A DNA stretch of 64,000 bases, from contig MJGA01000017.1 in NCBI GenBank assembly GCA_001910725.1, positions 681,022-745,021 on the forward strand, read 5' to 3'. This document shows, piece by piece, positions 1 through 64,000 of this stretch. The stretch's first letter is position 1, and the number at the start of each line of letters is the position of its first letter. The position numbers and the translations under genes were made by a program. The notes beneath the pieces were generated by a model. That model was not told the origin of the DNA, searched no databases, and was given only the letters and a program-made list of their open reading frames with translations. This DNA is from Phanerodontia chrysosporium. Its lineage: Eukaryota > Basidiomycota > Agaricomycetes > Polyporales > Phanerochaetaceae.

Positions 1-714
1 CATGCACTGCACGAGCTCGCGCTTCTCCATGAGCGCGGCATCGACAACGTCCTCTTCGTCGACTACGAGTACGCTGCGGAGCTGCTGGCACAGGCGGCGG
101 AGCTTGGGTACGCACCAAGCGCGTACCGCCTGGGCGAGTGCTACGAGTACGGCAAGATGGGTTGTCCGCAGGATCCGGCGCTGTCCATCCACTACTATGT
201 GCGTCGTCCATCTGCTTCCCTGCTTGCTGCCGGCTAAGCTGTACACCCCCTCATTGCGTCACCGCAGAATATCGCTGCGCAACAGAACCACCGAGACGCC
301 TGCTTCGCCCTCACGGCGTGGTATCTCGTCGGCTCTCCAGGCGTGCTTCCGCAATCTGACACGGAGGCCTTCCTATGGGCGAAGAAGGCCGCAGAAGCCG
401 GGCTTGTGAAAGCCATGTATGCGGTTGGATACTTCCTCGAGGTGGGCATCGGCACAGAGGCCAACCTAACAGAGTACGTCCTTCCGTGCCTTTTGCGTTC
501 TGCCGCTCACGAAGTCCCGCATAGAGCCATCAAGTGGTACCGCCGTGCTTCAGAACTGGGTGACAAGCGTGCGACGCAGCGGTTAAAGAGCTCAAACCCT
601 GTCGAGCGAGCGCCAGGCGGGCCCGGCTCGGTCCTGCACCGCGACAGCACAGGCAGCGACGAGGGAAGCGGGAAGGGCCCGAAAGACAAAGACAAGGATT
701 GTGTCATCATGTAG
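1..714 (+). CDS. Skt5/Chs4-type chitin synthase activator, 3' part, Sel1 repeats, CaaX end
   Basis: This is the C-terminal part of a Sel1-repeat protein of the Skt5/Chs4 family; the 5' part lies outside the window. Exons are 1-198, 268-473 and 525-714, with GT-AG introns. The translation shows consecutive Sel1-like helical repeats (for example AAELLAQAAELGYAPSAYRL and AFLWAKKAAEAGLVKAMYAV) and then a charged, disordered tail. It ends in CVIM, a CaaX box of the farnesylated type. Yeast Skt5/Chs4 activates chitin synthase III and is prenylated at its C terminus, so the tail supports the assignment over a generic Sel1 protein. It probably acts at the plasma membrane at sites of cell wall growth. 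It converges with the WD40 gene on the other strand. Confidence 0.85.
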
Positions 715-1225
715 GCGCATCCCGCCACGCTGCATGACAATGACGGCCCGTTTTCCGCTACAGCTGCCTTCGTTCCGGGGGCTGAGCGACAAGCGGATGA
801 GATACCTTTGGCCCTGGCTGGGCACACTATCAGTCTCCACGGACACGGACATTTGAGTGCATATACGGATTCCGTTGTAAACTACAGCAGCCGTAATGGA
901 TGATCATGCATGCTCACGTCTCGAATGTTCCCTAGGATCGCGTCTCGCTTCACGCATGGATGTACGTCTTCTGCCGGTCACTGCGGGAAGATGAGGAGAG
1001 TAGAGTGAGTGTGTGAGAAAGGACGACATCTGAGATCGAGTAAGTAGATACTTCCTGACCATGCGAGCGATTTGCTAGAGAGCGAGGGCGAGCAACTGGT
1101 AGACGCGGTCGGAGCCTGATCGCGTCCTTGGGCTGAGGCTACTGAACGAATTATATCTATCGATAGTACAAGAAGGAATACAGAGATCCAAGATCAATAA
1201 ACAATGTATGACCTAAACAATCTGC
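715..1225. other. Convergent intergenic region
   Basis: About 510 bp lies between two converging genes and must hold both 3' UTRs. I see no ORF with splice-consistent coding character and no repeat or RNA gene. Confidence 0.6.
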
Positions 1226-4200
1226 TCATGAAGCAGGTATCGCATGAAGCTGACCCTGGGGCCTCGGTGTCTCCACCGACTCTGCATGGTACTGCTCGCG
1301 ATGCAGGTGCGTGACACGGTGGTGCTCTCCCCCCACATGGTGCTGTGCAGGCTGCGGCTGCGGCTGAAGCTGCGGTTGCCCGTGCACGCCCTTCTTCCGC
1401 CGGTAGTACATGACGAGCTCGCTCGATTGGCGCCACACGAATTGCCGCACCGACGCGAGCGTCATGTCGAGGGGAAGCACCGCCTCGTTGCAGAGGATCT
1501 CGAACTGGTCCTCTGGGCGCATCCGCGGGTCGCTCTCTGTCCGTGCAAGCTGTTTGCCGACCGACGACAACGAGCGGGCGTCCATCGACGACCTCGGCGT
1601 GGCAGTGCGCGAGCCAGCGTTGGTCAATTTATCGAGCTTGTCCTGAACCTAGAGAAGCTCAAGGTCAGCGTGATCACGCTGTAAAGCTATCGTAAAAACG
1701 TACGTGGTGCGTGAGCTTCCTAACTCTCAAGAACCGACTCGCCGTTAATTTCGACTGAGCCCTGATGAGAAACAGCTCGTCAGGAGAACTGTCTGAGACG
1801 AGACGGGCGAGGAGAGATGCTTACGTGTTCAATAGCTCCGGAAGCTGCTCTTCGTTCGGGTCCTTGCTGCGATACGGCAATAGCACAAAGCTGACTTTGA
1901 TCGTCGGAATAGGCGGGATCTTGTTTACCAGCAAATACTCGAGCAGCCAGAACGGCATGACTTCTTCAAGCGTACGTGCGTCTTGCCCCGTGCTCGACAC
2001 CTGTCCGCGATACAGCGTGGCCCAACCCGATGGGCACTCCTCAGAGATGAGGATCGACGTATGCGGCGGAATGGCAACAGACGGCGCTTCGTTAGACGTT
2101 GGAGGACTCAGTGGCGTTGCGAAAAGAGCCTGCAGAGGGGTCTTTTGCGGCGGGTGTTGAAGCACGTCCTGAATTACAGCAGTCAGCAAGGACGGAAATC
2201 AATCTCGAGAGAAACTTTTAACTTACGGCCGGCGTCGCTGCATCAGTAGCCTGGTTCACGCCTGGCGTCCCAGCACCAGGTGTTTCCGTGGTACTCCTCT
2301 TCTGCGTCTTCCCAAAGGCTTTTAGGCGGCCCATCAGTCCGCCTGGCGTGCTAGGCGTCGGAAGGTTCGGATCGTACTTCGTCGCCGGAGTGCCCCAGCT
2401 GCCAAAGTCGTCAGGAGACGGTGGTACCGGAACCGCAGGCGTAGCAGACACGCTAGGCCTCCGACTCCTGAGCGAGAAGTAGTCGTTGTCTCGCGTTGCA
2501 GGCGCAGCGTGATCGACAGTGACTGATCGACGCGGTACGGGCGTGTTGTCGTTACTCAGGGGCGACTGCGGGATTGGCGACAGTGCCGTGGACTCGCGAA
2601 GGGAGCTGTTGATGGGGATCATCGGAGGGATGAGGGGCGATGAACGCGTGGAAGGCGTGACACCCGGTGCCACGGCAGGAACCATATTGGGGGATGTGAC
2701 GACCACAGTGCTCCTGCCTTGGGTCGGCGATCGCCTGGCGTCGGACGACGACCGTGACTGTTCTGGTGGAGGACTACCGAGGTCGATGTGCGCAGGAGCA
2801 CCTCCACGATGTAAGCGATGGTTTTCGGGAATACTCGAATCGCGGAGACGCTTGGCATTAGCCCGCTGTTGGTCGCGGATGAAGTGAATGAACAAGTTTC
2901 GAAGGACCCACTTGCCCACATTGACTGATCGCAGCGGTCAGTTCAAACTGGAGATATGTAGATCGAGCCAAACGTACTTCGCGCCTCCTCCGTGAAATGC
3001 TTCTCTGGTCCAAAGCCTGCCTCGTCCGCGTATATCTCCGCTTCGAAGCAACGCTCGTTCAGGTGCACGCTCAACAGGCCCGTCTTCGTGTCCACAGTCG
3101 CCCAGCTCGCGACGACTGCCTCGCCCTCGATGCGCTCCTTCACCGTCTCAAGCGCCTCGCGGGGGCTCCGCTCCACGTCCCGTCCGTCGCACTGGCTCCT
3201 GCGCGACGATGCCGCTGACCCGCAGAAGCTCGCCTCCGCGACGTCTTCTGCGGTGAACCGCCCCAAGCAAACGCCGCGCACGATGTCCCATACCGCGACG
3301 GCGCCCTCGGTGTCGACCGTCAGCGCATGCACGCGGTCGTTCAGCATCGCGCAGCGCACAAGTCCATGCTCGCCGTGAATAATCTCGTCCGGCATCGTAT
3401 GTAGTGGCACAGCGTCCGACGCAATCTCTCGTTCTTCGAAGTCTGCACGTGCCGTCCGTCGCGGATGCAGCGTCTCCTCTGGAACGCGAGAGTATGCCGT
3501 GATCGAGTCCGTGGGGATCGGGCTCGTGCTGCGCGCAATTCCGGGTCCTGCGGCACCAGGAGCGGCGGTACTCGTCAGCACTGCTTGAAGGGGGCTGCGC
3601 ACCAGTCTCGGCACGCTCATGACACTGGCCACGCTGTACAGTGTCGCAACCTCGGGATCCCTGCCCCGGCCGACGCCCCCGAATCCGGAGAACCCTTCGT
3701 TCGGCGACGTCAGCTTGATGAGGCTCTCAAACGGCAGCCCATACCAAGTCTCATCGCCTTCGCGCTCGAGGTCCAGCTTGTTGGCATTCGCGTCGGAGAT
3801 GGACAAGGAAGACATGCGCTTCGATTTCGACCGTGGCGTCGGGCTAGGTGAGTGCGATGGCGAGTGGAAGCGTGTGGCACCTAACACCGGCGATGACTGC
3901 CGCTCGCTTGGCGAGTCCGAGGGACTTGTAGTAACATGGAGATTCTCATCCGACCCAGTCCCGAGCAACATCGCGCGGACAGCCCTCCGTTGTGGGACGC
4001 GCCAGCGCCTGATACTGGAACTTCCGCTCGCGGTCCAGAGCAGGTTGTCATCCATTGCGACAATCTTATTGATGCCTTCTTGCGCCTTGTGCGTGTTCTT
4101 ATCGGCCTCTTGCGCAATGAGCACGCACTCCCCTTCGGAAATATCCGTGCATCCCTCGACATCGACCTTGCACACCAGGCCAGTACGATCACCAGAGTAG

Positions 4201-5627
4201 AATATCTCCAGCGAGGGGTGGGTAGAGAAGAGCGACCAAACGGAGTCGGTGTGGTACGTGAAGGTGTGCAAGCAGCGTTGAGTCGCCAACGACCATAGTT
4301 TGATAGATGCTATGAAGATGATGAGTTATATCGCCGCCTGCGCCGAGTGTGTGCGTACCATCTGCAGAACCTGTCAAGAGCTGCATCGTATTTCAGCGAT
4401 ATCCTAGTGAATGCATTCGAACACCTACATATCTTGCATCGTCACTGATGAGAATAGCACGTATATTGTCCGTGTGACCAACGAGTTTGCTGATCCTCTT
4501 CCCGCTGCGCGGGTCCCACATCCGTACGACGCGCTCCGGCGAGCCCGATGCGATCACAGAACCATATGGATCAGTGGCCAATGCATACACTGATGCCTTG
4601 GGACCGGACGCCTCTGGTGCATTCAAGGTCGTCAGCGGGTCTTGGGCGGTCCGCGATGGATCCCATATTTTGATAGTGCGGTCGAATGATCCAGACGCGA
4701 GCCACTGGCGGTCACGACTGGAGAGCGGTAAGCACCGGGCAGCGCAAATGATCAGTGAGACGCACCAGTATGCTAGGCACCGGACATAATCGTCGTGCAT
4801 TCCGATCGTACTGGGTTCTGACGGGGGTGTAGAGTGTGGTGACCACGCTTTGACTGTGCCATCCGACGACGCAGATACCACTTCAGGAAGCATAAGCATC
4901 TAAGCAGCAAGCATGGTAGGACGGGTACGCACACGTCTGGTTGTAATTACACAAAACGACATCATTCACCCAGTCCGTATGTGCCTGGACGGACTGCCTG
5001 AATTGCGACGCCTGCGAGGAGTTGTAAGGCTTCACGAAGATGGTCGGCGAGCCTGCTCACCTTCCCGGGCTGGAAGGCCTCCAGGTCCGTCTCCCACTGT
5101 TCCTCCCACGGGATGCCATCTTCTGGCCGCGGACGTCTTCTCCGCCCTCGCCCGTTGATGTCCTGCACATCCCCTAGCACGTCGCCGTCGCTGCGCGGGT
5201 CCTCGAGCTCGTCCTCATCCTCCGCAACCTCGTCCGCCCAGCCGGTCATGATCTCCCAGCGGCCGACGCTGCGGCTCATCCCGTCCGCCGCAACACCGTA
5301 CCGTTGTGCGCGCCGCCGCATCGGGATCCCGAGGTCCCAGCCGATAACCATGCCGTCGCGCCCGCCGCTGTAGAGGATGCCCTCGGGCGTGCTACGCCCG
5401 ACAAGCTGTGTCGCGGTATCCAGCGCAAGACAGCACACGCCTAGCCGGTGCCGAGGGTGCTGCCCCCATTTTGGCCACAGTTCTTGTGGCTCCTCGTGCG
5501 GAGAGGGGATGAGCAGCGGCGCAGACGACCCCGTCTTCGACGCCCCGTGCGGGGGGAGCTGCAGCCTACGAACGGGGTCGGAAGGCGGGGGAATGATGTA
5601 GCTAACTCGTCGTCGAGCTGGAGCCAT
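1226..5627 (-). CDS. WDR48/UAF1-type WD40 protein, probable deubiquitinase partner
   Basis: Ten exons on the minus strand: 5627-5061, 5011-4933, 4880-4766, 4717-4429, 4380-4359 (22 nt), 4309-2978, 2924-2227, 2168-1825, 1761-1704 and 1648-1226. They join in phase to about 1308 residues. The N-terminal half is a WD40 propeller matching the WDR48/UAF1 order: SYIIPPPSD at the start, then [69 protein letters not shown]. The second half has the family's C-terminal region: [26 protein letters not shown], and a ubiquitin-like end with [23 protein letters not shown]1 binds and activates USP1/USP12/USP46; the fission yeast counterpart is Bun107 with Ubp9. The divergent neighbour encodes exactly such a USP. 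The insertions between repeats are long, Ser/Pro-rich and probably disordered. Family call is strong; exon borders are inferred by hand. Confidence 0.88.
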
Positions 5628-6928
5628 CGCTCGTTGTCATGAACGTTGCAGAAGTAGAGGAAGACGGAAAAGCTCGTTGCTGGAACGCCGACGCACAAGT
5701 CGAAGCGAACCCGCGGGGTGTCAGGGCGTGCCTGGGATCTTATCTTATCTCCACGTGGACCTCATCTCGTCATGATATTTCCGTAAGCGCATGCAGTCGG
5801 TTGTGTGGTTGGACTCATTTCTGTGTGGAATGTTGTATTCGTGAAGATTTCAGACCATCACGAAAGATTTATGCCAAAGGATGTCTGCTTCTTAGCGCGA
5901 AGAATGAGATTCGGTCACCTAACCGTCTAGATCTGGGAGCCGTCTTCTAAAGCCAGGAGGTACACTGCTCGCCCGCCCAGAAGGATAGGCCATAGTACAC
6001 CTTCGGGTGACGGTATGCCATCCTACTTACTGTACGACATGCCCGCAGTTTCAAAGCGCGCGGTGCGCTCTACTCATGCATGACACGGTCGGCACTCCGC
6101 GGGTCCCCGTCAGTCGTCAGCAGACTCTTTGACGAGCGGGTTGCGTGTGTCCTAGGATGAGACTCATGTCAGACTCATGGGTGCTGCCGGAAGGAGCAAG
6201 CCAGTTGTGAGGCCTAAAGTGCTATGTCGGACCGCCGCTGCCGTCAAGATTCGCAGCACGCCTAAGCATCGCAGACCACAGAGACCGTGCCAGAGTGAGC
6301 CTAGCACAGAGGTGATGAACACGAGACGTACGAGCTATCACGTTAGCCTTTGTGCATAGCGGAGTGACTAAGGGGTAAGACTGGCTCAAATGCCAAGGGG
6401 GCGGCAATATAAACGCAGGAGAGGGTGCACATGGCGCACGATCCCCGTGAGAGAACTCTAACGCAACTGCTCCAAGAGCGTTGATTGACCGATATGTTTT
6501 CCACGAAGCTCATCTCCTGAGAATAAATGAATTGAGATGTGCTTCCCGTGCCTGCCCACCGGCGAGTTGGCGGAATTGGACTAGGAAGACAGGTTGAATG
6601 CGACTAGAAGGCGGTGGGCTGCAGGCCGAGGGAGGTATCTTTGCGCGCGACATTTGTAGACAGAGTCAGGGACGAGGGGACGTTTGAGAGGAAGGCGGGA
6701 TGGAAAGAAAGCGCAGTTGAGAAATTGATGAGGGTTTCCGTGTGGGGAACGGTGCCTTGACGGCCAAAGCGGCGCGGTTCGCGAGCGCTCCCCCGTGCAC
6801 TGCTCGCCCGTTCTCAACGACCTCGAGTCCCTCGACTCCGACGTCCTCGCCCTCCTCCTCGCTGCCGCCAACGTGCTGCTCATCGGCGCACAGGCGGTCC
6901 CCCATCTCCGCCGCGCGAGTCGAGAGCT
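5628..6928. promoter_or_regulatory. Divergent promoter region between WDR48-like and USP genes
   Basis: About 1.3 kb separates the two start codons, which point away from each other, so both promoters and 5' UTRs lie here. I find no supported exon. The part from about 6700 to 6928 is C-rich and open in several frames, so an upstream non-coding or short coding exon of the deubiquitinase gene cannot be excluded. No TATA element stands out clearly. Confidence 0.5.
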
Positions 6929-9900
6929 ATGGCCATCACAAAATGGATACCGTTTGGTGCTACCCCAAATACGACCACTGCCCCCTCGACCTCTCCGGCA
7001 CAGCAGCAGGAGCCCATCCCCATCGTCACCGCCGCGGATGCGAAGCAGTTTGGGTTGGAAAACGTGCGTGAACCCGCTCGATGGCATCCCACCGTCACTG
7101 ATCATCCGTTCGTTCTACAGTTTGGAAACACCTGGTGCGCATGTCTTTTCCTCTCGCCTCCGGGGCCTGTGAACGCTGCGGGCTCGCGCCGCCCTCCTCG
7201 TGCTCGAGAATCGCGCGCACGGTGCTGCTCTATCCGCCGCGTCTCCTGGTGCTCATCCCCATACACCCTGTACGCTCAGAGGGGTTCACACGTACAAGGT
7301 GTTTGGCGATAGCCCGGAAGTAACCGCATGGCACGTCTGTCCATCCGCGCCCTCGACCTCCTCGTTCCCTGTCCGCTTATCTCCACCTCCTTCGTGTCCT
7401 GAGGCTGACGCTCCCGCCTGCCCACAGCTACGCCAACTCTGTCCTCCAGGCCCTCTACTTCTGCGGGCCTTTCAGAGACCTCGTCGTTCAGTACCCTGAC
7501 CCGTCATTTCCGGAGGAACTTCTCGCCGCACCTCAGCTTCCCGTGTCACCACCACTACCGACATCTCCCCCGCCCATCCATGCTCGCCCGAAGCCTACCC
7601 GCAAAGCGTCCGTGTCCGAGCCACCCGTACCGAACGGTGCCAGTCCGACGCGCTCGCCTGGCCTCCCGATCCCGCCTGCGCCTCCAACGCTGCTCTCCGC
7701 CCTCCGCTCACTCTACTTGCATATCAGCAGGAACCCTGCGGACAAGGGCACCGTTGCCCCACGCGCGTTCATCGAGAAGCTGAAGGAGCTCAACGAGCTC
7801 TTCCGATCCACCATGCACCAGGACGCGCACGAGTTCCTCAATTACCTGCTCAATCAGATCGTCGAGGAGATGGATGAGGACAGAAGGAGGCTGCAGAACG
7901 GGAATGGGTCGCCCAACGGAGCCCCAGGCGAAGACCGTGCGTTGCTCTTGCTCTGTCACTGACTATATGCGCTCATCCTAGCAGTCTCGGCATCGGTGGG
8001 GACCTTGTCCTCTACTGCGGCACCATCGGTCGCCCATGTTGCGAAAAACACGCTCGTCCACCAGCTCTTCGAGGGCATCCTGACGAGCGAAACGCGGTGT
8101 CTGACGTGCGAGACCGTCTCGTCCAGGGACGAATCCTTCCTCGACCTCTCGATCGATATCGAGCAGAACTCGAGCGTCACCGCGTGTCTCCGCCAATTCA
8201 GCGCGAGTGAGATGCTCTGCCAGCGGAACAAATTCTTCTGCGACGCATGCTGCGATCTCCAAGAGGCTGAGAAGCGGTAGGTGACATCACCTGCACTCCC
8301 GTCGGCCACCCTTTCTAATCGGACGCGAGTGCAGAATGAAGATCAAGAAGCTCCCAAACATTCTCGCCCTGCATCTCAAGCGCTTCAAGTATCAGGAGGA
8401 CGTCGGCAAGTACATCAAGCTGGCCTACCGCGTCGCCTTCCCGCTCGAACTTCGCCTTTTCAACACCGTCGACGACGCGCAGAACCCTGATCGCCTGTAC
8501 GAGCTCTTTGCCATCGTCGTGCACATTGGCAAGTGAGTGCTTTACCAAGTCCTCTTATCTCCACGCGCCGTCTTTACAGTTGGTAACCTTAATTCCTTCA
8601 GCGGTCCGCACCATGGTCACTACGTAAGTGTTGTGAAAGCGCGCGGAACGTGGTTTCTCTTCGACGACGACAGCGTCGAGACTATCAAAGAGTCCGACAT
8701 ACCGAAATACTTCGGTGATTCGAATGCCGGTGCAGCGTATGTGCTGTACTACCAGGCTGTGGACCTGGACCTCTCTGCCCTGGGCCTGCGTTCATCAGAG
8801 CCCGAAGCTGCAGATGTTTCGACCCCTGCACCGGAAGACTCTTCTGCCAGTCAAACGGCTACTTTGGCAACGACGCTGGAAGCCGACGAGTCGACAAGCC
8901 CGTCCCCTGCACTACCGCCAGGGCTCTCGCCCGATGACCAGCAAACGCCGTCGCCTCAGCCCGACCCATCACCGCCTACGTTCACATCACCGTTCACGAC
9001 CGCCGCACCGCAGCCGATCCCGATGCCACAGCCGTCACTGTCCTTGGACATACCTGTCGCGCCGAGTAGCGTGGAGACCTCGACCTCGTCGCCGACAGTA
9101 GCCTCTCCCTCGGGCGGCGGTAAAGGCTTTTTCGGCTCGCTACGACACTCGCCGTCCATCGGCCTCCGGTCTATGCGCGGGCCATCGTCTTCTAGTAACA
9201 GCTCGGAACAGCGGAAGAGCACTGTCGATGTTCCTCCGGTTCCACCAATACCAATACCATCGACTTCGCGCTCCTCTGTCACCGAGTCCCAGCTCGCAGG
9301 TTCGAGCTCCTCGCTGGCAGCTTCGGCTCCGTCCCCGCTGATGAGCCCGGTGGTCTCTAACGGCAAGGAGAAGGAGAAGAGCTCGAACAAATGGTTCAAG
9401 CGGAAGAGCCTACGCTCGGACAAGCCACCGCCAGTCAGTTCGAGCTACGCCGCGGAGCGCAGCATGTCTGCAGGCGGGCACGGCTCCGAGGACAGCAGCG
9501 CACCATGGTACAACCCCTCGAAGCGCATAAACCGGCGAGCGTCTGAGGCGGGGCTGGCCAGCCTCCCCTCTTCGCCTGTCTCCTCGTCTGTGCCCTCGTC
9601 CGTCACCGCCACTCCCATGCGAGCAATGTCCCCCGCATTGCGCTCGGTCCCAGAGGGCAGGAACCCGACCGCGGAGCCCTTCCCGCCAGAAACGTCGGAG
9701 CGGCGCAACTCGCGGCAGCGGCCCTCGACCGCTGGCGGCGCAATAGAGCGACCGCGCTCTGAACTCGCGCCACCGCTCCCGCCCATGCCGTCCCCGCACG
9801 CGGCCACCTCTGCTCACGCACCACAGCCTGGCGGAGTCCCCAACGGCGTCCCGATCCATGTCAGCTCCTCAAAACCGCAGCGGCCGCATACTGCACACGC

Positions 9901-10120
9901 ACACGCGCCGCCGTCAAGCATCGGCATCTCCGCGTCGAACGGGACCACGAGCACGCTGAGTGAGAGCGCGAGCACGACGGCATCGTCAAACGCAGGCGCA
10001 GCGAGGCCTCCAAAACGCGCCACGCGCAAGCTGAGCCTTACCGCGCCGATGCTCGGCTTCGGGCGCAAGGAGAAGGAGAAGCGGCCCTCGACGTCAGCAT
10101 CGGTCTCTATGAACCGATAA
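6929..10120 (+). CDS. USP12/46 (CreB/Ubp9)-type ubiquitin carboxyl-terminal hydrolase
   Basis: Exons 6929-7063, 7121-7134 (14 nt), 7428-7936, 7982 (or 7985)-8276, 8335-8532 and 8602-10120 give about 889 residues. The Cys box reads [20 protein letters not shown]; the catalytic Cys (about residue 50) is encoded by a TGC split across the intron at 7135-7427. A zinc-binding CLTC...CDAC pair, the motif [21 protein letters not shown] around 8335 and the His box [18 protein letters not shown] (catalytic His about 390) follow in family order. These features are typical of USP12/USP46 and Aspergillus CreB. The last 450 residues are Ser/Pro-rich, low in complexity and end in basic stretches, as in other fungal CreB proteins. 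The enzyme removes ubiquitin, probably together with the WD40 protein encoded next door. The intron of about 290 bp is long for this genome. The start codon is the first in-frame ATG before the Cys box. Confidence 0.9.
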
Positions 10121-10428
10121 CGCGACGCGCAAGCCTCCTTCCGTAGACCCTGGTCTCCGTACACTCTAATGGCGCGAGGCAGTGGAGAACCTCGCGAACG
10201 TGTTGCCTCGACCGCATGCGTCGGGCTGTGCTTCGTGGTAGTAACCTATACACTTCTTCGATACCGGACTCTATATCCAGACAACACTGCCACAATGTAC
10301 CGTATATAGCTATCATCTGGCATAATGTAGCAATCTTCACGAGAACAGCCGTCTTTTGGGATATCCAGAAAGTGCATCGACAAAGGGTATCAAATTGAAC
10401 ATGATGCGTGTGGCTCAGCAATGACCGT
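10121..10428. other. Convergent 3' intergenic region
   Basis: About 300 bp between the converging deubiquitinase and Vps11 genes, presumably 3' UTRs. Nothing else is seen. Confidence 0.6.
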
Positions 10429-13400
10429 CTAGCTAGAAACCTCCTCCAGCCGGGACATGTTGAGTACGCCGCGGCTGAACCCAGCTGCGACCGCCGCGAA
10501 ACCGCCCTCCTTGACCTCGGATAGAAAGACGTCATGCTGGTCAGCAAGGCGTTCGTTGTTCCGACGAATCTCGCGAATGATGCTGTGCTGCCTGGCGCAA
10601 TTGGGGCACTCGGTTTCGTGTTCACCAAGGCATCTGCAGTTGATTAGGACGCCGTCAGATCGAGAGACGCATATAGACCCACCGCTGATGATAGCTGTGA
10701 TTACACATAAAGTGAATGCTCGGAAGGTCGAGCTGACCGCCACACGCCGAACATTGAGTGACGTGGAAGACACGCGGATGCTCGGGGTCGGAGAGGTCTT
10801 CGACTTGTTTGAGCTTCGCTCTCGTCTCCGTGCGGTACGAGTCAATCAATTTCTTGTCCTGGACTCCGCTTCAGCACCTCGCTCTACAAGATTGCAATAC
10901 AACAACACCCACCGTGTCAATCTCTGCTCGTGCAGACTTGATCCGCGAGAGTAGCCACTGCTTCACCAGCCCAACGCTCGCGACGTTATTCCGGCTGAGC
11001 ACCTGCACGACCGCTAGCGGCGGCATGATCTTCTCCGCCTCGATATGTTCGAGGATCCGCCCAAGGTCGTCGGTGTGGCGGGCAAGCAGCGATGGCGAAG
11101 ACGTGAGGAAGCGCAACACTAGTGGGTACAAGCTCGGGTGCTGTGCACCATACTTGTCGAGGCAGCGCACGACGTCCTTCGAGGCGCCAGAAGCCGGGTC
11201 CTCACGCTCGCGATCCATGTAGAAGCGCAGAACGTCCTCAAACATGCCGAGCTTCTCCCACAGTAGCACAAGGCCCGGCATGAAACCGCATGTCGAACAA
11301 AGAATGAGTGCATGTGTGTGGTCGTACGGAAGGTCGTCGCGTTGCAGGACACGGAGCGCTTTGTCGGGCTGATCCACGAGGTATAGTTCGAGCAAGGCAT
11401 TCCAAACTCCAACCTGGTCACGCCGCTCCGCCTCTGGGTCTGCGCCGGGGTCAGGCTCAACAACGGGTGGCGGTGTGCCTTCTTTTCCGGACACGCTCTG
11501 TCCCCATCGCCGCAGAGCAACCTCTTCGAGGAAATGCAAGAAGTTGGTGGGGTGATCAATGAAGTGCGCGAAATACACGCGAGGGGATGGACGCTTAACG
11601 ACATGAGGTCGGTGTGGTTTAGTAATGGTCGGCGTGGCAGTGCGAGATGGGTCAGAGGAGGGACTAGGGTCTGACACGTTGACTGATCCTTGCCGTCTTG
11701 GCGCAGGGGCTTTTACGGTGGTGGTGGTCGAAGCTGTAGAAGGCTGGACCGTGTCTGAAGCTGCGCTGGCCGTCGATGCTCTGTTGAGAGCAAGGTATGA
11801 TAGATATGACGGACCGCCTACGCTGGGCTGGCGAGAAGGGGAAGGGGGCGAGTCTTCATCGTCGACAGTCAGTGGCGTGAGGCTTGTACACAAGTCGATG
11901 AGCAGGGCCGTAGTCTCCTCCGGCAAGTTGTCTAGCAGGGCGCGCCCATATCGCGCTAAATTACCCTCCGCCTGCGACCGAGATTAGCCTGGAGCGCGGA
12001 AGTTACTCATTTCATGTAACCTACCGTTTCTGTGCCAAGTTTCCGCAAGTACGCCAAGGCTTCCCGATAGTTACCTGAATCCTCGACCATGATTTGCAAA
12101 TAGTCTTCATGCCGCTCGTACTTCTCTGCAAGATAGGACGCGTGCTTGTAGTAGTTCGCCTGACGACAGACCCGGATAGCTGTGTCGAGATCGAACGGAA
12201 GCTCATGTGCGTTCCCGTCCGTGCTCACGCGTCGAGACTCGCTACGGATGAAGCTCTCTAGTCGGGCCTCGTCCTTGAGTTTCGTATAGGTGTTCAACAA
12301 CAATGTTGTATGGTCCGCGTTCGCGAGACCACGGGTATGCAACTCCTGCAAGTACGTCACGAGGTTATGGATACGCTGCGCATCGAGAAACTACAACAGA
12401 CATGATCAACATATGCCAAAATGCATGCAAAGCTAGGCATACCTTTCTGATGACGTAGCTAGGCTGCACAAACCCAATGGTTTGTACAAACTGCTGCATA
12501 GCTGTATCGTACTCGCCCTTGGAATATAGGTGGTCACCATACTGCTTCCGAATATCCGCGACGCTTTCCTCGTCCAGACCTTGGGTTTTCGCGAGGTTTA
12601 GCGCGAGGAGGTACAACGATTTCCGATAGAGTAGCTCGAGCTTCTCTGCGGTCGGCTTTTCCTCTAGTCGGAGGAGCTTCCGGGTAAATCAGCCAAGGGC
12701 ATCCTGTAGGCTCGAAGAGACGCACCTTTCCGTCATTGGACAGAAGATAGACTTGTCCGCTCGCTGCGAAGATGTCTCTGATTCCGTCCGTGTACGTGCC
12801 AGAGTAGGCTACAAGCTTATTCTCAAGGTCAAAGACGACAACCTTCGAGATGTCAGTGTTCGCGTCGTTGTTCTTGACGAAATTCCGGACAGTCGCAGAT
12901 GGAGCGGACGCCGTGGGTGTGAAGGGAGGTGAAACAATGACCAAATAGTTGCGATGAGCATAGACTGCCGATTTGTGTCCTACGAGATGATTAGTAATTG
13001 ATCGAAACAGCCTCGATTGGTCGCGCACCTTCATACGCATAGCACGCGCCCCGTCCATCTATACCGCACAAGTATATTGCCTCGTCTCGAGCGACGATGA
13101 TCTCCCTATAATCTTGATCCATCGTCGCGCAGCCAAGAGCGCAGCCGACCTCGTCGACGGCGGTCGGTGTCCCCCCTTGCCCTTTGCCGGATACCTGGTA
13201 CATGAGCACCCGGTTGATAGTCACAATGAAGAGATAGACATTCGGGTTGTCGTTGGTAGGCTCACGGAAGCCCAAGCCGGTGACAGGGTCGCTCGATCCC
13301 TCGAGAATGACCCGGGCTTTCGGGAGTGCGGTCAACGATGTCGAGCCATTAAATATCGACTGGTCTAGGTGCCGATAAAGTAGGACAGTGCCGTCAGCGA

Positions 13401-14018
13401 GGCCGATGGCGAGATACGAGAGCGACGATGTAAGGGCAATTGTGGAAACGGGGTGTGGCCGGTTCCCACTTTGCACCTTGGCCGAGCGTAGCAGCACGGG
13501 TGCGCCAGACTTCTTCTCCGTCGTTTGCAAGTCCCATACCTTGATGAGTGGGTGACGGACGGCATCTTCTTCCTAGATCCTTGTGAGCACGCTGGAAAAG
13601 TCATAAGTCGAGAAAACGCACCCCAATAGTCACTAGAAGTCCGCTTCTCTCGAGCATGTGCGTCACCCGTCCGGCGGTGTGCGCGACCCACGCTTTGAGG
13701 ACCTCGAAGTCCTCGTTAAGCTGGTACACGCTACCGTGGATATCTGCGACGATTGTCCCGTGGGAGGTTGAAGTTATGCAGGATATTTCCGGTGCTTTCT
13801 ACCCAAGATGGTCAAGCACGAGCACCTAAGACGTGAGTCGAGCTTACCTTGAAGATCTCAGGAGAGCTGGCTAGGTCATGTACATCTTTGACGGTCGTGA
13901 TATCAAAGAAGCTGAACTGCCTCCACTACACGCGCATTCTAGTTGGTTAAGACTCACGCATCGAGTAGAATGGTTAGCTCACAGCTGACCCGGCAGGTGC
14001 TACAGGCTGGGAGCTCAT
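10429..14018 (-). CDS. VPS11: Vps11/Pep5, HOPS and CORVET tethering complex subunit
   Basis: Ten exons: 14018-13983, 13925-13848, 13798-13622, 13572-13029, 12979-12726, 12676-12443, 12390-12025, 11971-10913, 10858-10683 and 10633-10429. They join in phase to about 1042 residues. The protein starts MSSQPVAPAGSAWRQFSFFD, continues into an N-terminal beta-propeller (HPLIKVWDLQ, LSYLAIGLADGTVLLYRHLD), then a long alpha-solenoid of clathrin-heavy-chain-repeat character (CRQANYYKHASYLAEKY). It ends in a RING-H2 domain with CSAC, HFMCNHSYHQRC and CPNC. This order is diagnostic of Vps11, a core subunit of the CORVET and HOPS complexes that tether endosomes and vacuoles before fusion. A Ser/Thr-rich insert lies near 11650-11850. 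It shares a short promoter region with the divergent Atp18 gene. Confidence 0.92.
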
Positions 14019-14453
14019 TATAGCGTTCAGAGGTGCCGATGTTGGGATGTTCCGCCGAAGAGTTGGCGCAGTATTGGGGTGACTGTTTGGCTAGCAACAA
14101 GACAACACGATTCAGCCGCGGCCGGACACAACTTCACTAGCGGGACGAAGGGGAACGAGTGCAATTAGGCGTGAACGAAGGAGCACGACACGCGACGCGA
14201 CGCTGCGGTCATACGAGGCTTCCTTACCTGAGTAAAGAATGTAAGCGCTGGGTAAGCAGGCGGTCTTATGGTACTCTTACTCCAGTTTCAGAGCTTTCTT
14301 ACTCGCCACGTGGCTCGGCCGCACCCGGTTCTGCCGCGGTCGGACTGGTGTTCTGCACCAACACCTTTCATCCATCCTACCGTCAGGTCCGCCTTCCTGC
14401 CCGCCTCTGCTGCTTGCATCTCACCTAACTCGACTGTCTGTAGGCTTGTTGCA
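14019..14453. promoter_or_regulatory. Bidirectional promoter region between VPS11 and ATP18
   Basis: About 435 bp separates two divergent start codons. The downstream third is pyrimidine-rich. An AG at 14441-14442, shortly before the ATP18 ATG, could end a 5' UTR intron. I cannot point to a defined transcription factor site. Confidence 0.5.
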
Positions 14454-14766
14454 ATGGCTTTCCTCGGACTTCGCGCTTGGCCCACTCCTGCACGTTTTCC
14501 CTACTCGCTGCCCTCGAAACACGCCCTCTGACCGCGACCATCTCCTCTAGGTCCTGAAGCCCATGTGGCCCTTCATTGCCGCGTCCGGAATCACTTTCTA
14601 CCTTGTCTCCAAGGCACAGGATATGGGTGTCCGCTGTGCGTTCTCCACAATCTGGCGACACGAGCCCCGCTGACAGTCGTTTTCAGCTGAGCAATACAAG
14701 AACGACCCCCGCAACCCTTACCGCGAGCAGATTGCCAAGGAGGAGGCTGCTAAGGCGCACCACTAA
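14454..14766 (+). CDS. ATP18: Mitochondrial F1Fo ATP synthase subunit j (Atp18)
   Basis: Three exons, 14454-14489, 14551-14635 and 14687-14766, encode about 66 residues. The product starts MAFLGLRAWPTPVLKPMWPF, has one membrane-spanning segment (WPFIAASGITFYLVSKAQ) and a soluble tail with YKNDPRNPYREQIAKEEAAK. Length, the WPTP-KP-WPF motif and the KNDPRNP tail match fungal ATP synthase subunit j, a small inner-membrane Fo subunit. To keep this motif in frame the first intron must start with GC (CCT|GCACGT) and end TAG, that is, a GC-AG intron; the GT three bases further on gives the wrong phase. The second intron is GT-AG. Confidence 0.88.
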
Positions 14767-16446
14767 ACCTTCACCCTTGCACTGGATAGCCTGCCGCAAT
14801 AGAACCTTGTTACCCGCTGTCCAATGTAACTGCACGTTCACCATTAAAATATCGCTTTCGAGGAGAAGCCAGCAGCGTTCAGCAGTGGGTTATCCGGAAT
14901 GTTTGCACGAGCTTTGCCCCTCTGGTGAGTGCACCTCAGGCATGCCCAGCACAAAGACTGCGCCCGATGAGCGATTCCTCCTCCCAGCTGTCTCAGACAA
15001 GAAGTCGAGTTATGTCTGTCAGCTTCACACTTCTGGTGCCTCAAATTCTTACCGGATCACTATTGACCACTCCAGAAACTCCATCAGTCCCTCGCGGATG
15101 GGTGCGATGCGATCTGTGGACGCGTTCCGGGCACTCTCACCGGACGTTTTCGTGACACTTCCGGTGGTACCACCGCGCGAACCGAGGTGGAACTGACCAG
15201 CGGTGTCAGTAAGATCTGCACCTGGCTTCTACGAAGTGCGGACGTGTGATGCCTGCAAAGGGCTTCAGACGGCGGGGTTGCATAATGAGCACCCTATGGG
15301 TATGTAAGACCTCGAGCGCGATTGACCTTTGTATGTGACTATGTCAGTGTGAGCTGGAAGATCCTAGCGCTGGGCTATTCACCATGCACATTGCAGTGCA
15401 AATTTATAGGCAAGCTCGCACAACTATGTGTGAAGACATGGAGAGCTGCCAGAAGATGCACAAGTTACTGGGAAGCTGTTGGTGAGTGGGCTTTCATGCA
15501 CAAGTCTAGCATCACCGTACAATATCGAGTTGCTGTTAGTTTCTGTTAGGCCAGGAAAACCTATACTGGCCGTAACAATCCCCATGGCATGGAACATCAC
15601 CTTGGAGGTGCATCCATGCATTGCTCCAAGGTCAAGCTTGATGCACCCAGTGACAACCCATTCCGCGGTGAGTTGTTGGAGGCCATCGTGGGGCATTGCG
15701 TCTACTGTGAGCTGTCCAGGCTAGTGTTGCTGCAACTTCAGATTGGGAACATGCCCAAACTGATATGCCTGCAGGGATTTCCAAACCACGTGAAACGTAT
15801 TGGTTCAGATTCAGCCTGGATGGACCACTGCAATCTGCTTGGAGACAGCAGCGTTGCAGGTGCCACCCATCAATCCTGCTTTTGTAGGCTGCAGTCATGC
15901 ACACATGTTTCATGTTGCACACCGTGCCTTATAAGTGTCTCCTCCACCTGTTTCTGCCCTTGGGTATGCTCTGAACCATCACTAGTGCCTTCAGTAGCTT
16001 TTACTGAGCTTGTTGTCAGCCAACATTAATGTATATTTTTCAACACTCTCCCATAATTGTAAAGTAAAATTGACTGTGGGTTTAGGGTTCAGGTTAGGTT
16101 CAGGTTAGCGCACTTTTCAATGGTCAGATTCTGGTGACAAGTGCCTAACACTTTTGGCACTAGGTCAAGCAGAATGTTGAAGGGGAAAGCTGCAGCCCAC
16201 AGCTGCTTACGGATGATGCCAGGCATATTGCACCCCAGCTGCTGCAACAAATAGGCGTGAAGTATCACAGATGTGACAGCATAGCCCCAGGGTTATGAGG
16301 GCCTCTAGGACGCACTAGGATGCACCTCAAGCACTGCTACCTGCAGCCAAGCACCCAATTCTGGTGCTAGGTGCCTAGCCCCTTGGCAGTAGAGCGTTCA
16401 CTGGCACAATGCATTCTAGCAAGGATTTCAGCTGCAAAGTGTTGCA
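14767..16446. other. Gene-free stretch before the retrotransposons
   Basis: About 1.7 kb. Short open frames exist in several phases, but none has splice sites or a recognisable motif. Base composition shifts to more A/T with TGCA- and CATG-rich repetitive-looking sequence from about 15300, and telomere-like words occur at 16076-16110. It looks like degenerate repeat DNA at the edge of the subtelomere. Confidence 0.5.
16076..16112 (+). repeat. Degenerate interstitial telomere-like tract
   Basis: The words GGGTTTAGGGTTCAGG, TTAGGTTCAGG and TTAGCG follow each other on the plus strand. They resemble decayed TTTAGGG repeats in the same orientation as the terminal telomere. Similar decayed tracts occur near 32645, 36455 and 41720. 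Confidence 0.5.
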
Positions 16447-16451
16447 GCACG

Positions 16452-17146
16452 TGTCGCGGAGCGAAGGCTCAACGCTACACGAGGGAGCACGAATGGGGAG
16501 GTCGACGAGATGGCGCAGCGGAGCGGGTCACGCGGCGACGAACGGTTTGTGCAACTGTCCGTATTGACCAAGATAATATTAGCACTGTAACTACAATACA
16601 AACACTGGGCTTACCTGTCCGTATTGACCAAGAGGTCGAGATGACGGACAGGAGCGAGGGGAGCTACCCTTATATACTACAGGTCCTTTAGGGCAGGCTA
16701 TACGATTACATAAGCTGATGGGCAGCGCTCAGCATAGCCAGCGAGGCTGCGACGCGGGCTGCGCGGCGAGGCTGTGCTGGGGCTATGTCACGAGGCTGTG
16801 TCAGCTGGCAGTGTCTCGAGGCTGCGTCGGGCCGAGGCTGTGTCATCAGGCTGATCAGCTCGGCGTGTCTCGGCGAGGGGAGTCATCAGGGATGACAGTG
16901 CCTCCTCGGCGATCCGGGGGACCGGTTGCAAGGCAGATCGGTGATCCGGGCAGTGTCTGAGCGCGCAGCGGGATGCGCTGGCGTCTAGGGGTGATGCGCC
17001 ATCAGGGCGCTGGCGCTGAGTGGCCAGGCGCTGAGTGTGGGCGGCTAGGACTCCAGACGGCGCGAGGGCTGCTCGCGCGTTGGATTAATCGAGGAAAATA
17101 GCCAAAAATCGGCGAAAAATAGGGCAGCACCGTCACATCCGTGACA
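16452..17146 (-). repeat. 3' LTR of gypsy copy 1
   Basis: 695 bp, TG...CA ends, nearly identical to 23452-24146. It contains the element's TATA motif (TATATAAGGG on the minus strand, near 16664-16675) and the sequence complementary to the primer binding site. Confidence 0.93.
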
Positions 17147-17184
17147 TTACCCCCCTCCTAAAACCGAGCGTCCTCGCGAGGCCG

Positions 17185-20100
17185 TCAGATGTGGCGCCCC
17201 TCCTCCCAATCGAGATCGGCCTTAGCGCGATCGGAGGCAGGAAGGAGAGAGACGTCGACTTCGGTGACGAACGGGCGGAAAGAGGCGGCGAGGGCTTCGA
17301 AGGCGGTGGCAGCGAGCTTGCGGGGCGCTTCCGGGTTTTCGCGATGGAATTTGTTGACCAGGGCCTTGGCGTGCTTGAGGTTGTCTGCCTTTTCCCACGT
17401 GTCGCCGGCTTGGCCGTAGCCTTTCCAGCGGACCTTGTACTGCAGTTGGCGGCGATATATGCGGCTGTCGAGGACTTTCTCGACGACGTATTCTTCTTCG
17501 CCGGCAACCTTGACAGGTTTGGGAGGCAGAGGCTTCTCGACGCCCTGATCGTGCCACGGGCTGAGGCGGTTGACATGGAAAACCGGGTGGATTTTCAGCC
17601 AGCTCGGGAGCTCGAGCCGATAGTCCAGATCGCCGATCTTTTCCAGAACCTTAAACGGACCCAGCTGGCGGGGGCCGAGCTTGGGCGAGGGCTGATCGAT
17701 GCTGAGGTCCTTCGTGCTGAGCCAAACCTGATCGCCGACTTTGAAGGAGTGGGCGCGCTTCTTCGCGGCCTCGTACTCTTCTTTCATGCGGGCTTTGGTT
17801 AGGCGCAGGGCAGCTTCGGCCTCTTTGCGAACGTGAGCCATGCGATCTAGGCGCTCATCGAGGGCGGGAACCTTGGTGTGTTTGCCGGCCGGGATCGTGA
17901 AGTCCGGTGTATAGCCGTAGACAATCTCGAAGGGTGTGCGCTCGGTAGCACTAGACACGTGTGAGTTCAGGGTGAACTCGGCCATCGGGAGCCAATCGAC
18001 CCAGTCATCTTGGCGCTGGGAGACAAAGAGACGCAGGAATTTCTCGACTTCCTGGTTCTTGCGCTCGACCTTGCCGTTGCCTTCGGGGTGATATGCCGTG
18101 GTGAGACCGGTGGCGATGCCGAGGCGCTTGTACAGCGCTCGCATGTACTGGGCTGCAAACTGGGGTCCACGATCAGAGAAGATCTTACGTGGGAGGCCGT
18201 GGAGCCGGAAGATGTCCGTGTAGTGGACGTCGCCCATGCCGGCAGCGGTGATCGTCGAGTCGACCGGCACAAGGTGGCACTGATCCGAATAGTGGTCCAC
18301 ATAGACCGCGATCGAGTCCTTCTTGGTCTTGGCGTCGCGTGGGAGTTGCGTGATGAGATCCACACCGACGTGTTCCCAAGGCCCTGAAGGGACGTCGTGG
18401 GGTTGTAGGGTGGCTTTCGGATGCGGGGCGGACTTGTACCGTTGGCATTGGTCGCAGCCGAGCACGTAGCGGCTAACGTCGGCGGAGATGCGCGGCCACC
18501 AATAGTACCGAGAGACCAATTCGAGGGTGGTGTGTTTCCCAGGGTGTCCGGCGGTCGGCGCGTCGTGGCAAGACTTGATGACGTCGTTGCGCAGCGCGGC
18601 ACTGTTCGGGACATAAACTTTCCCATGGTAGTACAGGAGGCCGTTGTCCTCTTCCCATTCGAGAACGCCGTTGCGCAGCTTGCGGGGCCCCTTGGTCCGG
18701 AGAGTCTGCAGGGCGTCTGCGACTTCCTTTTCCTTTTCGGAGCAGTCGCGAATGCGCTTCTCGAGGGGGGAGGGGTTTGCGAAAGCCATCGTGGCGGCTA
18801 TCTTAAACAGCTCTGGCTTCAATACTACCTGCGAGCGATTGTCTTCTTCGTCAGAGACATGCAGCGAGGAGGGTCGGGAGAGCGGGTCAGCGAGGAGATG
18901 GGTCTTGCCGGGGCGGTGAATGATGCGGAAGTCGTACTCGGCGAGGTAGGAGGCCCACCGGGCTTGTCGCCGCGTGAGATTCTGCGCCGTCTTCCAATAC
19001 TGGAGATTCTGATGATCGGTCCAGATCTCAAAAGGCTCCGGGAGACCTTCGAGGAACTGGCGCCAATCCTTGAGAGCTTCGATGATTGCAAGCATCTCAC
19101 GATCCCAGATCTCGTAGTTCCGCTCGGCGGGGCTCATGGTTTGCGAGCGATACGCTATTGGATGCCAGAGACCATCTTCAGGGTTGCGTTGGGCTATGAC
19201 TCCTCCGGTGGCGTAGCCGGAAGCATCGGTCTCGACGCGAGTCGGCCGATCAATGCTCCACATGGCGAGCACAGGCTGAGTCGTGAAAGCGCGCTTGAGC
19301 GTCTCGAAGGCTTCCGCCTGTGCGGGACCCCAATTAAACGGAGTATCCTTCTTCGTCAGATCGTGCAGCGGGCGGCAGATCTTTGAGAAGTCTTTGATGA
19401 AACGGCGATAGAAGTTGGCGAACCCGACAAAGCCTCGTACGTCTTTGAGGTTCTTCGGGGTCGGCCACTCGGCTACTGCCTTAACCTTGCCGGGGTCCAT
19501 GCCGACTTGTCCTTCGCTGATGAGGAGCCCAAGATACTCGATCTCTGAGCGCTCGAACTCGCACTTCTCGGGCCGAAGGTACAGATCGTATTTGGCGAGG
19601 CGTGCCAGGACTTCGTGAACAATCTTCCGATGCGAGGCGAGATCGTTCGACCAGATGAGAATGTCGTCGAGGTAAACTGCGACCTTGCTCTCAGCGATGA
19701 GGTCGGCGAAGATGTGATTCATGAGGGCCTGGAACGTGGCAGGGCTGTTGCACAGACCGAAGTACATGACTCTGGGCTCGAAGAGACCACGGTTGGTGAC
19801 GAAGGCGGCTTTCCACTCGTCACCTTCCTTAATCCGGACGTTGTTGTAGCCCCAACGGACGTCGAACTTGGTGAAGATCTTAGCGCCCTGGAGCTTCCCG
19901 ATGATGTCGGAGGCGAGCGGAAGGGGGTAGCGATTCTTCACAGTGATGTCGTTGAGCTTGCGGTAGTCCTGAATGAACCGGAGCTTGCCGTCCTTCTTCT
20001 TGATGAAGAATACAGGGGAGGCGATCGGAGACTTGCTGGGGACGATATAGCCCTTGGCGAGTGCGTCGTCAATGAACCGCTGTAGTTCTTCATTCTCGAT

Positions 20101-20900
20101 CGGGGACATGGGATAAACTTTCGATTTGATCGAGGCCGGGGCGTCCGGAACGAGATCTATCGCGTGATCCCAGGGCTGATGCTTCGGAAGGCGGTGCGAT
20201 TCCTCTTCAGAGAACACCTTCTTGTGTCGGTGGTACTCCTTGGGACCAGTTCTTCGAACGTCTTGGCGTACTTCTCGCGATTGGCTTCGACAGCGATCGC
20301 TTGCGAGTAAGTGTAGCCGGCGAGGATCCAGACCTCGTCCTTGGCGTCCTCAACAATGCCTGCTCGAAGCCATTCACGGCGTTCGGAGCGATTGGCGTCA
20401 ATCTGATGGATACCGAAAACCGGGGTGTCCTCAGCTCCGCCGCGGAGCTGAAACTGGACATCTCCCGTTTCCCAGTCGATGTTCGGATTCCATTTCTTGA
20501 GCCACGGAAGTCCAAGGATGACGTTCTCGGGACCGATGTTCGTGACAAGAAACTCCTCCTTAAACGTGTAAGAACCCACAGTGAGCTGGAGTCTGGCACG
20601 GCGTGTGATAGATCCTGCTTCATTCCTAGTTCCGTCGATGTTGTACAGTGTGATCTCCTTCTTGAGCAGTACCGTGAGGATCTTGTGCTGCTTACAGAAA
20701 TCCTCGTGGATGAACAGCGAGGTCGCACCGGAGTCAATCATTGCGGGAGTGCGAATAGTTTTATTGATTCCGGTGAGCTTTACTGGTACACGGTAATGAT
20801 TCGAAAACGGATCTAACACTGATATAGTACACGAGCGGATGGTATCAGAAATGTCCTGCGGTTCTAGCGAAGGCGCCGGAGTTGAATCCGGGCTTGACAA
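17185..20900 (-). pseudogene. pol of gypsy copy 1 (PR-RT-RNaseH-INT-chromodomain), frameshifted
   Basis: The polyprotein is split into two overlapping frames, 20900-20157 (protease) and 20217-17185 (the remaining 1010 codons). Compared with copy 2, one A is missing in the run at about 20250-20254, which shifts the frame between protease and reverse transcriptase. The protease part has the IDSGAT active site. The reverse transcriptase has the YLDDILIW catalytic motif and FDVRWGYNNV. RNase H has VETDASGYATGG. The integrase has an HHCC finger (the last two Cys in CDQCQRY). The C terminus is a chromodomain with YKVRWKGYG and DTWEKADNLKHA. Except for the one-base loss it appears intact, so the inactivation is young or could be a sequencing error. 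Confidence 0.88.
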
Positions 20901-20935
20901 AACGGGGACCGACGATGCGGCGTCACTCCGGCCCC

Positions 20936-20948
20936 TTAAGCAAAACCC
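20936..20948 (-). promoter_or_regulatory. Probable -1 ribosomal frameshift site, gypsy copy 1
   Basis: On the minus strand gag ends with the heptamer G GGT TTT, followed by GCT and the TAA stop. This fits the XXXYYYZ pattern in the correct phase. The pol frame is open in the -1 frame from this heptamer onward. Just after the stop, GGGGCC can pair with GGTCCCC about 20 bases later. Confidence 0.65.
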
Positions 20949-22114
20949 CCGAGCTGCTTTTGTATCAGAGCCAGCTGATCACGGAGGGCGGCGAGCGCGG
21001 CGGCTTGGTCGTCAGACGAGCTGCCAGAAGACGAGGAGGCCGGAGACGAGGAGTCCTGTGACGAGGTATCCGAAGACGAGGCGCGAACGGCGGCGGTAGC
21101 AGGGGCGGTTTTTGGCTTGCCCTCGAGGCGGGCACGACAGACGCGGGACCAGTGACCTTTCTTGCCGCAGTGGTTGCAGACCGAATCACGGTGAACGGGG
21201 TCCGTGGACTTGTGGGACTTCGAGCCACAGACCTTGCAGCGGTCCTTCATGACGGCGTCGAACTGGCGCTTAAGATCCGTGCCAGTGAGACCCTTAAACA
21301 GCTCGTCGATGTTCGCGGCGTCTATGTCCATCGCGTCCGGGTCGCGGAAAGCGCGCGCTGACGAGCTAGCCGGAGTTGAGGACGTCTTGCCTTGCTGTGC
21401 CAGGAGGTCTTGCGAGAGCTTGTCCTTCGACCGGTCGACAGCGAAACCCGCGTTCTTGAGCTCGTCGTACGTCTCGGGACCTTTGCCAGTAGCGGGGTTG
21501 ACCATGTATGAGATCCGCTCGAGGTAGTCCTTGTTGAACTTCGTCCGTAGCCGGGCTGCCAGGTCCTCCGGGGTGAGCTTCGTGCGGCCGGCGAGGGCTT
21601 GGAACTCCGCGAAGAACTCCGCGAACCGACGGTTGCCTTGTGTACACGCCTGCAGCTTACTGAGGGCCTCGGCCTTCTCGTCCATAGGCTCGAACCGGTT
21701 CTTAAAAGCTTCCCAGAACGTGGCGCGAGAGCCGTCGAATATCTGTGTGCCGTCTGCCGCTTGCTCGATGTACTGCCGTGCCCATTCGGCCGCTTCATCC
21801 TGCATGAAGGAGAGAGCACCGACGATCCACTTCTGGCCGTCTACCAAGATCTTGCCGGTGTTTGCGTCTCGTTCGAGGTTACCGTTGACGTCGCGCTTGC
21901 CGAATTTCTCCGGCTGTCCGTCGGCGTAGATGCGATAGGCGGCACGGAAGAGACGGGCCGTGTCCGAACCTTTCCCTTTGAACGGCATAGGCTTCTCGAC
22001 GAAGGGGAGCTCCTTGTTGGCATTGACCGTTGCATTGACCGTTGTCCGATTGGCGCCAATAGTCTGGGCCAGAGTGTTAACCGTGTTCGTGAGCTGCGTC
22101 ATAGCCTGAGCCAT
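20936..22114 (-). CDS. Gag of gypsy copy 1
   Basis: 392 codons from the ATG at 22114. The protein has a capsid-like helical region (AAYRIYADGQPEKFGKRD, RATFWEAFKNRFEP) and a zinc knuckle region with CKVCGSKSH and CNHCGKKGHWSRVCRARLEG near the C terminus, followed by a Ser-rich tail. Copy 2 has 24 more residues at the N terminus from an upstream ATG. In copy 1 that upstream start is put out of frame by a one-base loss in the C run near 22145-22152, so translation would need the internal ATG. Confidence 0.85.
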   Translation of the reverse strand: MAQAMTQLTNTVNTLAQTIGANRTTVNATVNANKELPFVEKPMPFKGKGSDTARLFRAAYRIYADGQPEKFGKRDVNGNLERDANTGKILVDGQKWIVGALSFMQDEAAEWARQYIEQAADGTQIFDGSRATFWEAFKNRFEPMDEKAEALSKLQACTQGNRRFAEFFAEFQALAGRTKLTPEDLAARLRTKFNKDYLERISYMVNPATGKGPETYDELKNAGFAVDRSKDKLSQDLLAQQGKTSSTPASSSARAFRDPDAMDIDAANIDELFKGLTGTDLKRQFDAVMKDRCKVCGSKSHKSTDPVHRDSVCNHCGKKGHWSRVCRARLEGKPKTAPATAAVRASSSDTSSQDSSSPASSSSGSSSDDQAAALAALRDQLALIQKQLGGFA

Positions 22115-22610
22115 CTGCAGGAGGGCAGCGGAGATGGGGTCGGGGGAGCCGGGCCGGGAGGTGCTCCACCGGGAGTGCTTGACATGTTGGGGGGACGGGG
22201 AGTATTGGCTCCTGAGTGAGCGCGAGAGAGATCGAGGGGCGAAGGGACTGGTTCGTGATCGGAGAGGACGGAGCCGAGCGATGTCTCGGGAGACGAGTGG
22301 TGGCTGCTGTCCGGGGGACTGCGGTCGGGAGTATTCGGGGTGGTGGCGGAAGCGCGGGCAAATTCTAGCCGTTGCGCGAAGCGGGGGCGCTCGAATTGTG
22401 TCTCTCGGTCGCTAGGCGGAACCGGGAGTAACGGAGGGGCAGTCTCTCGATGGGGGCAGGGCTGTTGGCTGCACTCTCTGGCTTCTCGAGACCCGTTGTG
22501 CTCCTCGACGTGGAGATCGGCGGGAGCAGTGACACCGTTCTCTGTAGTTCGCCCAAAGAAGTGCAGGCAGTTCGAACAGTCGAAATCCAGAGCGACAGAA
22601 GATGTATTAT

Positions 22611-23300
22611 TTAATCGAAATATCCAGCCCGGTATACAATGTCTAACTCCCCTACGATGCGGCGGAAGTTGCGCCTTAAACCGATAAACGAAATGTCACC
22701 GATCTGAGCAAGTCCAAGCTCGTACTGGTGCCACTCCTTAAACGTGGTCGTGGGGGCGAGGCGGCTGAGCTCGTTGCGGATCTGCCGAAGTCGTTCGAGC
22801 AGCTGGCGAACTCCTCGCGCACGGTCGCTGTTGACGAGGTGGAATAAGTCGACTTCCTCGACGGCCTTGAGACGCTTGATGGTCGCGTCGAGCTTGGGTG
22901 TGAAGATGCCGGCGAGGTCGGTGGGGGAGTATTTGGGAATGTCGATGCCGACGGGCTTGCGGGCGATGGGCTCGTACGTCGGGGCGGCGCTGAGGCGCTC
23001 TGCCAAACTGAGCTTCGAGGAGGAGGCAGTTACGGCGGCCTGGGCTTCTTGCGCCTCGCGTTGGCGCTGCTCGCGGATGCGGTTGCCTACGCGCTGTTCG
23101 GCTTCGCGAGCCTCGCGGACGGCAGTCCAGTTGATGGAGGGGACAGAGGGCGGAGGTGTCGGGAGCGTGGAGACGTGCTTGATGACCGCCTTGACTTTGC
23201 GGTCCGTCCACTTGACGGGGTTACCGGCCTCGCGTCGACGTTGGAGGCGGTCGAAGATGCGCTGGGGAATGTGGTCCTTCAGCCGGACGTCTTTCGGCAC
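22611..23300 (-). CDS. Extra ORF upstream of gag, gypsy copy 1 (unknown function)
   Basis: About 229 codons located between the 5' LTR/primer site and gag, starting about 150 nt inside the element. I do not recognise the protein. It starts MPKDVRLKDHIPQRIFDRLQ, is rich in Arg, Glu and Gln in the middle (AREAEQRVGNRIREQ, probably helical or coiled-coil) and ends with a conserved segment (FKEWHQYELGLAQIGDISFI). The same ORF is open in copy 2 with mostly conservative changes. Ty3/gypsy elements usually begin with gag, so this is an addition to the standard plan. It could be an N-terminal part of Gag reached by frameshifting or splicing. Confidence 0.6.
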   Translation of the reverse strand: MPKDVRLKDHIPQRIFDRLQRRREAGNPVKWTDRKVKAVIKHVSTLPTPPPSVPSINWTAVREAREAEQRVGNRIREQRQREAQEAQAAVTASSSKLSLAERLSAAPTYEPIARKPVGIDIPKYSPTDLAGIFTPKLDATIKRLKAVEEVDLFHLVNSDRARGVRQLLERLRQIRNELSRLAPTTTFKEWHQYELGLAQIGDISFIGLRRNFRRIVGELDIVYRAGYFD

Positions 23301-23439
23301 TGTGAAGTAAGGACCTTAGCAACGTGTACGGAGTGAGCAGGCAGCTCGACTACGACGTACTCGCTTTAAACGGAGGGAATAAACTTTTTTAAACGGGGTT
23401 TGGGGGAGCGGTAGGGAAAAATGCCTAGGGCACCCAAAG

Positions 23440-23449
23440 ATCTCGACCT
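23440..23449 (-). promoter_or_regulatory. Primer binding site, gypsy copy 1 (self-priming type)
   Basis: Two bases inside the 5' LTR boundary the element sense strand reads AGGTCGAGAT. It does not begin with TGG and I could not match it to a tRNA 3' end. Its exact complement ATCTCGACCT occurs in the LTR sense strand at 23642-23633, about 34 nt downstream of the TATA motif, where the transcript should start. This is the arrangement known from Tf1/sushi elements, in which the mRNA 5' end folds back as primer. Confidence 0.6.
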
Positions 23450-23451
23450 AA

Positions 23452-24146
23452 TGTCGCGGAGCGAAGGCTCAACGCTACACGAGGGAGCACGAATGGGGAG
23501 GTCGACGAGATGGCGCAGCGGAGCGGGTCACGCGGCGACGAACGGTTTGTGCAACTGTCCGTATTGACCAAGATAATATTAGCACTGTAACTACAATACA
23601 AACACTGGGCTTACCTGTCCGTATTGACCAAGAGGTCGAGATGACGGACAGGAGCGAGGGGAGCTACCCTTATATACTACAGGTCCTTTAGGGCAGGCTA
23701 TACGATTACATAAGCTGATGGGCAGCGCTCAGCATAGCCAGCGAGGCTGCGACGCGGGCTGCGCGGCGAGGCTGTGCTGGGGCTATGTCACGAGGCTGTG
23801 TCAGCTGGCAGTGTCTCGAGGCTGCGTCGGGCCGAGGCTGTGTCATCAGGCTGATCAGCTCGGCGTGTCTCGGCGAGGGGAGTCATCAGGGATGACAGTG
23901 CCTCCTCGGCGATCCGGGGGACCGGTTGCAAGGCAGACCGGTGATCCGGGCAGTGTCTGAGCGCGCAGCGGGATGCGCTGGCGTCTAGGGGTGATGCGCC
24001 ATCAGGGCGCTGGCGCTGAGTGGCCAGGCGCTGAGTGTGGGCGGCTAGGACTCCAGACGGCGCGAGGGCTGCTCGCGCGTTGGATTAATCGAGGAAAATA
24101 GCCAAAAATCGGCGAAAAATAGGGCAGCACCGTCACATCCGTGACA
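23452..24146 (-). repeat. 5' LTR of gypsy copy 1
   Basis: 695 bp. The sense-strand TATA motif TATATAAGGG maps to about 23667-23676, and the likely transcript start lies about 34 nt downstream, near 23642. The outermost part contains direct GAGGCTG(C/T)G words at about 23752-23835. Confidence 0.93.
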
Positions 24147-24151
24147 GCACG

Positions 24152-24309
24152 CTTGCTTGCATGCTCAAGGCCTTGGCTAGCCACGGCCGTTCATGGCCGT
24201 GTGCTAGCCCTGTGCCTTTTAGCTGCATGCAAAAGAGAGCCATATACTTTGCAGCTGAAATCCTTGCTAGGACACCACACTATTAGCATGGCTGCCACTG
24301 GCAACCACC
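24152..24309. other. Short spacer between retrotransposon sequences
   Basis: 158 bp between the target duplication of copy 1 and an LTR fragment. It contains CATGC, GCTAGCC and CCATGGC words and no gene. Confidence 0.5.
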
Positions 24310-24581
24310 TGTCGCGGAGCAGAGGCTCAACGCTACACGAGGGAGGGCGAATGGGGAGGTCGACGACGAGGTGCAGCGGAGCGGGTCACGCGGCGACGAA
24401 CAAACTTCTACAGCTGTCCGTATTGACCAAGTTATATTAGCGATGTATACTACGATACAAACAACGGGCTTACCTGTCCGTATTGACCAAGAGGTCGAGA
24501 TGACGGACAGGAGCGAGGGGAGCTACCCTTATATACTACAGTACTCTAGGGCAGGCTGTAAGATTACCTAAGCTGATGGGC
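24310..24581 (-). repeat. LTR fragment of a third related gypsy copy
   Basis: Starts TGTCGCGG like the other LTRs and follows them to about LTR base 272, where copy 2's LTR begins at 24582. It differs from both flanking LTRs at scattered positions, so it is a separate insertion into which copy 2 probably jumped. Confidence 0.8.
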
Positions 24582-25275
24582 TGTCGCGGAGCTAGGGCTC
24601 AACGCTACACGAGGGAGGGCGGATGGGGATGACGACGACGAGGTGCAGCGGAGCGGGTCACGCGGTGACGCACAACTTATGCAGCTGTCCGTATTGACCA
24701 AGATACTATTAGCAGACTATTCTACTATACAAGCGAGGGCTTACCTGTCCGTATTGACCAAGAGGTCGAGATGACGGACAGGAGCGAGAGGTGCTACCTA
24801 TATATACTACAGGAGTTCAGGGCAGGCTGTACGATTACCTAAGCTGATGGGCAGTGCTCAGCATAGCCAGTGAGGCTGCGACGCGGGCTGCGCGGCGAGG
24901 CTGTGTTGGGGCTATGTCACGAGGCTGTGTCAGCTGGCAGTGTCTCGAGGCTGCGTCGGGCCGAGGCTGTGTCATCAGGCTGATCAGCTCGGCGTGTCTC
25001 GGCGAGGGGAGTCATCAGGGATGACAGTGCCTCTTCGGCGATCCGGGGGACCGGTTGCAAGGCAGACCGGTGATCCGGGCAGTGTCTGAGCGCGCAGTGG
25101 GATGCGCTGGCGTCTAGGGGTGATGCGCCATCAGGGCGCTGGCGCTGGATGGCCAGGCGCTGAGCGTGGGCGGCTAGGACTCCAGACGGCGCGAGGGCTG
25201 CTCGCCCGCTGGATTAATCGAGGAAAATAGCCAAAATTCGGCGAAAAATAGGGCTGCGCCGTCACATCCGTGACA
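24582..25275 (-). repeat. 3' LTR of gypsy copy 2
   Basis: 694 bp, TG...CA ends, followed inside the element by TTACCCCCCTCCTAAAACC as in copy 1. Confidence 0.9.
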
Positions 25276-25313
25276 TTACCCCCCTCCTAAAACCGAGCAT
25301 CCTCGCGAGGTTG

Positions 25314-28300
25314 TTAGATGTGGCGCCCCTCTTCCCAATCGAGATCGGCCTTAGCACGATCAGAGGTAGAAAGGTGAGAGACGTCGACTTCAGTGATGAA
25401 CGGGCGAAAAGAGGCGGCGAGGGCTTCGAAGGCGGTGGCAGCGAGCTTGCGGGGCGCTTCCGGATTTTCGCGATGGAACTTGTTAACCAGGGCTTTGGCG
25501 TGCTTGAGGTTGTCTGCCTTCTCCCACGTGTCGCCGGCTTGGCCGTAGCCTTTCCAGCGGACCTTGTACTGTAGTTGGCGGCGGTATATGCGGCTGTCGA
25601 GGACCTTCTCGACGACGTATTCTTCTTCGCCGGCAACCTTGACAGGTTTGGGAGGCAGGGGCTTCTCGACGCCCTGATCGTGCCATGGGCTGAGGCGGTT
25701 GACGTAGAAAACCGGGTGGATTTTCAGCCAGCTCGGGAGCTCGAGCCGATAGTCCAGATCGCCGATCTTTTCCAGAACCTTAAACGGACCCAGCTGGCGG
25801 GGGCCGAGCTTGGGTGAGGGCTGATCGATGCTGAGGTCCTTCGTGCTGAGCCAAACCTGGTCGCCGACCTTGAAGGAGTGGGCGCGTTTCTTCGCGGCCT
25901 CGTACTCTTCTTTCATGCGGGCTTTGGTAAGGCGCAGGGCAGCTTCGGCCTCTTTGCGAACGTGAGCCATGCGGTCTAGGCGTTCATCGAGGGCGGGAAC
26001 CTTGGTGTGTTTGCCAGCCGGGATCGTGAAGTCCGGTGTATAGCCGTAGACAATCTCGAAGGGTGTGCGCTCGGTAGCACTAGACACGTGTGAGTTCAGG
26101 GTGAACTCGGCCATCGGGAGCCAATCGACCCAGTCATCTTGGCGCTGGGAGACAAAGAGACGCAGGAATTTCTCGACTTCCTGGTTCTTGCGCTCGACCT
26201 TGCCGTTGCCTTCGGGGTGATATGCCGTGGTGAGACCGGTGGCGATGCCGAGGCGCTTGTACAGCGCTCGCATGTACTGGGCTGCAAACTGGGGTCCACG
26301 ATCAGAGAAGATCTTACGTGGGAGGCCGTGGAGCCGGAAGATGTCCGTGTAGTGGACGTCGCCCATGCCGGCAGCGGTGATCGTCGAGTCGACCGGCACA
26401 AGGTGGCACTGATCCGAATAGTGGTCCACATAGACCGCGATCGAGTCCTTCTTGGTCTTGGCGTCACGCGGGAGCTGTGTGATGAGATCCACGCCGACAT
26501 GTTCCCAGGGCCCTGAAGGGACATCGTGGGGCTGTAGAGTGGCTTTCGGATGCGGGGCGGACTTGTACCGTTGACATTGATCGCAGCCGAGCACGTAGCG
26601 GCTAACGTCGGCGGAGATGCGCGGCCACCAATAGTACCGGGAGACCAATTCGAGGGTGGTGTGTTTCCCAGGGTGTCCGGCGGTCGGCGCGTCGTGGCAA
26701 GACTTGATGACGTCGTTGCGCAGTGCGGCACTGTTCGGGACATAGACTTTTCCATAGTAGTACAGAAGGCCGTTGTCTTCTTCCCATTCGAGGACGCCGT
26801 TGCGCAGCTTGCGGGGCCCCTTGGTTCGGAGAATCTGCAGGGCGTCTGCGACTTCCTTTTCCTTTTCGGAGCAGTCGCGAATGCGCTTCTCGAGAGGGGA
26901 GGGGTTCGCGAAAGCTGCCGTGGCGGCTATCTTAAACAGCTCTGGCTTCAATACTACCTGCGAGCGATTGTCCTCTTCATCAGAGACATGCAGCGAGGAG
27001 GGTCGGGAGAGCGGATCGGCGAGGAGATGCGTCTTGCCGGGGCGATGGATGATGCGGAAGTCGTACTCAGCGAGGTAGGAAGCCCACCGGGCTTGTCGCC
27101 GCGTGAGATTCTGCGCAGTCTTCCAGTACTGGAGATTCTGATGATCGGTCCAGATCTCGAAAGGCTCCGGGAGACCTTCGAGGAACTGACGCCAGTCCTT
27201 GAGAGCTTCGATGATTGCAAGCATCTCGCGGTCCCAGATCTCGTAATTCCGCTCGGCGGGGCTCATGGTCTGCGAGCGATACGCGATTGGATGCCAGAGA
27301 CCGTCCTCAGGGTTGCGTTGAGCTATGACTCCTCCGGTGGCGTAACCAGAAGCATCGGTCTCGACGCGAGTCGGCCGATCAATGCTCCACATGGCGAGCA
27401 CGGGCTGAGTCGTGAAAGCACACTTGAGCATCTCGAAGGCTTCTGCCTGTGCGGGACCCCAATTAAACGGAGTGTCCTTCTTCGTCAGATCGTGCAGCGG
27501 GCGGCAGATCTTTGAGAAGTCCTTGATGAAACGGCGATAGAAATTGGCGAACCCGACAAAGCCTCGTACGTCTTTGAGGTTCTTCGGGATCGGCCATTCG
27601 GCTACAGCCTTAACCTTGCCGGGGTCCATGCCGACTTGTCCCTCGCTGATGAGCAGCCCGAGGTATTCGATCTCCGAGCGCTCGAACTCGCACTTCTCGG
27701 GCCGAAGGTACAGATCGTACTTGGCGAGGCACGCCAAGACCTCGTGAACAATCTTTCGATGCGAAGCAAGATCGTTCGACCAGATGAGGATGTCGTCGAG
27801 GTACACTGCGACCTTGCTTTCGGCGATGAGGTCGGCGAAGATGTGGTTCATGAGGGCCTGGAACGTGGCGGGGCTGTTGCACAGACCGAAGTACATGACT
27901 CTGGGCTCGAAGAGGCCGCGGTTGGTGACGAAGGCGGCTTTCCACTCGTCACCTTCCTTAATCCGGACGTTGTTGTAGCCCCAACGGACGTCGAACTTGG
28001 TGAAGATCTTGGCGCCCTGGAGCTTCCCGATGATGTCGGAGGCGAGCGGAAGGGGATAGCGATTCTTCACGGTGATGTCGTTGAGCTTGCGGTAATCCTG
28101 GATAAACCGGAGCTTGCCGTCCTTTTTCTTGATGAAGAAGACAGGGGAAGCGATCGGAGACTTGCTGGGGACGATATAACCTTTGGCGAGTGCGTCGTCG
28201 ATGAACCGCTGTAGTTCTTCATTCTCGATCGGGGACATGGGGTAGACCTTCGATTTGATCGATGCCGGGGCGTCCGGAACGAGATCTATCGCGTGGTCCC

Positions 28301-29075
28301 AGGGCTGATGCTTCGGGAGGCGGTGTGATTCTTCTTCAGAGAACACCTTCTTGTGTCGGTGGTACTCTTTGGGAACCAGCTCTTCAAACGTCTTGGCGTA
28401 CTTCTCACGATTGGCTTCGACAGCGATCGCTTGCGAGTAAGTGTAGCCGGCGAGGATCCAGACTTCGTCCTTGGCGTCCTCAACAATGCCTGCTCGAAGC
28501 CATTCGCGGCGTTCGGAGCGGTTGGCGTCAATCTGATGGATACCGAAAACCGGGGTGTCCTCAGCTCCGCCGCGGAGCTGAAACTGGACATCTCCCGTTT
28601 CCCAGTCGATGTTCGGATTCCATTTCTTGAGCCACGGAAGTCCGAGGATGACGTCCTCCGGACCGATGTTCGTGACAAGAAATTCCTCCTTAAACGTGTA
28701 AGAACCCACAGTGAGCTGGAGTCTGGCACGATGCGTGATAGACCCTGCCTCATTCTTGGTTCCGTCGATGTTGTACAGTGTGATTTCCTTCTTGAGTGGT
28801 ACCGTGAGGATCTTATGCTGTTTACAGAAATCCTCGTGGATGAATAGCGAAGTCGCACCGGAGTCAATCATTGCAGGCGTGCGAATAGTTTTATTGATCC
28901 CGGTGAGCTTTATTGGTACACGATAGTGATTCGAAAAGGGGTCTAATACTGATATCGTACACGAGCGGATGGTATCGGAAGTGTCCTGTGGTTCTACAGA
29001 AGGCGCCGGAGTTGAATCCGGGCTCGACGAAACGGGGACCGACGATGCGGCGTCACTCCGGCCCCTTAAGCAAAA
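25314..29075 (-). CDS. pol of gypsy copy 2, intact PR-RT-RNaseH-INT-chromodomain
   Basis: A single open frame, with the first ATG at 28871 (1185 codons). The frame stays open upstream as far as the -1 shift site at 29072-29078, which gives about 67 more codons (SDAASSVPVSSSPDSTPAPS and onward). Domains in order: aspartic protease (IDSGATSLFIHEDF), reverse transcriptase (FDVRWGYNNV, YLDDILIWSND), RNase H (VETDASGYATGG), integrase with HHCC zinc finger (CHDAPTAGHPGKHTTLEL, CDQCQRY) and DDE core, then a GPY/F-like region (LGPRQLGPFKVLEKI) and a C-terminal chromodomain. The chromodomain marks the chromovirus branch and usually directs insertion into heterochromatin. Expressed as Gag-Pol by -1 frameshifting if the inferred signal works. 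Confidence 0.92.
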   Translation of the reverse strand, partial: FCLRGRSDAASSVPVSSSPDSTPAPSVEPQDTSDTIRSCTISVLDPFSNHYRVPIKLTGINKTIRTPAMIDSGATSLFIHEDFCKQHKILTVPLKKEITLYNIDGTKNEAGSITHRARLQLTVGSYTFKEEFLVTNIGPEDVILGLPWLKKWNPNIDWETGDVQFQLRGGAEDTPVFGIHQIDANRSERREWLRAGIVEDAKDEVWILAGYTYSQAIAVEANREKYAKTFEELVPKEYHRHKKVFSEEESHRLPKHQPWDHAIDLVPDAPASIKSKVYPMSPIENEELQRFIDDALAKGYIVPSKSPIASPVFFIKKKDGKLRFIQDYRKLNDITVKNRYPLPLASDIIGKLQGAKIFTKFDVRWGYNNVRIKEGDEWKAAFVTNRGLFEPRVMYFGLCNSPATFQALMNHIFADLIAESKVAVYLDDILIWSNDLASHRKIVHEVLACLAKYDLYLRPEKCEFERSEIEYLGLLISEGQVGMDPGKVKAVAEWPIPKNLKDVRGFVGFANFYRRFIKDFSKICRPLHDLTKKDTPFNWGPAQAEAFEMLKCAFTTQPVLAMWSIDRPTRVETDASGYATGGVIAQRNPEDGLWHPIAYRSQTMSPAERNYEIWDREMLAIIEALKDWRQFLEGLPEPFEIWTDHQNLQYWKTAQNLTRRQARWASYLAEYDFRIIHRPGKTHLLADPLSRPSSLHVSDEEDNRSQVVLKPELFKIAATAAFANPSPLEKRIRDCSEKEKEVADALQILRTKGPRKLRNGVLEWEEDNGLLYYYGKVYVPNSAALRNDVIKSCHDAPTAGHPGKHTTLELVSRYYWWPRISADVSRYVLGCDQCQRYKSAPHPKATLQPHDVPSGPWEHVGVDLITQLPRDAKTKKDSIAVYVDHYSDQCHLVPVDSTITAAGMGDVHYTDIFRLHGLPRKIFSDRGPQFAAQYMRALYKRLGIATGLTTAYHPEGNGKVERKNQEVEKFLRLFVSQRQDDWVDWLPMAEFTLNSHVSSATERTPFEIVYGYTPDFTIPAGKHTKVPALDERLDRMAHVRKEAEAALRLTKARMKEEYEAAKKRAHSFKVGDQVWLSTKDLSIDQPSPKLGPRQLGPFKVLEKIGDLDYRLELPSWLKIHPVFYVNRLSPWHDQGVEKPLPPKPVKVAGEEEYVVEKVLDSRIYRRQLQYKVRWKGYGQAGDTWEKADNLKHAKALVNKFHRENPEAPRKLAATAFEALAASFRPFITEVDVSHLSTSDRAKADLDWEEGRHI

Positions 29076-29078
29076 CCC
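29066..29078 (-). promoter_or_regulatory. Probable -1 ribosomal frameshift site, gypsy copy 2
   Basis: Same G GGT TTT heptamer (29078-29072), GCT and TAA stop (29068-29066) as in copy 1, with the same GGGGCC/GGTCCCC pairing potential directly after the stop. Conservation in both copies supports a functional signal. Confidence 0.68.
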
Positions 29079-30316
29079 CCGAGCTGCTTTTGTATCAGAG
29101 CCAGCTGATCACGGAGGGCGGCGATAGCGGCGCTCTGGTCGTCAGACGAGCTGCCAGAAGACGAGGAGGCTGGAGACGAGGAGTCCTGTGACGAGGTATC
29201 CGAAGACGAGGCGCGGACAGCGGCGGTAGCGGGGGCAGTTCTCGGCTTGCCCTCGAGGCGAGCGCGACAGACGCGGGACCAGTGACCCTTCTTGCCACAG
29301 TGGTTGCAAACCGAGTCGCGGTGAACAGGGTCCGTGGACTTGTGGGACTTGGAGCCGCAGACCTTGCAGCGATCCTTCATGACAGCGTCGAACTGGCGCT
29401 TGAGATCCGTACCGGTGAGACCCTTAAACAGCTCGTCGATATTCGAGGCATCGATGTCCATCGCGCTCGGGTCGCGGAAGGCGCGCGTCGACGAGCTAGC
29501 CGGAGTTGAGGACGCCTTGCCCTGCTGCGCCAAGAGATCTTGCGAGAGCTTGTCCTTCGATCGATCGACGGCGAAACCTGCGTTCTTGAGCTCGTCGTAC
29601 GTCTCGGGGCCTTTGCCGGTGCTGGGGTTGACCATGTACGAGATCCGCTCGAGATAGTCCTTGTTGAACTTCGTCCGTAGCCGGGCTGCCAGATCCTCCG
29701 AGGTGAGCTTCGTGCGGCCAGCGACGGATTGGAACTCCGCAAAGAACTCCGCGAACTGACGATTGCCTTGCGTGCATGCCTGCAGCTTGCTGAGGGCCTC
29801 AGCCTTCTCGTTGACGGGCTCGAACCGGTTCTTGAAAGCCTCCCAGAACTGGGCGCGAGAACCTCCGAACAACTGAGTGCCGTCTGCCGCTTGCTCGATG
29901 TATTGTCGTGCCCATTCAGCGGCTTCGTCCTGCATGAAGGAAAGGGCGCCAACGATCCATTTCTGGCCGTCTACCATGATCTGTCCGGTGTTGGGGTCGC
30001 GTTCGAGGTTGCCGTTGACGTCGCGCTTGCCGAACTTCTCCGGTTGCCCATCGGCGTAGATGCGATAGGCGGCGCGGAAGAGACGGGCCGTGTCAGAACC
30101 TTTCCCTTTAAATGGGACGGGTTTCTCGACGAAGGGCAGCTCCTTGTTGGCATTGACCGTTGCGTTGACCGTTGTCCGATTGGCACCGATAGTCTGGGCC
30201 AGAGTGTTAACCGTGTGGGTGAGCTGCGTCATGGCCTGGGCCATCTGCAGGAGGGCGGCAGAGACGGGGTCGGGAGGCGCCGGACCGGGCGGCGCTCCTC
30301 CGGGAGTGCTCGACAT
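29066..30316 (-). CDS. Gag of gypsy copy 2
   Basis: 416 codons starting MSSTPGGAPPGPAPPDPVSA. It has a capsid-like helical region (residues about 70-260) and a zinc knuckle region with CKVCGSKSH and CNHCGKKGHWSRVC at about 335-365. A Ser/Asp-rich tail ends KQLGGFA just after the shift site. The frame is also open for about 140 codons upstream of the ATG (containing FGRTTENG and SPPDSSHHSSPETSLGS), in both copies, so the mature Gag may be longer or joined to the upstream ORF. Confidence 0.88.
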   Translation of the reverse strand: MSSTPGGAPPGPAPPDPVSAALLQMAQAMTQLTHTVNTLAQTIGANRTTVNATVNANKELPFVEKPVPFKGKGSDTARLFRAAYRIYADGQPEKFGKRDVNGNLERDPNTGQIMVDGQKWIVGALSFMQDEAAEWARQYIEQAADGTQLFGGSRAQFWEAFKNRFEPVNEKAEALSKLQACTQGNRQFAEFFAEFQSVAGRTKLTSEDLAARLRTKFNKDYLERISYMVNPSTGKGPETYDELKNAGFAVDRSKDKLSQDLLAQQGKASSTPASSSTRAFRDPSAMDIDASNIDELFKGLTGTDLKRQFDAVMKDRCKVCGSKSHKSTDPVHRDSVCNHCGKKGHWSRVCRARLEGKPRTAPATAAVRASSSDTSSQDSSSPASSSSGSSSDDQSAAIAALRDQLALIQKQLGGFA

Positions 30317-30745
30317 ATTGGGGGGACGGGGAGTGTTGGTTCCTGAATGAACGCGAGAGAGATCGAGAGGCGAGGGGACCGGTTTGTGATCAGAGAGGAC
30401 GGAGCCGAGCGACGTCTCAGGGGACGAGTGGTGGCTGCTGTCCGGGGGACTGTGATCGGGAGTATTCGGGGTAGTGGCGGAGGCGCGGGCGAATTCTAGT
30501 CGTTGCGCGAAATGAGGGCGCTCAAATTGTGTTTCTCGGTCGCTAGGCGGAACCGGGAGTAACGGAGGGGCAGTCTCTCGATATGGGCAGGGCTGCTGAC
30601 TGCACTCTCTGACGTCTCGAGACCCGTTGTTTTCCTCGACGTGGAGATCAGCGACACGGGTGATACCGTTCTCTGTGGTTCGCCCAAAGAGGTGCAGGCA
30701 ATTCGAACAATCGAGATCCAGAGCGACAGAAAATGTATTTGTAAA

Positions 30746-31456
30746 CTAGTCGAAATACCCAGCCTCGTACACGATGTTCAACTGTCCCACGATGCGGCGG
30801 AAGTTTCGCCTTAAACCAATGAACGAAATGTCACCAATTTGAGCGAGACCGAGCTCGTATTGGTGCCACTCCTTAAACGTGGTGGTGGGGGCGAGACGAC
30901 TGAGTTCGGCGCGAATCTGGCGGAGTCGTTCGAACAGGAGGTGGAAATGGTGGGCGTGGTCGCTGTTGACGATGAGGAGCAGATCGACCTCCTCGATGGC
31001 CTTGAGACGCTTGATAGTCGCGTCGAGCTTGGGCGTGAAGATGTTGACGAGGTCGGTGGGGGAGTACTTCGGGATGTCGATACCGACGGGCTTGCGGGCG
31101 ATGGGCTCGTACGTCGGGGCGGCGCTGAGGCGCTCTGCCAAACTGAGCTTCGAGGAGGATGCGGCTACGGCGGCCTGAGCTTCTTGCGCCTCGCGTTGGC
31201 GCTGCTCGCGGATGCGGTTGCCTACGCGCTGTTCGGCTTCACGAGCCTCGCGGACGGCAGTCCAGTTGATGGAGGGAACGGAGGGTGGAGGCGTCGGGAG
31301 CGTGGAGACGTACTTGACGACCGCCTTGACTTTGCGGTCTGTCCACTTGACGGGGTTGCCGGCCTCGCGACGACGTTGGAGGCGGTCGAAGATGCGCTGG
31401 GGGATGTGGTCCTTGAGTTGGACGTCTTTCGGCACTGCAAATGCAAGCCTCAGCAA
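30746..31456 (-). CDS. Extra ORF upstream of gag, gypsy copy 2 (unknown function)
   Basis: 236 codons, same protein as at 22611-23300 with an N-terminal extension (MLRLAFAVPKDVQLKDHIPQ). Changes relative to copy 1 are mostly single residues. The last third differs more (LLLIVNSDHAHHFHLLFERL against a more charged version in copy 1). In copy 2 the ORF ends in TAG, and the open frame leading into gag is in the same phase after this stop. No known domain recognised. Confidence 0.6.
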   Translation of the reverse strand: MLRLAFAVPKDVQLKDHIPQRIFDRLQRRREAGNPVKWTDRKVKAVVKYVSTLPTPPPSVPSINWTAVREAREAEQRVGNRIREQRQREAQEAQAAVAASSSKLSLAERLSAAPTYEPIARKPVGIDIPKYSPTDLVNIFTPKLDATIKRLKAIEEVDLLLIVNSDHAHHFHLLFERLRQIRAELSRLAPTTTFKEWHQYELGLAQIGDISFIGLRRNFRRIVGQLNIVYEAGYFD

Positions 31457-31576
31457 CGTGTACGGAGTGAGCAGGCTGCTCGACTACGACGTACTCGCTT
31501 TAATCGGTGGGGATAAACTTTTTTAAACGGTATTGTGGGGGGAGCGGTAGGGAAAAATGCCTAGGGCACCCAAAAG

Positions 31577-31586
31577 ATCTCGACCT
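31577..31586 (-). promoter_or_regulatory. Primer binding site, gypsy copy 2
   Basis: AGGTCGAGAT on the sense strand, two bases inside the 5' LTR boundary at 31589, identical to copy 1. Its complement is present in the LTR downstream of the TATA motif. Confidence 0.58.
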
Positions 31587-31588
31587 AA

Positions 31589-32097
31589 TGTCGCGGAGCT
31601 AGGGCTCAACGCTACACGAGGGAGGGCGGATGGGGATGACGACGACGAGGTGCAGCGGAGCGGGTCACGCGGCGACGCACAACTTATGCAGCTGTCCGTA
31701 TTGACCAAGATACTATTAGCAGACTATTCTACTATACAAGCGAGGGCTTACCTGTCCGTATTGACCAAGAGGTCGAGATGACGGACAGGAGCGAGAGGTG
31801 CTACCTATATATACTACAGGAGTTCAGGGCAGGCTGTACGATTACCTAAGCTGATGGGCAGTGCTCAGCATAGCCAGTGAGGCTGCGACGCGGGCTGCGC
31901 GGCGAGGCTGTGTTGGGGCTATGTCACGAGGCTGTGTCAGCTGGCAGTGTCTCGAGGCTGCGTCGGGCCGAGGCTGTGTCATCAGGCTGATCAGCTCGGC
32001 GTGTCTCGGCGAGGGGAGTCATCAGGGATGACAGTGCCTCTTCGGCGATCCGGGGGACCGGTTGCAAGGCAGACCGGTGATCCGGGCAATGTCTGAG
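31589..32097 (-). repeat. Truncated 5' LTR of gypsy copy 2
   Basis: About 509 bp retained. Homology stops after GTCTGAG; complete LTRs continue GCGCGCAG. The break is followed at once by telomere-like bases and the Penelope-like fragment. Confidence 0.9.
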
Positions 32098-32623
32098 GGT
32101 TTAGGGTTTGGGGGGCGCGAGACGCGAGCGTAGCGAGCGGCGAGCGCGGAATGCTTCACAGGAAAACCGAAGGCAGCCGACACTGTTGTGTCGCGCTGAG
32201 CTTTCGTCGTGAAGACTCATCAGCGGTTTCCTACTGGGATATATACCCCTTGCAACCGCCAGGCCCGAAGGGACTGGCGGGCCGACGAGAGGCGAAATGT
32301 CGCTCGTCGGCTGTAATGCGATTGGCGCGGAGAAACGTCTCCCCGAGGTCGGGAGCAACAAATCCCCTTAAGGGACTCTTTCTCGGCGAAAGTATGAAGG
32401 TTTTGAATGTACAGGTCATGCGGAAGGGGCCAACAACACCCCGGCGAGCAGCGGACTACCGAAAAGTCACCTTTCGAAGTCTCGAGATCTCGATCTGATC
32501 GGATCAACGCCACAAAGTGCCCGGACGAAGTCCGGCACGCAGCCACCCCGGCGGAAGTCTCCCGAACCTAGCGGAGTCAGTTCGGAGCCGACCCGGATTC
32601 GGGCCAGTTATTAACATGCGCAT
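32098..32623 (-). mobile_element. Solo Penelope-like terminal repeat (pLTR) fragment on a telomere-like stub
   Basis: Begins GGTTTAGGGTTTGGGG and then follows the terminal repeats at 35664 and 40381 closely for about 525 bp, ending after GGTTATTAACATGCGCAT-like sequence. It has no ORF attached. In minus orientation this is the 3' end of an element joined to G-strand telomere repeats, as expected if reverse transcription was primed from a chromosome end. Confidence 0.85.
32161..32231 (-). ncRNA. Hammerhead ribozyme, Penelope-like copy 1
   Basis: On the minus strand the conserved core CTGATGA, a GTC/GAC stem II with loop TTCAC, and GAAA occur in the right spacing. Stem I is closed by GGAAACCG pairing with CGGTTTTCC. 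Stem III contains GACAC/GTGTC and CAGC/GCTG helices. Cleavage is predicted between U and C in CUUC. All invariant core bases are present. Confidence 0.82.
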
Positions 32624-32634
32624 TATGCCTAGAT

Positions 32635-32760
32635 TCTTGCTGTCGGTTTAGGGTACATGTTGGGTTCAGGATGGGGCTAAGTACGGGTTCATGGTTATTA
32701 GAGGGTTAAGGTGGGTTTAACTAGGGTTGAAGGTGAAATATCTGAAGTGGTGCTGAGACA
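32635..32760 (+). repeat. Decayed telomere-like stretch
   Basis: GGTTTAGGGTACATG, GGGTTCAGG, GGGGCTAAG, GGGTTCATGG, AGAGGGTTAAGG and GGGTTTAACTAGGG follow one another, in the orientation of the terminal telomere. Confidence 0.5.
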
Positions 32761-33795
32761 GCCTATGCGCCGCGAATGTTTTGACACACTCGCGGCGAAC
32801 TGACGTGAATGGTCATGGTCCCATATACACATGGGTCAGCCGCGATTGTTTCGTGACAGTCGCGGCGATGCCTACCTTTTTTCGCGATCATGGGCATTTG
32901 CAGCAGTCTGAGCCATTTTTTAAATTAAATAATAATCATATCGCATCCAAATAAAATCGCAAAAATAGGCATATATCGCCGCGAGTGTTTCGTGACACTC
33001 GCGGCGATGCCTACCATTTTTCGCGATTTTTCCATGGGCATTTGCAGCAGCCAGACCCAATATTAAATTAAATAATGATCATATCGCATCCAAATAAAAT
33101 CGCAAAAATGGGGGTGTATCGCCGCGAGTGTTTCGTGACACTCGCGGCGATGCCTACCATTTTTCGCGATTTTTTCATGGTCGTTTGCAGCAGCCTGACC
33201 CAATATTAAATTAAATAATGATCATATCGCATCCAAATAAAATCGCAAAAATAGGGGTGCATCGCCGCGAGTGTTTCGTGACATTCGCGGCGATACCTAC
33301 CATTTTCTGCGATTTCTTCATGTGCACTTCGGTGGCCTGAGTAATTGTTTAAATTAAATAATAATCATATCTCATCCAAATAAAATTGCACAAATTGGCA
33401 TAAATCGCCGCGATTGTTTCGTGACATTCGCGGCGATGCCTACCATTTTTCGCGATTTTTCCATGGGCGTTTGCAGTCAGGATTCAATAGTTATTCAAGA
33501 ATGAAATCCTAAATTATAAACTGCAAGTACAGTGTTTTACCACTTTTTGAGAAACTGATTTTTTACGATGATGAACCCATATTGACATGGGTCAGCTGCA
33601 GGTGTTCTGTGACATATGCAGTGGACTGACACAGATAAAGGGTCATATTGATATGGGTCAGCCACAACTGTTTCAAGACACTTGCGGTGAACTGAGTCAC
33701 TTTTTACATTAACTAATAATGATATCTCATCCAAATAAAATCGCTGAAATTGGCACAAATTGCCACCACTGTTCGACAACATTCACGGCAATTAC
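32760..33795. repeat. Tandem satellite of about 142 bp with a strong hairpin in each unit
   Basis: At least five units, with hairpins starting near 32838, 32977, 33118, 33261 and 33405 (spacing 139-144 bp), and decayed units on both sides (32762, 33590, 33657, 33757). The hairpin stem is CGCCGCGAGTGT against ACACTCGCGGCG with loop TTCGTG. Units share ATCGCATCCAAATAAAATCG and ATGCCTACCATTTTTCGCG. No coding potential. Confidence 0.85.
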
Positions 33796-33883
33796 TATTA
33801 TTTTTCGTGATTTTGCCATGGGCATTTGCAGTTAAAATTAAATGATTATTCAAGAATGAAACCATAAATTATAAACTGCTGTC

Positions 33884-34399
33884 ATGGCGCTGAATCTCTG
33901 AGCCAACTCTGCTCATGAAAAATGCCAGAGTTCAAGGGAAGTTACGGAGTAACACGAACACTCGGAGTTGCAAACCCTGGTGGTCGCTATGAACTTTTAT
34001 TGACCACATGCCTTTATCATCTCAAAAACCTTTATCCCTTTGTTCCTGAGACAATTCCCAGATTGAAAGTATGATATATTGTGTGCATTTCCGGTCATCC
34101 ACGTGAATTCCAGACTCAGTAGTATATAAGCTCCCGTGTTAGCACTTGTATCTTCAGTTCAGATATCTACTTAGGTTTCCCCTGTACCTTCTCGACTCTG
34201 CATAAACCCTTCTCGCAACCCTGTATAGAACTGGACACCGCCACTTCTCGGTATCTCTGACTTTAAAATCCAGGCAACGCAGACCGCCGAGGGTGCAGCC
34301 CTCTAAGACTGAAGCCAACTGTCATCTGACTCCCGACCTCTGCTTTCTCTGATCCATTCTCTGTTCTCCGGCCCTATCTCTACCATGCACCTTGACATA
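33884..34399 (+). repeat. Possible solo LTR of an unrelated element
   Basis: Starts TGTCATGG and ends CCTTGACA, with a TATA motif (AGTATATAAGCTCCC) near 34121 and a pyrimidine-rich stretch after it, like an LTR promoter. No target duplication is visible and no internal region is attached, so this is only suggestive. Confidence 0.35.
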
Positions 34400-35035
34400 T
34401 AGTTGGGACTTATTATACTCTTAATCTGAACATGGTCACTTTACTGTATATTTCTACACTTGGATACTTATTTCAAAATGAAGCTCTGCTTGATCATGGC
34501 TATCTGAGTCACATTTCATTCTTATCTGATGGCAAACAGGTTTGGATTGTGATAGTCTGTCATTGGATTTGTCAAATCTGACCATATCTGTGTGATACTT
34601 TTGCAGTCAGCAACACATTGTTGTATTAGCTATACATATTTGAACATACAAACAATGAACGTGACAGTGTAGACCTATTTTTTGCATTATGTTTCGACTA
34701 TTTTCCTGGTTTAATTCAGTGAGGGAGGAGTTTTCCGATTGTTGAAAGTCCTAGCTGCCGACAGTTAGTGTCTGACTACTCAGATGGTGTACCTCTGATG
34801 CTGTCAAGATCACTAATCTGGTCACAACTGGTTCTTTGGATTGCCAGAGATAGCACTGTCATTTATAATAACAGCCCTTGCTGAGATAAACGAAGCTGTC
34901 ACTCTGCTGATGCAACCCCGGCCCGACATAGCCTAGGGACACAGTCAGCTGACACAAAGTCATAACACGGCGCAGTACAGCTCTGTTGCGCAGCGTAGCG
35001 TTAGGTTGCAGTGATATTGCTTGTTATGGTGAGGA
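34400..35035. other. Gene-free subtelomeric DNA
   Basis: A/T-rich sequence with no supported ORF. Parts resemble the DNA next to the terminal telomere (for example CTGATGCAACC and GACACAGTCAGCTGACAC near 34908-34955, against similar words near 63090-63120). Confidence 0.45.
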
Positions 35036-35160
35036 CTGGCCATTGGCTGAGGTAATTGTATAGCGTGCCCTACAGTACAGTAGTATATAAGGGTAGCACT
35101 GTTTGTTGCTGTGCGTTATGTCGATATCTTGGTGAATATGAATGGCTGGATAGGTTATTT
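35036..35160 (+). repeat. Diverged gypsy LTR relic (promoter part)
   Basis: TAATTGTATAGCGTGCCC then GTATATAAGGGTAGC and, 34 nt after the TATA, ATGTCGATATCTTGGTGAAT. The intact LTRs read TAATCGTATAGCCTGCCC, GTATATAAGGGTAGC and ATCTCGACCTCTTGGTCAAT in the same order, so this is an old relative in plus orientation. Confidence 0.65.
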
Positions 35161-35269
35161 GTTACTGTGTGATATGGTCTGCGATGCTGTTTTGTTGAGC
35201 TGTCGATTTGTGCTCAGTTTGTGGTGTGTTTGAGGTGTAGCTGGGTGACAGAGAGGTGAATAACAAGTT

Positions 35270-35613
35270 TTAGAATGTGAGAAATATTTTGATTTATTGT
35301 AATGTGTGAAAATGAGATGAAGTATGTTCTTTGTTTGGATGCTGTGATGGAGGTAAAGGTTGAGAAGGAGAGTTGTAGAGGTTGATGAGAAGGTGGGGTG
35401 AAGGTAATGATGAGCTGTTTATATGGTGAATGGAAGTGAAGGTAAGTTATGGAGATGTGTTGAAATGAGGTTATGTTAGCAAATAGCTGAAGTGATGTAG
35501 TTATTGAGATTGGTAGTGAATAGAGGGAAGGGAAAAAAAAGAAGAAAAAAGAGAAAAAATAAAATAAAATAAAGTGAAAAACAAAATAATAAATAAGTAA
35601 ATAAAAGGAGAAA

Positions 35614-35645
<32 letters not shown>

Positions 35646-35663
35646 GAAAAAAACAAAGTTTTA
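35270..35663. repeat. A/G-rich low-complexity stretch ending in a poly(A) run
   Basis: Purine-rich on the plus strand, with AAATAAAATAAAATAAAG and then an uninterrupted run of about 29 A at 35616-35644. It leads directly into TTTTAGGCGGGTTTAGGG. Nothing coding. Confidence 0.7.
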
Positions 35664-36377
35664 GGCGGGTTTAGGGTTTGGGGGCGCGAGACGCGAGCGT
35701 AGCGAGCGGCGAGCGCGGAATGCTTCACAGGAAAACCGAAGGCAGCCGACACGGTCGTGTCGCGCTGAGCTTTCGTCGTGAAGACTCATCAGCGGTTTCC
35801 TACTGGGATATATACCCCTTGCAACCGCCAGGCCCGAAGGGACTGGCGGGCCGACGAGAGGCGAAATGTCGCTCGTCGGCTGTAATGCGATTGGCGCGGA
35901 AAAACGTCTCCCCGAGGTCGGGAGCAACAAATCCCCTTAAGGGACTCTTTCTCGGCGAAAGTATGAAGGTTTTGAATGTACAGGTCATGCGGAAGGGGCC
36001 AACAACACCCCAGCGAGCAGCGGACTACCGAAAAGTCACCTTTCGAAGTCTCGAGATCTCGATCTGATCGGATCAACGCCACAAAGTGCCCGGACGAAGT
36101 CCGGCACGCAGCCACCCCGGCGAAAGTCTCCCGAACCTAGCGGAGTCAGTTCGGAGCCGACCCGGATTCGGGCCGGTTATTAACATGCGCATCGAATCCA
36201 GAGTTAACCGCAGCCCTGGGTCGAAGATCACATGATCACAAACGCTATTAGCAGCCACGAGATGAACACGTGGGACACGTGCGCGGCCATCACGGCGATC
36301 ACCGAAGCGCCCACGCCACGAAGGTGGGCGCTCACTGCATCCATTAAATAATGACGCTGTACAACAAAATACTCTAT
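35664..36377 (-). repeat. 3' terminal repeat (pLTR) of the Penelope-like element
   Basis: Direct copy of 40381-41087. Its outer (left) edge is GGGTTTAGGGTTTGGGGG. Contains a ribozyme at 35730-35800. Homology to the other copy ends at ACTCTAT. Confidence 0.88.
35730..35800 (-). ncRNA. Hammerhead ribozyme, Penelope-like copy 2
   Basis: Same core and stems as the copy at 32161. The stem III hairpin is extended by one pair here (GACACG/CGTGTC), with differences confined to the loop. Core bases CTGATGA and GAAA unchanged. Confidence 0.82.
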
Positions 36378-36414
36378 AACTGCTGGCTGTACCGTTCAAC
36401 GGGTACAACTCCGC

Positions 36415-36500
36415 TTCAGGGGGTTTAGGCCTGTGAGGGAGACGCTAATGAATATTTAGGCTTAGGGCTTAGGTTAGGGGTTTTGGGTTTGAACCAAAGT
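36415..36500 (+). repeat. Telomere-like words inside the Penelope-like element
   Basis: GGGTTTAGGCC, TTTAGGCTTAGGGCTTAGG and TTAGGGGTTTTGGG lie between the 3' terminal repeat and the ORF stop, in telomere orientation. They suggest that the ORF-bearing copy was itself once joined to a telomere. Confidence 0.55.
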
Positions 36501-36556
36501 GTGTGCCGCTAAGTAAATATCCTCTGACCATTACGGCCAGCAGTTATCGAATCGCA

Positions 36557-39500
36557 TTACTGCCATTCGTCCACGTGCATGTGTTGAACAGAGTCACTGT
36601 TCAATGCTGCTTGAATGATGTCCTTCTTCCAGCTATTGACTATGTCCCCGAGATTGCGAATTTTCTTTCGGGAGACAAGCCAGGCGCGGTCGTGGAATCC
36701 AACGGACCGTATATCCAGATCCTCCTGGACGATTCCCGAGTCCTTCTTCGCCGTACAAATACGATAGGGCTTACTATCCGTTGTGCCGTCATCTCCGCTA
36801 GCAACCGACTCCGCATCTGAGGCGGGTCCGAGGTCACCGACCTGGTCCTCCACTCCCAAAGATACATGGAGGGCAGGATTTACCTGCGGATCCGCATCTA
36901 ACCGAGGCTCGGCCATTGCGTATCGTATTCGTAGGGATTTAGGTACTCGTAACGCGTTGTCAGTCCACACAACACTGAGGTCGTGTGCCGAGAAGCTGGG
37001 TTCGCTGAGAGCTACAAGCTCGTCAACGTCCATGACATCCCTGGGATCGTAGGTCACACGGGGTTTCGCAACATTGGCTACGCCCACTCGGCCGGCCACC
37101 CCTTCAGGGCGACTCTCACCGGGATATAGACTGCTCTGCTCGCCTTGGAACTGACCGAGAGTCGTCTGCCGAAAGATTTTCAGCTCGGACCCATCAGTAC
37201 TCTCCGCGGCGTGCCACGTACGGTCCTGAGATTGATTAGCTCCGTCGAGCTTACTCAGGCTGGACAACCAGGATTCAACGACGACTTCAGACAAGCCGTG
37301 GACGTTGAACGCAGACCAAGCGGGATTGAAGTGGGATTTAAGCACAAAGACTTCATCCCGTACGATTGGCTCACCAAGCCTTCGTTCCCATCTTTGTGAA
37401 AAGTGAGCTTTAACCCAACTTCTCACCGCATCGTCTGGATATCCACGTGCCAAGTACAGATTACTCAGGTCTGATATGGCGTCTCTGTAGTGTTCCAGTT
37501 TACTACAAAGCGTGGCCAGACGAGACATCTCGCCGATAAAGGTGCCTTTCTTAACATCTTTCGGGTGGTGAGATGCCCATGGTATGCGTTCACGGTGGTT
37601 CAGTGGTTTAGAATAAGGTTTCCAATGTAACCTCTTCTCGACTGGGTCGAGATAGAGGAAAAGATCCAAGAACGGAGTGTGGTACTCCGACACTGACCAC
37701 TCGATTTCGATGCCGTCGTAGCGAATTTCGTTCGCATACGACATAGCCTCCTCTGCTGACGAAGCATAGACTATGCCGAGTACGTCGTCCAGATACCGAC
37801 CGAAGAAGGCAAACTTCGATTTCATGTCGGGTCTGGCGAGTATAGGGTTCTCGTAGTGAGAACCGTAGAGGTTAGCCAAGTCTGGACTACAGGCAATGCC
37901 CATAGCCAGGCCCCGGATCTGCTCTGCATACTCGTCGCCGAATTGTATAACGAGCCGCTTGTTAGCAGTCATGAAGGACATCAGGAAAAGCTGACGTTCT
38001 TCTGGGGAAAGCTTCTCCGCCTCGGGGCTGTTCCGCCACATTTGTGTGACTACACGGATACAGTTCTCTAAGGGGATGTTCGGATAGAAGGCGACGATAT
38101 CGCCCGAGACAATCCACGCTTTCCTGTGCTTATCAAGCTGCAACGACTCAAGCTGCCTCACGAGATGTTTAGAACCGTGAATTACGTGCGGCTGACGCGA
38201 CACGAGTGGCTTGAGCATTTTAGAAACATACGTAGCGGAGGGGGCTTGCGAGACAGAATGACACGGGACGATAGGCCGCATTTTGACTGGTCGCTTGTGT
38301 ACCTTAGGTACGCCATAGAACTGGCCGAGCGTATAGCCCGCTGTCTTCGCATCCTTCCCATGGATCTTTGATACAAGGAATTCCGCCAACTGACGCTTCC
38401 CAAGCCGCCTAGCAAGTCTGGCAGCGCGGAAGATCCGTTCGTGTTTCTCTTCCATAATCTCATCTGCCTCCAACAGGGATCCGAGCTTACGGTAGTTGGA
38501 GGGGTCGTTCCAGAGAGTACGGGTCTGATCAGTCGCCCAGTCGGCCTGCAAGATGCATACGCCGAGATTCTTATCAGAAGGACTAACGATATATTTGTTA
38601 GCACTCAAGTAGTCCTTGAGCTCGTCCAGCCAAACCAAGTTCAGGCTACGAGAAGTGGCTTTTACGCTTGGCATGACGTTCGAGATATATTCGTCCACGA
38701 ACTTGTCGCCTTTGCGAAGGCCGAGCTCAATGTACGCAGGTGTGGTGCGAACACCGTCATCAAAGCGCTTGCGCGCCTTGGGCACCACGAAGTCTGGGTC
38801 GAAGTCAGTGTCGTCGTCGTTTGGGGAGTCAATGAGTTTCTCAGTGAAGAAAACTCGCCACCTGAAGCGGTCTTTAAAGTCTTCCCATGCCTCACGCACT
38901 ACGTTCGATGACGGGACGGAGTACATTAAATAGCGGAGGCTAGACGATACATGCATTTGAAGATGTTCCGGTACAGTTACATGAGGTCCAAGAAAAACTC
39001 TCGAACGGAATCTCGCTGCACGCTTCACTTCAAGCGGCACTCGCTCGAGGAGCAACTGAATGGCACGGGGTGCCGGAAGCATCAGAATCACGTCGGGGTA
39101 GGAATGAGGAGCATCGTACCTCCAAGGGGCCGCGCGAACGTATGCGACTATTTCTTCTGGGTCTTCTTGCCCTTCCCTTGTTCCTTCCCCTTGCCCTTCT
39201 TGAGGCGATCCAGCCTCGCCGCTGCTGCAGCGGAGTCGCCGGGACGGGCCTTGATGGCCGACGTCTTGCGTTTGCCGGAGTCGCTTGCCGAGCTGGACAC
39301 TTTGCGCTTCGTGCCTTGCGCGGTGGTCGACAAGCGAGAAGGGCCGGCTTGAGGGGCTTTGTCCTGAGACGAAAGGATGAGCATCCTCGACGCGAGTTCG
39401 CGAAGAAGATGAGAAACTCACCTTGCCCTTGCCGTTCGTGAGCGCCTTCATGCCCGAGACGAGACCCTCGACTTGCTTCTCGAGCCTCTTGACAGCGGAG

Positions 39501-40357
39501 TCGACTGCGGTGTCATCCGTAGCCATTTCGACGTCCGCCTGATCCTTCAAGTCGCGCTTGGCCTTATTACGTTGCTGTTGAGTCAGCGCACGGTTCACCA
39601 CGAGCATGATGACCGTCGAGGCCAGCCGGGGAATGCTCCTCCGGATGTTCTCGTGCTGAGCAACCATAACAGGGTCCGTTACGAACTTGAGGGGATGGAG
39701 TTCCTCTGCAGACGGGACGGTCGCTGGCACTTGCCCTTCGACAGGAGGCCGAACGAATCCCTCGAGGACCTGGTAACGTTGCTCGAGCTCGTCTTTCCAG
39801 TGCGTGTCCGCAGCGGTCAGAACTCGGCGTGTCACCTCCATCGCTTGAAGGCGCGATTCATACCATGCGTGCTCAGCAGCCTTGGTCTCGATGAAACCGT
39901 CAAGGAGCTTTGCGGCGCAGGCCTTCACGATATCCGGGGCTTTCCCCGGAAAATCGGGTTTCTGTGACTCCAGAAACCCTTTCGTGAATTGAATCGCAGG
40001 CGTGCTGCCCAGCCCCTTCAGAGGTGAGGGGAGGGTGCCTGCAGCCTTGTGCTGGCGCAGCCGTTCGAGTTGAGCCGCTATCTCCACACGCTTCGTAGCG
40101 TCGTGGTGGATGTCCGTGAGGACTGGGCTCAACGCTACTTGGTAAAGCTTTGGCAACGTCGCAATGACCTCGTCAAGCGAGGTGCAATGCGCGAGGGCCG
40201 CTGCGCGACGCTCGTCAAACGTGCCGAAGCTGATCTGCTCGCCGAGCACCACTGAAGCCTGTGAAGGCGACAGCGCACGGGTGAACGAGGGGAAATGGCC
40301 TGTGGATGAAGACGCAGTCGCGCGGACCGCACGGCGAGTAGTGTCTTGGGCGGGCAT
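36557..40357 (-). CDS. Penelope-like reverse transcriptase, endonuclease-lacking
   Basis: One open frame of 1266 codons. Residues about 1-320 are helical and end in NGKGK; the reverse transcriptase lies about 640-1010. Its motifs fit the Penelope family: YGVPKVHKRPVKMRPIVPC, WIVSGDIVAFYPNIPLENCI, RGLAMGIACSPDLANLYGSH, the catalytic FGRYLDDVLG (about residue 855) and YHTPFLDLFLYL. A C-terminal region follows (IPWASHHPKDVKKGTFI) without a GIY-YIG endonuclease, placing it with Coprina/Athena-type elements that prime on chromosome ends. A perfect 58-nt intron signal (GTGAGT at 39421, TCTCAG at 39364) lies inside the ORF; splicing would end the first protein at 39148 with a Lys-rich tail, while the unspliced RNA reads into the reverse transcriptase. 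No stop or frameshift, so recent activity is possible. Confidence 0.88.
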   Translation of the reverse strand: MPAQDTTRRAVRATASSSTGHFPSFTRALSPSQASVVLGEQISFGTFDERRAAALAHCTSLDEVIATLPKLYQVALSPVLTDIHHDATKRVEIAAQLERLRQHKAAGTLPSPLKGLGSTPAIQFTKGFLESQKPDFPGKAPDIVKACAAKLLDGFIETKAAEHAWYESRLQAMEVTRRVLTAADTHWKDELEQRYQVLEGFVRPPVEGQVPATVPSAEELHPLKFVTDPVMVAQHENIRRSIPRLASTVIMLVVNRALTQQQRNKAKRDLKDQADVEMATDDTAVDSAVKRLEKQVEGLVSGMKALTNGKGKVSFSSSSRTRVEDAHPFVSGQSPSSRPFSLVDHRARHEAQSVQLGKRLRQTQDVGHQGPSRRLRCSSGEAGSPQEGQGEGTREGQEDPEEIVAYVRAAPWRYDAPHSYPDVILMLPAPRAIQLLLERVPLEVKRAARFRSRVFLGPHVTVPEHLQMHVSSSLRYLMYSVPSSNVVREAWEDFKDRFRWRVFFTEKLIDSPNDDDTDFDPDFVVPKARKRFDDGVRTTPAYIELGLRKGDKFVDEYISNVMPSVKATSRSLNLVWLDELKDYLSANKYIVSPSDKNLGVCILQADWATDQTRTLWNDPSNYRKLGSLLEADEIMEEKHERIFRAARLARRLGKRQLAEFLVSKIHGKDAKTAGYTLGQFYGVPKVHKRPVKMRPIVPCHSVSQAPSATYVSKMLKPLVSRQPHVIHGSKHLVRQLESLQLDKHRKAWIVSGDIVAFYPNIPLENCIRVVTQMWRNSPEAEKLSPEERQLFLMSFMTANKRLVIQFGDEYAEQIRGLAMGIACSPDLANLYGSHYENPILARPDMKSKFAFFGRYLDDVLGIVYASSAEEAMSYANEIRYDGIEIEWSVSEYHTPFLDLFLYLDPVEKRLHWKPYSKPLNHRERIPWASHHPKDVKKGTFIGEMSRLATLCSKLEHYRDAISDLSNLYLARGYPDDAVRSWVKAHFSQRWERRLGEPIVRDEVFVLKSHFNPAWSAFNVHGLSEVVVESWLSSLSKLDGANQSQDRTWHAAESTDGSELKIFRQTTLGQFQGEQSSLYPGESRPEGVAGRVGVANVAKPRVTYDPRDVMDVDELVALSEPSFSAHDLSVVWTDNALRVPKSLRIRYAMAEPRLDADPQVNPALHVSLGVEDQVGDLGPASDAESVASGDDGTTDSKPYRICTAKKDSGIVQEDLDIRSVGFHDRAWLVSRKKIRNLGDIVNSWKKDIIQAALNSDSVQHMHVDEWQ

Positions 40358-40380
40358 GGTGAAGAGTGCTTACTCGATTG

Positions 40381-41087
40381 ATTAGGGTTTGGGGGGCGCG
40401 AGACGCGAGCGTAGCGAGCGGCGAGCGCGGAATGCTTCACAGGAAAACCGAAGGCAGCCGACACTGTTGTGTCGCGCTAAGCTTTCGTCGTGAAGACTCA
40501 TCAGCGGTTTCCTACTGGGATATATACCCTTGCAACCGCCAGGCCCGAAGGGACTGGCGGGCCGACGAGAGGCGAAATGTCGCTCGTCGGCTGTAATGCG
40601 ATTGGTGCGGAGAAAAGTCTCCCTGAGGTCGGGAGCAACGAATCCCTTAAGGGACTCTTTCTCGGCAAAAGTACGAAGGTTTTGTATGTACAGATCATGC
40701 GGAAGGGGCCAACAACACCCCAACGAGCAGCGGACTACCGAAAAGTCACCTTTCGAAGTCTCGAGATCTCGATCTGATCGGATCAACGCCACAAAGTGCC
40801 CGGACGAAGTCCGGCCCGCGGCTACCCCGGCGAAAGTCTCCCGAACCTAGCGGAGTCAGTTCGGAGCCGACCCGGATTCGGGCCGGTTATTAACACGCGC
40901 ATCGAATCCAGAGTTAACCGCAGCCCTGGGTCGAAGATCACATGATCACAGACGCTATTAGCAGCCACGAGACAGACACGTGGGACACGTGCGCGGCCAT
41001 CATGGCAATCACCGAAGTGCCCACGCCACAAAGGCGGGCGCTCACTGCATCCATTAAATAATGACGCTGTACAACAAAATACTCTAT
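40381..41087 (-). repeat. 5' terminal repeat (pLTR) of the Penelope-like element
   Basis: Direct copy of 35664-36377, beginning ATTAGGGTTTGGGGGG only 24 bp upstream of the ORF start codon. Probably carries the element promoter; no TATA box is obvious. Confidence 0.85.
40442..40512 (-). ncRNA. Hammerhead ribozyme, Penelope-like copy 3
   Basis: Same core; one change in stem III (UUAGC for UCAGC) replaces a C-G pair by U-G, so the helix is kept. Located just upstream of the ORF in the element sense, where self-cleavage would free the 5' end of the coding RNA. Confidence 0.82.
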
Positions 41088-41281
41088 TATACTGGTTTTT
41101 TACTGGTACCTTAGGGCTTAGGTCACCCTCCAGGCTTTGACTTTTATTTTTGCGAAATAACGAGGGGTATCCCCGACACATTTCAACCTGTGTGAAATTA
41201 TGGAACGTGGAAATCCATGAATCGGGATCGGTTATGTATGATGCAAGCATGAGATCAAATACATGAAACATGACTGAATCT

Positions 41282-41516
41282 CCGATGGCTGCTCGAGCAG
41301 CGATCGGAAACGGTCCAGTCATGGCAGGTAACACTGCGTAAAACCAGTGTTACTGTCCGATCACTGCTCGAACAGCGATCGGGTGGCGACAGCTGATGAG
41401 ATTGGTAGGACCACCCGATTGCTGTTCGAGCAGCGATCGGGAAGCACCGACAATCGAAGGCAGCAAAGGGAGCGAGTATACCCATGAGCCCCGATCGCTG
41501 CTCGAGGAGCGATCGG
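41282..41516. repeat. Palindrome array 1 (4 copies)
   Basis: 26-bp palindromes starting at 41282, 41357, 41415 and 41491. Half-site CCGATCGCTGCTC followed by its reverse complement, with small changes. The spacers are 32-50 bp. Intergenic, upstream of the gene at 42063. Confidence 0.9.
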
Positions 41517-41716
41517 AGTGAGGGCTTCATTGCACAGAAGGCACTTTGATCACACCCCATAGCAGGCAAAGTGACAACAAATTGTTATACGCAAGCGACA
41601 ACAGTCTGCATATGATGACATGCTGGTTTTCAAGTCACCAGTCCCTCAATCATGTAACCACAAACAGAGATCGTGAATAAATGTCAGAAGTGTTTATGCC
41701 TCGAATAAATCGCCCT

Positions 41717-41775
41717 CGGTTCAGGGTAGATGTTGGGTTCAGAATGGGTTAGGGGTTCAGAGGGTTCAAAGAGGA
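41717..41775 (+). repeat. Degenerate telomere-like words in the inverted repeat arm
   Basis: GGTTCAGGGTAGATG, GGGTTCAGAATGGG, TTAGGGGTTCAGAGGG in series; the mirror copy is at about 44389-44445 on the other arm. Confidence 0.45.
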
Positions 41776-42062
41776 GTTGACGAAAAGGCATTTGTGCCAC
41801 GACCAATTTTACAGATGTTTGTGTCGGTCACATAGTAGAGATCATACTATCTGGGATGTCAGAAATTGCATACGTCTGCCACAAACATATTTAAAAACAA
41901 AAACAAATGCAAAGGCGGGAATGTCCATTCCACCGCCATCAGCTGGTCGATCTATCTGCAAACAGGTGCATACAACATGTGATCAAATTCTTATCAGTAG
42001 CGATCTCGCGCAAGGGCAATGCTGAGCGACTTGAAAGACCACCACCACCATCCACCCTCGTA

Positions 42063-42718
42063 ATGTCCAGCACTACCGATTCGCGTGCCGTTCCCGAAGA
42101 GGTCGAGGATGGGAAGCATGCCTCATCTGGCGTAAGTAAGGTTTTCGCCGAGGTGAAGATGGTACTGATGAAGAGTTTGGCAGAACGAAGATGGGAGCCC
42201 AGTGCGCAACCGACAATACGTGTTTGAGGAGCATTGGAAGTTCGAGGGTTTGTCTGGGCCGTGGTACCGCGATCGAAATTGGGACAACTTCGAGGGAGAT
42301 TTCGCAGAGTACGCACGGCAGAACGATGACGCTGAGGACGTCAAGAAGGCCAGGTTCGTGCGCATACTCCACAGCGCGCGGGCGATTGCTGGAATGATCC
42401 TGAGGATGAACCTGAATATCAACGACATGTCGCGGGGTGACGAGGCCTGGACGACGATCCGTGACACCGGGGTGAGTTCGTGAACGACATTGATGCATAG
42501 TGTGAAAGCGGGCTTACTATCGAATCCAGACGTATTGTCGGGAGCATTTCGGACCGAGTCCCTGGAACATTGCGATGTATCACCTCGTGCGGAGTCATGG
42601 TCTGCACTGGCTTAGGACCTTTCAGCGCGATTTCATTTTTACTATGTCCGAGAGTTTCGACTTTGAGTTCACATTGCATCAGGAGCTTGCGCAGCGCAAG
42701 AAATGTTGCTACTTGTAA
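42063..42718 (+). CDS. Subtelomeric small protein family, member A (unknown function)
   Basis: Three exons, 42063-42131, 42184-42471 and 42530-42718, all GT-AG and all joined in phase 0, encode 181 residues. I do not recognise the family. The middle exon has the conserved core GLSG, then DNFEGDFAEYARQNDDA and ARFVRIL-SAR-IAG-ILRMNL, predicted helical. The last exon has WNIAMYHLVRSHGLHWL. The protein ends KKCCYL, a possible CaaX-like box ending in Leu. No signal peptide. Two paralogs with the same exon plan lie at 43423-44090 and 46745-47401. The promoter and intron 1 are almost identical to those of the inverted copy, but the proteins differ at over a third of positions. Confidence 0.72.
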
Positions 42719-42824
42719 CTAGTATCCCTCGTTATTGGCATGTTTGGTCGTGAAAATCTACAACTCGGGGTCAGTTATGTATGCTGCAACAATGAGATCA
42801 AACACATGAAAAGCGACTGAATCT

Positions 42825-43060
42825 CCGATGGCTGCTCGAGCAGCGATCGGACAGCGTACACTGATGAGAGGTGACAACGAATAGAACCAGTGTGGCCATC
42901 CGATTGCTGATCGAGCAGCGATCGGGTGACAACAGATAATGAGGTTGGTAAGGTCACCCGATCGCTGTTCGAGCAGCGGTCGGGGAACCACCAACAATTG
43001 AGGGCATTGGAGAGAGGCAGCATACCCATGGGCCCCGATCGCTGCTCGAGCAGCGATCGG
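42825..43060. repeat. Palindrome array 2 (4 copies)
   Basis: Palindromes starting at 42825, 42900, 42958 and 43035. Spacing and flanks match array 1 (both preceded by GCGACTGAATCT-like or GACTGAATCT sequence), so the array moved as part of a larger direct duplication (about 41.20-41.72 and 42.76-43.22 kb). Intergenic. Confidence 0.9.
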
Positions 43061-43422
43061 AGAGAGGCATTCATTGTGCAGAAGGCACTTTGATCGCTCC
43101 CCATAGCAGGCACAGTAACAACCACTTATCACACGCAAGCCACAACAGTCTTCATATTACGACATGCTAGGTTTCAAGTTACGGGTGCCTCAGTTATTTA
43201 ACAACAAACAGAGATGGTGAATCAGTGTCAGTAGTATGCAAATGTGACTGCTGGAAGACAACAAGTCGCCTTTCATCGTCGATGTTAGAATACAAGCAGT
43301 TTATACGAATGTGACCTTATCTCAAAGCCCACCATAAATCACACAAATTATTTCTCTTCCTCGGGATAGACTGGATACATTTGAAACCGATTTGTACAGC
43401 AGATAACGCACATAGCAATGAG
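43061..43422. other. Intergenic, between the two facing family members
   Basis: Contains a diverged copy of 41560-41700 (CAACAGTCT, ATCAGTGTCAG-like words) and the 3' UTRs of the two converging genes. No ORF supported. Confidence 0.5.
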
Positions 43423-44090
43423 TTATTCATAGACGCAGATGCACCTTTCGATCTGAGAGAGCTCCTGGTGGATTGAGTCCTCAAACGGGAGCGCGTAGTC
43501 ACCGGACCACTCATACTTGAACTCGCCGTTGAACATCAAAAGCATCCGCAGACCATGACTCCACACGAGGTGACGCATGGCAATTTCCCATGCAGTCTCT
43601 CCGTATTTCTGGATACACTCCGGCTGGGTTCAACAGTGAGCTCGCTGTCGCACTATGCATCATGATCGTCCATCAACTCACCGCGAAATCGCGGAGGGCG
43701 GTCCATGCCGGGTCGCCGGAAGTCATTCCGTTGATATCGAGGTTCATCCTCAGGATCTGGCCAGCAATCGACCGCGCGCTGGTGAGTATGCGCACGAACC
43801 TGGCCCTCTTGACGTCCCGGGCATCATCGTTTTGCCGAGCGTACTCTGCGAAATCCCCCTCGAAGTTGTCCCGATCTCGTTCGTGGTACTTCTCCCCAGA
43901 CAAACCATCGAAGTCCCAATATCGCTCAACCGCGTATTCTACCTCGCGGAGCATCCTCCCACGTCGATCCTGCCAAACTCTTCATCAGTACCCTCTTCAG
44001 TTCAGCGAAAACCTTACTTACATGAGATGAGGCACGCTCGCCATCGTCGACCTCTTCGGTCACGGCACGAGAAGGAGCGTTTGTGGACAT
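43423..44090 (-). CDS. Subtelomeric small protein family, member B (unknown function)
   Basis: Exons 44090-44022, 43969-43682 and 43623-43423 encode 185 residues. The first two exons have exactly the lengths of member A (69 and 288 nt) and the same phases. The core DNFEGDFAEYARQNDDA is identical; the surrounding sequence is diverged (MSTNAPSRAVTEEVDDGE against MSSTTDSRAVPEEVEDGK; YGETAWEIAMRHLVWSHGL against FGPSPWNIAMYHLVRSHGL). It ends CICVYE and lacks the CCYL end of member A. Convergent with member A inside the inverted repeat. Function unknown. Confidence 0.72.
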
Positions 44091-45060
44091 TATGATGAGG
44101 GGGTGGTGGTGGTGGTTGTCTTTCAAGTCGCTCAGCACTGCCCTTGCGCGAGATCGCTACTGATAAGAATTTGATCACATGTTGTATGCACCTGTTTGCA
44201 GATAGATCGACCAGCTGATGGCGGTGGAATGGACATTCCCGCCTTTGCATTTGTTTTTGTTTTTAAATATGTTTGTGGCAGACGTATGCAATGTCTGACA
44301 TCCCAGATAGTATGATCTCTACTATGTGACCGACACAAACATCTGTAAAATTGGTCGTGGCACAAATGCCTTTTCGTCAACTCCTCTTTGAACCCTCTGA
44401 ACCCCTAACCCATTCTGAACCCAACATCTACCCTGAACCGAGGGCGATTTATTCGAGGCATAAACACTTCTGACATTTATTCACGATCTCTGTTTGTGGT
44501 TACATGATTGAGGGACTGGTGACTTGAAAACCAGCCTGTCATGATATGCAGACTGTTGTCGCTTGCGTATGACAATTTGTTGTCACTTTGCCTGCTATGG
44601 GGTGTGATCGAAGTGCCTTCTGTGCAATGAAGCCCTCACTCCGATCGCTCCTCGAGCAGCGATCGGGGCTCATGGGTATACTCGCTCCCTTTGCTGCCTT
44701 TGATTGTCGGTGCTTCCCGATCGCTGCTCGAACAGCAATCGGGTGGTCCTACCAATCTCATCAGCTGTCGCCACCTGATCGCTGTTCGAGCAGTGATCGG
44801 GCGGTAACACTGGTTCTACACAGTGTTAGCTGCCATGACTGGACCGTTTCCGATCGCTGCTCGAGCAGCCATCGGAGACTCAGTCACGTTTCATACGGTC
44901 GATCTCATCTTTGTAGCATAAATAATTTGTATTTTCCGCTTACGTAATTCGACATAGACTGAAATGTGTCGAGGATACCCCCTTTTACTTCGCAAAAAAT
45001 AAAAGTCAAAGCCTGGAGGGTGACCGAGGCGCTGAGGTACCGGTAAAAAACCGCTATATT
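43969..45060. repeat. Right arm of the large inverted repeat
   Basis: Reverse-complement partner of 41088-42183. Identity is highest over the promoter (44097-44390) and falls in the palindrome array and in the distal part (44900-45060). Confidence 0.88.
44641..44875. repeat. Palindrome array 3 (4 copies)
   Basis: Copies starting at 44641, 44717, 44775 and 44850; mirror image of array 1 on the other arm, with different point changes. Intergenic. Confidence 0.9.
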
Positions 45061-45450
45061 GAAGAGTTTATTAATTGAATTCAATGGAGGGAATGGATGG
45101 AAGTTGCGGCTTCCCCGGTCGGCTGACACCAGAAGGGCGGGCTGTCTGCATGAATGCTAAATAACAAAATTGGGCCTTGTTTAAACGAGAGGAGGGTCAG
45201 GATGCGCAGAATGAGATGGGACGGTCAGAATCTGTCAATCCGTGAAGCAATCAAACCGTGCGTGTTCCGCTGTCGCGTCTTCCTGGCGTGTGATAAATGG
45301 AGTGTCATGTGAGAAATTCATATGAGTGGACAGGGCCCAAGATTAGATTGTACATGCTTGGCGCTCTTTCTTTATTGTACTGTTACTGTGGATGGTAGGC
45401 GACAGGAAGCTCTCCGTTCGCCCCCTCCCCCTTCTCTTTCACGGACCACG
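45061..45450. other. Intergenic upstream of the SAM-like gene
   Basis: About 390 bp holding the promoter of the next gene; no repeat copy of the palindrome and no ORF supported. Confidence 0.5.
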
Positions 45451-46412
45451 ATGATTCCGGTTCCAAAGTCGACATCGAAGTTCCGCGGGCTCACTTCGAT
45501 TGAAGGAATGACGGCGGAAGAGAGGAGGGAACTGATCGTGCGTTGGTGAAGGAACTTGGAGGGTCGATTGAAAAGCTAATTGCAATATTGTTGTTGAATG
45601 TGCAGAAGGTGGCGAGGGAGGAGTATCCACGGTTCATCCCTTTGGAGAGGCGTTGGGGTGATCGGTCTGCAGCAGAATACGAGTCACTGCGGAACAAAGT
45701 GAGTGCTGAGTAGGCTGAATTGGAAGGCAAAGATAGAAATATAGCGAGGTGCTGATGTACGATATAGGTGATGGAGAGATGCCCGTTCCTTGGACGGTAC
45801 GAGGAGGGGTGGCCGCTGGAGGTGTATCTACGAGCACACGTGACGAGCCAGCAGTGGCGGGCTGAACAATCGTTGAAGAAAAAAGGCAAGGGGCGCAAGG
45901 CGAAAGAGAGTGAGGAGGAGAATGAAGAACCTATGGATGAGGACGAGGAGGAGGAGGAGGACGAGGAGGAGGAGAAGAACAAGGAGGAGGACGAGGAGGA
46001 GAAGAACGAGGAGGAGGAGGAGGAGGAGGAGGAGGACGAGGACGAGGACGAGGAAGATGAACTTGTTGAGGAGGAGGACGAGCAGGCTGAGGGAAGCAAG
46101 GATGGCAAGGTGATGGAGACGATGCAGGCTGATGAGCCTGAGGAGGTCGGGAGTAGCATGGCTACTCAGGATGCGAGCGCTCCAGTCGAGTCAGGTGGGG
46201 CTGTCCTGGAGTTTCTCCGAAACCTGCAGCTCCCGCTTGACACGTACCTCGATCGGTTCCTGGAGGCAGGTATTCGGACGGAGGAGGATTTGCGCGCGGT
46301 GGCGAATCTAGGTGAGGATAATTATTTGAAGATGCTCCGTCATGATATTGGGATGACGCTTCTCGACTCCCGCCGTGTTGAGTCTCGGTTGCGGGAATTG
46401 TATCTTCACTAA
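45451..46412 (+). CDS. Acidic protein with C-terminal SAM-like domain (unknown function)
   Basis: Exons 45451-45537, 45606-45698 and 45768-46412 encode about 274 residues. It starts MIPVPKSTSKFRGLTSIEGM and has a short conserved-looking region with WRAEQSLKKKGKGRKAKESE. Residues about 110-165 are almost entirely Glu and Asp with Lys. The last 65 residues (VLEFLRNLQLPLDTYLDRFL, then LRAVANLGEDNYLKML, RRVESRLRELYLH) resemble a SAM domain: five-helix pattern with an LxxLxxLGE-like core. A nuclear or scaffolding role would fit but is not shown. I do not recognise an orthologous family. Confidence 0.65.
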
Positions 46413-46499
46413 GTGCCATGTAATGTAACAATAGTTGTCTGTTTGTAGTAGATATTGTTGGCCAACTTACGAGAGTTTACTGTTGAACGGTGCGAGACT

Positions 46500-46584
46500 C
46501 CGATGGCTGCTCGAGTAGCGATCGGGGGATGGCGGACATTGAGATTGGCGCTAAGTCCCCGATCGCTGTTCGAGCAGCGATCGG
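46500..46584. repeat. Palindrome array 4 (2 copies)
   Basis: Copies starting at 46500 and 46559, upstream of family member C. The first is the CCGATGGCTGCTC variant also seen first in arrays 1 and 2. Confidence 0.88.
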
Positions 46585-46744
46585 AGAGGCACTACCGTTC
46601 AGTTCAAGACAGTGCGCAGGAACGATAAACACGTGCTTCGGCTATCAAGCGTGGGAACAATTAGTAGATTACAAATCGTCACATCGCCCGTTCGCTGTCG
46701 AACGCAGCTTCAAGAGTACCACCACCTCATCGAAGTTAGTTCAT

Positions 46745-47401
46745 ATGGCACAGAACAACCAAGGCGAGGGATTGAACGGAGGAGAGCCCGAGGCGAGGAG
46801 AGCGGTGAGCCATTAAGCTAAATGAGGTTATTGAGGTTAACGTGGTAGGATAGGCTTTGGGGGAGGAGGCAGCGATGTCCAACGATGGGAGGGAATCGGC
46901 CTTTGACGGGCTATCAGGTGAAGCTTATGGAGAGGAAGCATATGACCTGGCGGACGGTATAAGCGAGGACAACATGGTTGGGAACGCCGAGGAACGAGAA
47001 GTGGCTTTGAAGAAGGCGAGGCTGAGGCGAATCGTGTCAAGTGCTTGGCAGATTACGTCGAGGTTGCTAGAGCTGGAGAAGTTGATCCCTGATATGCAGG
47101 CAGGAGATCTGACTTGGTTGGTAGTCCAACATGAAATCGTAAGTGACTGGAGGACTGAACGTCATTGATGGAGGACTGACGGAGCGGTGGTTGTGGACAG
47201 AGGCAGTCCATTGCTCGATACGGAATGCATGCGTGGCAGCTGGCTGCCTCTCATGCAATCGAGTTTCATGGACTGGAGCGATTGGGCCAGTTCCCAGCGG
47301 CTTTCTACTTCGATCCTGAGGTGGGAATTGTTCATGGATACCGAAGGATCGCGCGAACGCTTATGGAACGGGATGACCGCTGCTACGAACGTCGAGAGTG
47401 A
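46745..47401 (+). CDS. Subtelomeric small protein family, member C (unknown function)
   Basis: Exons 46745-46804, 46854-47138 and 47201-47401 encode 181 residues, with the same three-exon plan and phases as members A and B. The core is recognisable but far more diverged: AFDGLSGEAYGEEAYDL, then KKARLRRIVSSAWQITSRLL and YGMHAWQLAASHAIEFHGL. The third exon has exactly the length of member B's (201 nt). The C terminus is YERRE, with no CaaX-like end. It is preceded by two palindromes, as members A and B are preceded by four. Function unknown; probable paralog by shared gene structure. Confidence 0.62.
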
Positions 47402-48265
47402 ATTTAATTATGGGTATCCATCATCGAAACTCAGTAATAAATTTCATTGTGTTCTATTTTATATCGGACGAAGAGGAAGACATGAGACGAGATTCCAAAT
47501 TTGTGAAGAAAAGGACGGGGTTGGCTAAGGCCTTCAGACTGCAGGCCAGTGTGAATGGGATGGCCTGACAGGATGTGAAGCGTGATACAGGCGCCCGAGC
47601 AGAGCTTGCAAGTTAAGACCAAAGTCAAAATAAACCACTCACAGAAATGGCCATGTTTGCAGACGGAGCGTTTGCAGAGATAGAATATTCTCCCGATCGC
47701 TGGACGAGTAGCGATCGGAGTGGCACAACGAGAATGGATGCAATCATCCGATCGCTACTCGACCAGCGATCGGAAAAGAGACACCATATTGGCGCAGGAT
47801 TGAATTGAGAGGTGTCACCGACCGCTGGTCGAGGAGCGATCGGGGAGTCAGGCAACATGCCCAAATTCCTGCGCAATCCGATCGCTGCTCGACCAGCGGT
47901 CGGAAGAGCGAGGTGAATTTGATGGGACAGCGTAGTGACAGCCAAACATGCTGCGAAATTGCATTCTCGCCATTCCTGAGTGCTCCCGATCGCTCCTCGA
48001 GCAGCCATCGGGAAGACACAAAAAGTTATGTCCACATTGAGCCTTATCAAATAAATTAATTAGTTGTGTTAATTCCAAATCTGGACGGCGTGCAATCGAT
48101 CGCATGCTGATCGAGGCGTTTTTTACTCACTCAACCACCACTCGGTCGAGAAACTCGCGAACAACAGCAACAGCAACAGCAACAACAACAGCAACAACAA
48201 CAGTAAGTGGGACATTGTCATTAGGGTGCAGAGCAAGTCTGACAGGGAAGGTCGCCCTAGGAAAC
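47402..48265. other. Intergenic with palindrome array 5 and a 5' leader
   Basis: 47402-47690 holds no supported gene. The palindromes follow at 47693-48011. A (CAACAG)n-like leader at about 48160-48204 ends in ACA|GTAAGT, and CCCTAG at 48255-48260 sits just before the ATG at 48266, so a 5' UTR intron is likely. Confidence 0.5.
47693..48011. repeat. Palindrome array 5 (5 copies)
   Basis: Copies starting at 47693, 47748, 47818, 47878 and 47986. Several have asymmetric centres (GGACGAGT, CTCGACCAG), so these look older. Intergenic, upstream of the large gene at 48266. Confidence 0.88.
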
Positions 48266-51200
48266 ATGTCTGAAAAATCGAAATCTGGTACACGGAAGGC
48301 GAGGTCGTCTCTCGCAGCTGCACCTGAGGCCGGGTCGTCGGCGACAGGGCGCGGCAGCAACGTGGCGGGAGATCGCCGTGGAGGATCGGAAGGCAAAGGA
48401 AAAGGGAAGGGAAAAGGCAAGAACGTGACGATCGACGAAACTACGGTGCGCTTGATACGTCATGGGAACTCCTGTTGGGAGTTCCCTGCAGGGTAAAATG
48501 AAGTGCTGACGTGATGAACAGAAGCAAAAGGTTGACGTGGAGATCCAGAAAAAGACAAGCGAGCTGGAGAGGACGCACACAGAGCGGCTGCAGCAGTTGT
48601 CCAAGGCGCGAAGAAGGCACTGCTCGGACATGCGCGGATGAACTTGTCAGAAGGCGCGTCGGTCGAGCTCGAACACGGTATCTACAACACGCGCGCGCTC
48701 CTGAAGCAGGCTATGCAGAATCTGAAGAACGGCATGATCGAGGCTGGCATCCGGCGCTGCGACGCGACGTCGGTGATTCTGATTCCGGTCCACGTCAAGA
48801 CGCAGCTGAAGCCCGACGCGGTCGAGCGGCTGAGCAAGTGCCGGGACCTCGACCGACTGCGCGAGCTGTCGATCTCAGAGGCAAGCGAAGAAGAGTGGCC
48901 GACGGTCGAGTCGCTCGTCAAGGAGGACGTCAAGATGTTGCCCTCTTGTGGTGGACAGCACCGTCAGGCGGCGCTGCGTGCGGTTCTCAAAACTGCGGAG
49001 ACGCAGATCGCGGCGGCGATGCAACGCTACGCGACGATCGAGGCCGATCTGGGGAGCCTTCAGGACCAGGCTTTGAAAGAAGACCTCGCGAGCGAGAAGA
49101 TCGGCGCGGAGCAGCCGTCGGCACGGCGCAAGATCTTCCTGGAGGAGGAGAGAGAGAAACTGCTCATGTCGATGGCGAAGTGGGAGAGGATCCGGAAGGA
49201 TGGCGGGCTCTGGACTGTGGCTTTGTATGACGCTGGTGAGTGCGAGGCTCGAGTGGAACGCGTCTCGAGGGAGCTGAAAGTTGTGCGCAACAGATTTATT
49301 GGCTATGGACGATTTGTACGCTATGGCAAGGAACGAGGCGGACCCCAAATATGTGGAATCGAACGAGGAGTTCTTGGACATGCTGATGGTACAGGTGGCG
49401 CAGATGCGGGACCGCTACATCTACAGCGAAGGCGAGGACGGCGAGGCGGCGGCGGCGGCGGCGATGGCTACTGCGGCAAGCGAACTGGAGGGTGTGCCGC
49501 ACGCGGTCCAAGAAAGCAATCGGCTCAAGGAGAGGGCGCGGCTTGCGATGGAGGAGGTGAAGACACTCGAGGCGAAGATCAAGGCTGCGTCGAAGGCGAG
49601 GCAAGACGTGTCGGCGTTGAAGCAGGAGCTCGCGGCGGCGAAGGTCGAGGCTTCGGAGGCGAAGACTGCTGCGAACGAGGCAGTCGCGGCAGCTGAAGCA
49701 GCGCGGGTGAAGGAGACGGAGGCCGCAATGAAGGAGAGAAACACGAAGGCGCGGGGCGTCATGGACACGCTGAAGCAGAAGGCGAACGACAGGGCTGGCA
49801 ATAAACCGGGCCCTGTCATAGGCCTGGTACGTTGCGAGCATGCGGTCGCGTTCTTGATCCGTGTGGTGCGTGGACGCCGTGCGCTGGCTCGGCATCCGCT
49901 GTGGAAGGTCCCGGAGTTGTTCGCGCATCTGCTTGGAACGTCTGGAGCGGTGAGTTTGGGAATTTTTTCTTTTCGTGCGAACGAACTGAGATAATGTATT
50001 TGTGCGGGCAGATTACATCGGAAATAGTGGACACGCTATGGGAGCGGATGGACGCTATGGGGCGAATGGTGGCGGAGTGCGGCTCGCAGCAGGAGGTGAG
50101 GACGTGGGTGCAGAGCCTCGTCGAGAAGAGCGACACGCTGGACGAGAAGGCGTTGAAGCAGAACGAGGAGGAGCAGCGTGGATGCTGGCTGCGGTACCTG
50201 GGGAACCCTCGCCAGAAGCCGTCGTACGACATCCTCGAGGACCTGCTGCCGGTGATCGACGAGGCGTACCTGGAGGCGTTCCCTCGTACATCGGACGGCG
50301 AGCCGAGCGACGCGATCATGGCGCTGACGGCGGATGGAAGTCAATCGCTGGGCGAGGAGAAGATGGTGATGAAGGCGATGGATCACTACCGGAACACGCT
50401 GTTGGACAAGATCGAGAAGGTGGTCGAGAGGTTCGGCAAGAAGGAAACGCGATACTCGGAGTCGCAGAAGGCTTTGTGGCGACAGGTCGCGGCGAAGGTT
50501 CACGTCTTCACGACGCTGGCTGGGTTTCCCGAAAGCTACGTGCCGCGTATGCCTCTGCCGTCGTACAGCTTCATCCAGGACTTGATGCGTCGGCTCGATC
50601 TGAGCCAAAGCGGTATCGCGATGGTGAGTACTGCTCAACACTTCGTATCCACGTTCACCACACATTCCCCTTCCCCGACGGCTCCTCGAGCAGCGGTCGG
50701 GGCGAGGCACAGGTGCTCGTTCCCCGACCGGTCTTCGAGCAGCGGTCGGGGCGAGGGGCAGGTGCTCGTTCCCCGACCGCTCCTCGAGGAGAGGTCGGGG
50801 CGAGGTGCAGGTGCTCGTTTCCCGACCGCTCTTCGACCAGCGGTCGGGGCGAGGCGTGCGTACTCGTTCCCCGACAGCTCCTCGAGCAGCGGTCGGGGCG
50901 AGGCATGCGTACTCGTTCCCCGACCGCTCCTCGAGCACCTACACCTCGCCCCGACCGCTCCTCGAGGAGCGGTCGGGGAGCTCACTTACTATGCACAATC
51001 CTCAGTCTACCTCGACCCAACACTAATCAATGTCCCACAGGCGTGTTCGATGATTGACCCCAGTATCCCCACCCTCGTCAGGAAGTCCAACAGCTCACCT
51101 CTCGTCGCCCGCGATGTCTCGGATGCTGCCCGACGCGCGCTCATGAATCCCAATAGCGGCATCGAGTTTGGGTCAGACGAACGCGCTCGGAAAGAGGTTT

Positions 51201-54200
51201 GTACATAATCCGTCATACCGTACAACGGCTCACTTCATGTTCACAGCTACTCTGGACGCTATTCAACGCCTGCCCCGTCACCTTGTACGAGCTCACCTTC
51301 TTGGCAGACAAGATGCCACCGCGTCTCGTCGACAGGAAGGTCCAGGTCAATGTCCTCATGGATCGTTGGACTCTCAGCCCCCACATCGACCTCAACGAAG
51401 CCAAACAGTTGTACGCCCGCCGTCGCGCCGATACCTCCCTCCAGAACCAGAAATATATGAAGGCTATCAAAACTCTCTTCGGCATCAACAAACGAGGCGC
51501 CTCGAAGGTAGAAGATCTCGGAATCGTTCCCGACAAAGACGTCGTCGACCCGGATGCCGACTACGTCCCTGGCACAGATGCCATCGTAGCCGACAACGGC
51601 GAGGACTTCGACGACGGCGACGAGATCGATCCCAGCGACGATGACAACGACGACGGCGACAACGACAACGACAACGACGACGAGGGTGACGACGACCGCG
51701 ACGACGAGAACGACGATGACGATGCGCTGGACGAACACCATACCACCGAGAAGGACGAGAACGACATGGATGAAGACGACGACGACAGCGACGAGGAGCC
51801 CGCCCACAAGCAGAAGCAGAAGAAGTCCGCGCTCAAATCCAGGCCCAAAAAGACCACTGCGACCAGGGGGCCGAGGCCGTCCACCTCGCGTGCGAAGGGC
51901 AAGGCACGTGCGACAGTCTTGGATGAACCCGTCGAGACAGACGTCAGCAAGGGCGTCAAGGGCAAGGGCAAGGCCAAGGGCAAGGGCAAGGGCAAGGAAG
52001 TCAAGGCCGGAAAAAGCAAGGGCACGGGCAAGGGCAAGGGCAAGGACAAGGACAAGGACCCCGCTCCCGTTGCCGACTCCGGTTTCGTCGACATTTCTCC
52101 CTACCGCGAATGGCTGAACCCGACTAACTTCCCCCTCCTCGAGGTAGTTCAGAATATCGTCGACGACCTCCAGTTCTGCAAGCCCATCATCGACTCATTC
52201 GTCGTAGGCAAGACGACAGAGCGTCGTTGGAAAGACTCCCACCTCCGCGAAAACGTTCCCTCATCCATCCCCGCGCAGTGGCTGCTGCGCATTCACTACA
52301 ACTATCCCGCCATCGGCAGCAACTCAACGCGCGTCATCGTCCGTGACCTTCTCATCGCCCTGCACTTCGAATACGCATACTGGACGGTCGTGCTCTCGAA
52401 AATCAAGGACATGATCGTTTTCCGCAAGACCCGCGACATCCTCCAGGACGTGCTCGACAAGTACTGCCGCCCATCCCTCACACGCGACCAGCTCCTCCTC
52501 GTCAGTCAGCGCGAATGGCAGTGGCCAGACGGATACCGCGTCACTTTGAACGACGCCGATTACGATTGGTGCGCCCCATCCGCAAGCGACACGAAGTTCT
52601 GGCTTGTCCGCCGCGCGACGATCGCCAGCGAGAAGCAGAAGGTCCTCGCGCCCATTCTCAAGGCCCTTGGGCTCGCATCTGCGTCGGCATTCAACCCCGA
52701 GACCTCTCAGGTCATGCCTGGGTCCGTCTCACAGTCCGTCTTCTTCGCTGCGCAAGGATTCCTCACGGTGAGAATCCTGAAGCCGTCTCGCCGCGTTACT
52801 TGCTCACCCTTCGTACAGGCACTCATGGGTAACATGCAGCACAAGTACGAGATCGAGAAGATCAGGCTCCAGTTGCGGAACCAGCACCCGGAGAGGGAGA
52901 CGCGCGAAGTCCTCGAGAAGAGGCTCGAGGAGGAACGGTACTTCGACCCGTCGAAGTACTGGAACATGTATCCGCTGCCGACTGAAGGGATTCGAACCGT
53001 GGTTGACTACGACAAGGCATCACCCTGGAACCTCAACGCGCTGACCTCCTTCGATCCAGATGGCCCACCTCGCGTTCCGTTGACGAGGACGCCTCCGGCC
53101 AACTCGGGATCAGGCTCGGCTGGCAAGGGCGCGACTTCGGACGCGATCGAGATCGACAACGACGAGCTCGTCATCGTACCCAAGTCGTTCGAGGTCTATG
53201 TCGGTCAAAAGCGCACGTATACCCCACCCTCAGCTCAGGAAGTTGCGGCAACGACGTCTCCGGAAGCAGCTCCCTCGACGCCCAAGAAGCGGAAACACAA
53301 CGTGACGTCTTCGCCGCAGAGCGGTTCCACCGGCGAGACCCCCTCGACGAGGTTGGCGAGGAGTGGTTCCGTGGTTCGGTCACCTGTGAAGAAGAAGGCC
53401 CGCCACGACGAGGGTGAGGTCTCGGCCGTGGACGAAGACGTCGAGATGGACGAGGCCGAGGAGCCTTCGACCAATCTTGCGTCGACCTCCCCTTCCAAGC
53501 CCAAGCCCCGCCCTCGGCGAGCTGCGTCAAAAACGGCGCAGTACACCATGCCCGGTGAAGACTGGGGCTCGGGCTCCTCGGATGAATACGCTGACGATGG
53601 GTCGAGCAGCGAGCTGCCCACCTCTGACGAGGGAGTCTCCGAGTCCGACGACCAGCTTTCGGACGACCCCGAGCTGCGGCAGTACGTCGCCGAGGCACTC
53701 GCGAAGAAGAAGGGAAAGGAGTTGGCTCTGATGCACGCTGCGGCTGCGTCTCAAGCTACGCAAGACGATCTCCATCGTCGGGCTGAGGCTCAAGAACGGG
53801 AACGCCAGCTGCGCAGGGAGAAGCGGCTCTCACGTCGAAGGGGACAGGAGCAGGTCGCGGCGCGAAATGTCTCTGGTGAGTTCGCCCGCTTCGATGTACC
53901 CCTCCTTCGATCGCTGCTCGAGCAGCGATCGGGTGCTGCACGCTAGCCCCGACCGCTGTTCGAAGAGCGATCGGGTGCTTCCAGCTTCCCCCGACCGCTC
54001 TTCGAAGAGCGATCGGGTGGTGTGCGCCGTCCCCGACTGCTCTTCGAGCAGCGATCGGATGTTGCATAGGTCTTTCCCGACCGCTGTTCGAAGAGCGATC
54101 GGGTTGCGTAGGCTTTATCCGATCGCTCCTCGAACAGCGGTCGGATTGTGTACTCCTTTCCCGACTGCTCCTCGAGCAGCGATCGGATAACGTACGAGTT

Positions 54201-55208
54201 CTCAATCTTCTGTCGAGAACCAATGTTTCCCCGATCGCTACTCGAACAGCCATCGGGAATCTGCGCTCTTCTCGTCTTCACGTATTGTAGACTAATTGCT
54301 TCCATTCACCAGATGACGTCGACATGCTCAACTCCGAGGAGGAGAGGGAGGTGCTGCTCGACCCTCATGCCAATGACGAGCACGACGACCCCGACGTCCA
54401 CGGCGATACCGAGGACGAGGACGAGGACGAGCACCAGGACCATGACCAGGACGGCAGCGGCTCCGATAGCGATGGCAGACCATCAGCTCCTGAAGGCTCG
54501 CAGTCTCCTTCCCCAGAGCCCGACCAATCGCTCGCATACGACAACCCTGCCGACATCGCTGCTTCGTCACAGCTCACGTTGCCCCCGTCACAGCCCCCGT
54601 CCTCGTCGATCACCGATGCAACCCCGTCATTCCCTGGCGTCGTCCGCCACAGTCGCACGAGCTCGGAGTCCAGTCTGTCGTCCCTTCCGCCCACTCGCCG
54701 TTCATCGTCCCTCGCACCTCCCGCACCCGAGTCATCGCTCCATCCCCCTCCGCCCTCACAGCCCAGACGCTACCCTCGCCATGGCCAAGAGTTGTTCGTC
54801 CCGCCCCCAACCGAAGAGTTCGACCGCCAGTACGCTGCCCAGCGCGAACTTGAGCTCGACGCCGCGCGTTTCGACGAACTGCCCCAATCGTCGGCCCCCT
54901 CCTTCTCACAAGGCCCCACCCCCGCCATGTCGCATCGCCCCTCCGCTGCCACCAGATCATCGACGCCCGCCGCTCCCTCACCTCACACTCCCTCCCGCAC
55001 GCAACCCACCTCCCCCGCATTCGCACAAACCTCTCAACCCTCACACGATGACGACGTCGAAATGCACCACGAGGAGGAAGAGTCACGCTCGTCGCCTGTC
55101 GAAGACTTCCCACCAGGTCCAACCACCAGGCAGAGGGCGTCGCGCGCCCCGATCACCATGGAACCTCTTCGCCCCTCGTCATCTCGTACCAAGCATCAGA
55201 GGCGCTAA
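48266..55208 (+). CDS. Very large subtelomeric protein 1 (about 1900 residues, unknown function)
   Basis: Exons 48266-48445, 48522 or 48560 to 49235, 49294-49949, 50012-50623, 51041-51196, 51247-52767, 52819-53875 and 54313-55208; from the third exon on all joins are in phase. I do not recognise the protein. The first third is helical and Ala/Glu/Lys-rich, probably coiled-coil (EEVKTLEAKIKAASKARQDV). The middle has ITSEIVDTLWERMDAMGRM, SFIQDLMRRLDLSQSGIAM and YELTFLADKMPPRLVDRKV. An Asp/Glu-rich region (about 51600-51800) and a Lys-Gly repeat (51950-52060) follow, then a Ser/Pro/Asp-rich tail. Exon 2 is uncertain: the best coiled-coil frame from 48522 stops at 48638, and the downstream frame needs a start at 48560 or a one-base change. 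Introns 4 (50624-51040) and 7 (53876-54312) are long because they contain palindrome arrays. Confidence 0.62.
50675..50976. repeat. Palindrome array 6 (7 copies, 49-bp period) inside an intron
   Basis: Copies starting at 50675, 50724, 50773, 50822, 50871, 50920 (right half lost) and 50951. The first six starts are exactly 49 bp apart: 26 bp palindrome plus a 23-bp spacer of the form GGCGAGG...CTCGTTCC that varies by a few bases. Uses the CCGACCGCT / AGCGGTCGG version of the arms. Confidence 0.92.
53907..54256. repeat. Palindrome array 7 (8 copies, about 42-bp period) inside an intron
   Basis: Copies starting at 53907, 53949, 53991, 54033, 54077, 54119, 54161 and 54231. Spacers are 16-18 bp (44 bp before the last) and vary in sequence more than in array 6. 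Centres TTCGAA, TTCGAG and CTCGAG all occur. This is the most regular repeat-spacer array in the window. Confidence 0.92.
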
Positions 55209-55773
55209 ATTTCACTCGTCCCTCCACTCCCTCCCGTCACCGTCACCGTCCCCCGCCCTCCATGTCCCATGAGTACATCGCGCGTTCGTCATCATCGTCC
55301 ATAGATTACATGTACTTTTACTGCACTATTTCGATCGTATAATATCATTCTCGCTTTCTGATCATTTTTCTCCCTCAAAACACTCGTGCTGTTTCCGCAA
55401 CGCTCAGGTAAGCCACTTCGTTCCCTTAGCCACTACCCACAAATTCGCAACATCCTCCCTGGGCCTTTAGATATAGCACCGGTCTCTGTCTCCGCTCTCT
55501 CTCTTCCCTTCCCACCCTCCCCTCCCCCATGACATGAGGTACACCACACTAACGCGTTTTACACCTCGCTTACAACCATATCGAGTCACATCAATCGATA
55601 TCGCTCGGTTTACATGTTTTTCCCCATCATCAACGGATTATCGCGCAGCAATTTTCTGGTTTTTAATCCTTGCCAAAGTCATTTCACCCGCGCACACCCC
55701 CCCTCCCCTCCTCCCTCTCATCACCTCCTTTGAAATCGCACATCTCTTCCTTGCGCAGACGACACAACACAAT
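55209..55773. other. Intergenic between the two large genes
   Basis: About 565 bp, pyrimidine-rich near 55480-55530 and 55695-55735, presumably 3' UTR of the first gene and promoter of the second. No palindrome copy. Confidence 0.5.
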
Positions 55774-58700
55774 ATGCCTCCTGTCAAACCCACCTCTGTG
55801 ACCCACAGGCAACTCGCTCCTGATCGACGCTCATCCCAAGTCCAGCAGGCGCTCGCAATGGACGCCATGCTTGCAGATCCGTACGTTTTCCTCTCTATGC
55901 TCTTCGACATCCATCGCTAACTCTGTCCAATCGACTTCCTCATTCATAGCTCTTCTCGTCCTGTCAATGAAGTAGAGGTCGACCTCGCTGCACCTCCCTT
56001 CGCCTTTCTCGCAAACGACGCCGTCCCTCAGAACGACGTCAACAACTTCTTGCGTTTGTACGATCGCTCGCACGACGATCGCGACTTCCATGACTCCCGT
56101 CGCAAAGAAGTACTGCTATCCAAGCTCCGTTACATCTACAAAAAGGGCACCGTATCTGACAAGATACGCCTCCTCACCTCACGCCACAAGGTCGTCATCG
56201 ACGATCACTACATCCGCCCCGCGAGCCATGCTTCCATCGCTCTCGATATGTCGTCTGGCACCATGGACTTCAAATTCTGCGTCCCTCGTCAGCCCGGCTT
56301 CGGCGCAGTTATTCCAAACACTATCGCCGGACTTCATTGGTGTTGGAAGCTGTTCATCACCCGTGCTCGCTTCTTCGCAAACAAGCATGCCATGCTCGGC
56401 TTCGACCCCGTCGGCTCCATGCTTTACATCGGCACCGCAAACGACGAGGATCTCTGGCTCGTCTTCGCTGCTAACGACTTCTTTCGCGACGACCCCCAAA
56501 TCGATTACAAACCTCCGGGCACCATCTCTGGCGATCCCAGGCTCTCACATATACACTGGTACTACGCATGCATCTGGCTCGCTTTCGTTATGCGCAAGCG
56601 CGGAATCTCAGACGTTACTTGTAGCGATGAGATGTATTGGAACCTGGACGATCCCTCCTTCGATTCTCTCAAGGAAATAACCAACATCCTGTGAGTACAT
56701 TGTCCTTGTCTTTGTCTTTGCCATTGTCGTCGTCCGTTTCCACCTGCTGCTCTTGCGGCCTTATGATGACGTTGACTTTGTCAGCCACGTCATGCCCACT
56801 CATGGCGAACCCCGATCGCTCTTCGAGCAGCGATCGGTGCAACTCGGTCCCTCGACCCCTCGTCATCGCCGACACCCCGATCGCTGCTCGAGCAGCGGTC
56901 GGAGTTACCCCCCTCATTCTCGGTCCCTCGACCCCTCGTCGTCGCCGACACCCCGATCGCTGCTCGAGCAGCCGTCGGGGTCACCCACCTCGTTTCAACG
57001 TGGGGTCCTCCGTGCCACTTTCACCGACCGCTGCTCGAACAGCGATCGGGGAGCCCCTCCCCTGAACTCTCTTCACCTCCGTCTCCAGCACTATTTCACT
57101 GACATAAATATTTCCTCCAGTGAGGGCGGTCGAACCCTACAGCTTGATGCTGTCGTCAAACTTCATGATCACTGGAACAACGACTATGAAGACTTCCGAC
57201 ACAGACTGCCCGAGAACGTCAGCGACTGGTTCGCGAAGCGCAAGCCTATGGTCATCTGCTCTCGCTACGGTCAGAACAAACCCATCAGCACTGCTCCCGA
57301 CACACTCGAAGCTTACGCACAAGAGTGGCGGACCCTCCACAAGTTCGAGAACATCAAGTTTCTCTCACTCGCTCTCTCCACCGATGTCAGGTCAGTTATT
57401 CCACTACCACACCCCACACCCCACACCCCACACCCCACACCCCACCCCCTACACCCCACACGCCATTCTATTCCCACTTTCCTCCATACATCCAATCCAT
57501 CACCTGTTCTAACCGCCACCTCCCCTCAGAGCCGACTTCGTCGACACCTACCATGCCATCCCCGACGAAGAGATCTACCAAGATCACCCAGAGCTGTACA
57601 CCCATTGGGACCCCGAGGTTCGCCAACATCTAGAGCTCGACGAGCTCCTCGCGCTCCCTCTCGCAGATGAGGACAACAACCAAATTCACATCTACGACGC
57701 TGACGGCTACCTCGTTCCTCGCACCGTTTCTGTCCCTGCTTCCCCCGCTGCCATGCTCGTCAACTTCAAACGAATCGACGACCTTTTCATCAGCTCCGCC
57801 CAGCACACATCGCGTTCCTACACCCATGACGACGGCGAAATCAACTCAGGCCGTCCCAGCCTCTACACAATCTATCCTCAAGCTTGCCTCCATCACCTCG
57901 GCCACCTCCAGGCCACTGTCCTCCCGCGCCCTCATCGTAACTTCGTCAGCAACCTGAACAGGGCCATCGGACTCACTCATTGGGTCGACGAGGGCGAGTT
58001 CGGAGACTCCAGCGATGACGACGAGCTCGAGCGCCGTAGCCAGGCAAGCCTTCATCCTCACCAGGAAAAGATCACCGAGTCCCCCATTACTACCAGTGCT
58101 CTTCAAATTTACGCCCTTCCCATGCATCGCAGCAGACGCACCGCCAAACACCACGACGTTCAACGCGGTCAAATAACCGCTTCCCTCGCCTACCATTACG
58201 TCACGTCCACTCCCGAGACCAAGACCCTCAATAACATCAAGGATCAGTTCAAGGCCGGTCTTCCGCATCAACGCTTCAAAGAGAAGATCAACACCCCGGA
58301 ATTGCCTCGAGAGTTGCGCATCGAAGTTGTCTATCACTTTGACATGTGCAAGCTTGAGGACAAGTATTACGACGGCGCGTAAGTTCCCTCTCACCTACTC
58401 GTTCCTCACCCACATACTCACCCCACCTCCAACCCTTCTCTCCCCCATTTCTCACGTCGCTACATCCCTCAGCGTATTCTTCAAGGAAATTGTCTCACCC
58501 CTCATCCGCTCCTGGTCGCACGGCAGCCTGAGAGAAGATATTATCCCACATTTCACAGCTATCGACACCAAGGTGAGTATCAACCTTTTGCTGCCGTATT
58601 CCCGAACCATCGTTCATAGAGTCCCTTCATCGACCTCAATCGTACGCTAGGTCTACCCCCAGCTTTACAACTGGACAACTCAGGGCTTGACCACTCTGCT

Positions 58701-61208
58701 CGAGCACCTTCACGACCAAGGCACCATGACCGAGGGCGCCGGTACTCATGTTCCATCACATTTCATCGACCTTGTCGCCAATCTAGAGCGCGCCCTCAGT
58801 TACTGCCATACCGGCATCGCACGCGTCATGACTCGAAGTACCATGGACCCCCTCTGGCTGTCCACAAGCCTACTCATCGACGGTATGCCATGTCTGAACC
58901 CAGACATTGTCTCCATTACTTTCCCAAACGGCCTACCCAAAGTCAACGTTTCCCTCCACAATTGGCCTTGCGAAGACAACGGAATAGTCCCAAAGTCTGC
59001 CGCCCGCGCAGGTCTGATCTATCACTATGGCGTCGATTTATGTGCCGTGAGTAAACATTTTGTTCTCTCCTCTTCACCGTCGAATCGCACTTCAGTTCTC
59101 TCCAATCACTTTATTTCCGTCGTCGTGTTCTCGTTCATTGTTTCCCACTGGTGTCCACCGATCGCTGCTCGAGGAGCGGTCGGTTTCTCCCCTTGCTTTC
59201 GCCCCCTTACACCTTCGTTCCCGATCGCTCTTCGAGAAGCGATCGGCTCTCCTCTCTCTCTCTCTCTCTCTCTCCCTACCCCACGCCTCTCCGTTTCCGA
59301 TCCCTGCTCGAGCAGCGGTCGGATTTCCCCTCCCCTCACGCACCCTCCCTCGTTTCCGATCCCTGCTCGAGCAGCGGTCGGGTTACCCTCCCTCTCGACG
59401 GAGTCGGTAACATGTACTACATTCCTACCCCCTCGTACAATTCGCATGGCTTTCAACCTCCTCCTGGATGGATACTGATTGTCTATCATCCTCCAGCGTT
59501 TTCAAGCCACCTTCTCCCTCGAAATCCTTAGCGCGAGATCCGCTTTCAATGCGAGTGATCCATCAAAGACTGTCTCATCGGCAACGCGCGCATTCGACCT
59601 CTGCGTCGCCTTTTGGCGCGTGTTCGAGCAGGAGACAGTTGCTTGGCTCCTCAACGAACTCGAGCAAGACATTCAGAGGCAATCTCGCTCCCACCAAGCC
59701 CTCGGTGACAACGATATCCCCCCCGAAGATCGCAAAGAAGCTCTTCGTTTTCTCTCCCAAAATTGCGAACATCCCCTTTCCCTCGCTGGAAGCGCTCACC
59801 TCTTGAACGTCGTCGCAACAACAAACGACGCTCGTCTCGACTACTTGCCCGCTAGTTCCACCCTCCCTCAAACCACACGTTTCGAACTCTGTTGGAATCT
59901 CATCAACAGTTGCCTCGATCACGACAAGCCCCCCACCGCTCCGTTCACCTCCACCTCCTTCGCATACCGCCTCCTCCTTCGCCTCTATCACTCTCTTCCA
60001 TCTCTCTTCCCCGACTTCTTTCGTGACCCCACAAATAACAAAAAGGCTATCTGTCACCTTCTTCAATCCTCTCTTTTCGAAACCGGCATCGTCTATCTCC
60101 CTTTCTTCGACACCCCGTCCGGCAACCGCGGCATGTGGTCCAGACAGAAGCCCAGTTGCACTCACTTCGTCCGTCTCCTCGATCCCCTTCAGCCCCGACC
60201 GTCCTCCTCCCATCCTCTTCGAAGACGCGTCGATGAAGTCGTCGAGATCTCTGACAACGATGACGATCTACCCTCCTCCTCTCAGTCCATTCGTCGCGCT
60301 CGCAAACGCGCCCGCCAGATTCTCCTCTCCGACCCCGAAGCGCCTTGGTCTGCCCTCGGCTGGCCTCTCTCTCAGCTCGACACCTATTCCAACAAGTCTG
60401 TCGTTCCCATCGAGTTCACCTACAAGAACGCCGACTTGCCTGCTGACAAGTCCTGCCCTGCCGACCCGAACAAACGTGAGATATGGCTCATCTATGACTG
60501 GGTCTTCAAGAACTTTTCAATGAACGTCAAGTGTCACCGCCTCGCCATGTTCATCGCCATCATAGTCACTCGCCTGCTTCCCCAGATCTCCATCTCTGTC
60601 GATGGCGTCGTTCTGCCTCCAGCCCTCGCCTCTGACCCAGAGGCAATTCGAACTCACCTCCGGACCCATTGTCCACTCTTCGTTCAGCCATCAAGAGGCG
60701 GTCGTTCCAAAGCCCATCCCTTCATCACAGCTATCCCAACCATCGCCATCTCCATGTGGTCCGAACACTCCCCTCTCCGCCAATTGTTCCGGCCCAAGGC
60801 TGACGGCAGCTCGGGTCGCCGAGGCCCTGGTAAAACTTGGACCAACAAGCACAGTACGTACAGCATCCCTCCTTTGTTGCTATCCGCGTTTCAATAAGAT
60901 AAATGTATCGAATTGACTCTTCCGTCCCTTCTAACCCAGGTATGAAAGGGTTGAACCCCTGGTTCATGACCTTTATCAACGTCTTCAAGCCTACGCACGC
61001 CATTTACACTTCCCCCCCTCACTTCGGGACAACCTACGTCGTACCTACCAGTGATGAGCTCGACGAGCTTCACGATCAGTTTTTCGACACATTGCTCTCC
61101 GACGACCCATACAAGTTCTACCACGCTGTTCGGTTGATCGTTGGACACGATCTCGCCAAGGAGTTGGGTGAATCGCATGGATACAAAACCCCTTCATGGG
61201 CCCGTTGA
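55774..61208 (+). CDS. Very large subtelomeric protein 2 (about 1362 residues, unknown function)
   Basis: Exons 55774-55880, 55950-56690, 57121-57390, 57530-58378, 58473-58572, 58651-59046, 59497-60853 and 60940-61208 join in phase without a stop. No family recognised. It has no signal peptide or membrane segment. Distinct stretches include IALDMSSGTMDFKFCVPRQP and IHWYYACIWLAFVMRKRGIS (exon 2), HDHWNNDYEDFRHRLPENV (exon 3), LYTIYPQACLHHLGHLQ (exon 4) and WLIYDWVFKNFSMNVKCHRL (exon 7). A basic patch after an acidic one (VVEISDNDDDLPSSSQ, RRARKRARQIL) could be a nuclear signal. Introns 2 (430 bp) and 6 (450 bp) each hold four palindromes; the others are 69-139 bp. It follows large protein 1 on the same strand. 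Confidence 0.68.
56812..57049. repeat. Palindrome array 8 (4 copies) inside an intron
   Basis: Copies starting at 56812, 56877, 56953 and 57024. Spacers include repeated CGGTCCCTCGACCCCTCGTC. Lies wholly in intron 2 of the gene at 55774. Confidence 0.9.
57406..57467 (+). repeat. (CCCCACA)n microsatellite in an intron
   Basis: About eight units of ACCCCAC with small variations, inside the 139-bp intron between 57390 and 57530. It is C-rich on the coding strand but is not the CCCTAAA telomere word. Confidence 0.8.
59158..59381. repeat. Palindrome array 9 (4 copies) inside an intron
   Basis: Copies starting at 59158, 59221, 59297 and 59356, with a (TC)n run at about 59247-59274 between the second and third. 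The last two share the CCGATCCCTGCTC left arm. Lies in intron 6 of the gene at 55774. Confidence 0.9.
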
Positions 61209-61377
61209 ACCGGCATCGTGACTTGTGGCCGATCATGTGTGGGTAGGGATAGTTTTGAGAGTTAAATGGTTGCTTGCTTGGTTGTTCGGTTAGAAAGTTT
61301 TGAATGCATTCATTGTTTGTGCTTTTGCCTCAACGGCGTCCTCGTCGTCGTGATCTCCCATGCTCTCTTTGCTCCTT
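61209..61377. other. 3' flank of large protein 2 gene
   Basis: Presumed 3' UTR and spacer; no other feature seen. Confidence 0.5.
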
Positions 61378-61760
61378 TCGATCGCTCCTCGAGCAGCGAT
61401 CGGAAGAATCGCAGGTAAATGCGTGTCGCTCTTGTTGTGCGCTCGAACTCCGATCGCTCCTCGAGCAGCGATCGGGAGAATCGCAAGTAAATACGTGTCA
61501 ACTTCGTTTTGCAGTATAAATCCGATCGCTCTTCGAGCAGCGATCGGATAATCAAAGGTAAATACGTGTCAACTTCGTTTTGCAGTATAAATCCGATCGC
61601 TCTTCGAGCAGCGATCGGATAATCAAAGGTAAATACGTGTCAACTTCGTTTTGAAGTATAAATCCGATCGCTCTTCGAGCAGCGATCGGATAATCAAAGG
61701 TAAATACATGTCAACATCATTTTGAGGTGCAAATCCGATCGCGCTTCCAACAGCGATCGG
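61378..61760. repeat. Palindrome array 10 (6 copies, 71-72-bp period), distal-most
   Basis: Copies starting at 61378, 61450, 61522, 61593, 61664 and 61735. Spacers of about 45 bp share AATCAAAGGTAAATACGTG and TCAACTTCGTTTTG; the three inner units are nearly identical. Intergenic, 3' of the last gene. No palindrome copies occur beyond this point. Confidence 0.92.
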
Positions 61761-62080
61761 AGACTTCCAGGCAGAGATGCTATTGTGATTCATCCACCTC
61801 CATCTGTGAGGTTCTGGAGGATACGGTCTCGAAACAAACGTACATAAATCATACATGTCATTTACACTGATATTTTCTGCACCGTACATTGGTATTTCCT
61901 TGTTTAAACGATCTCCGGATTTGAGAGGATCTTGCAAAACTGTCTCGTGAGAACGATCTACAATCCAAGATTCCGTCTCTGCGAGTCACGGGGTATGGAT
62001 GTATGAATGTGAATGTTCGTTGTCTCCCTAAACCGTAATAATCAGGTGTTAATCATTCACATGTTTTGTTTCCCCCTCCT
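61761..62080. other. Gene-free subtelomeric DNA
   Basis: About 320 bp between the last palindrome array and the inverted telomere-like tract. No supported ORF, no repeat recognised. Confidence 0.5.
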
Positions 62081-62150
62081 CTAACCCTAACCCTAAACCC
62101 TAACCCTACACTCTACTCTGCGCTTAACCCCAACTTTAACCCTCTAAACT
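62081..62150 (-). repeat. Inverted interstitial telomere-like tract
   Basis: On the plus strand CTAACCCTAACCCTAAACCC, TAACCCTACACTC, TTAACCCCAACTTTAACCC. The C-rich strand is on top, opposite to the terminal telomere 1.7 kb away and opposite to the other telomere-like stubs in the window. Some units are 6-mers (CCCTAA), others 7-mers. Confidence 0.75.
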
Positions 62151-62690
62151 CTGAGGCAACCTATAACTCTCCCTCCCTTAACACAGCACCTTTTCTGTTT
62201 CTCTCTCTACTAGCCTTCACCAAATGATTTTAAAATAAATACAAATTTAGGAGGCAAAGAATCTGAGCAGCTCATGCAGAGTGCAACATGGGGTACTTGA
62301 ACATGGTCCCTTGAGAATACAGCCTTATTGGCTTTGTAGCAAGTGATCTTTACTTGTTTCACAGGAGCAAACAGTTGTCAGAAGTAAAGCTGCACTTTAG
62401 CAATACAATGCCAGTCTTCATCAGTAATAAAAGGCAGTTAGTAATGCAATGTGACTTGTACATGAATAGCTAATTCTGTAAGGAGATTGCTGAAAATCTT
62501 GTTCCTTTTTTTTTTTTCTGCCATTTCTGGCCTGTTCACTATAGCTCTTCTCGATGTAGGTGGAGATTAAATCTCAGCCTCAAATGTCAGAGATGTAATG
62601 GTGTAGCCCTATCTTGGTGCTCATTTCCAGGTATGTTTCTTGATTTAATCCAATGAGGGAGCAGACCTGGTACAGTCTCATGACACGGTC
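62151..62690. other. Gene-free subtelomeric DNA
   Basis: A/T-rich, no supported ORF. A T run occurs at 62507-62518. Confidence 0.5.
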
Positions 62691-62693
62691 TTG

Positions 62694-62835
62694 TTGACTA
62701 AGCTGAGCACTGCCCATCAGCTTATGAAGCTGTATAGCCTGTTCTTAAGTCAGTAGTATTGATAAGATTAGCTCTTCTTGCTCTTAACTGACATCTTGAC
62801 CTCTTGAACAATACAAACAGATAAGCCTGTGCATT
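62694..62835 (+). repeat. Diverged gypsy LTR relic 2
   Basis: GACTAAGCTGAGCACTGCCC, ATCAGCTTATGAAGCTGTATAG, and then CATCTTGACCTCTTGAACAAT and ACAGATAAGCC, in the order of the intact LTR sense strand (GCTGAGCGCTGCCCATCAGC, CGTATAGCCTGCCC, ATCTCGACCTCTTGGTCAAT, ACAGGTAAGCC). The TATA part is degraded. Confidence 0.6.
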
Positions 62836-63104
62836 GTGTCATGGATGTGATGGTGTAGCCCCATGTTTTGTCTATTTTCCTTGATTAATCTAACAAGTGA
62901 GCAGCCCTAGTTGCCCACACTCAATGCTTGGTCACTCTGCACCAGCGCCCTGATGGCACATTGCCCCTAGGTGCCAGTGCACTGCAATGCGCACTCTATC
63001 ACTGCCTGGATCATTGGTTTGCCTTGCAACTTATTTCCTGGATGGCTGAGAAGACAGTGTTATTTCTGCTGAGTTACTCTGAGCTGATCAGCCTGATGAT
63101 GCAG
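62836..63104. other. Gene-free subtelomeric DNA
   Basis: No supported ORF; words shared with 62560-62700 suggest duplicated subtelomeric sequence. Confidence 0.45.
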
Positions 63105-63275
63105 CCTGCTGACACAGGCTTGGTACGGCCTTGCTGAGCACTGGTCATCAGCTTAAGTAATTGTACAGCCTGCTCTAAAGACCTTGTAATATATAAGGGT
63201 AGCACTGCTTGCCTCTGTCTGTTATTTCAACCTCTTGGTTGATACGAACAGGTAAACTGTTGATTATATAGTAGT
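63105..63275 (+). repeat. Diverged gypsy LTR relic 3
   Basis: GTCATCAGCTTAAGTAATTG, TACAGCCTGCTCTAAAGACC, TATATAAGGGTAGC and, 34 nt on, ATTTCAACCTCTTGGTTGAT with ACAGGTAAAC. This is the best preserved of the three relics and is also in plus orientation, 0.6 kb from the telomere. Confidence 0.68.
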
Positions 63276-63842
63276 TAGTATTGAATGTTAAGTTGATTAA
63301 TAGGGACAGCTGCACGAATTAGTTTGTCACTGAGTGATTTGCTCTGGTGGGTTGAATTGTTGTTGTCACTGTCTGTTCTTTGTTGTGCAGCATTGAGTTT
63401 TTGCTCTGGAATATGTTGGCAGTATATTGTGGTGAATATGGACAGCTACAGAAGTTTGTTCATTGGTGTGTGAATTGGGGAATGAGATGTTGTTGTTGTT
63501 GCGATTTGGCCTTTGCGCTTTGTGATGTAGTGTTGAGTGTTTGCGGTGTGATGATTTTTAGGTGAGAGTTGAGAAGATGAAAGGGGAAGGCAAGTAGATA
63601 TGTGAAGTGAAGTTGGAAGTGGTGATGTGAAAGATTAATAATGAATAGTACGATGTGAAAATGTGTGAGAAAGTCAGGGGTTGAAGGATTGTGAGATTAT
63701 GGAAGGATGGAGTTTGGGAGTGTGAATGTGAATGTGAATGTGTATGGGGTAAGATGATGGAAGTTTGGGAGGTGGTGTTGAAGTGTGATATTGTGGAGGA
63801 GAGGTGATGGGCTGTGAGTTGGAGAGAGATGAGAGTGGGAGT
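63276..63842. other. G/T- and A/G-rich telomere-proximal DNA
   Basis: Strand-biased sequence with GTGAATGTGAATGTGAATG and many GTGAAG words; no gene. The block at 35160-35600, which also follows an LTR relic and precedes telomere-like bases, has a similar composition. Confidence 0.6.
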
Positions 63843-63849
63843 TGTTGGG

Positions 63850-64000
63850 CTTAGGGTTTAGGGTTTAGGGTTTAGGGTTTAGGGTTTAGGGTTTAGGGTT
63901 TAGGGTTTAGGGTTTAGGGTTTAGGGTTTAGGGTTTAGGGTTTAGGGTTTAGGGTTTAGGGTTTAGGGTTTAGGGTTTAGGTTTAGGGTTAGGGTTTAGG
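63850..64000 (+). repeat. Terminal telomere repeat, (TTTAGGG)n
   Basis: About 21 units of TTTAGGG in near-perfect register, with small slips near the right edge (TTTAGG, TTAGGG). The G-rich strand runs 5'-3' to the window edge, the orientation of a right-hand chromosome end. Confidence 0.95.

Follow-up and report, generated by a model that had tools for sequence, protein, structure and literature searches.

What maintains the 26-bp near-palindromes that recur in arrays toward the telomeric terminus of this window, the whole 64,000-nt stretch of DNA that was analysed? When the entire window was scanned, 47 copies of the unit, here called T1, were found at five or fewer mismatches to CCGATCGCTGCTCGAGCAGCGATCGG, all of them between 41,282 and 61,760 and grouped into ten arrays (Table 1), together with a truncated 48th copy in array 6. 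The next-best places within that range have at least 8 mismatches to CCGATCGCTGCTCGAGCAGCGATCGG, and no copy occurs in the window outside it, where the best places have 10. An earlier note on this DNA had described about 48 copies in ten arrays from 41.28 to 61.76 kb, with none in the first 41 kb or the last 2 kb, and the scan bears this out. The note had also assigned all copies to intergenic DNA or introns; by our own gene models, 25 of the 47 lie between genes, 22 lie in four introns, and none falls within the exons of genes 1 and 2, which total 9,880 bp, or within the approximate spans of genes A to D. The four array-bearing introns are the only ones longer than 140 bp among the 14 introns of these two large genes. 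A coding repeat was rejected from the absence of all 47 copies from the modelled exons, and a CRISPR-like array was set aside in view of the imperfect repeats and the eukaryotic nuclear contig. The CpG figures for the cassette's non-coding DNA (0.81 and 0.93), other classes of sequence (1.11-1.30) and the palindromes (1.54) form a contrast too weak to be informative.

Table 1. Palindrome arrays, genes and other features of the window
Feature	Position	Strand	Composition	Setting
T3 relic array	32770..33433		five copies, about 143-bp period, plus one decayed copy	type T3 = CCGCGAGTGTTTCGTGACACTCGCGG
T1 array 1	41282..41516		4 copies at intervals of 75/58/76	about 0.55 kb upstream of gene A
Gene A	42063..42718 (approximate ends)	+	small multi-copy gene	
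T1 array 2	42825..43060		4 copies; one perfect palindrome (43035)	between convergent genes A and B
Gene B	43430..44090 (approximate ends)	-	shares about 70% identity with A in the exon compared	inverted
T1 array 3	44641..44875		4 copies	upstream of gene B; forms an inverted repeat with array 1
Gene C	45451..46412 (approximate start)	+	acidic protein; sub-threshold SAM-like match at C-terminus	
T1 array 4	46500..46584		2 copies	immediately downstream of gene C
Gene D	46745..47401 (approximate ends)	+	shares about 35% identity with A across 75 residues	
T1 array 5	47693..48011		5 copies	upstream of gene 1
Gene 1	48266..55208	+	8 exons; encodes a large orphan protein that has acidic and lysine-rich stretches	
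T1 array 6	50675..50976		6 copies, mostly 49-bp period; extra truncated copy at about 50920	gene 1 intron 4 (50624-51040)
T1 array 7	53907..54256		8 copies, mostly 42-bp period	gene 1 intron 7 (53876-54312)
Gene 2	55774..61207	+	8 exons; 1362 aa open; orphan protein	
T1 array 8	56812..57049		4 copies	gene 2 intron 2 (56691-57120)
T1 array 9	59158..59381		4 copies	gene 2 intron 6 (59047-59496)
T1 array 10	61378..61760		6 copies, 71-72 bp period	downstream of gene 2; telomeric end about 2.2 kb away
Telomeric repeats TTTAGGG	63847..64000	+		contig terminus

Within the one genome from which all of our genomic comparisons are drawn, the search at three or fewer mismatches that the note had proposed found 477 places for T1, and 489 exact matches were found to its mirror-symmetric 16-base core (CCGA...CT..TCGA..AG...TCGG); reversed-pattern controls gave 0 in both cases. 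Among the matches listed, the places cluster in arrays, and on contigs longer than 130 kb of known length they lie no farther than about 84 kb from a contig end, in keeping with the note's restriction of the family to the subtelomeres; the subtelomeric blocks involved are about 93-98% identical between ends. A match to a known family, which the note held would speak against its reading, was not found in Rfam at the gathering score. A degenerate T1 pattern had 0 exact matches in viral contigs and 0 in bacterial and archaeal genome contigs, and the titles and abstract starts of the open-licence papers listed yielded no description of such a palindrome family.

The arrays are part of a cassette, subtelomeric in location, that includes two large orphan genes. 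No homologue was found at E<=0.001 for gene 1 among 7,988 scored candidates (residues 1-780 of the part used) or for gene 2 among 7,992, and the gene 1 reading frame is, under our model, broken near 48.6 kb in the window copy. The Pfam scan covered gene 2, the C-terminal part of C, and gene 1, A, B and D without their first exons. With E values up to 5 allowed, gene 2 and the A, B and D exons had no match; the gene 1 matches were all insignificant (HTH_37, E 0.18; V_ATPase_I, E 0.012, far under its cut-off), and no DNA-binding domain was found in any of the parts scanned. A structure model of gene 2 exon 7 had a mean pLDDT of 37.9 and was unusable. A cassette-encoded zinc-cluster protein was considered and rejected, as the cassette block contains no zinc-cluster pattern and none of the 29 Zn_clus matches in the genome lies inside a cassette copy.

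Diverged paralogs of the cassette genes, whose palindromes the earlier note did not describe, carry palindromes in the same introns. A paralog of gene 1 on C44 that is 42-63% identical over longer stretches has T1-type arrays both upstream and in the same gene 1 intron. Their spacers are unrelated and their periods differ, and 3 of the 4 copies in the intron deviate from the T1 core, at the centre. Paralogs at 30-39% identity have other 26-bp palindromes in the same introns (six introns read): type T2 in gene 1 intron 4 on C116, C85 and C117 and in gene 2 intron 2 on C116, and T3-like types in both of these introns on C82. On C116, T2 occurs at about 1.7-2.0, 4.8-5.3, 8.3-8.7 and 11.5-11.7 kb, a ~3-kb rhythm like that of the window cassette. 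T2 is a perfect and nearly uniform palindrome, exact in all of the 50 of 68 places listed, and the copies in gene 2 on C82 are poor palindromes, with 4, 4 and 6 unmatched pairs of 13. Common to all types are the 26-bp length and the CCG/CGG ends, and a TCG centre is found in all but one. Collectively, these comparisons show that palindrome length, ends and intron position persist in the paralogs read, and that the interior switches by cassette lineage within one genome. The types can nonetheless be neighbours: on C117, a T1 place and a T2 array are separated by about 1 kb. Nor is the palindrome type tied to every cassette gene, since a gene A exon is 100% identical beside T1 in the window and near T3 copies on C82, the DNA identity stopping just past the stop codon. 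The window also contains a T3 relic array at 32.8-33.4 kb, outside the range claimed in the note, which had missed it; no gene 1 or gene 2 copy adjoins it.

Insights into what is conserved can be drawn from arrays that have begun to diverge. The core positions were chosen from the very copies used to score conservation, and the comparisons share the window copy and so are not independent. Two comparisons of arrays that are about 80% alike (a and b) gave 0 of 64 and 1 of 63 core differences versus 39 of 131 and 40 of 132 in the spacers; the difference shrinks when all 26 positions are counted (7 of 104 and 8 of 103 versus the same spacer counts). Nor is the core absolute, as 6 of the 47 window copies deviate from it. 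A further comparison (a2) had differences at 1 of 64 core, 0 of 40 variable palindrome and 6 of 131 spacer positions. In the pooled close comparisons (d-j; comparison k, which paired non-homologous stretches, was excluded from the counts), the core differs at 12 of 1118 positions and exons at 195 of 14971, and the variable palindrome positions (47 of 700) evolve at the pace of the spacers (160 of 2656). Little contrast is seen when 13 copies of array 2 are aligned (0.8% for the palindrome, 1.8% for the spacer and 5.4% for the flank), since these copies are young and the whole array is conserved there. The T1 core, as scored in these alignments, changes about as slowly as exons, while the spacers drift, and this combination points to a dimeric DNA-binding protein. 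We therefore favour, as reasonably probable, an interpretation of the arrays as clustered binding sites of a putative dimeric, sequence-specific DNA-binding protein that would mark the non-coding parts of a repeated subtelomeric cassette; among the proposals of the earlier note, such a site fits best.

The same alignments bear on the possibility that the arrays are a satellite without function, kept uniform across subtelomeres by unequal exchange and gene conversion. The high identity of the blocks between ends, the expansion and contraction of tandem units, the near-uniformity of T2 in the places listed and the small contrast in the array 2 alignment would all suit such a satellite. Homogenisation should carry the spacers along, however, and the spacers differ by 30% in the two comparisons in which the core differs by 0-1.6%; moreover, the spacers are unrelated in the diverged paralog, and homogenisation leaves the recurrence in the same introns unexplained. 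We regard a satellite as unlikely. Still less likely is a self-inserting short mobile element resembling the selfish palindromes of organelles, one of the proposals in the note. The many copies confined to non-coding DNA and the similar motif amid unrelated spacers in the diverged paralog could be taken as signs of mobility, but in the arrays compared the differences in copy number are gains or losses of palindrome plus spacer, never of a bare 26-mer; no empty 26-mer site was found among the near-identical arrays compared, the places cluster in arrays among the matches listed, and array positions recur across deep paralogs. We consider insertion of the 26-mer itself very improbable.

The earlier note had held that many copies stay palindromic and that symmetry is what is kept. 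Exact palindromes, however, make up only 2 of the 47 window copies and 22 of 254 T1 copies in retrieved genomic DNA, many of which are mutual duplicates, and a shuffle test of half-sites found no excess of matched pairs (220 of 325, versus a shuffle mean of 227.1). The T1 half-sites, on this evidence, vary independently, and symmetry would not be the conserved property. This result weighs against selection for folded structures, whether hairpins in unspliced transcripts or DNA cruciforms, since covariation of the half-sites is lacking. The T1 consensus does fold well as RNA (-20.4 kcal/mol, with 0 of 200 shuffles as good), as does T2 (-19.3, 0 of 200), whose perfect symmetry in the places listed would also be in favour of folding; but two common T1 variants fold less well (-14.3 and -10.8), C-C oppositions are frequent at T1 positions 10/17, and the same motif is found in introns and in intergenic DNA. 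Half-site differences that would permit G-U pairing, counted on the written strand in the 254 copies, unsorted by gene strand and with many duplicates, number 35 at position 5 and 50 at position 11, beside 30 and 34 that would not. Folding as the selected feature is thus distinctly improbable. What stands of the note's overall interpretation is a subtelomeric, non-exonic family that may serve as the site of a dimeric protein; the emphasis on symmetry, the hairpin or cruciform and the mobile palindrome do not.

The favoured explanation, lineage-matched arrays of binding sites, can be divided into steps of unequal strength. That a dimeric protein reads the palindromes is the firmest, and we think it likely. 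That the reader differs by lineage and has changed together with its sites has, in our estimation, an even chance of being correct; such joint change would be explained most simply if the cassette encodes its own reader, for which the products of gene 1 and gene 2 are the candidates. The lack of any DNA-binding domain in the parts of the cassette scanned with Pfam counts against the explanation. The putative dimer would bind the 26-bp palindromes in the introns and flanks of the cassette. Alternatively, one host regulator might read all of the 26-bp types through their shared frame, with the interiors reflecting lineage drift and the arrays serving a subtelomeric gene family as enhancers or silencers of the ordinary kind. 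The length and ends common to all types, the TCG centre of all but one and the presence of gene A beside T1 as well as near T3 copies would agree with a single reader. Against this, T1 shows very little variation at positions 8-9 and 18-19, and T2 interiors are almost invariant, so that within a lineage the interior seems to be important; a common host regulator is a minority prospect, rather unlikely in our view.

Dense binding in introns and flanks might, as a third step, set the chromatin state of the cassette, either by keeping it open against silencing (VANC-like) or by nucleating silencing (PfSIP2-like); anti-silencing is suggested only tentatively as the direction. It is conceivable, though we would not expect it, that the whole constitutes a diversifying self-recognition system in which each lineage encodes a dimeric protein for its own 26-bp palindrome and controls only its own copies, most likely by de-silencing them or through drive. 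The retention of length, ends and position while the interior switches may in any case provide a natural record of change in protein-DNA specificity. Should every lineage possess a reader of its own, the cassettes would offer matched sets of sites and proteins for studying how dimeric recognition changes, as well as a fungal model of repeated subtelomeric genes that escape or recruit silencing.

Known systems share parts of this arrangement. The sites of Gal4-type zinc-cluster proteins consist of paired CGG triplets with known spacings that are shorter; T1 resembles them in its dimer symmetry and in having CCG and CGG triplets a fixed distance apart, and differs from them in that its interior is also constrained and no zinc cluster was found in the cassette. 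The selfish palindromic repeats described for organelle DNA, as in Volvox carteri (PMC2670323), are likewise short and abundant in non-coding DNA, but T1 is nuclear, occupies arrays at recurring positions and changes copy number together with its spacer. At the chromosome ends of Plasmodium, PfSIP2 binds arrays of the SPE2 motif, and 94% of the 777 predicted sites lie in such domains; these, too, are clustered, largely chromosome-end arrays beside a subtelomeric gene family. SPE2 belongs to one named protein, with no lineage switch of the motif found in the part of the paper cited (PMC2829057), and unlike its bipartite AP2-domain site T1 is a 26-bp near-palindrome that also occurs in introns.

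By analogy and not by membership, the VANC target arrays of Arabidopsis VANDAL transposons are the closest working parallel. VANDALs are transposons of plants that carry a transposase, VANA, along with the known binding protein VANC (DUF1985), which strips its targets of DNA methylation. The nine-base VANC motif is arrayed in one orientation, differs between related families and is rare in other elements (PMC5735166, PMC10398659); in VANDAL21, lineage-switched motif arrays occupy introns and regions upstream of the element genes (PMC5735166). No Pfam match to DUF1985 or VANA relatives was found in gene 2, the C-terminal part of C, or gene 1, A, B and D scanned without their first exons, and the motifs here are 26-bp near-palindromes in fungal subtelomeres. 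As in the VANDALs, the motifs are short, form tandem-repeat arrays in non-coding DNA, in introns of the element genes and upstream, and gain or lose units; exons are spared in both, and the motif differs by lineage, as with T1, T2 and the T3-like types in homologous introns. If the self-recognition system proposed above is real, it would be a fungal, palindrome-based counterpart of VANC that arose independently from orphan genes.

The 26-bp near-palindromes that the earlier note had reported in the window, here called T1, are real arrays: 47 copies within five mismatches of CCGATCGCTGCTCGAGCAGCGATCGG fall into ten arrays and occur nowhere else in the window, and a further, truncated copy lies near 50,920. 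As had also been proposed, none falls in any modelled exon. The window forms the right-hand end of the 745-kb contig C55 (the genome comprises 39.0 Mb in 145 contigs), and its terminus consists of TTTAGGG repeats, TTAGGG being the usual telomere repeat of agaricomycetes. Genome-wide, T1 is found at 477 places with up to three mismatches, and its core of 16 slowly changing, mirror-symmetric bases, CCGANNNCTNNTCGANNAGNNNTCGG, has 489 exact matches, where arithmetic from base composition predicts ~0.01 by chance; the reversed pattern gave 0 matches in both searches. Positions are known for part of these matches (100 in each of three listings, one of them of 109, and all 44 in another). Among the matches listed, all those on contigs of known length above 130 kb (C33, C44, C55, C57, C60, C63, C64, C71, C77, C82, C85 and C88) lie within ~84 kb of a contig end, the furthest being those at 358.9-364.2 kb of the 442 kb of C63; the remaining listed places are on short contigs or contigs without an established length. 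T1 is absent from 10 of the 20 genome stretches examined, among them the starting 10 kb of C1, C2, C44 and C55 and the terminal, telomeric 10 kb of C63. The proposed restriction to subtelomeres thus holds insofar as the listed places lie near contig ends, but not every end carries T1; since only part of the positions was seen and contig ends are not all telomeres, the restriction is well supported and not proven.

The T1 arrays lie within a repeated subtelomeric block, or cassette, that is ~93-98% identical between the window end and two copies on C44 and contains three small genes (A, B and D), an acidic one (C) and two large ones (1 and 2). At E<=0.001, protein searches returned no homologue for gene 2 or for gene 1 (residues 1-780 of the part used), and neither has a significant Pfam match. 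The introns that bear arrays (4 of 14) are 417-450 bp long and the other ten 50-139 bp.

Features of the window
Feature	Position	Remarks
Conserved genes	1-13600	Ubiquitin hydrolase, with genes we take to be Sel1-type, WDR48-like and VPS11-like (named from ORFs by eye)
Ubiquitin hydrolase gene	8.5-10.1 kb	Best match 97% (metagenome); best named match 67%, Phanerochaete sordida
Two Ty3/gypsy-type elements with chromodomain	16452-32097	93% alike over ~7.5 kb of alignment, 8.1 kb apart
T3 relic array	32.8-33.4 kb	
Retroelement	35660-41087	1266-aa ORF 36557-40357; sub-threshold RVT_1 match
Gene 1	48266-55208	8 exons; frame break near 48.6 kb in exon 2 of the window copy under the gene model used
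Gene 2	55774-61207	8 exons, one 1362-aa protein
TTTAGGG telomere repeats	63847-64000	

By its matches, the ubiquitin hydrolase gene points to an agaricomycete source, probably near Phanerochaetaceae. The Ty3/gypsy-type pair sits between the conserved genes and the cassette. The retroelement adjoins short TTTAGGG-like runs in the window; the same element caps a broken gene 1 paralog at ~866.6 kb of C44 (stretch L031) and lies just inside the telomere on C63 (stretch L035, 4345-9882). Possibly it targets chromosome ends, or heals them.

Positions 1-4, 8-9, 12-15, 18-19 and 23-26 of T1 are near-invariant, and positions 5-7 and 10-11 with their mirror images are variable; the exact core is present in 41 of the 47 window copies and six depart from it. 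In two comparisons of arrays ~80% alike, differences number 0/64 and 1/63 in the core, 7/40 each at the variable positions and 39/131 and 40/132 in the spacers between palindromes (7/104 and 8/103 over all 26 palindrome positions), a third, closer pair gives 1/64, 0/40 and 6/131, and seven near-identical block comparisons pooled give 12/1118 for core, 47/700 for variable positions, 160/2656 for spacer and 195/14971 for exon, rates that have the window copy common to all and a core set picked from the same data. Symmetry as such, which the earlier note had taken to be the conserved property, did not withstand examination: half-sites matched at positions 5, 6, 7, 10 and 11 in 220 of 325 pairs against a shuffle mean of 227.1 (65 copies, 14 arrays). 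The T1 half-sites vary independently of each other, so that T1 conserves a two-fold symmetric contact pattern and not a fold. As RNA, two common variants fold clearly worse than the consensus.

A diverged copy of gene 1 on C44 (~866.6-872.2 kb), with 42, 48, 54, 59 and 63% identity over five longer matched stretches and 85% over one 53-residue exon, retains the T1 type. Its intron 4 holds four T1-type palindromes 68-69 bp apart, compared with six, mostly 49 bp apart, in the window, and the spacers of the two arrays show no resemblance. Three further T1-type palindromes lie upstream; one central core base departs in three of the four intron copies and in none of the upstream three.

Deeper relatives of gene 1 (30-34% identity; C85, C116, C63, C117 and C82) and gene 2 (37-39%; C82 and C116) are also present, and in the introns read they carry other palindromes. 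Six introns were read, namely gene 1 intron 4 on C116, C85, C117 and C82 and gene 2 intron 2 on C82 and C116, and none holds a T1 copy (the best has 10-11 mismatches). Type T2, CCGCGCGTGTTTCGAAACACGCGCGG, occurs in gene 1 intron 4 six times on C116, three times on C85 (one with a change) and four times on C117, and five times in gene 2 intron 2 of C116, one copy being strongly decayed. On C82, three palindromes like CCGCGAGTGCGTCGAAACATTCGCGG lie in gene 1 intron 4 at steps of 52-53 bp, and gene 2 intron 2 has three copies 55 bp apart resembling CCGCGAGTGTTCCCAGACACTCGCGG, a sequence that summarises poor palindromes. All types share a frame, a length of 26 bp that begins with CCG and finishes with CGG, except for one C82 copy ending CAG, and all but the CCGCGAGTGTTCCCAGACACTCGCGG-like one have a TCG centre. 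Genome-wide, T2 occurs at 68 places (<=2 mismatches; all 50 listed are exact) and T3, the type that the C82 intron copies resemble, at 86-87 (<=3 mismatches), with 0 for either reversed control. Places of T2 on C116 and C63 are spaced ~3 kb apart, steps that match intron 2 of gene 2, introns 7 and 4 of gene 1 and the gene 1 upstream region, in that order, which outside the introns read is judged from position. The T3 variant CCGCGAGTGTGTCGAGACACTCGCGG, whose asymmetric centre is found in both orientations, occurs on C79, C117, C21, C73 and C82, mostly 52 bp apart and near A/B-type gene matches.

In the lineages examined, genes 1 and 2 go with the palindrome type. Of 64 matches to an 85-residue exon of gene A, 21 are full-length, with 98-100% identity. 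At C82:35080-35640, T3-type copies at 52-bp steps come after the end of a gene A copy whose exon is 100% identical; identity with the window DNA breaks off ~20 bp past the stop codon, and neither the 3' flank nor its array is related to that of the window. Since gene A occurs in different cassette contexts, it probably does not determine the palindrome type. On C117 the distance between a perfect T1 place and a T2 array is ~1 kb, so that differing cassette types can occur side by side.

Constraint, symmetry and half-site independence point to a candidate dimeric protein, or reader, that binds the palindromes as the most likely reading. Dense arrays in the introns and flanks would mark the cassette, which the putative binding would either open or silence. 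The recognised interior might have changed with the reader between lineages, with length, ends and centre preserved as the frame. A reader matched to its lineage would most simply come from the cassette itself; scans of the block for zinc-cluster and other simple motifs gave no convincing candidate. The surroundings are of more interest than the original claim: lineage-specific 26-bp palindrome arrays in recurring places among orphan subtelomeric genes.

No published description of such a palindrome family was found in searches of the open-access literature. VANDAL21 transposons carry a nine-base motif, bound by VANC protein, as tandem repeats in VANC21 and VANB21 introns as well as upstream of VANA21; the motifs of related elements are different (PMC5735166). 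The array layout and the lineage switch of motif are alike in the two systems, but motif form, organism and genes differ, and VANDAL-defining proteins were not found in the cassette sequence scanned; the cassette arrays would therefore work like the VANDAL/VANC system by analogy and not as a member of it. The nearest subtelomeric parallel to the T1 arrays is SPE2/PfSIP2 (PMC2829057).
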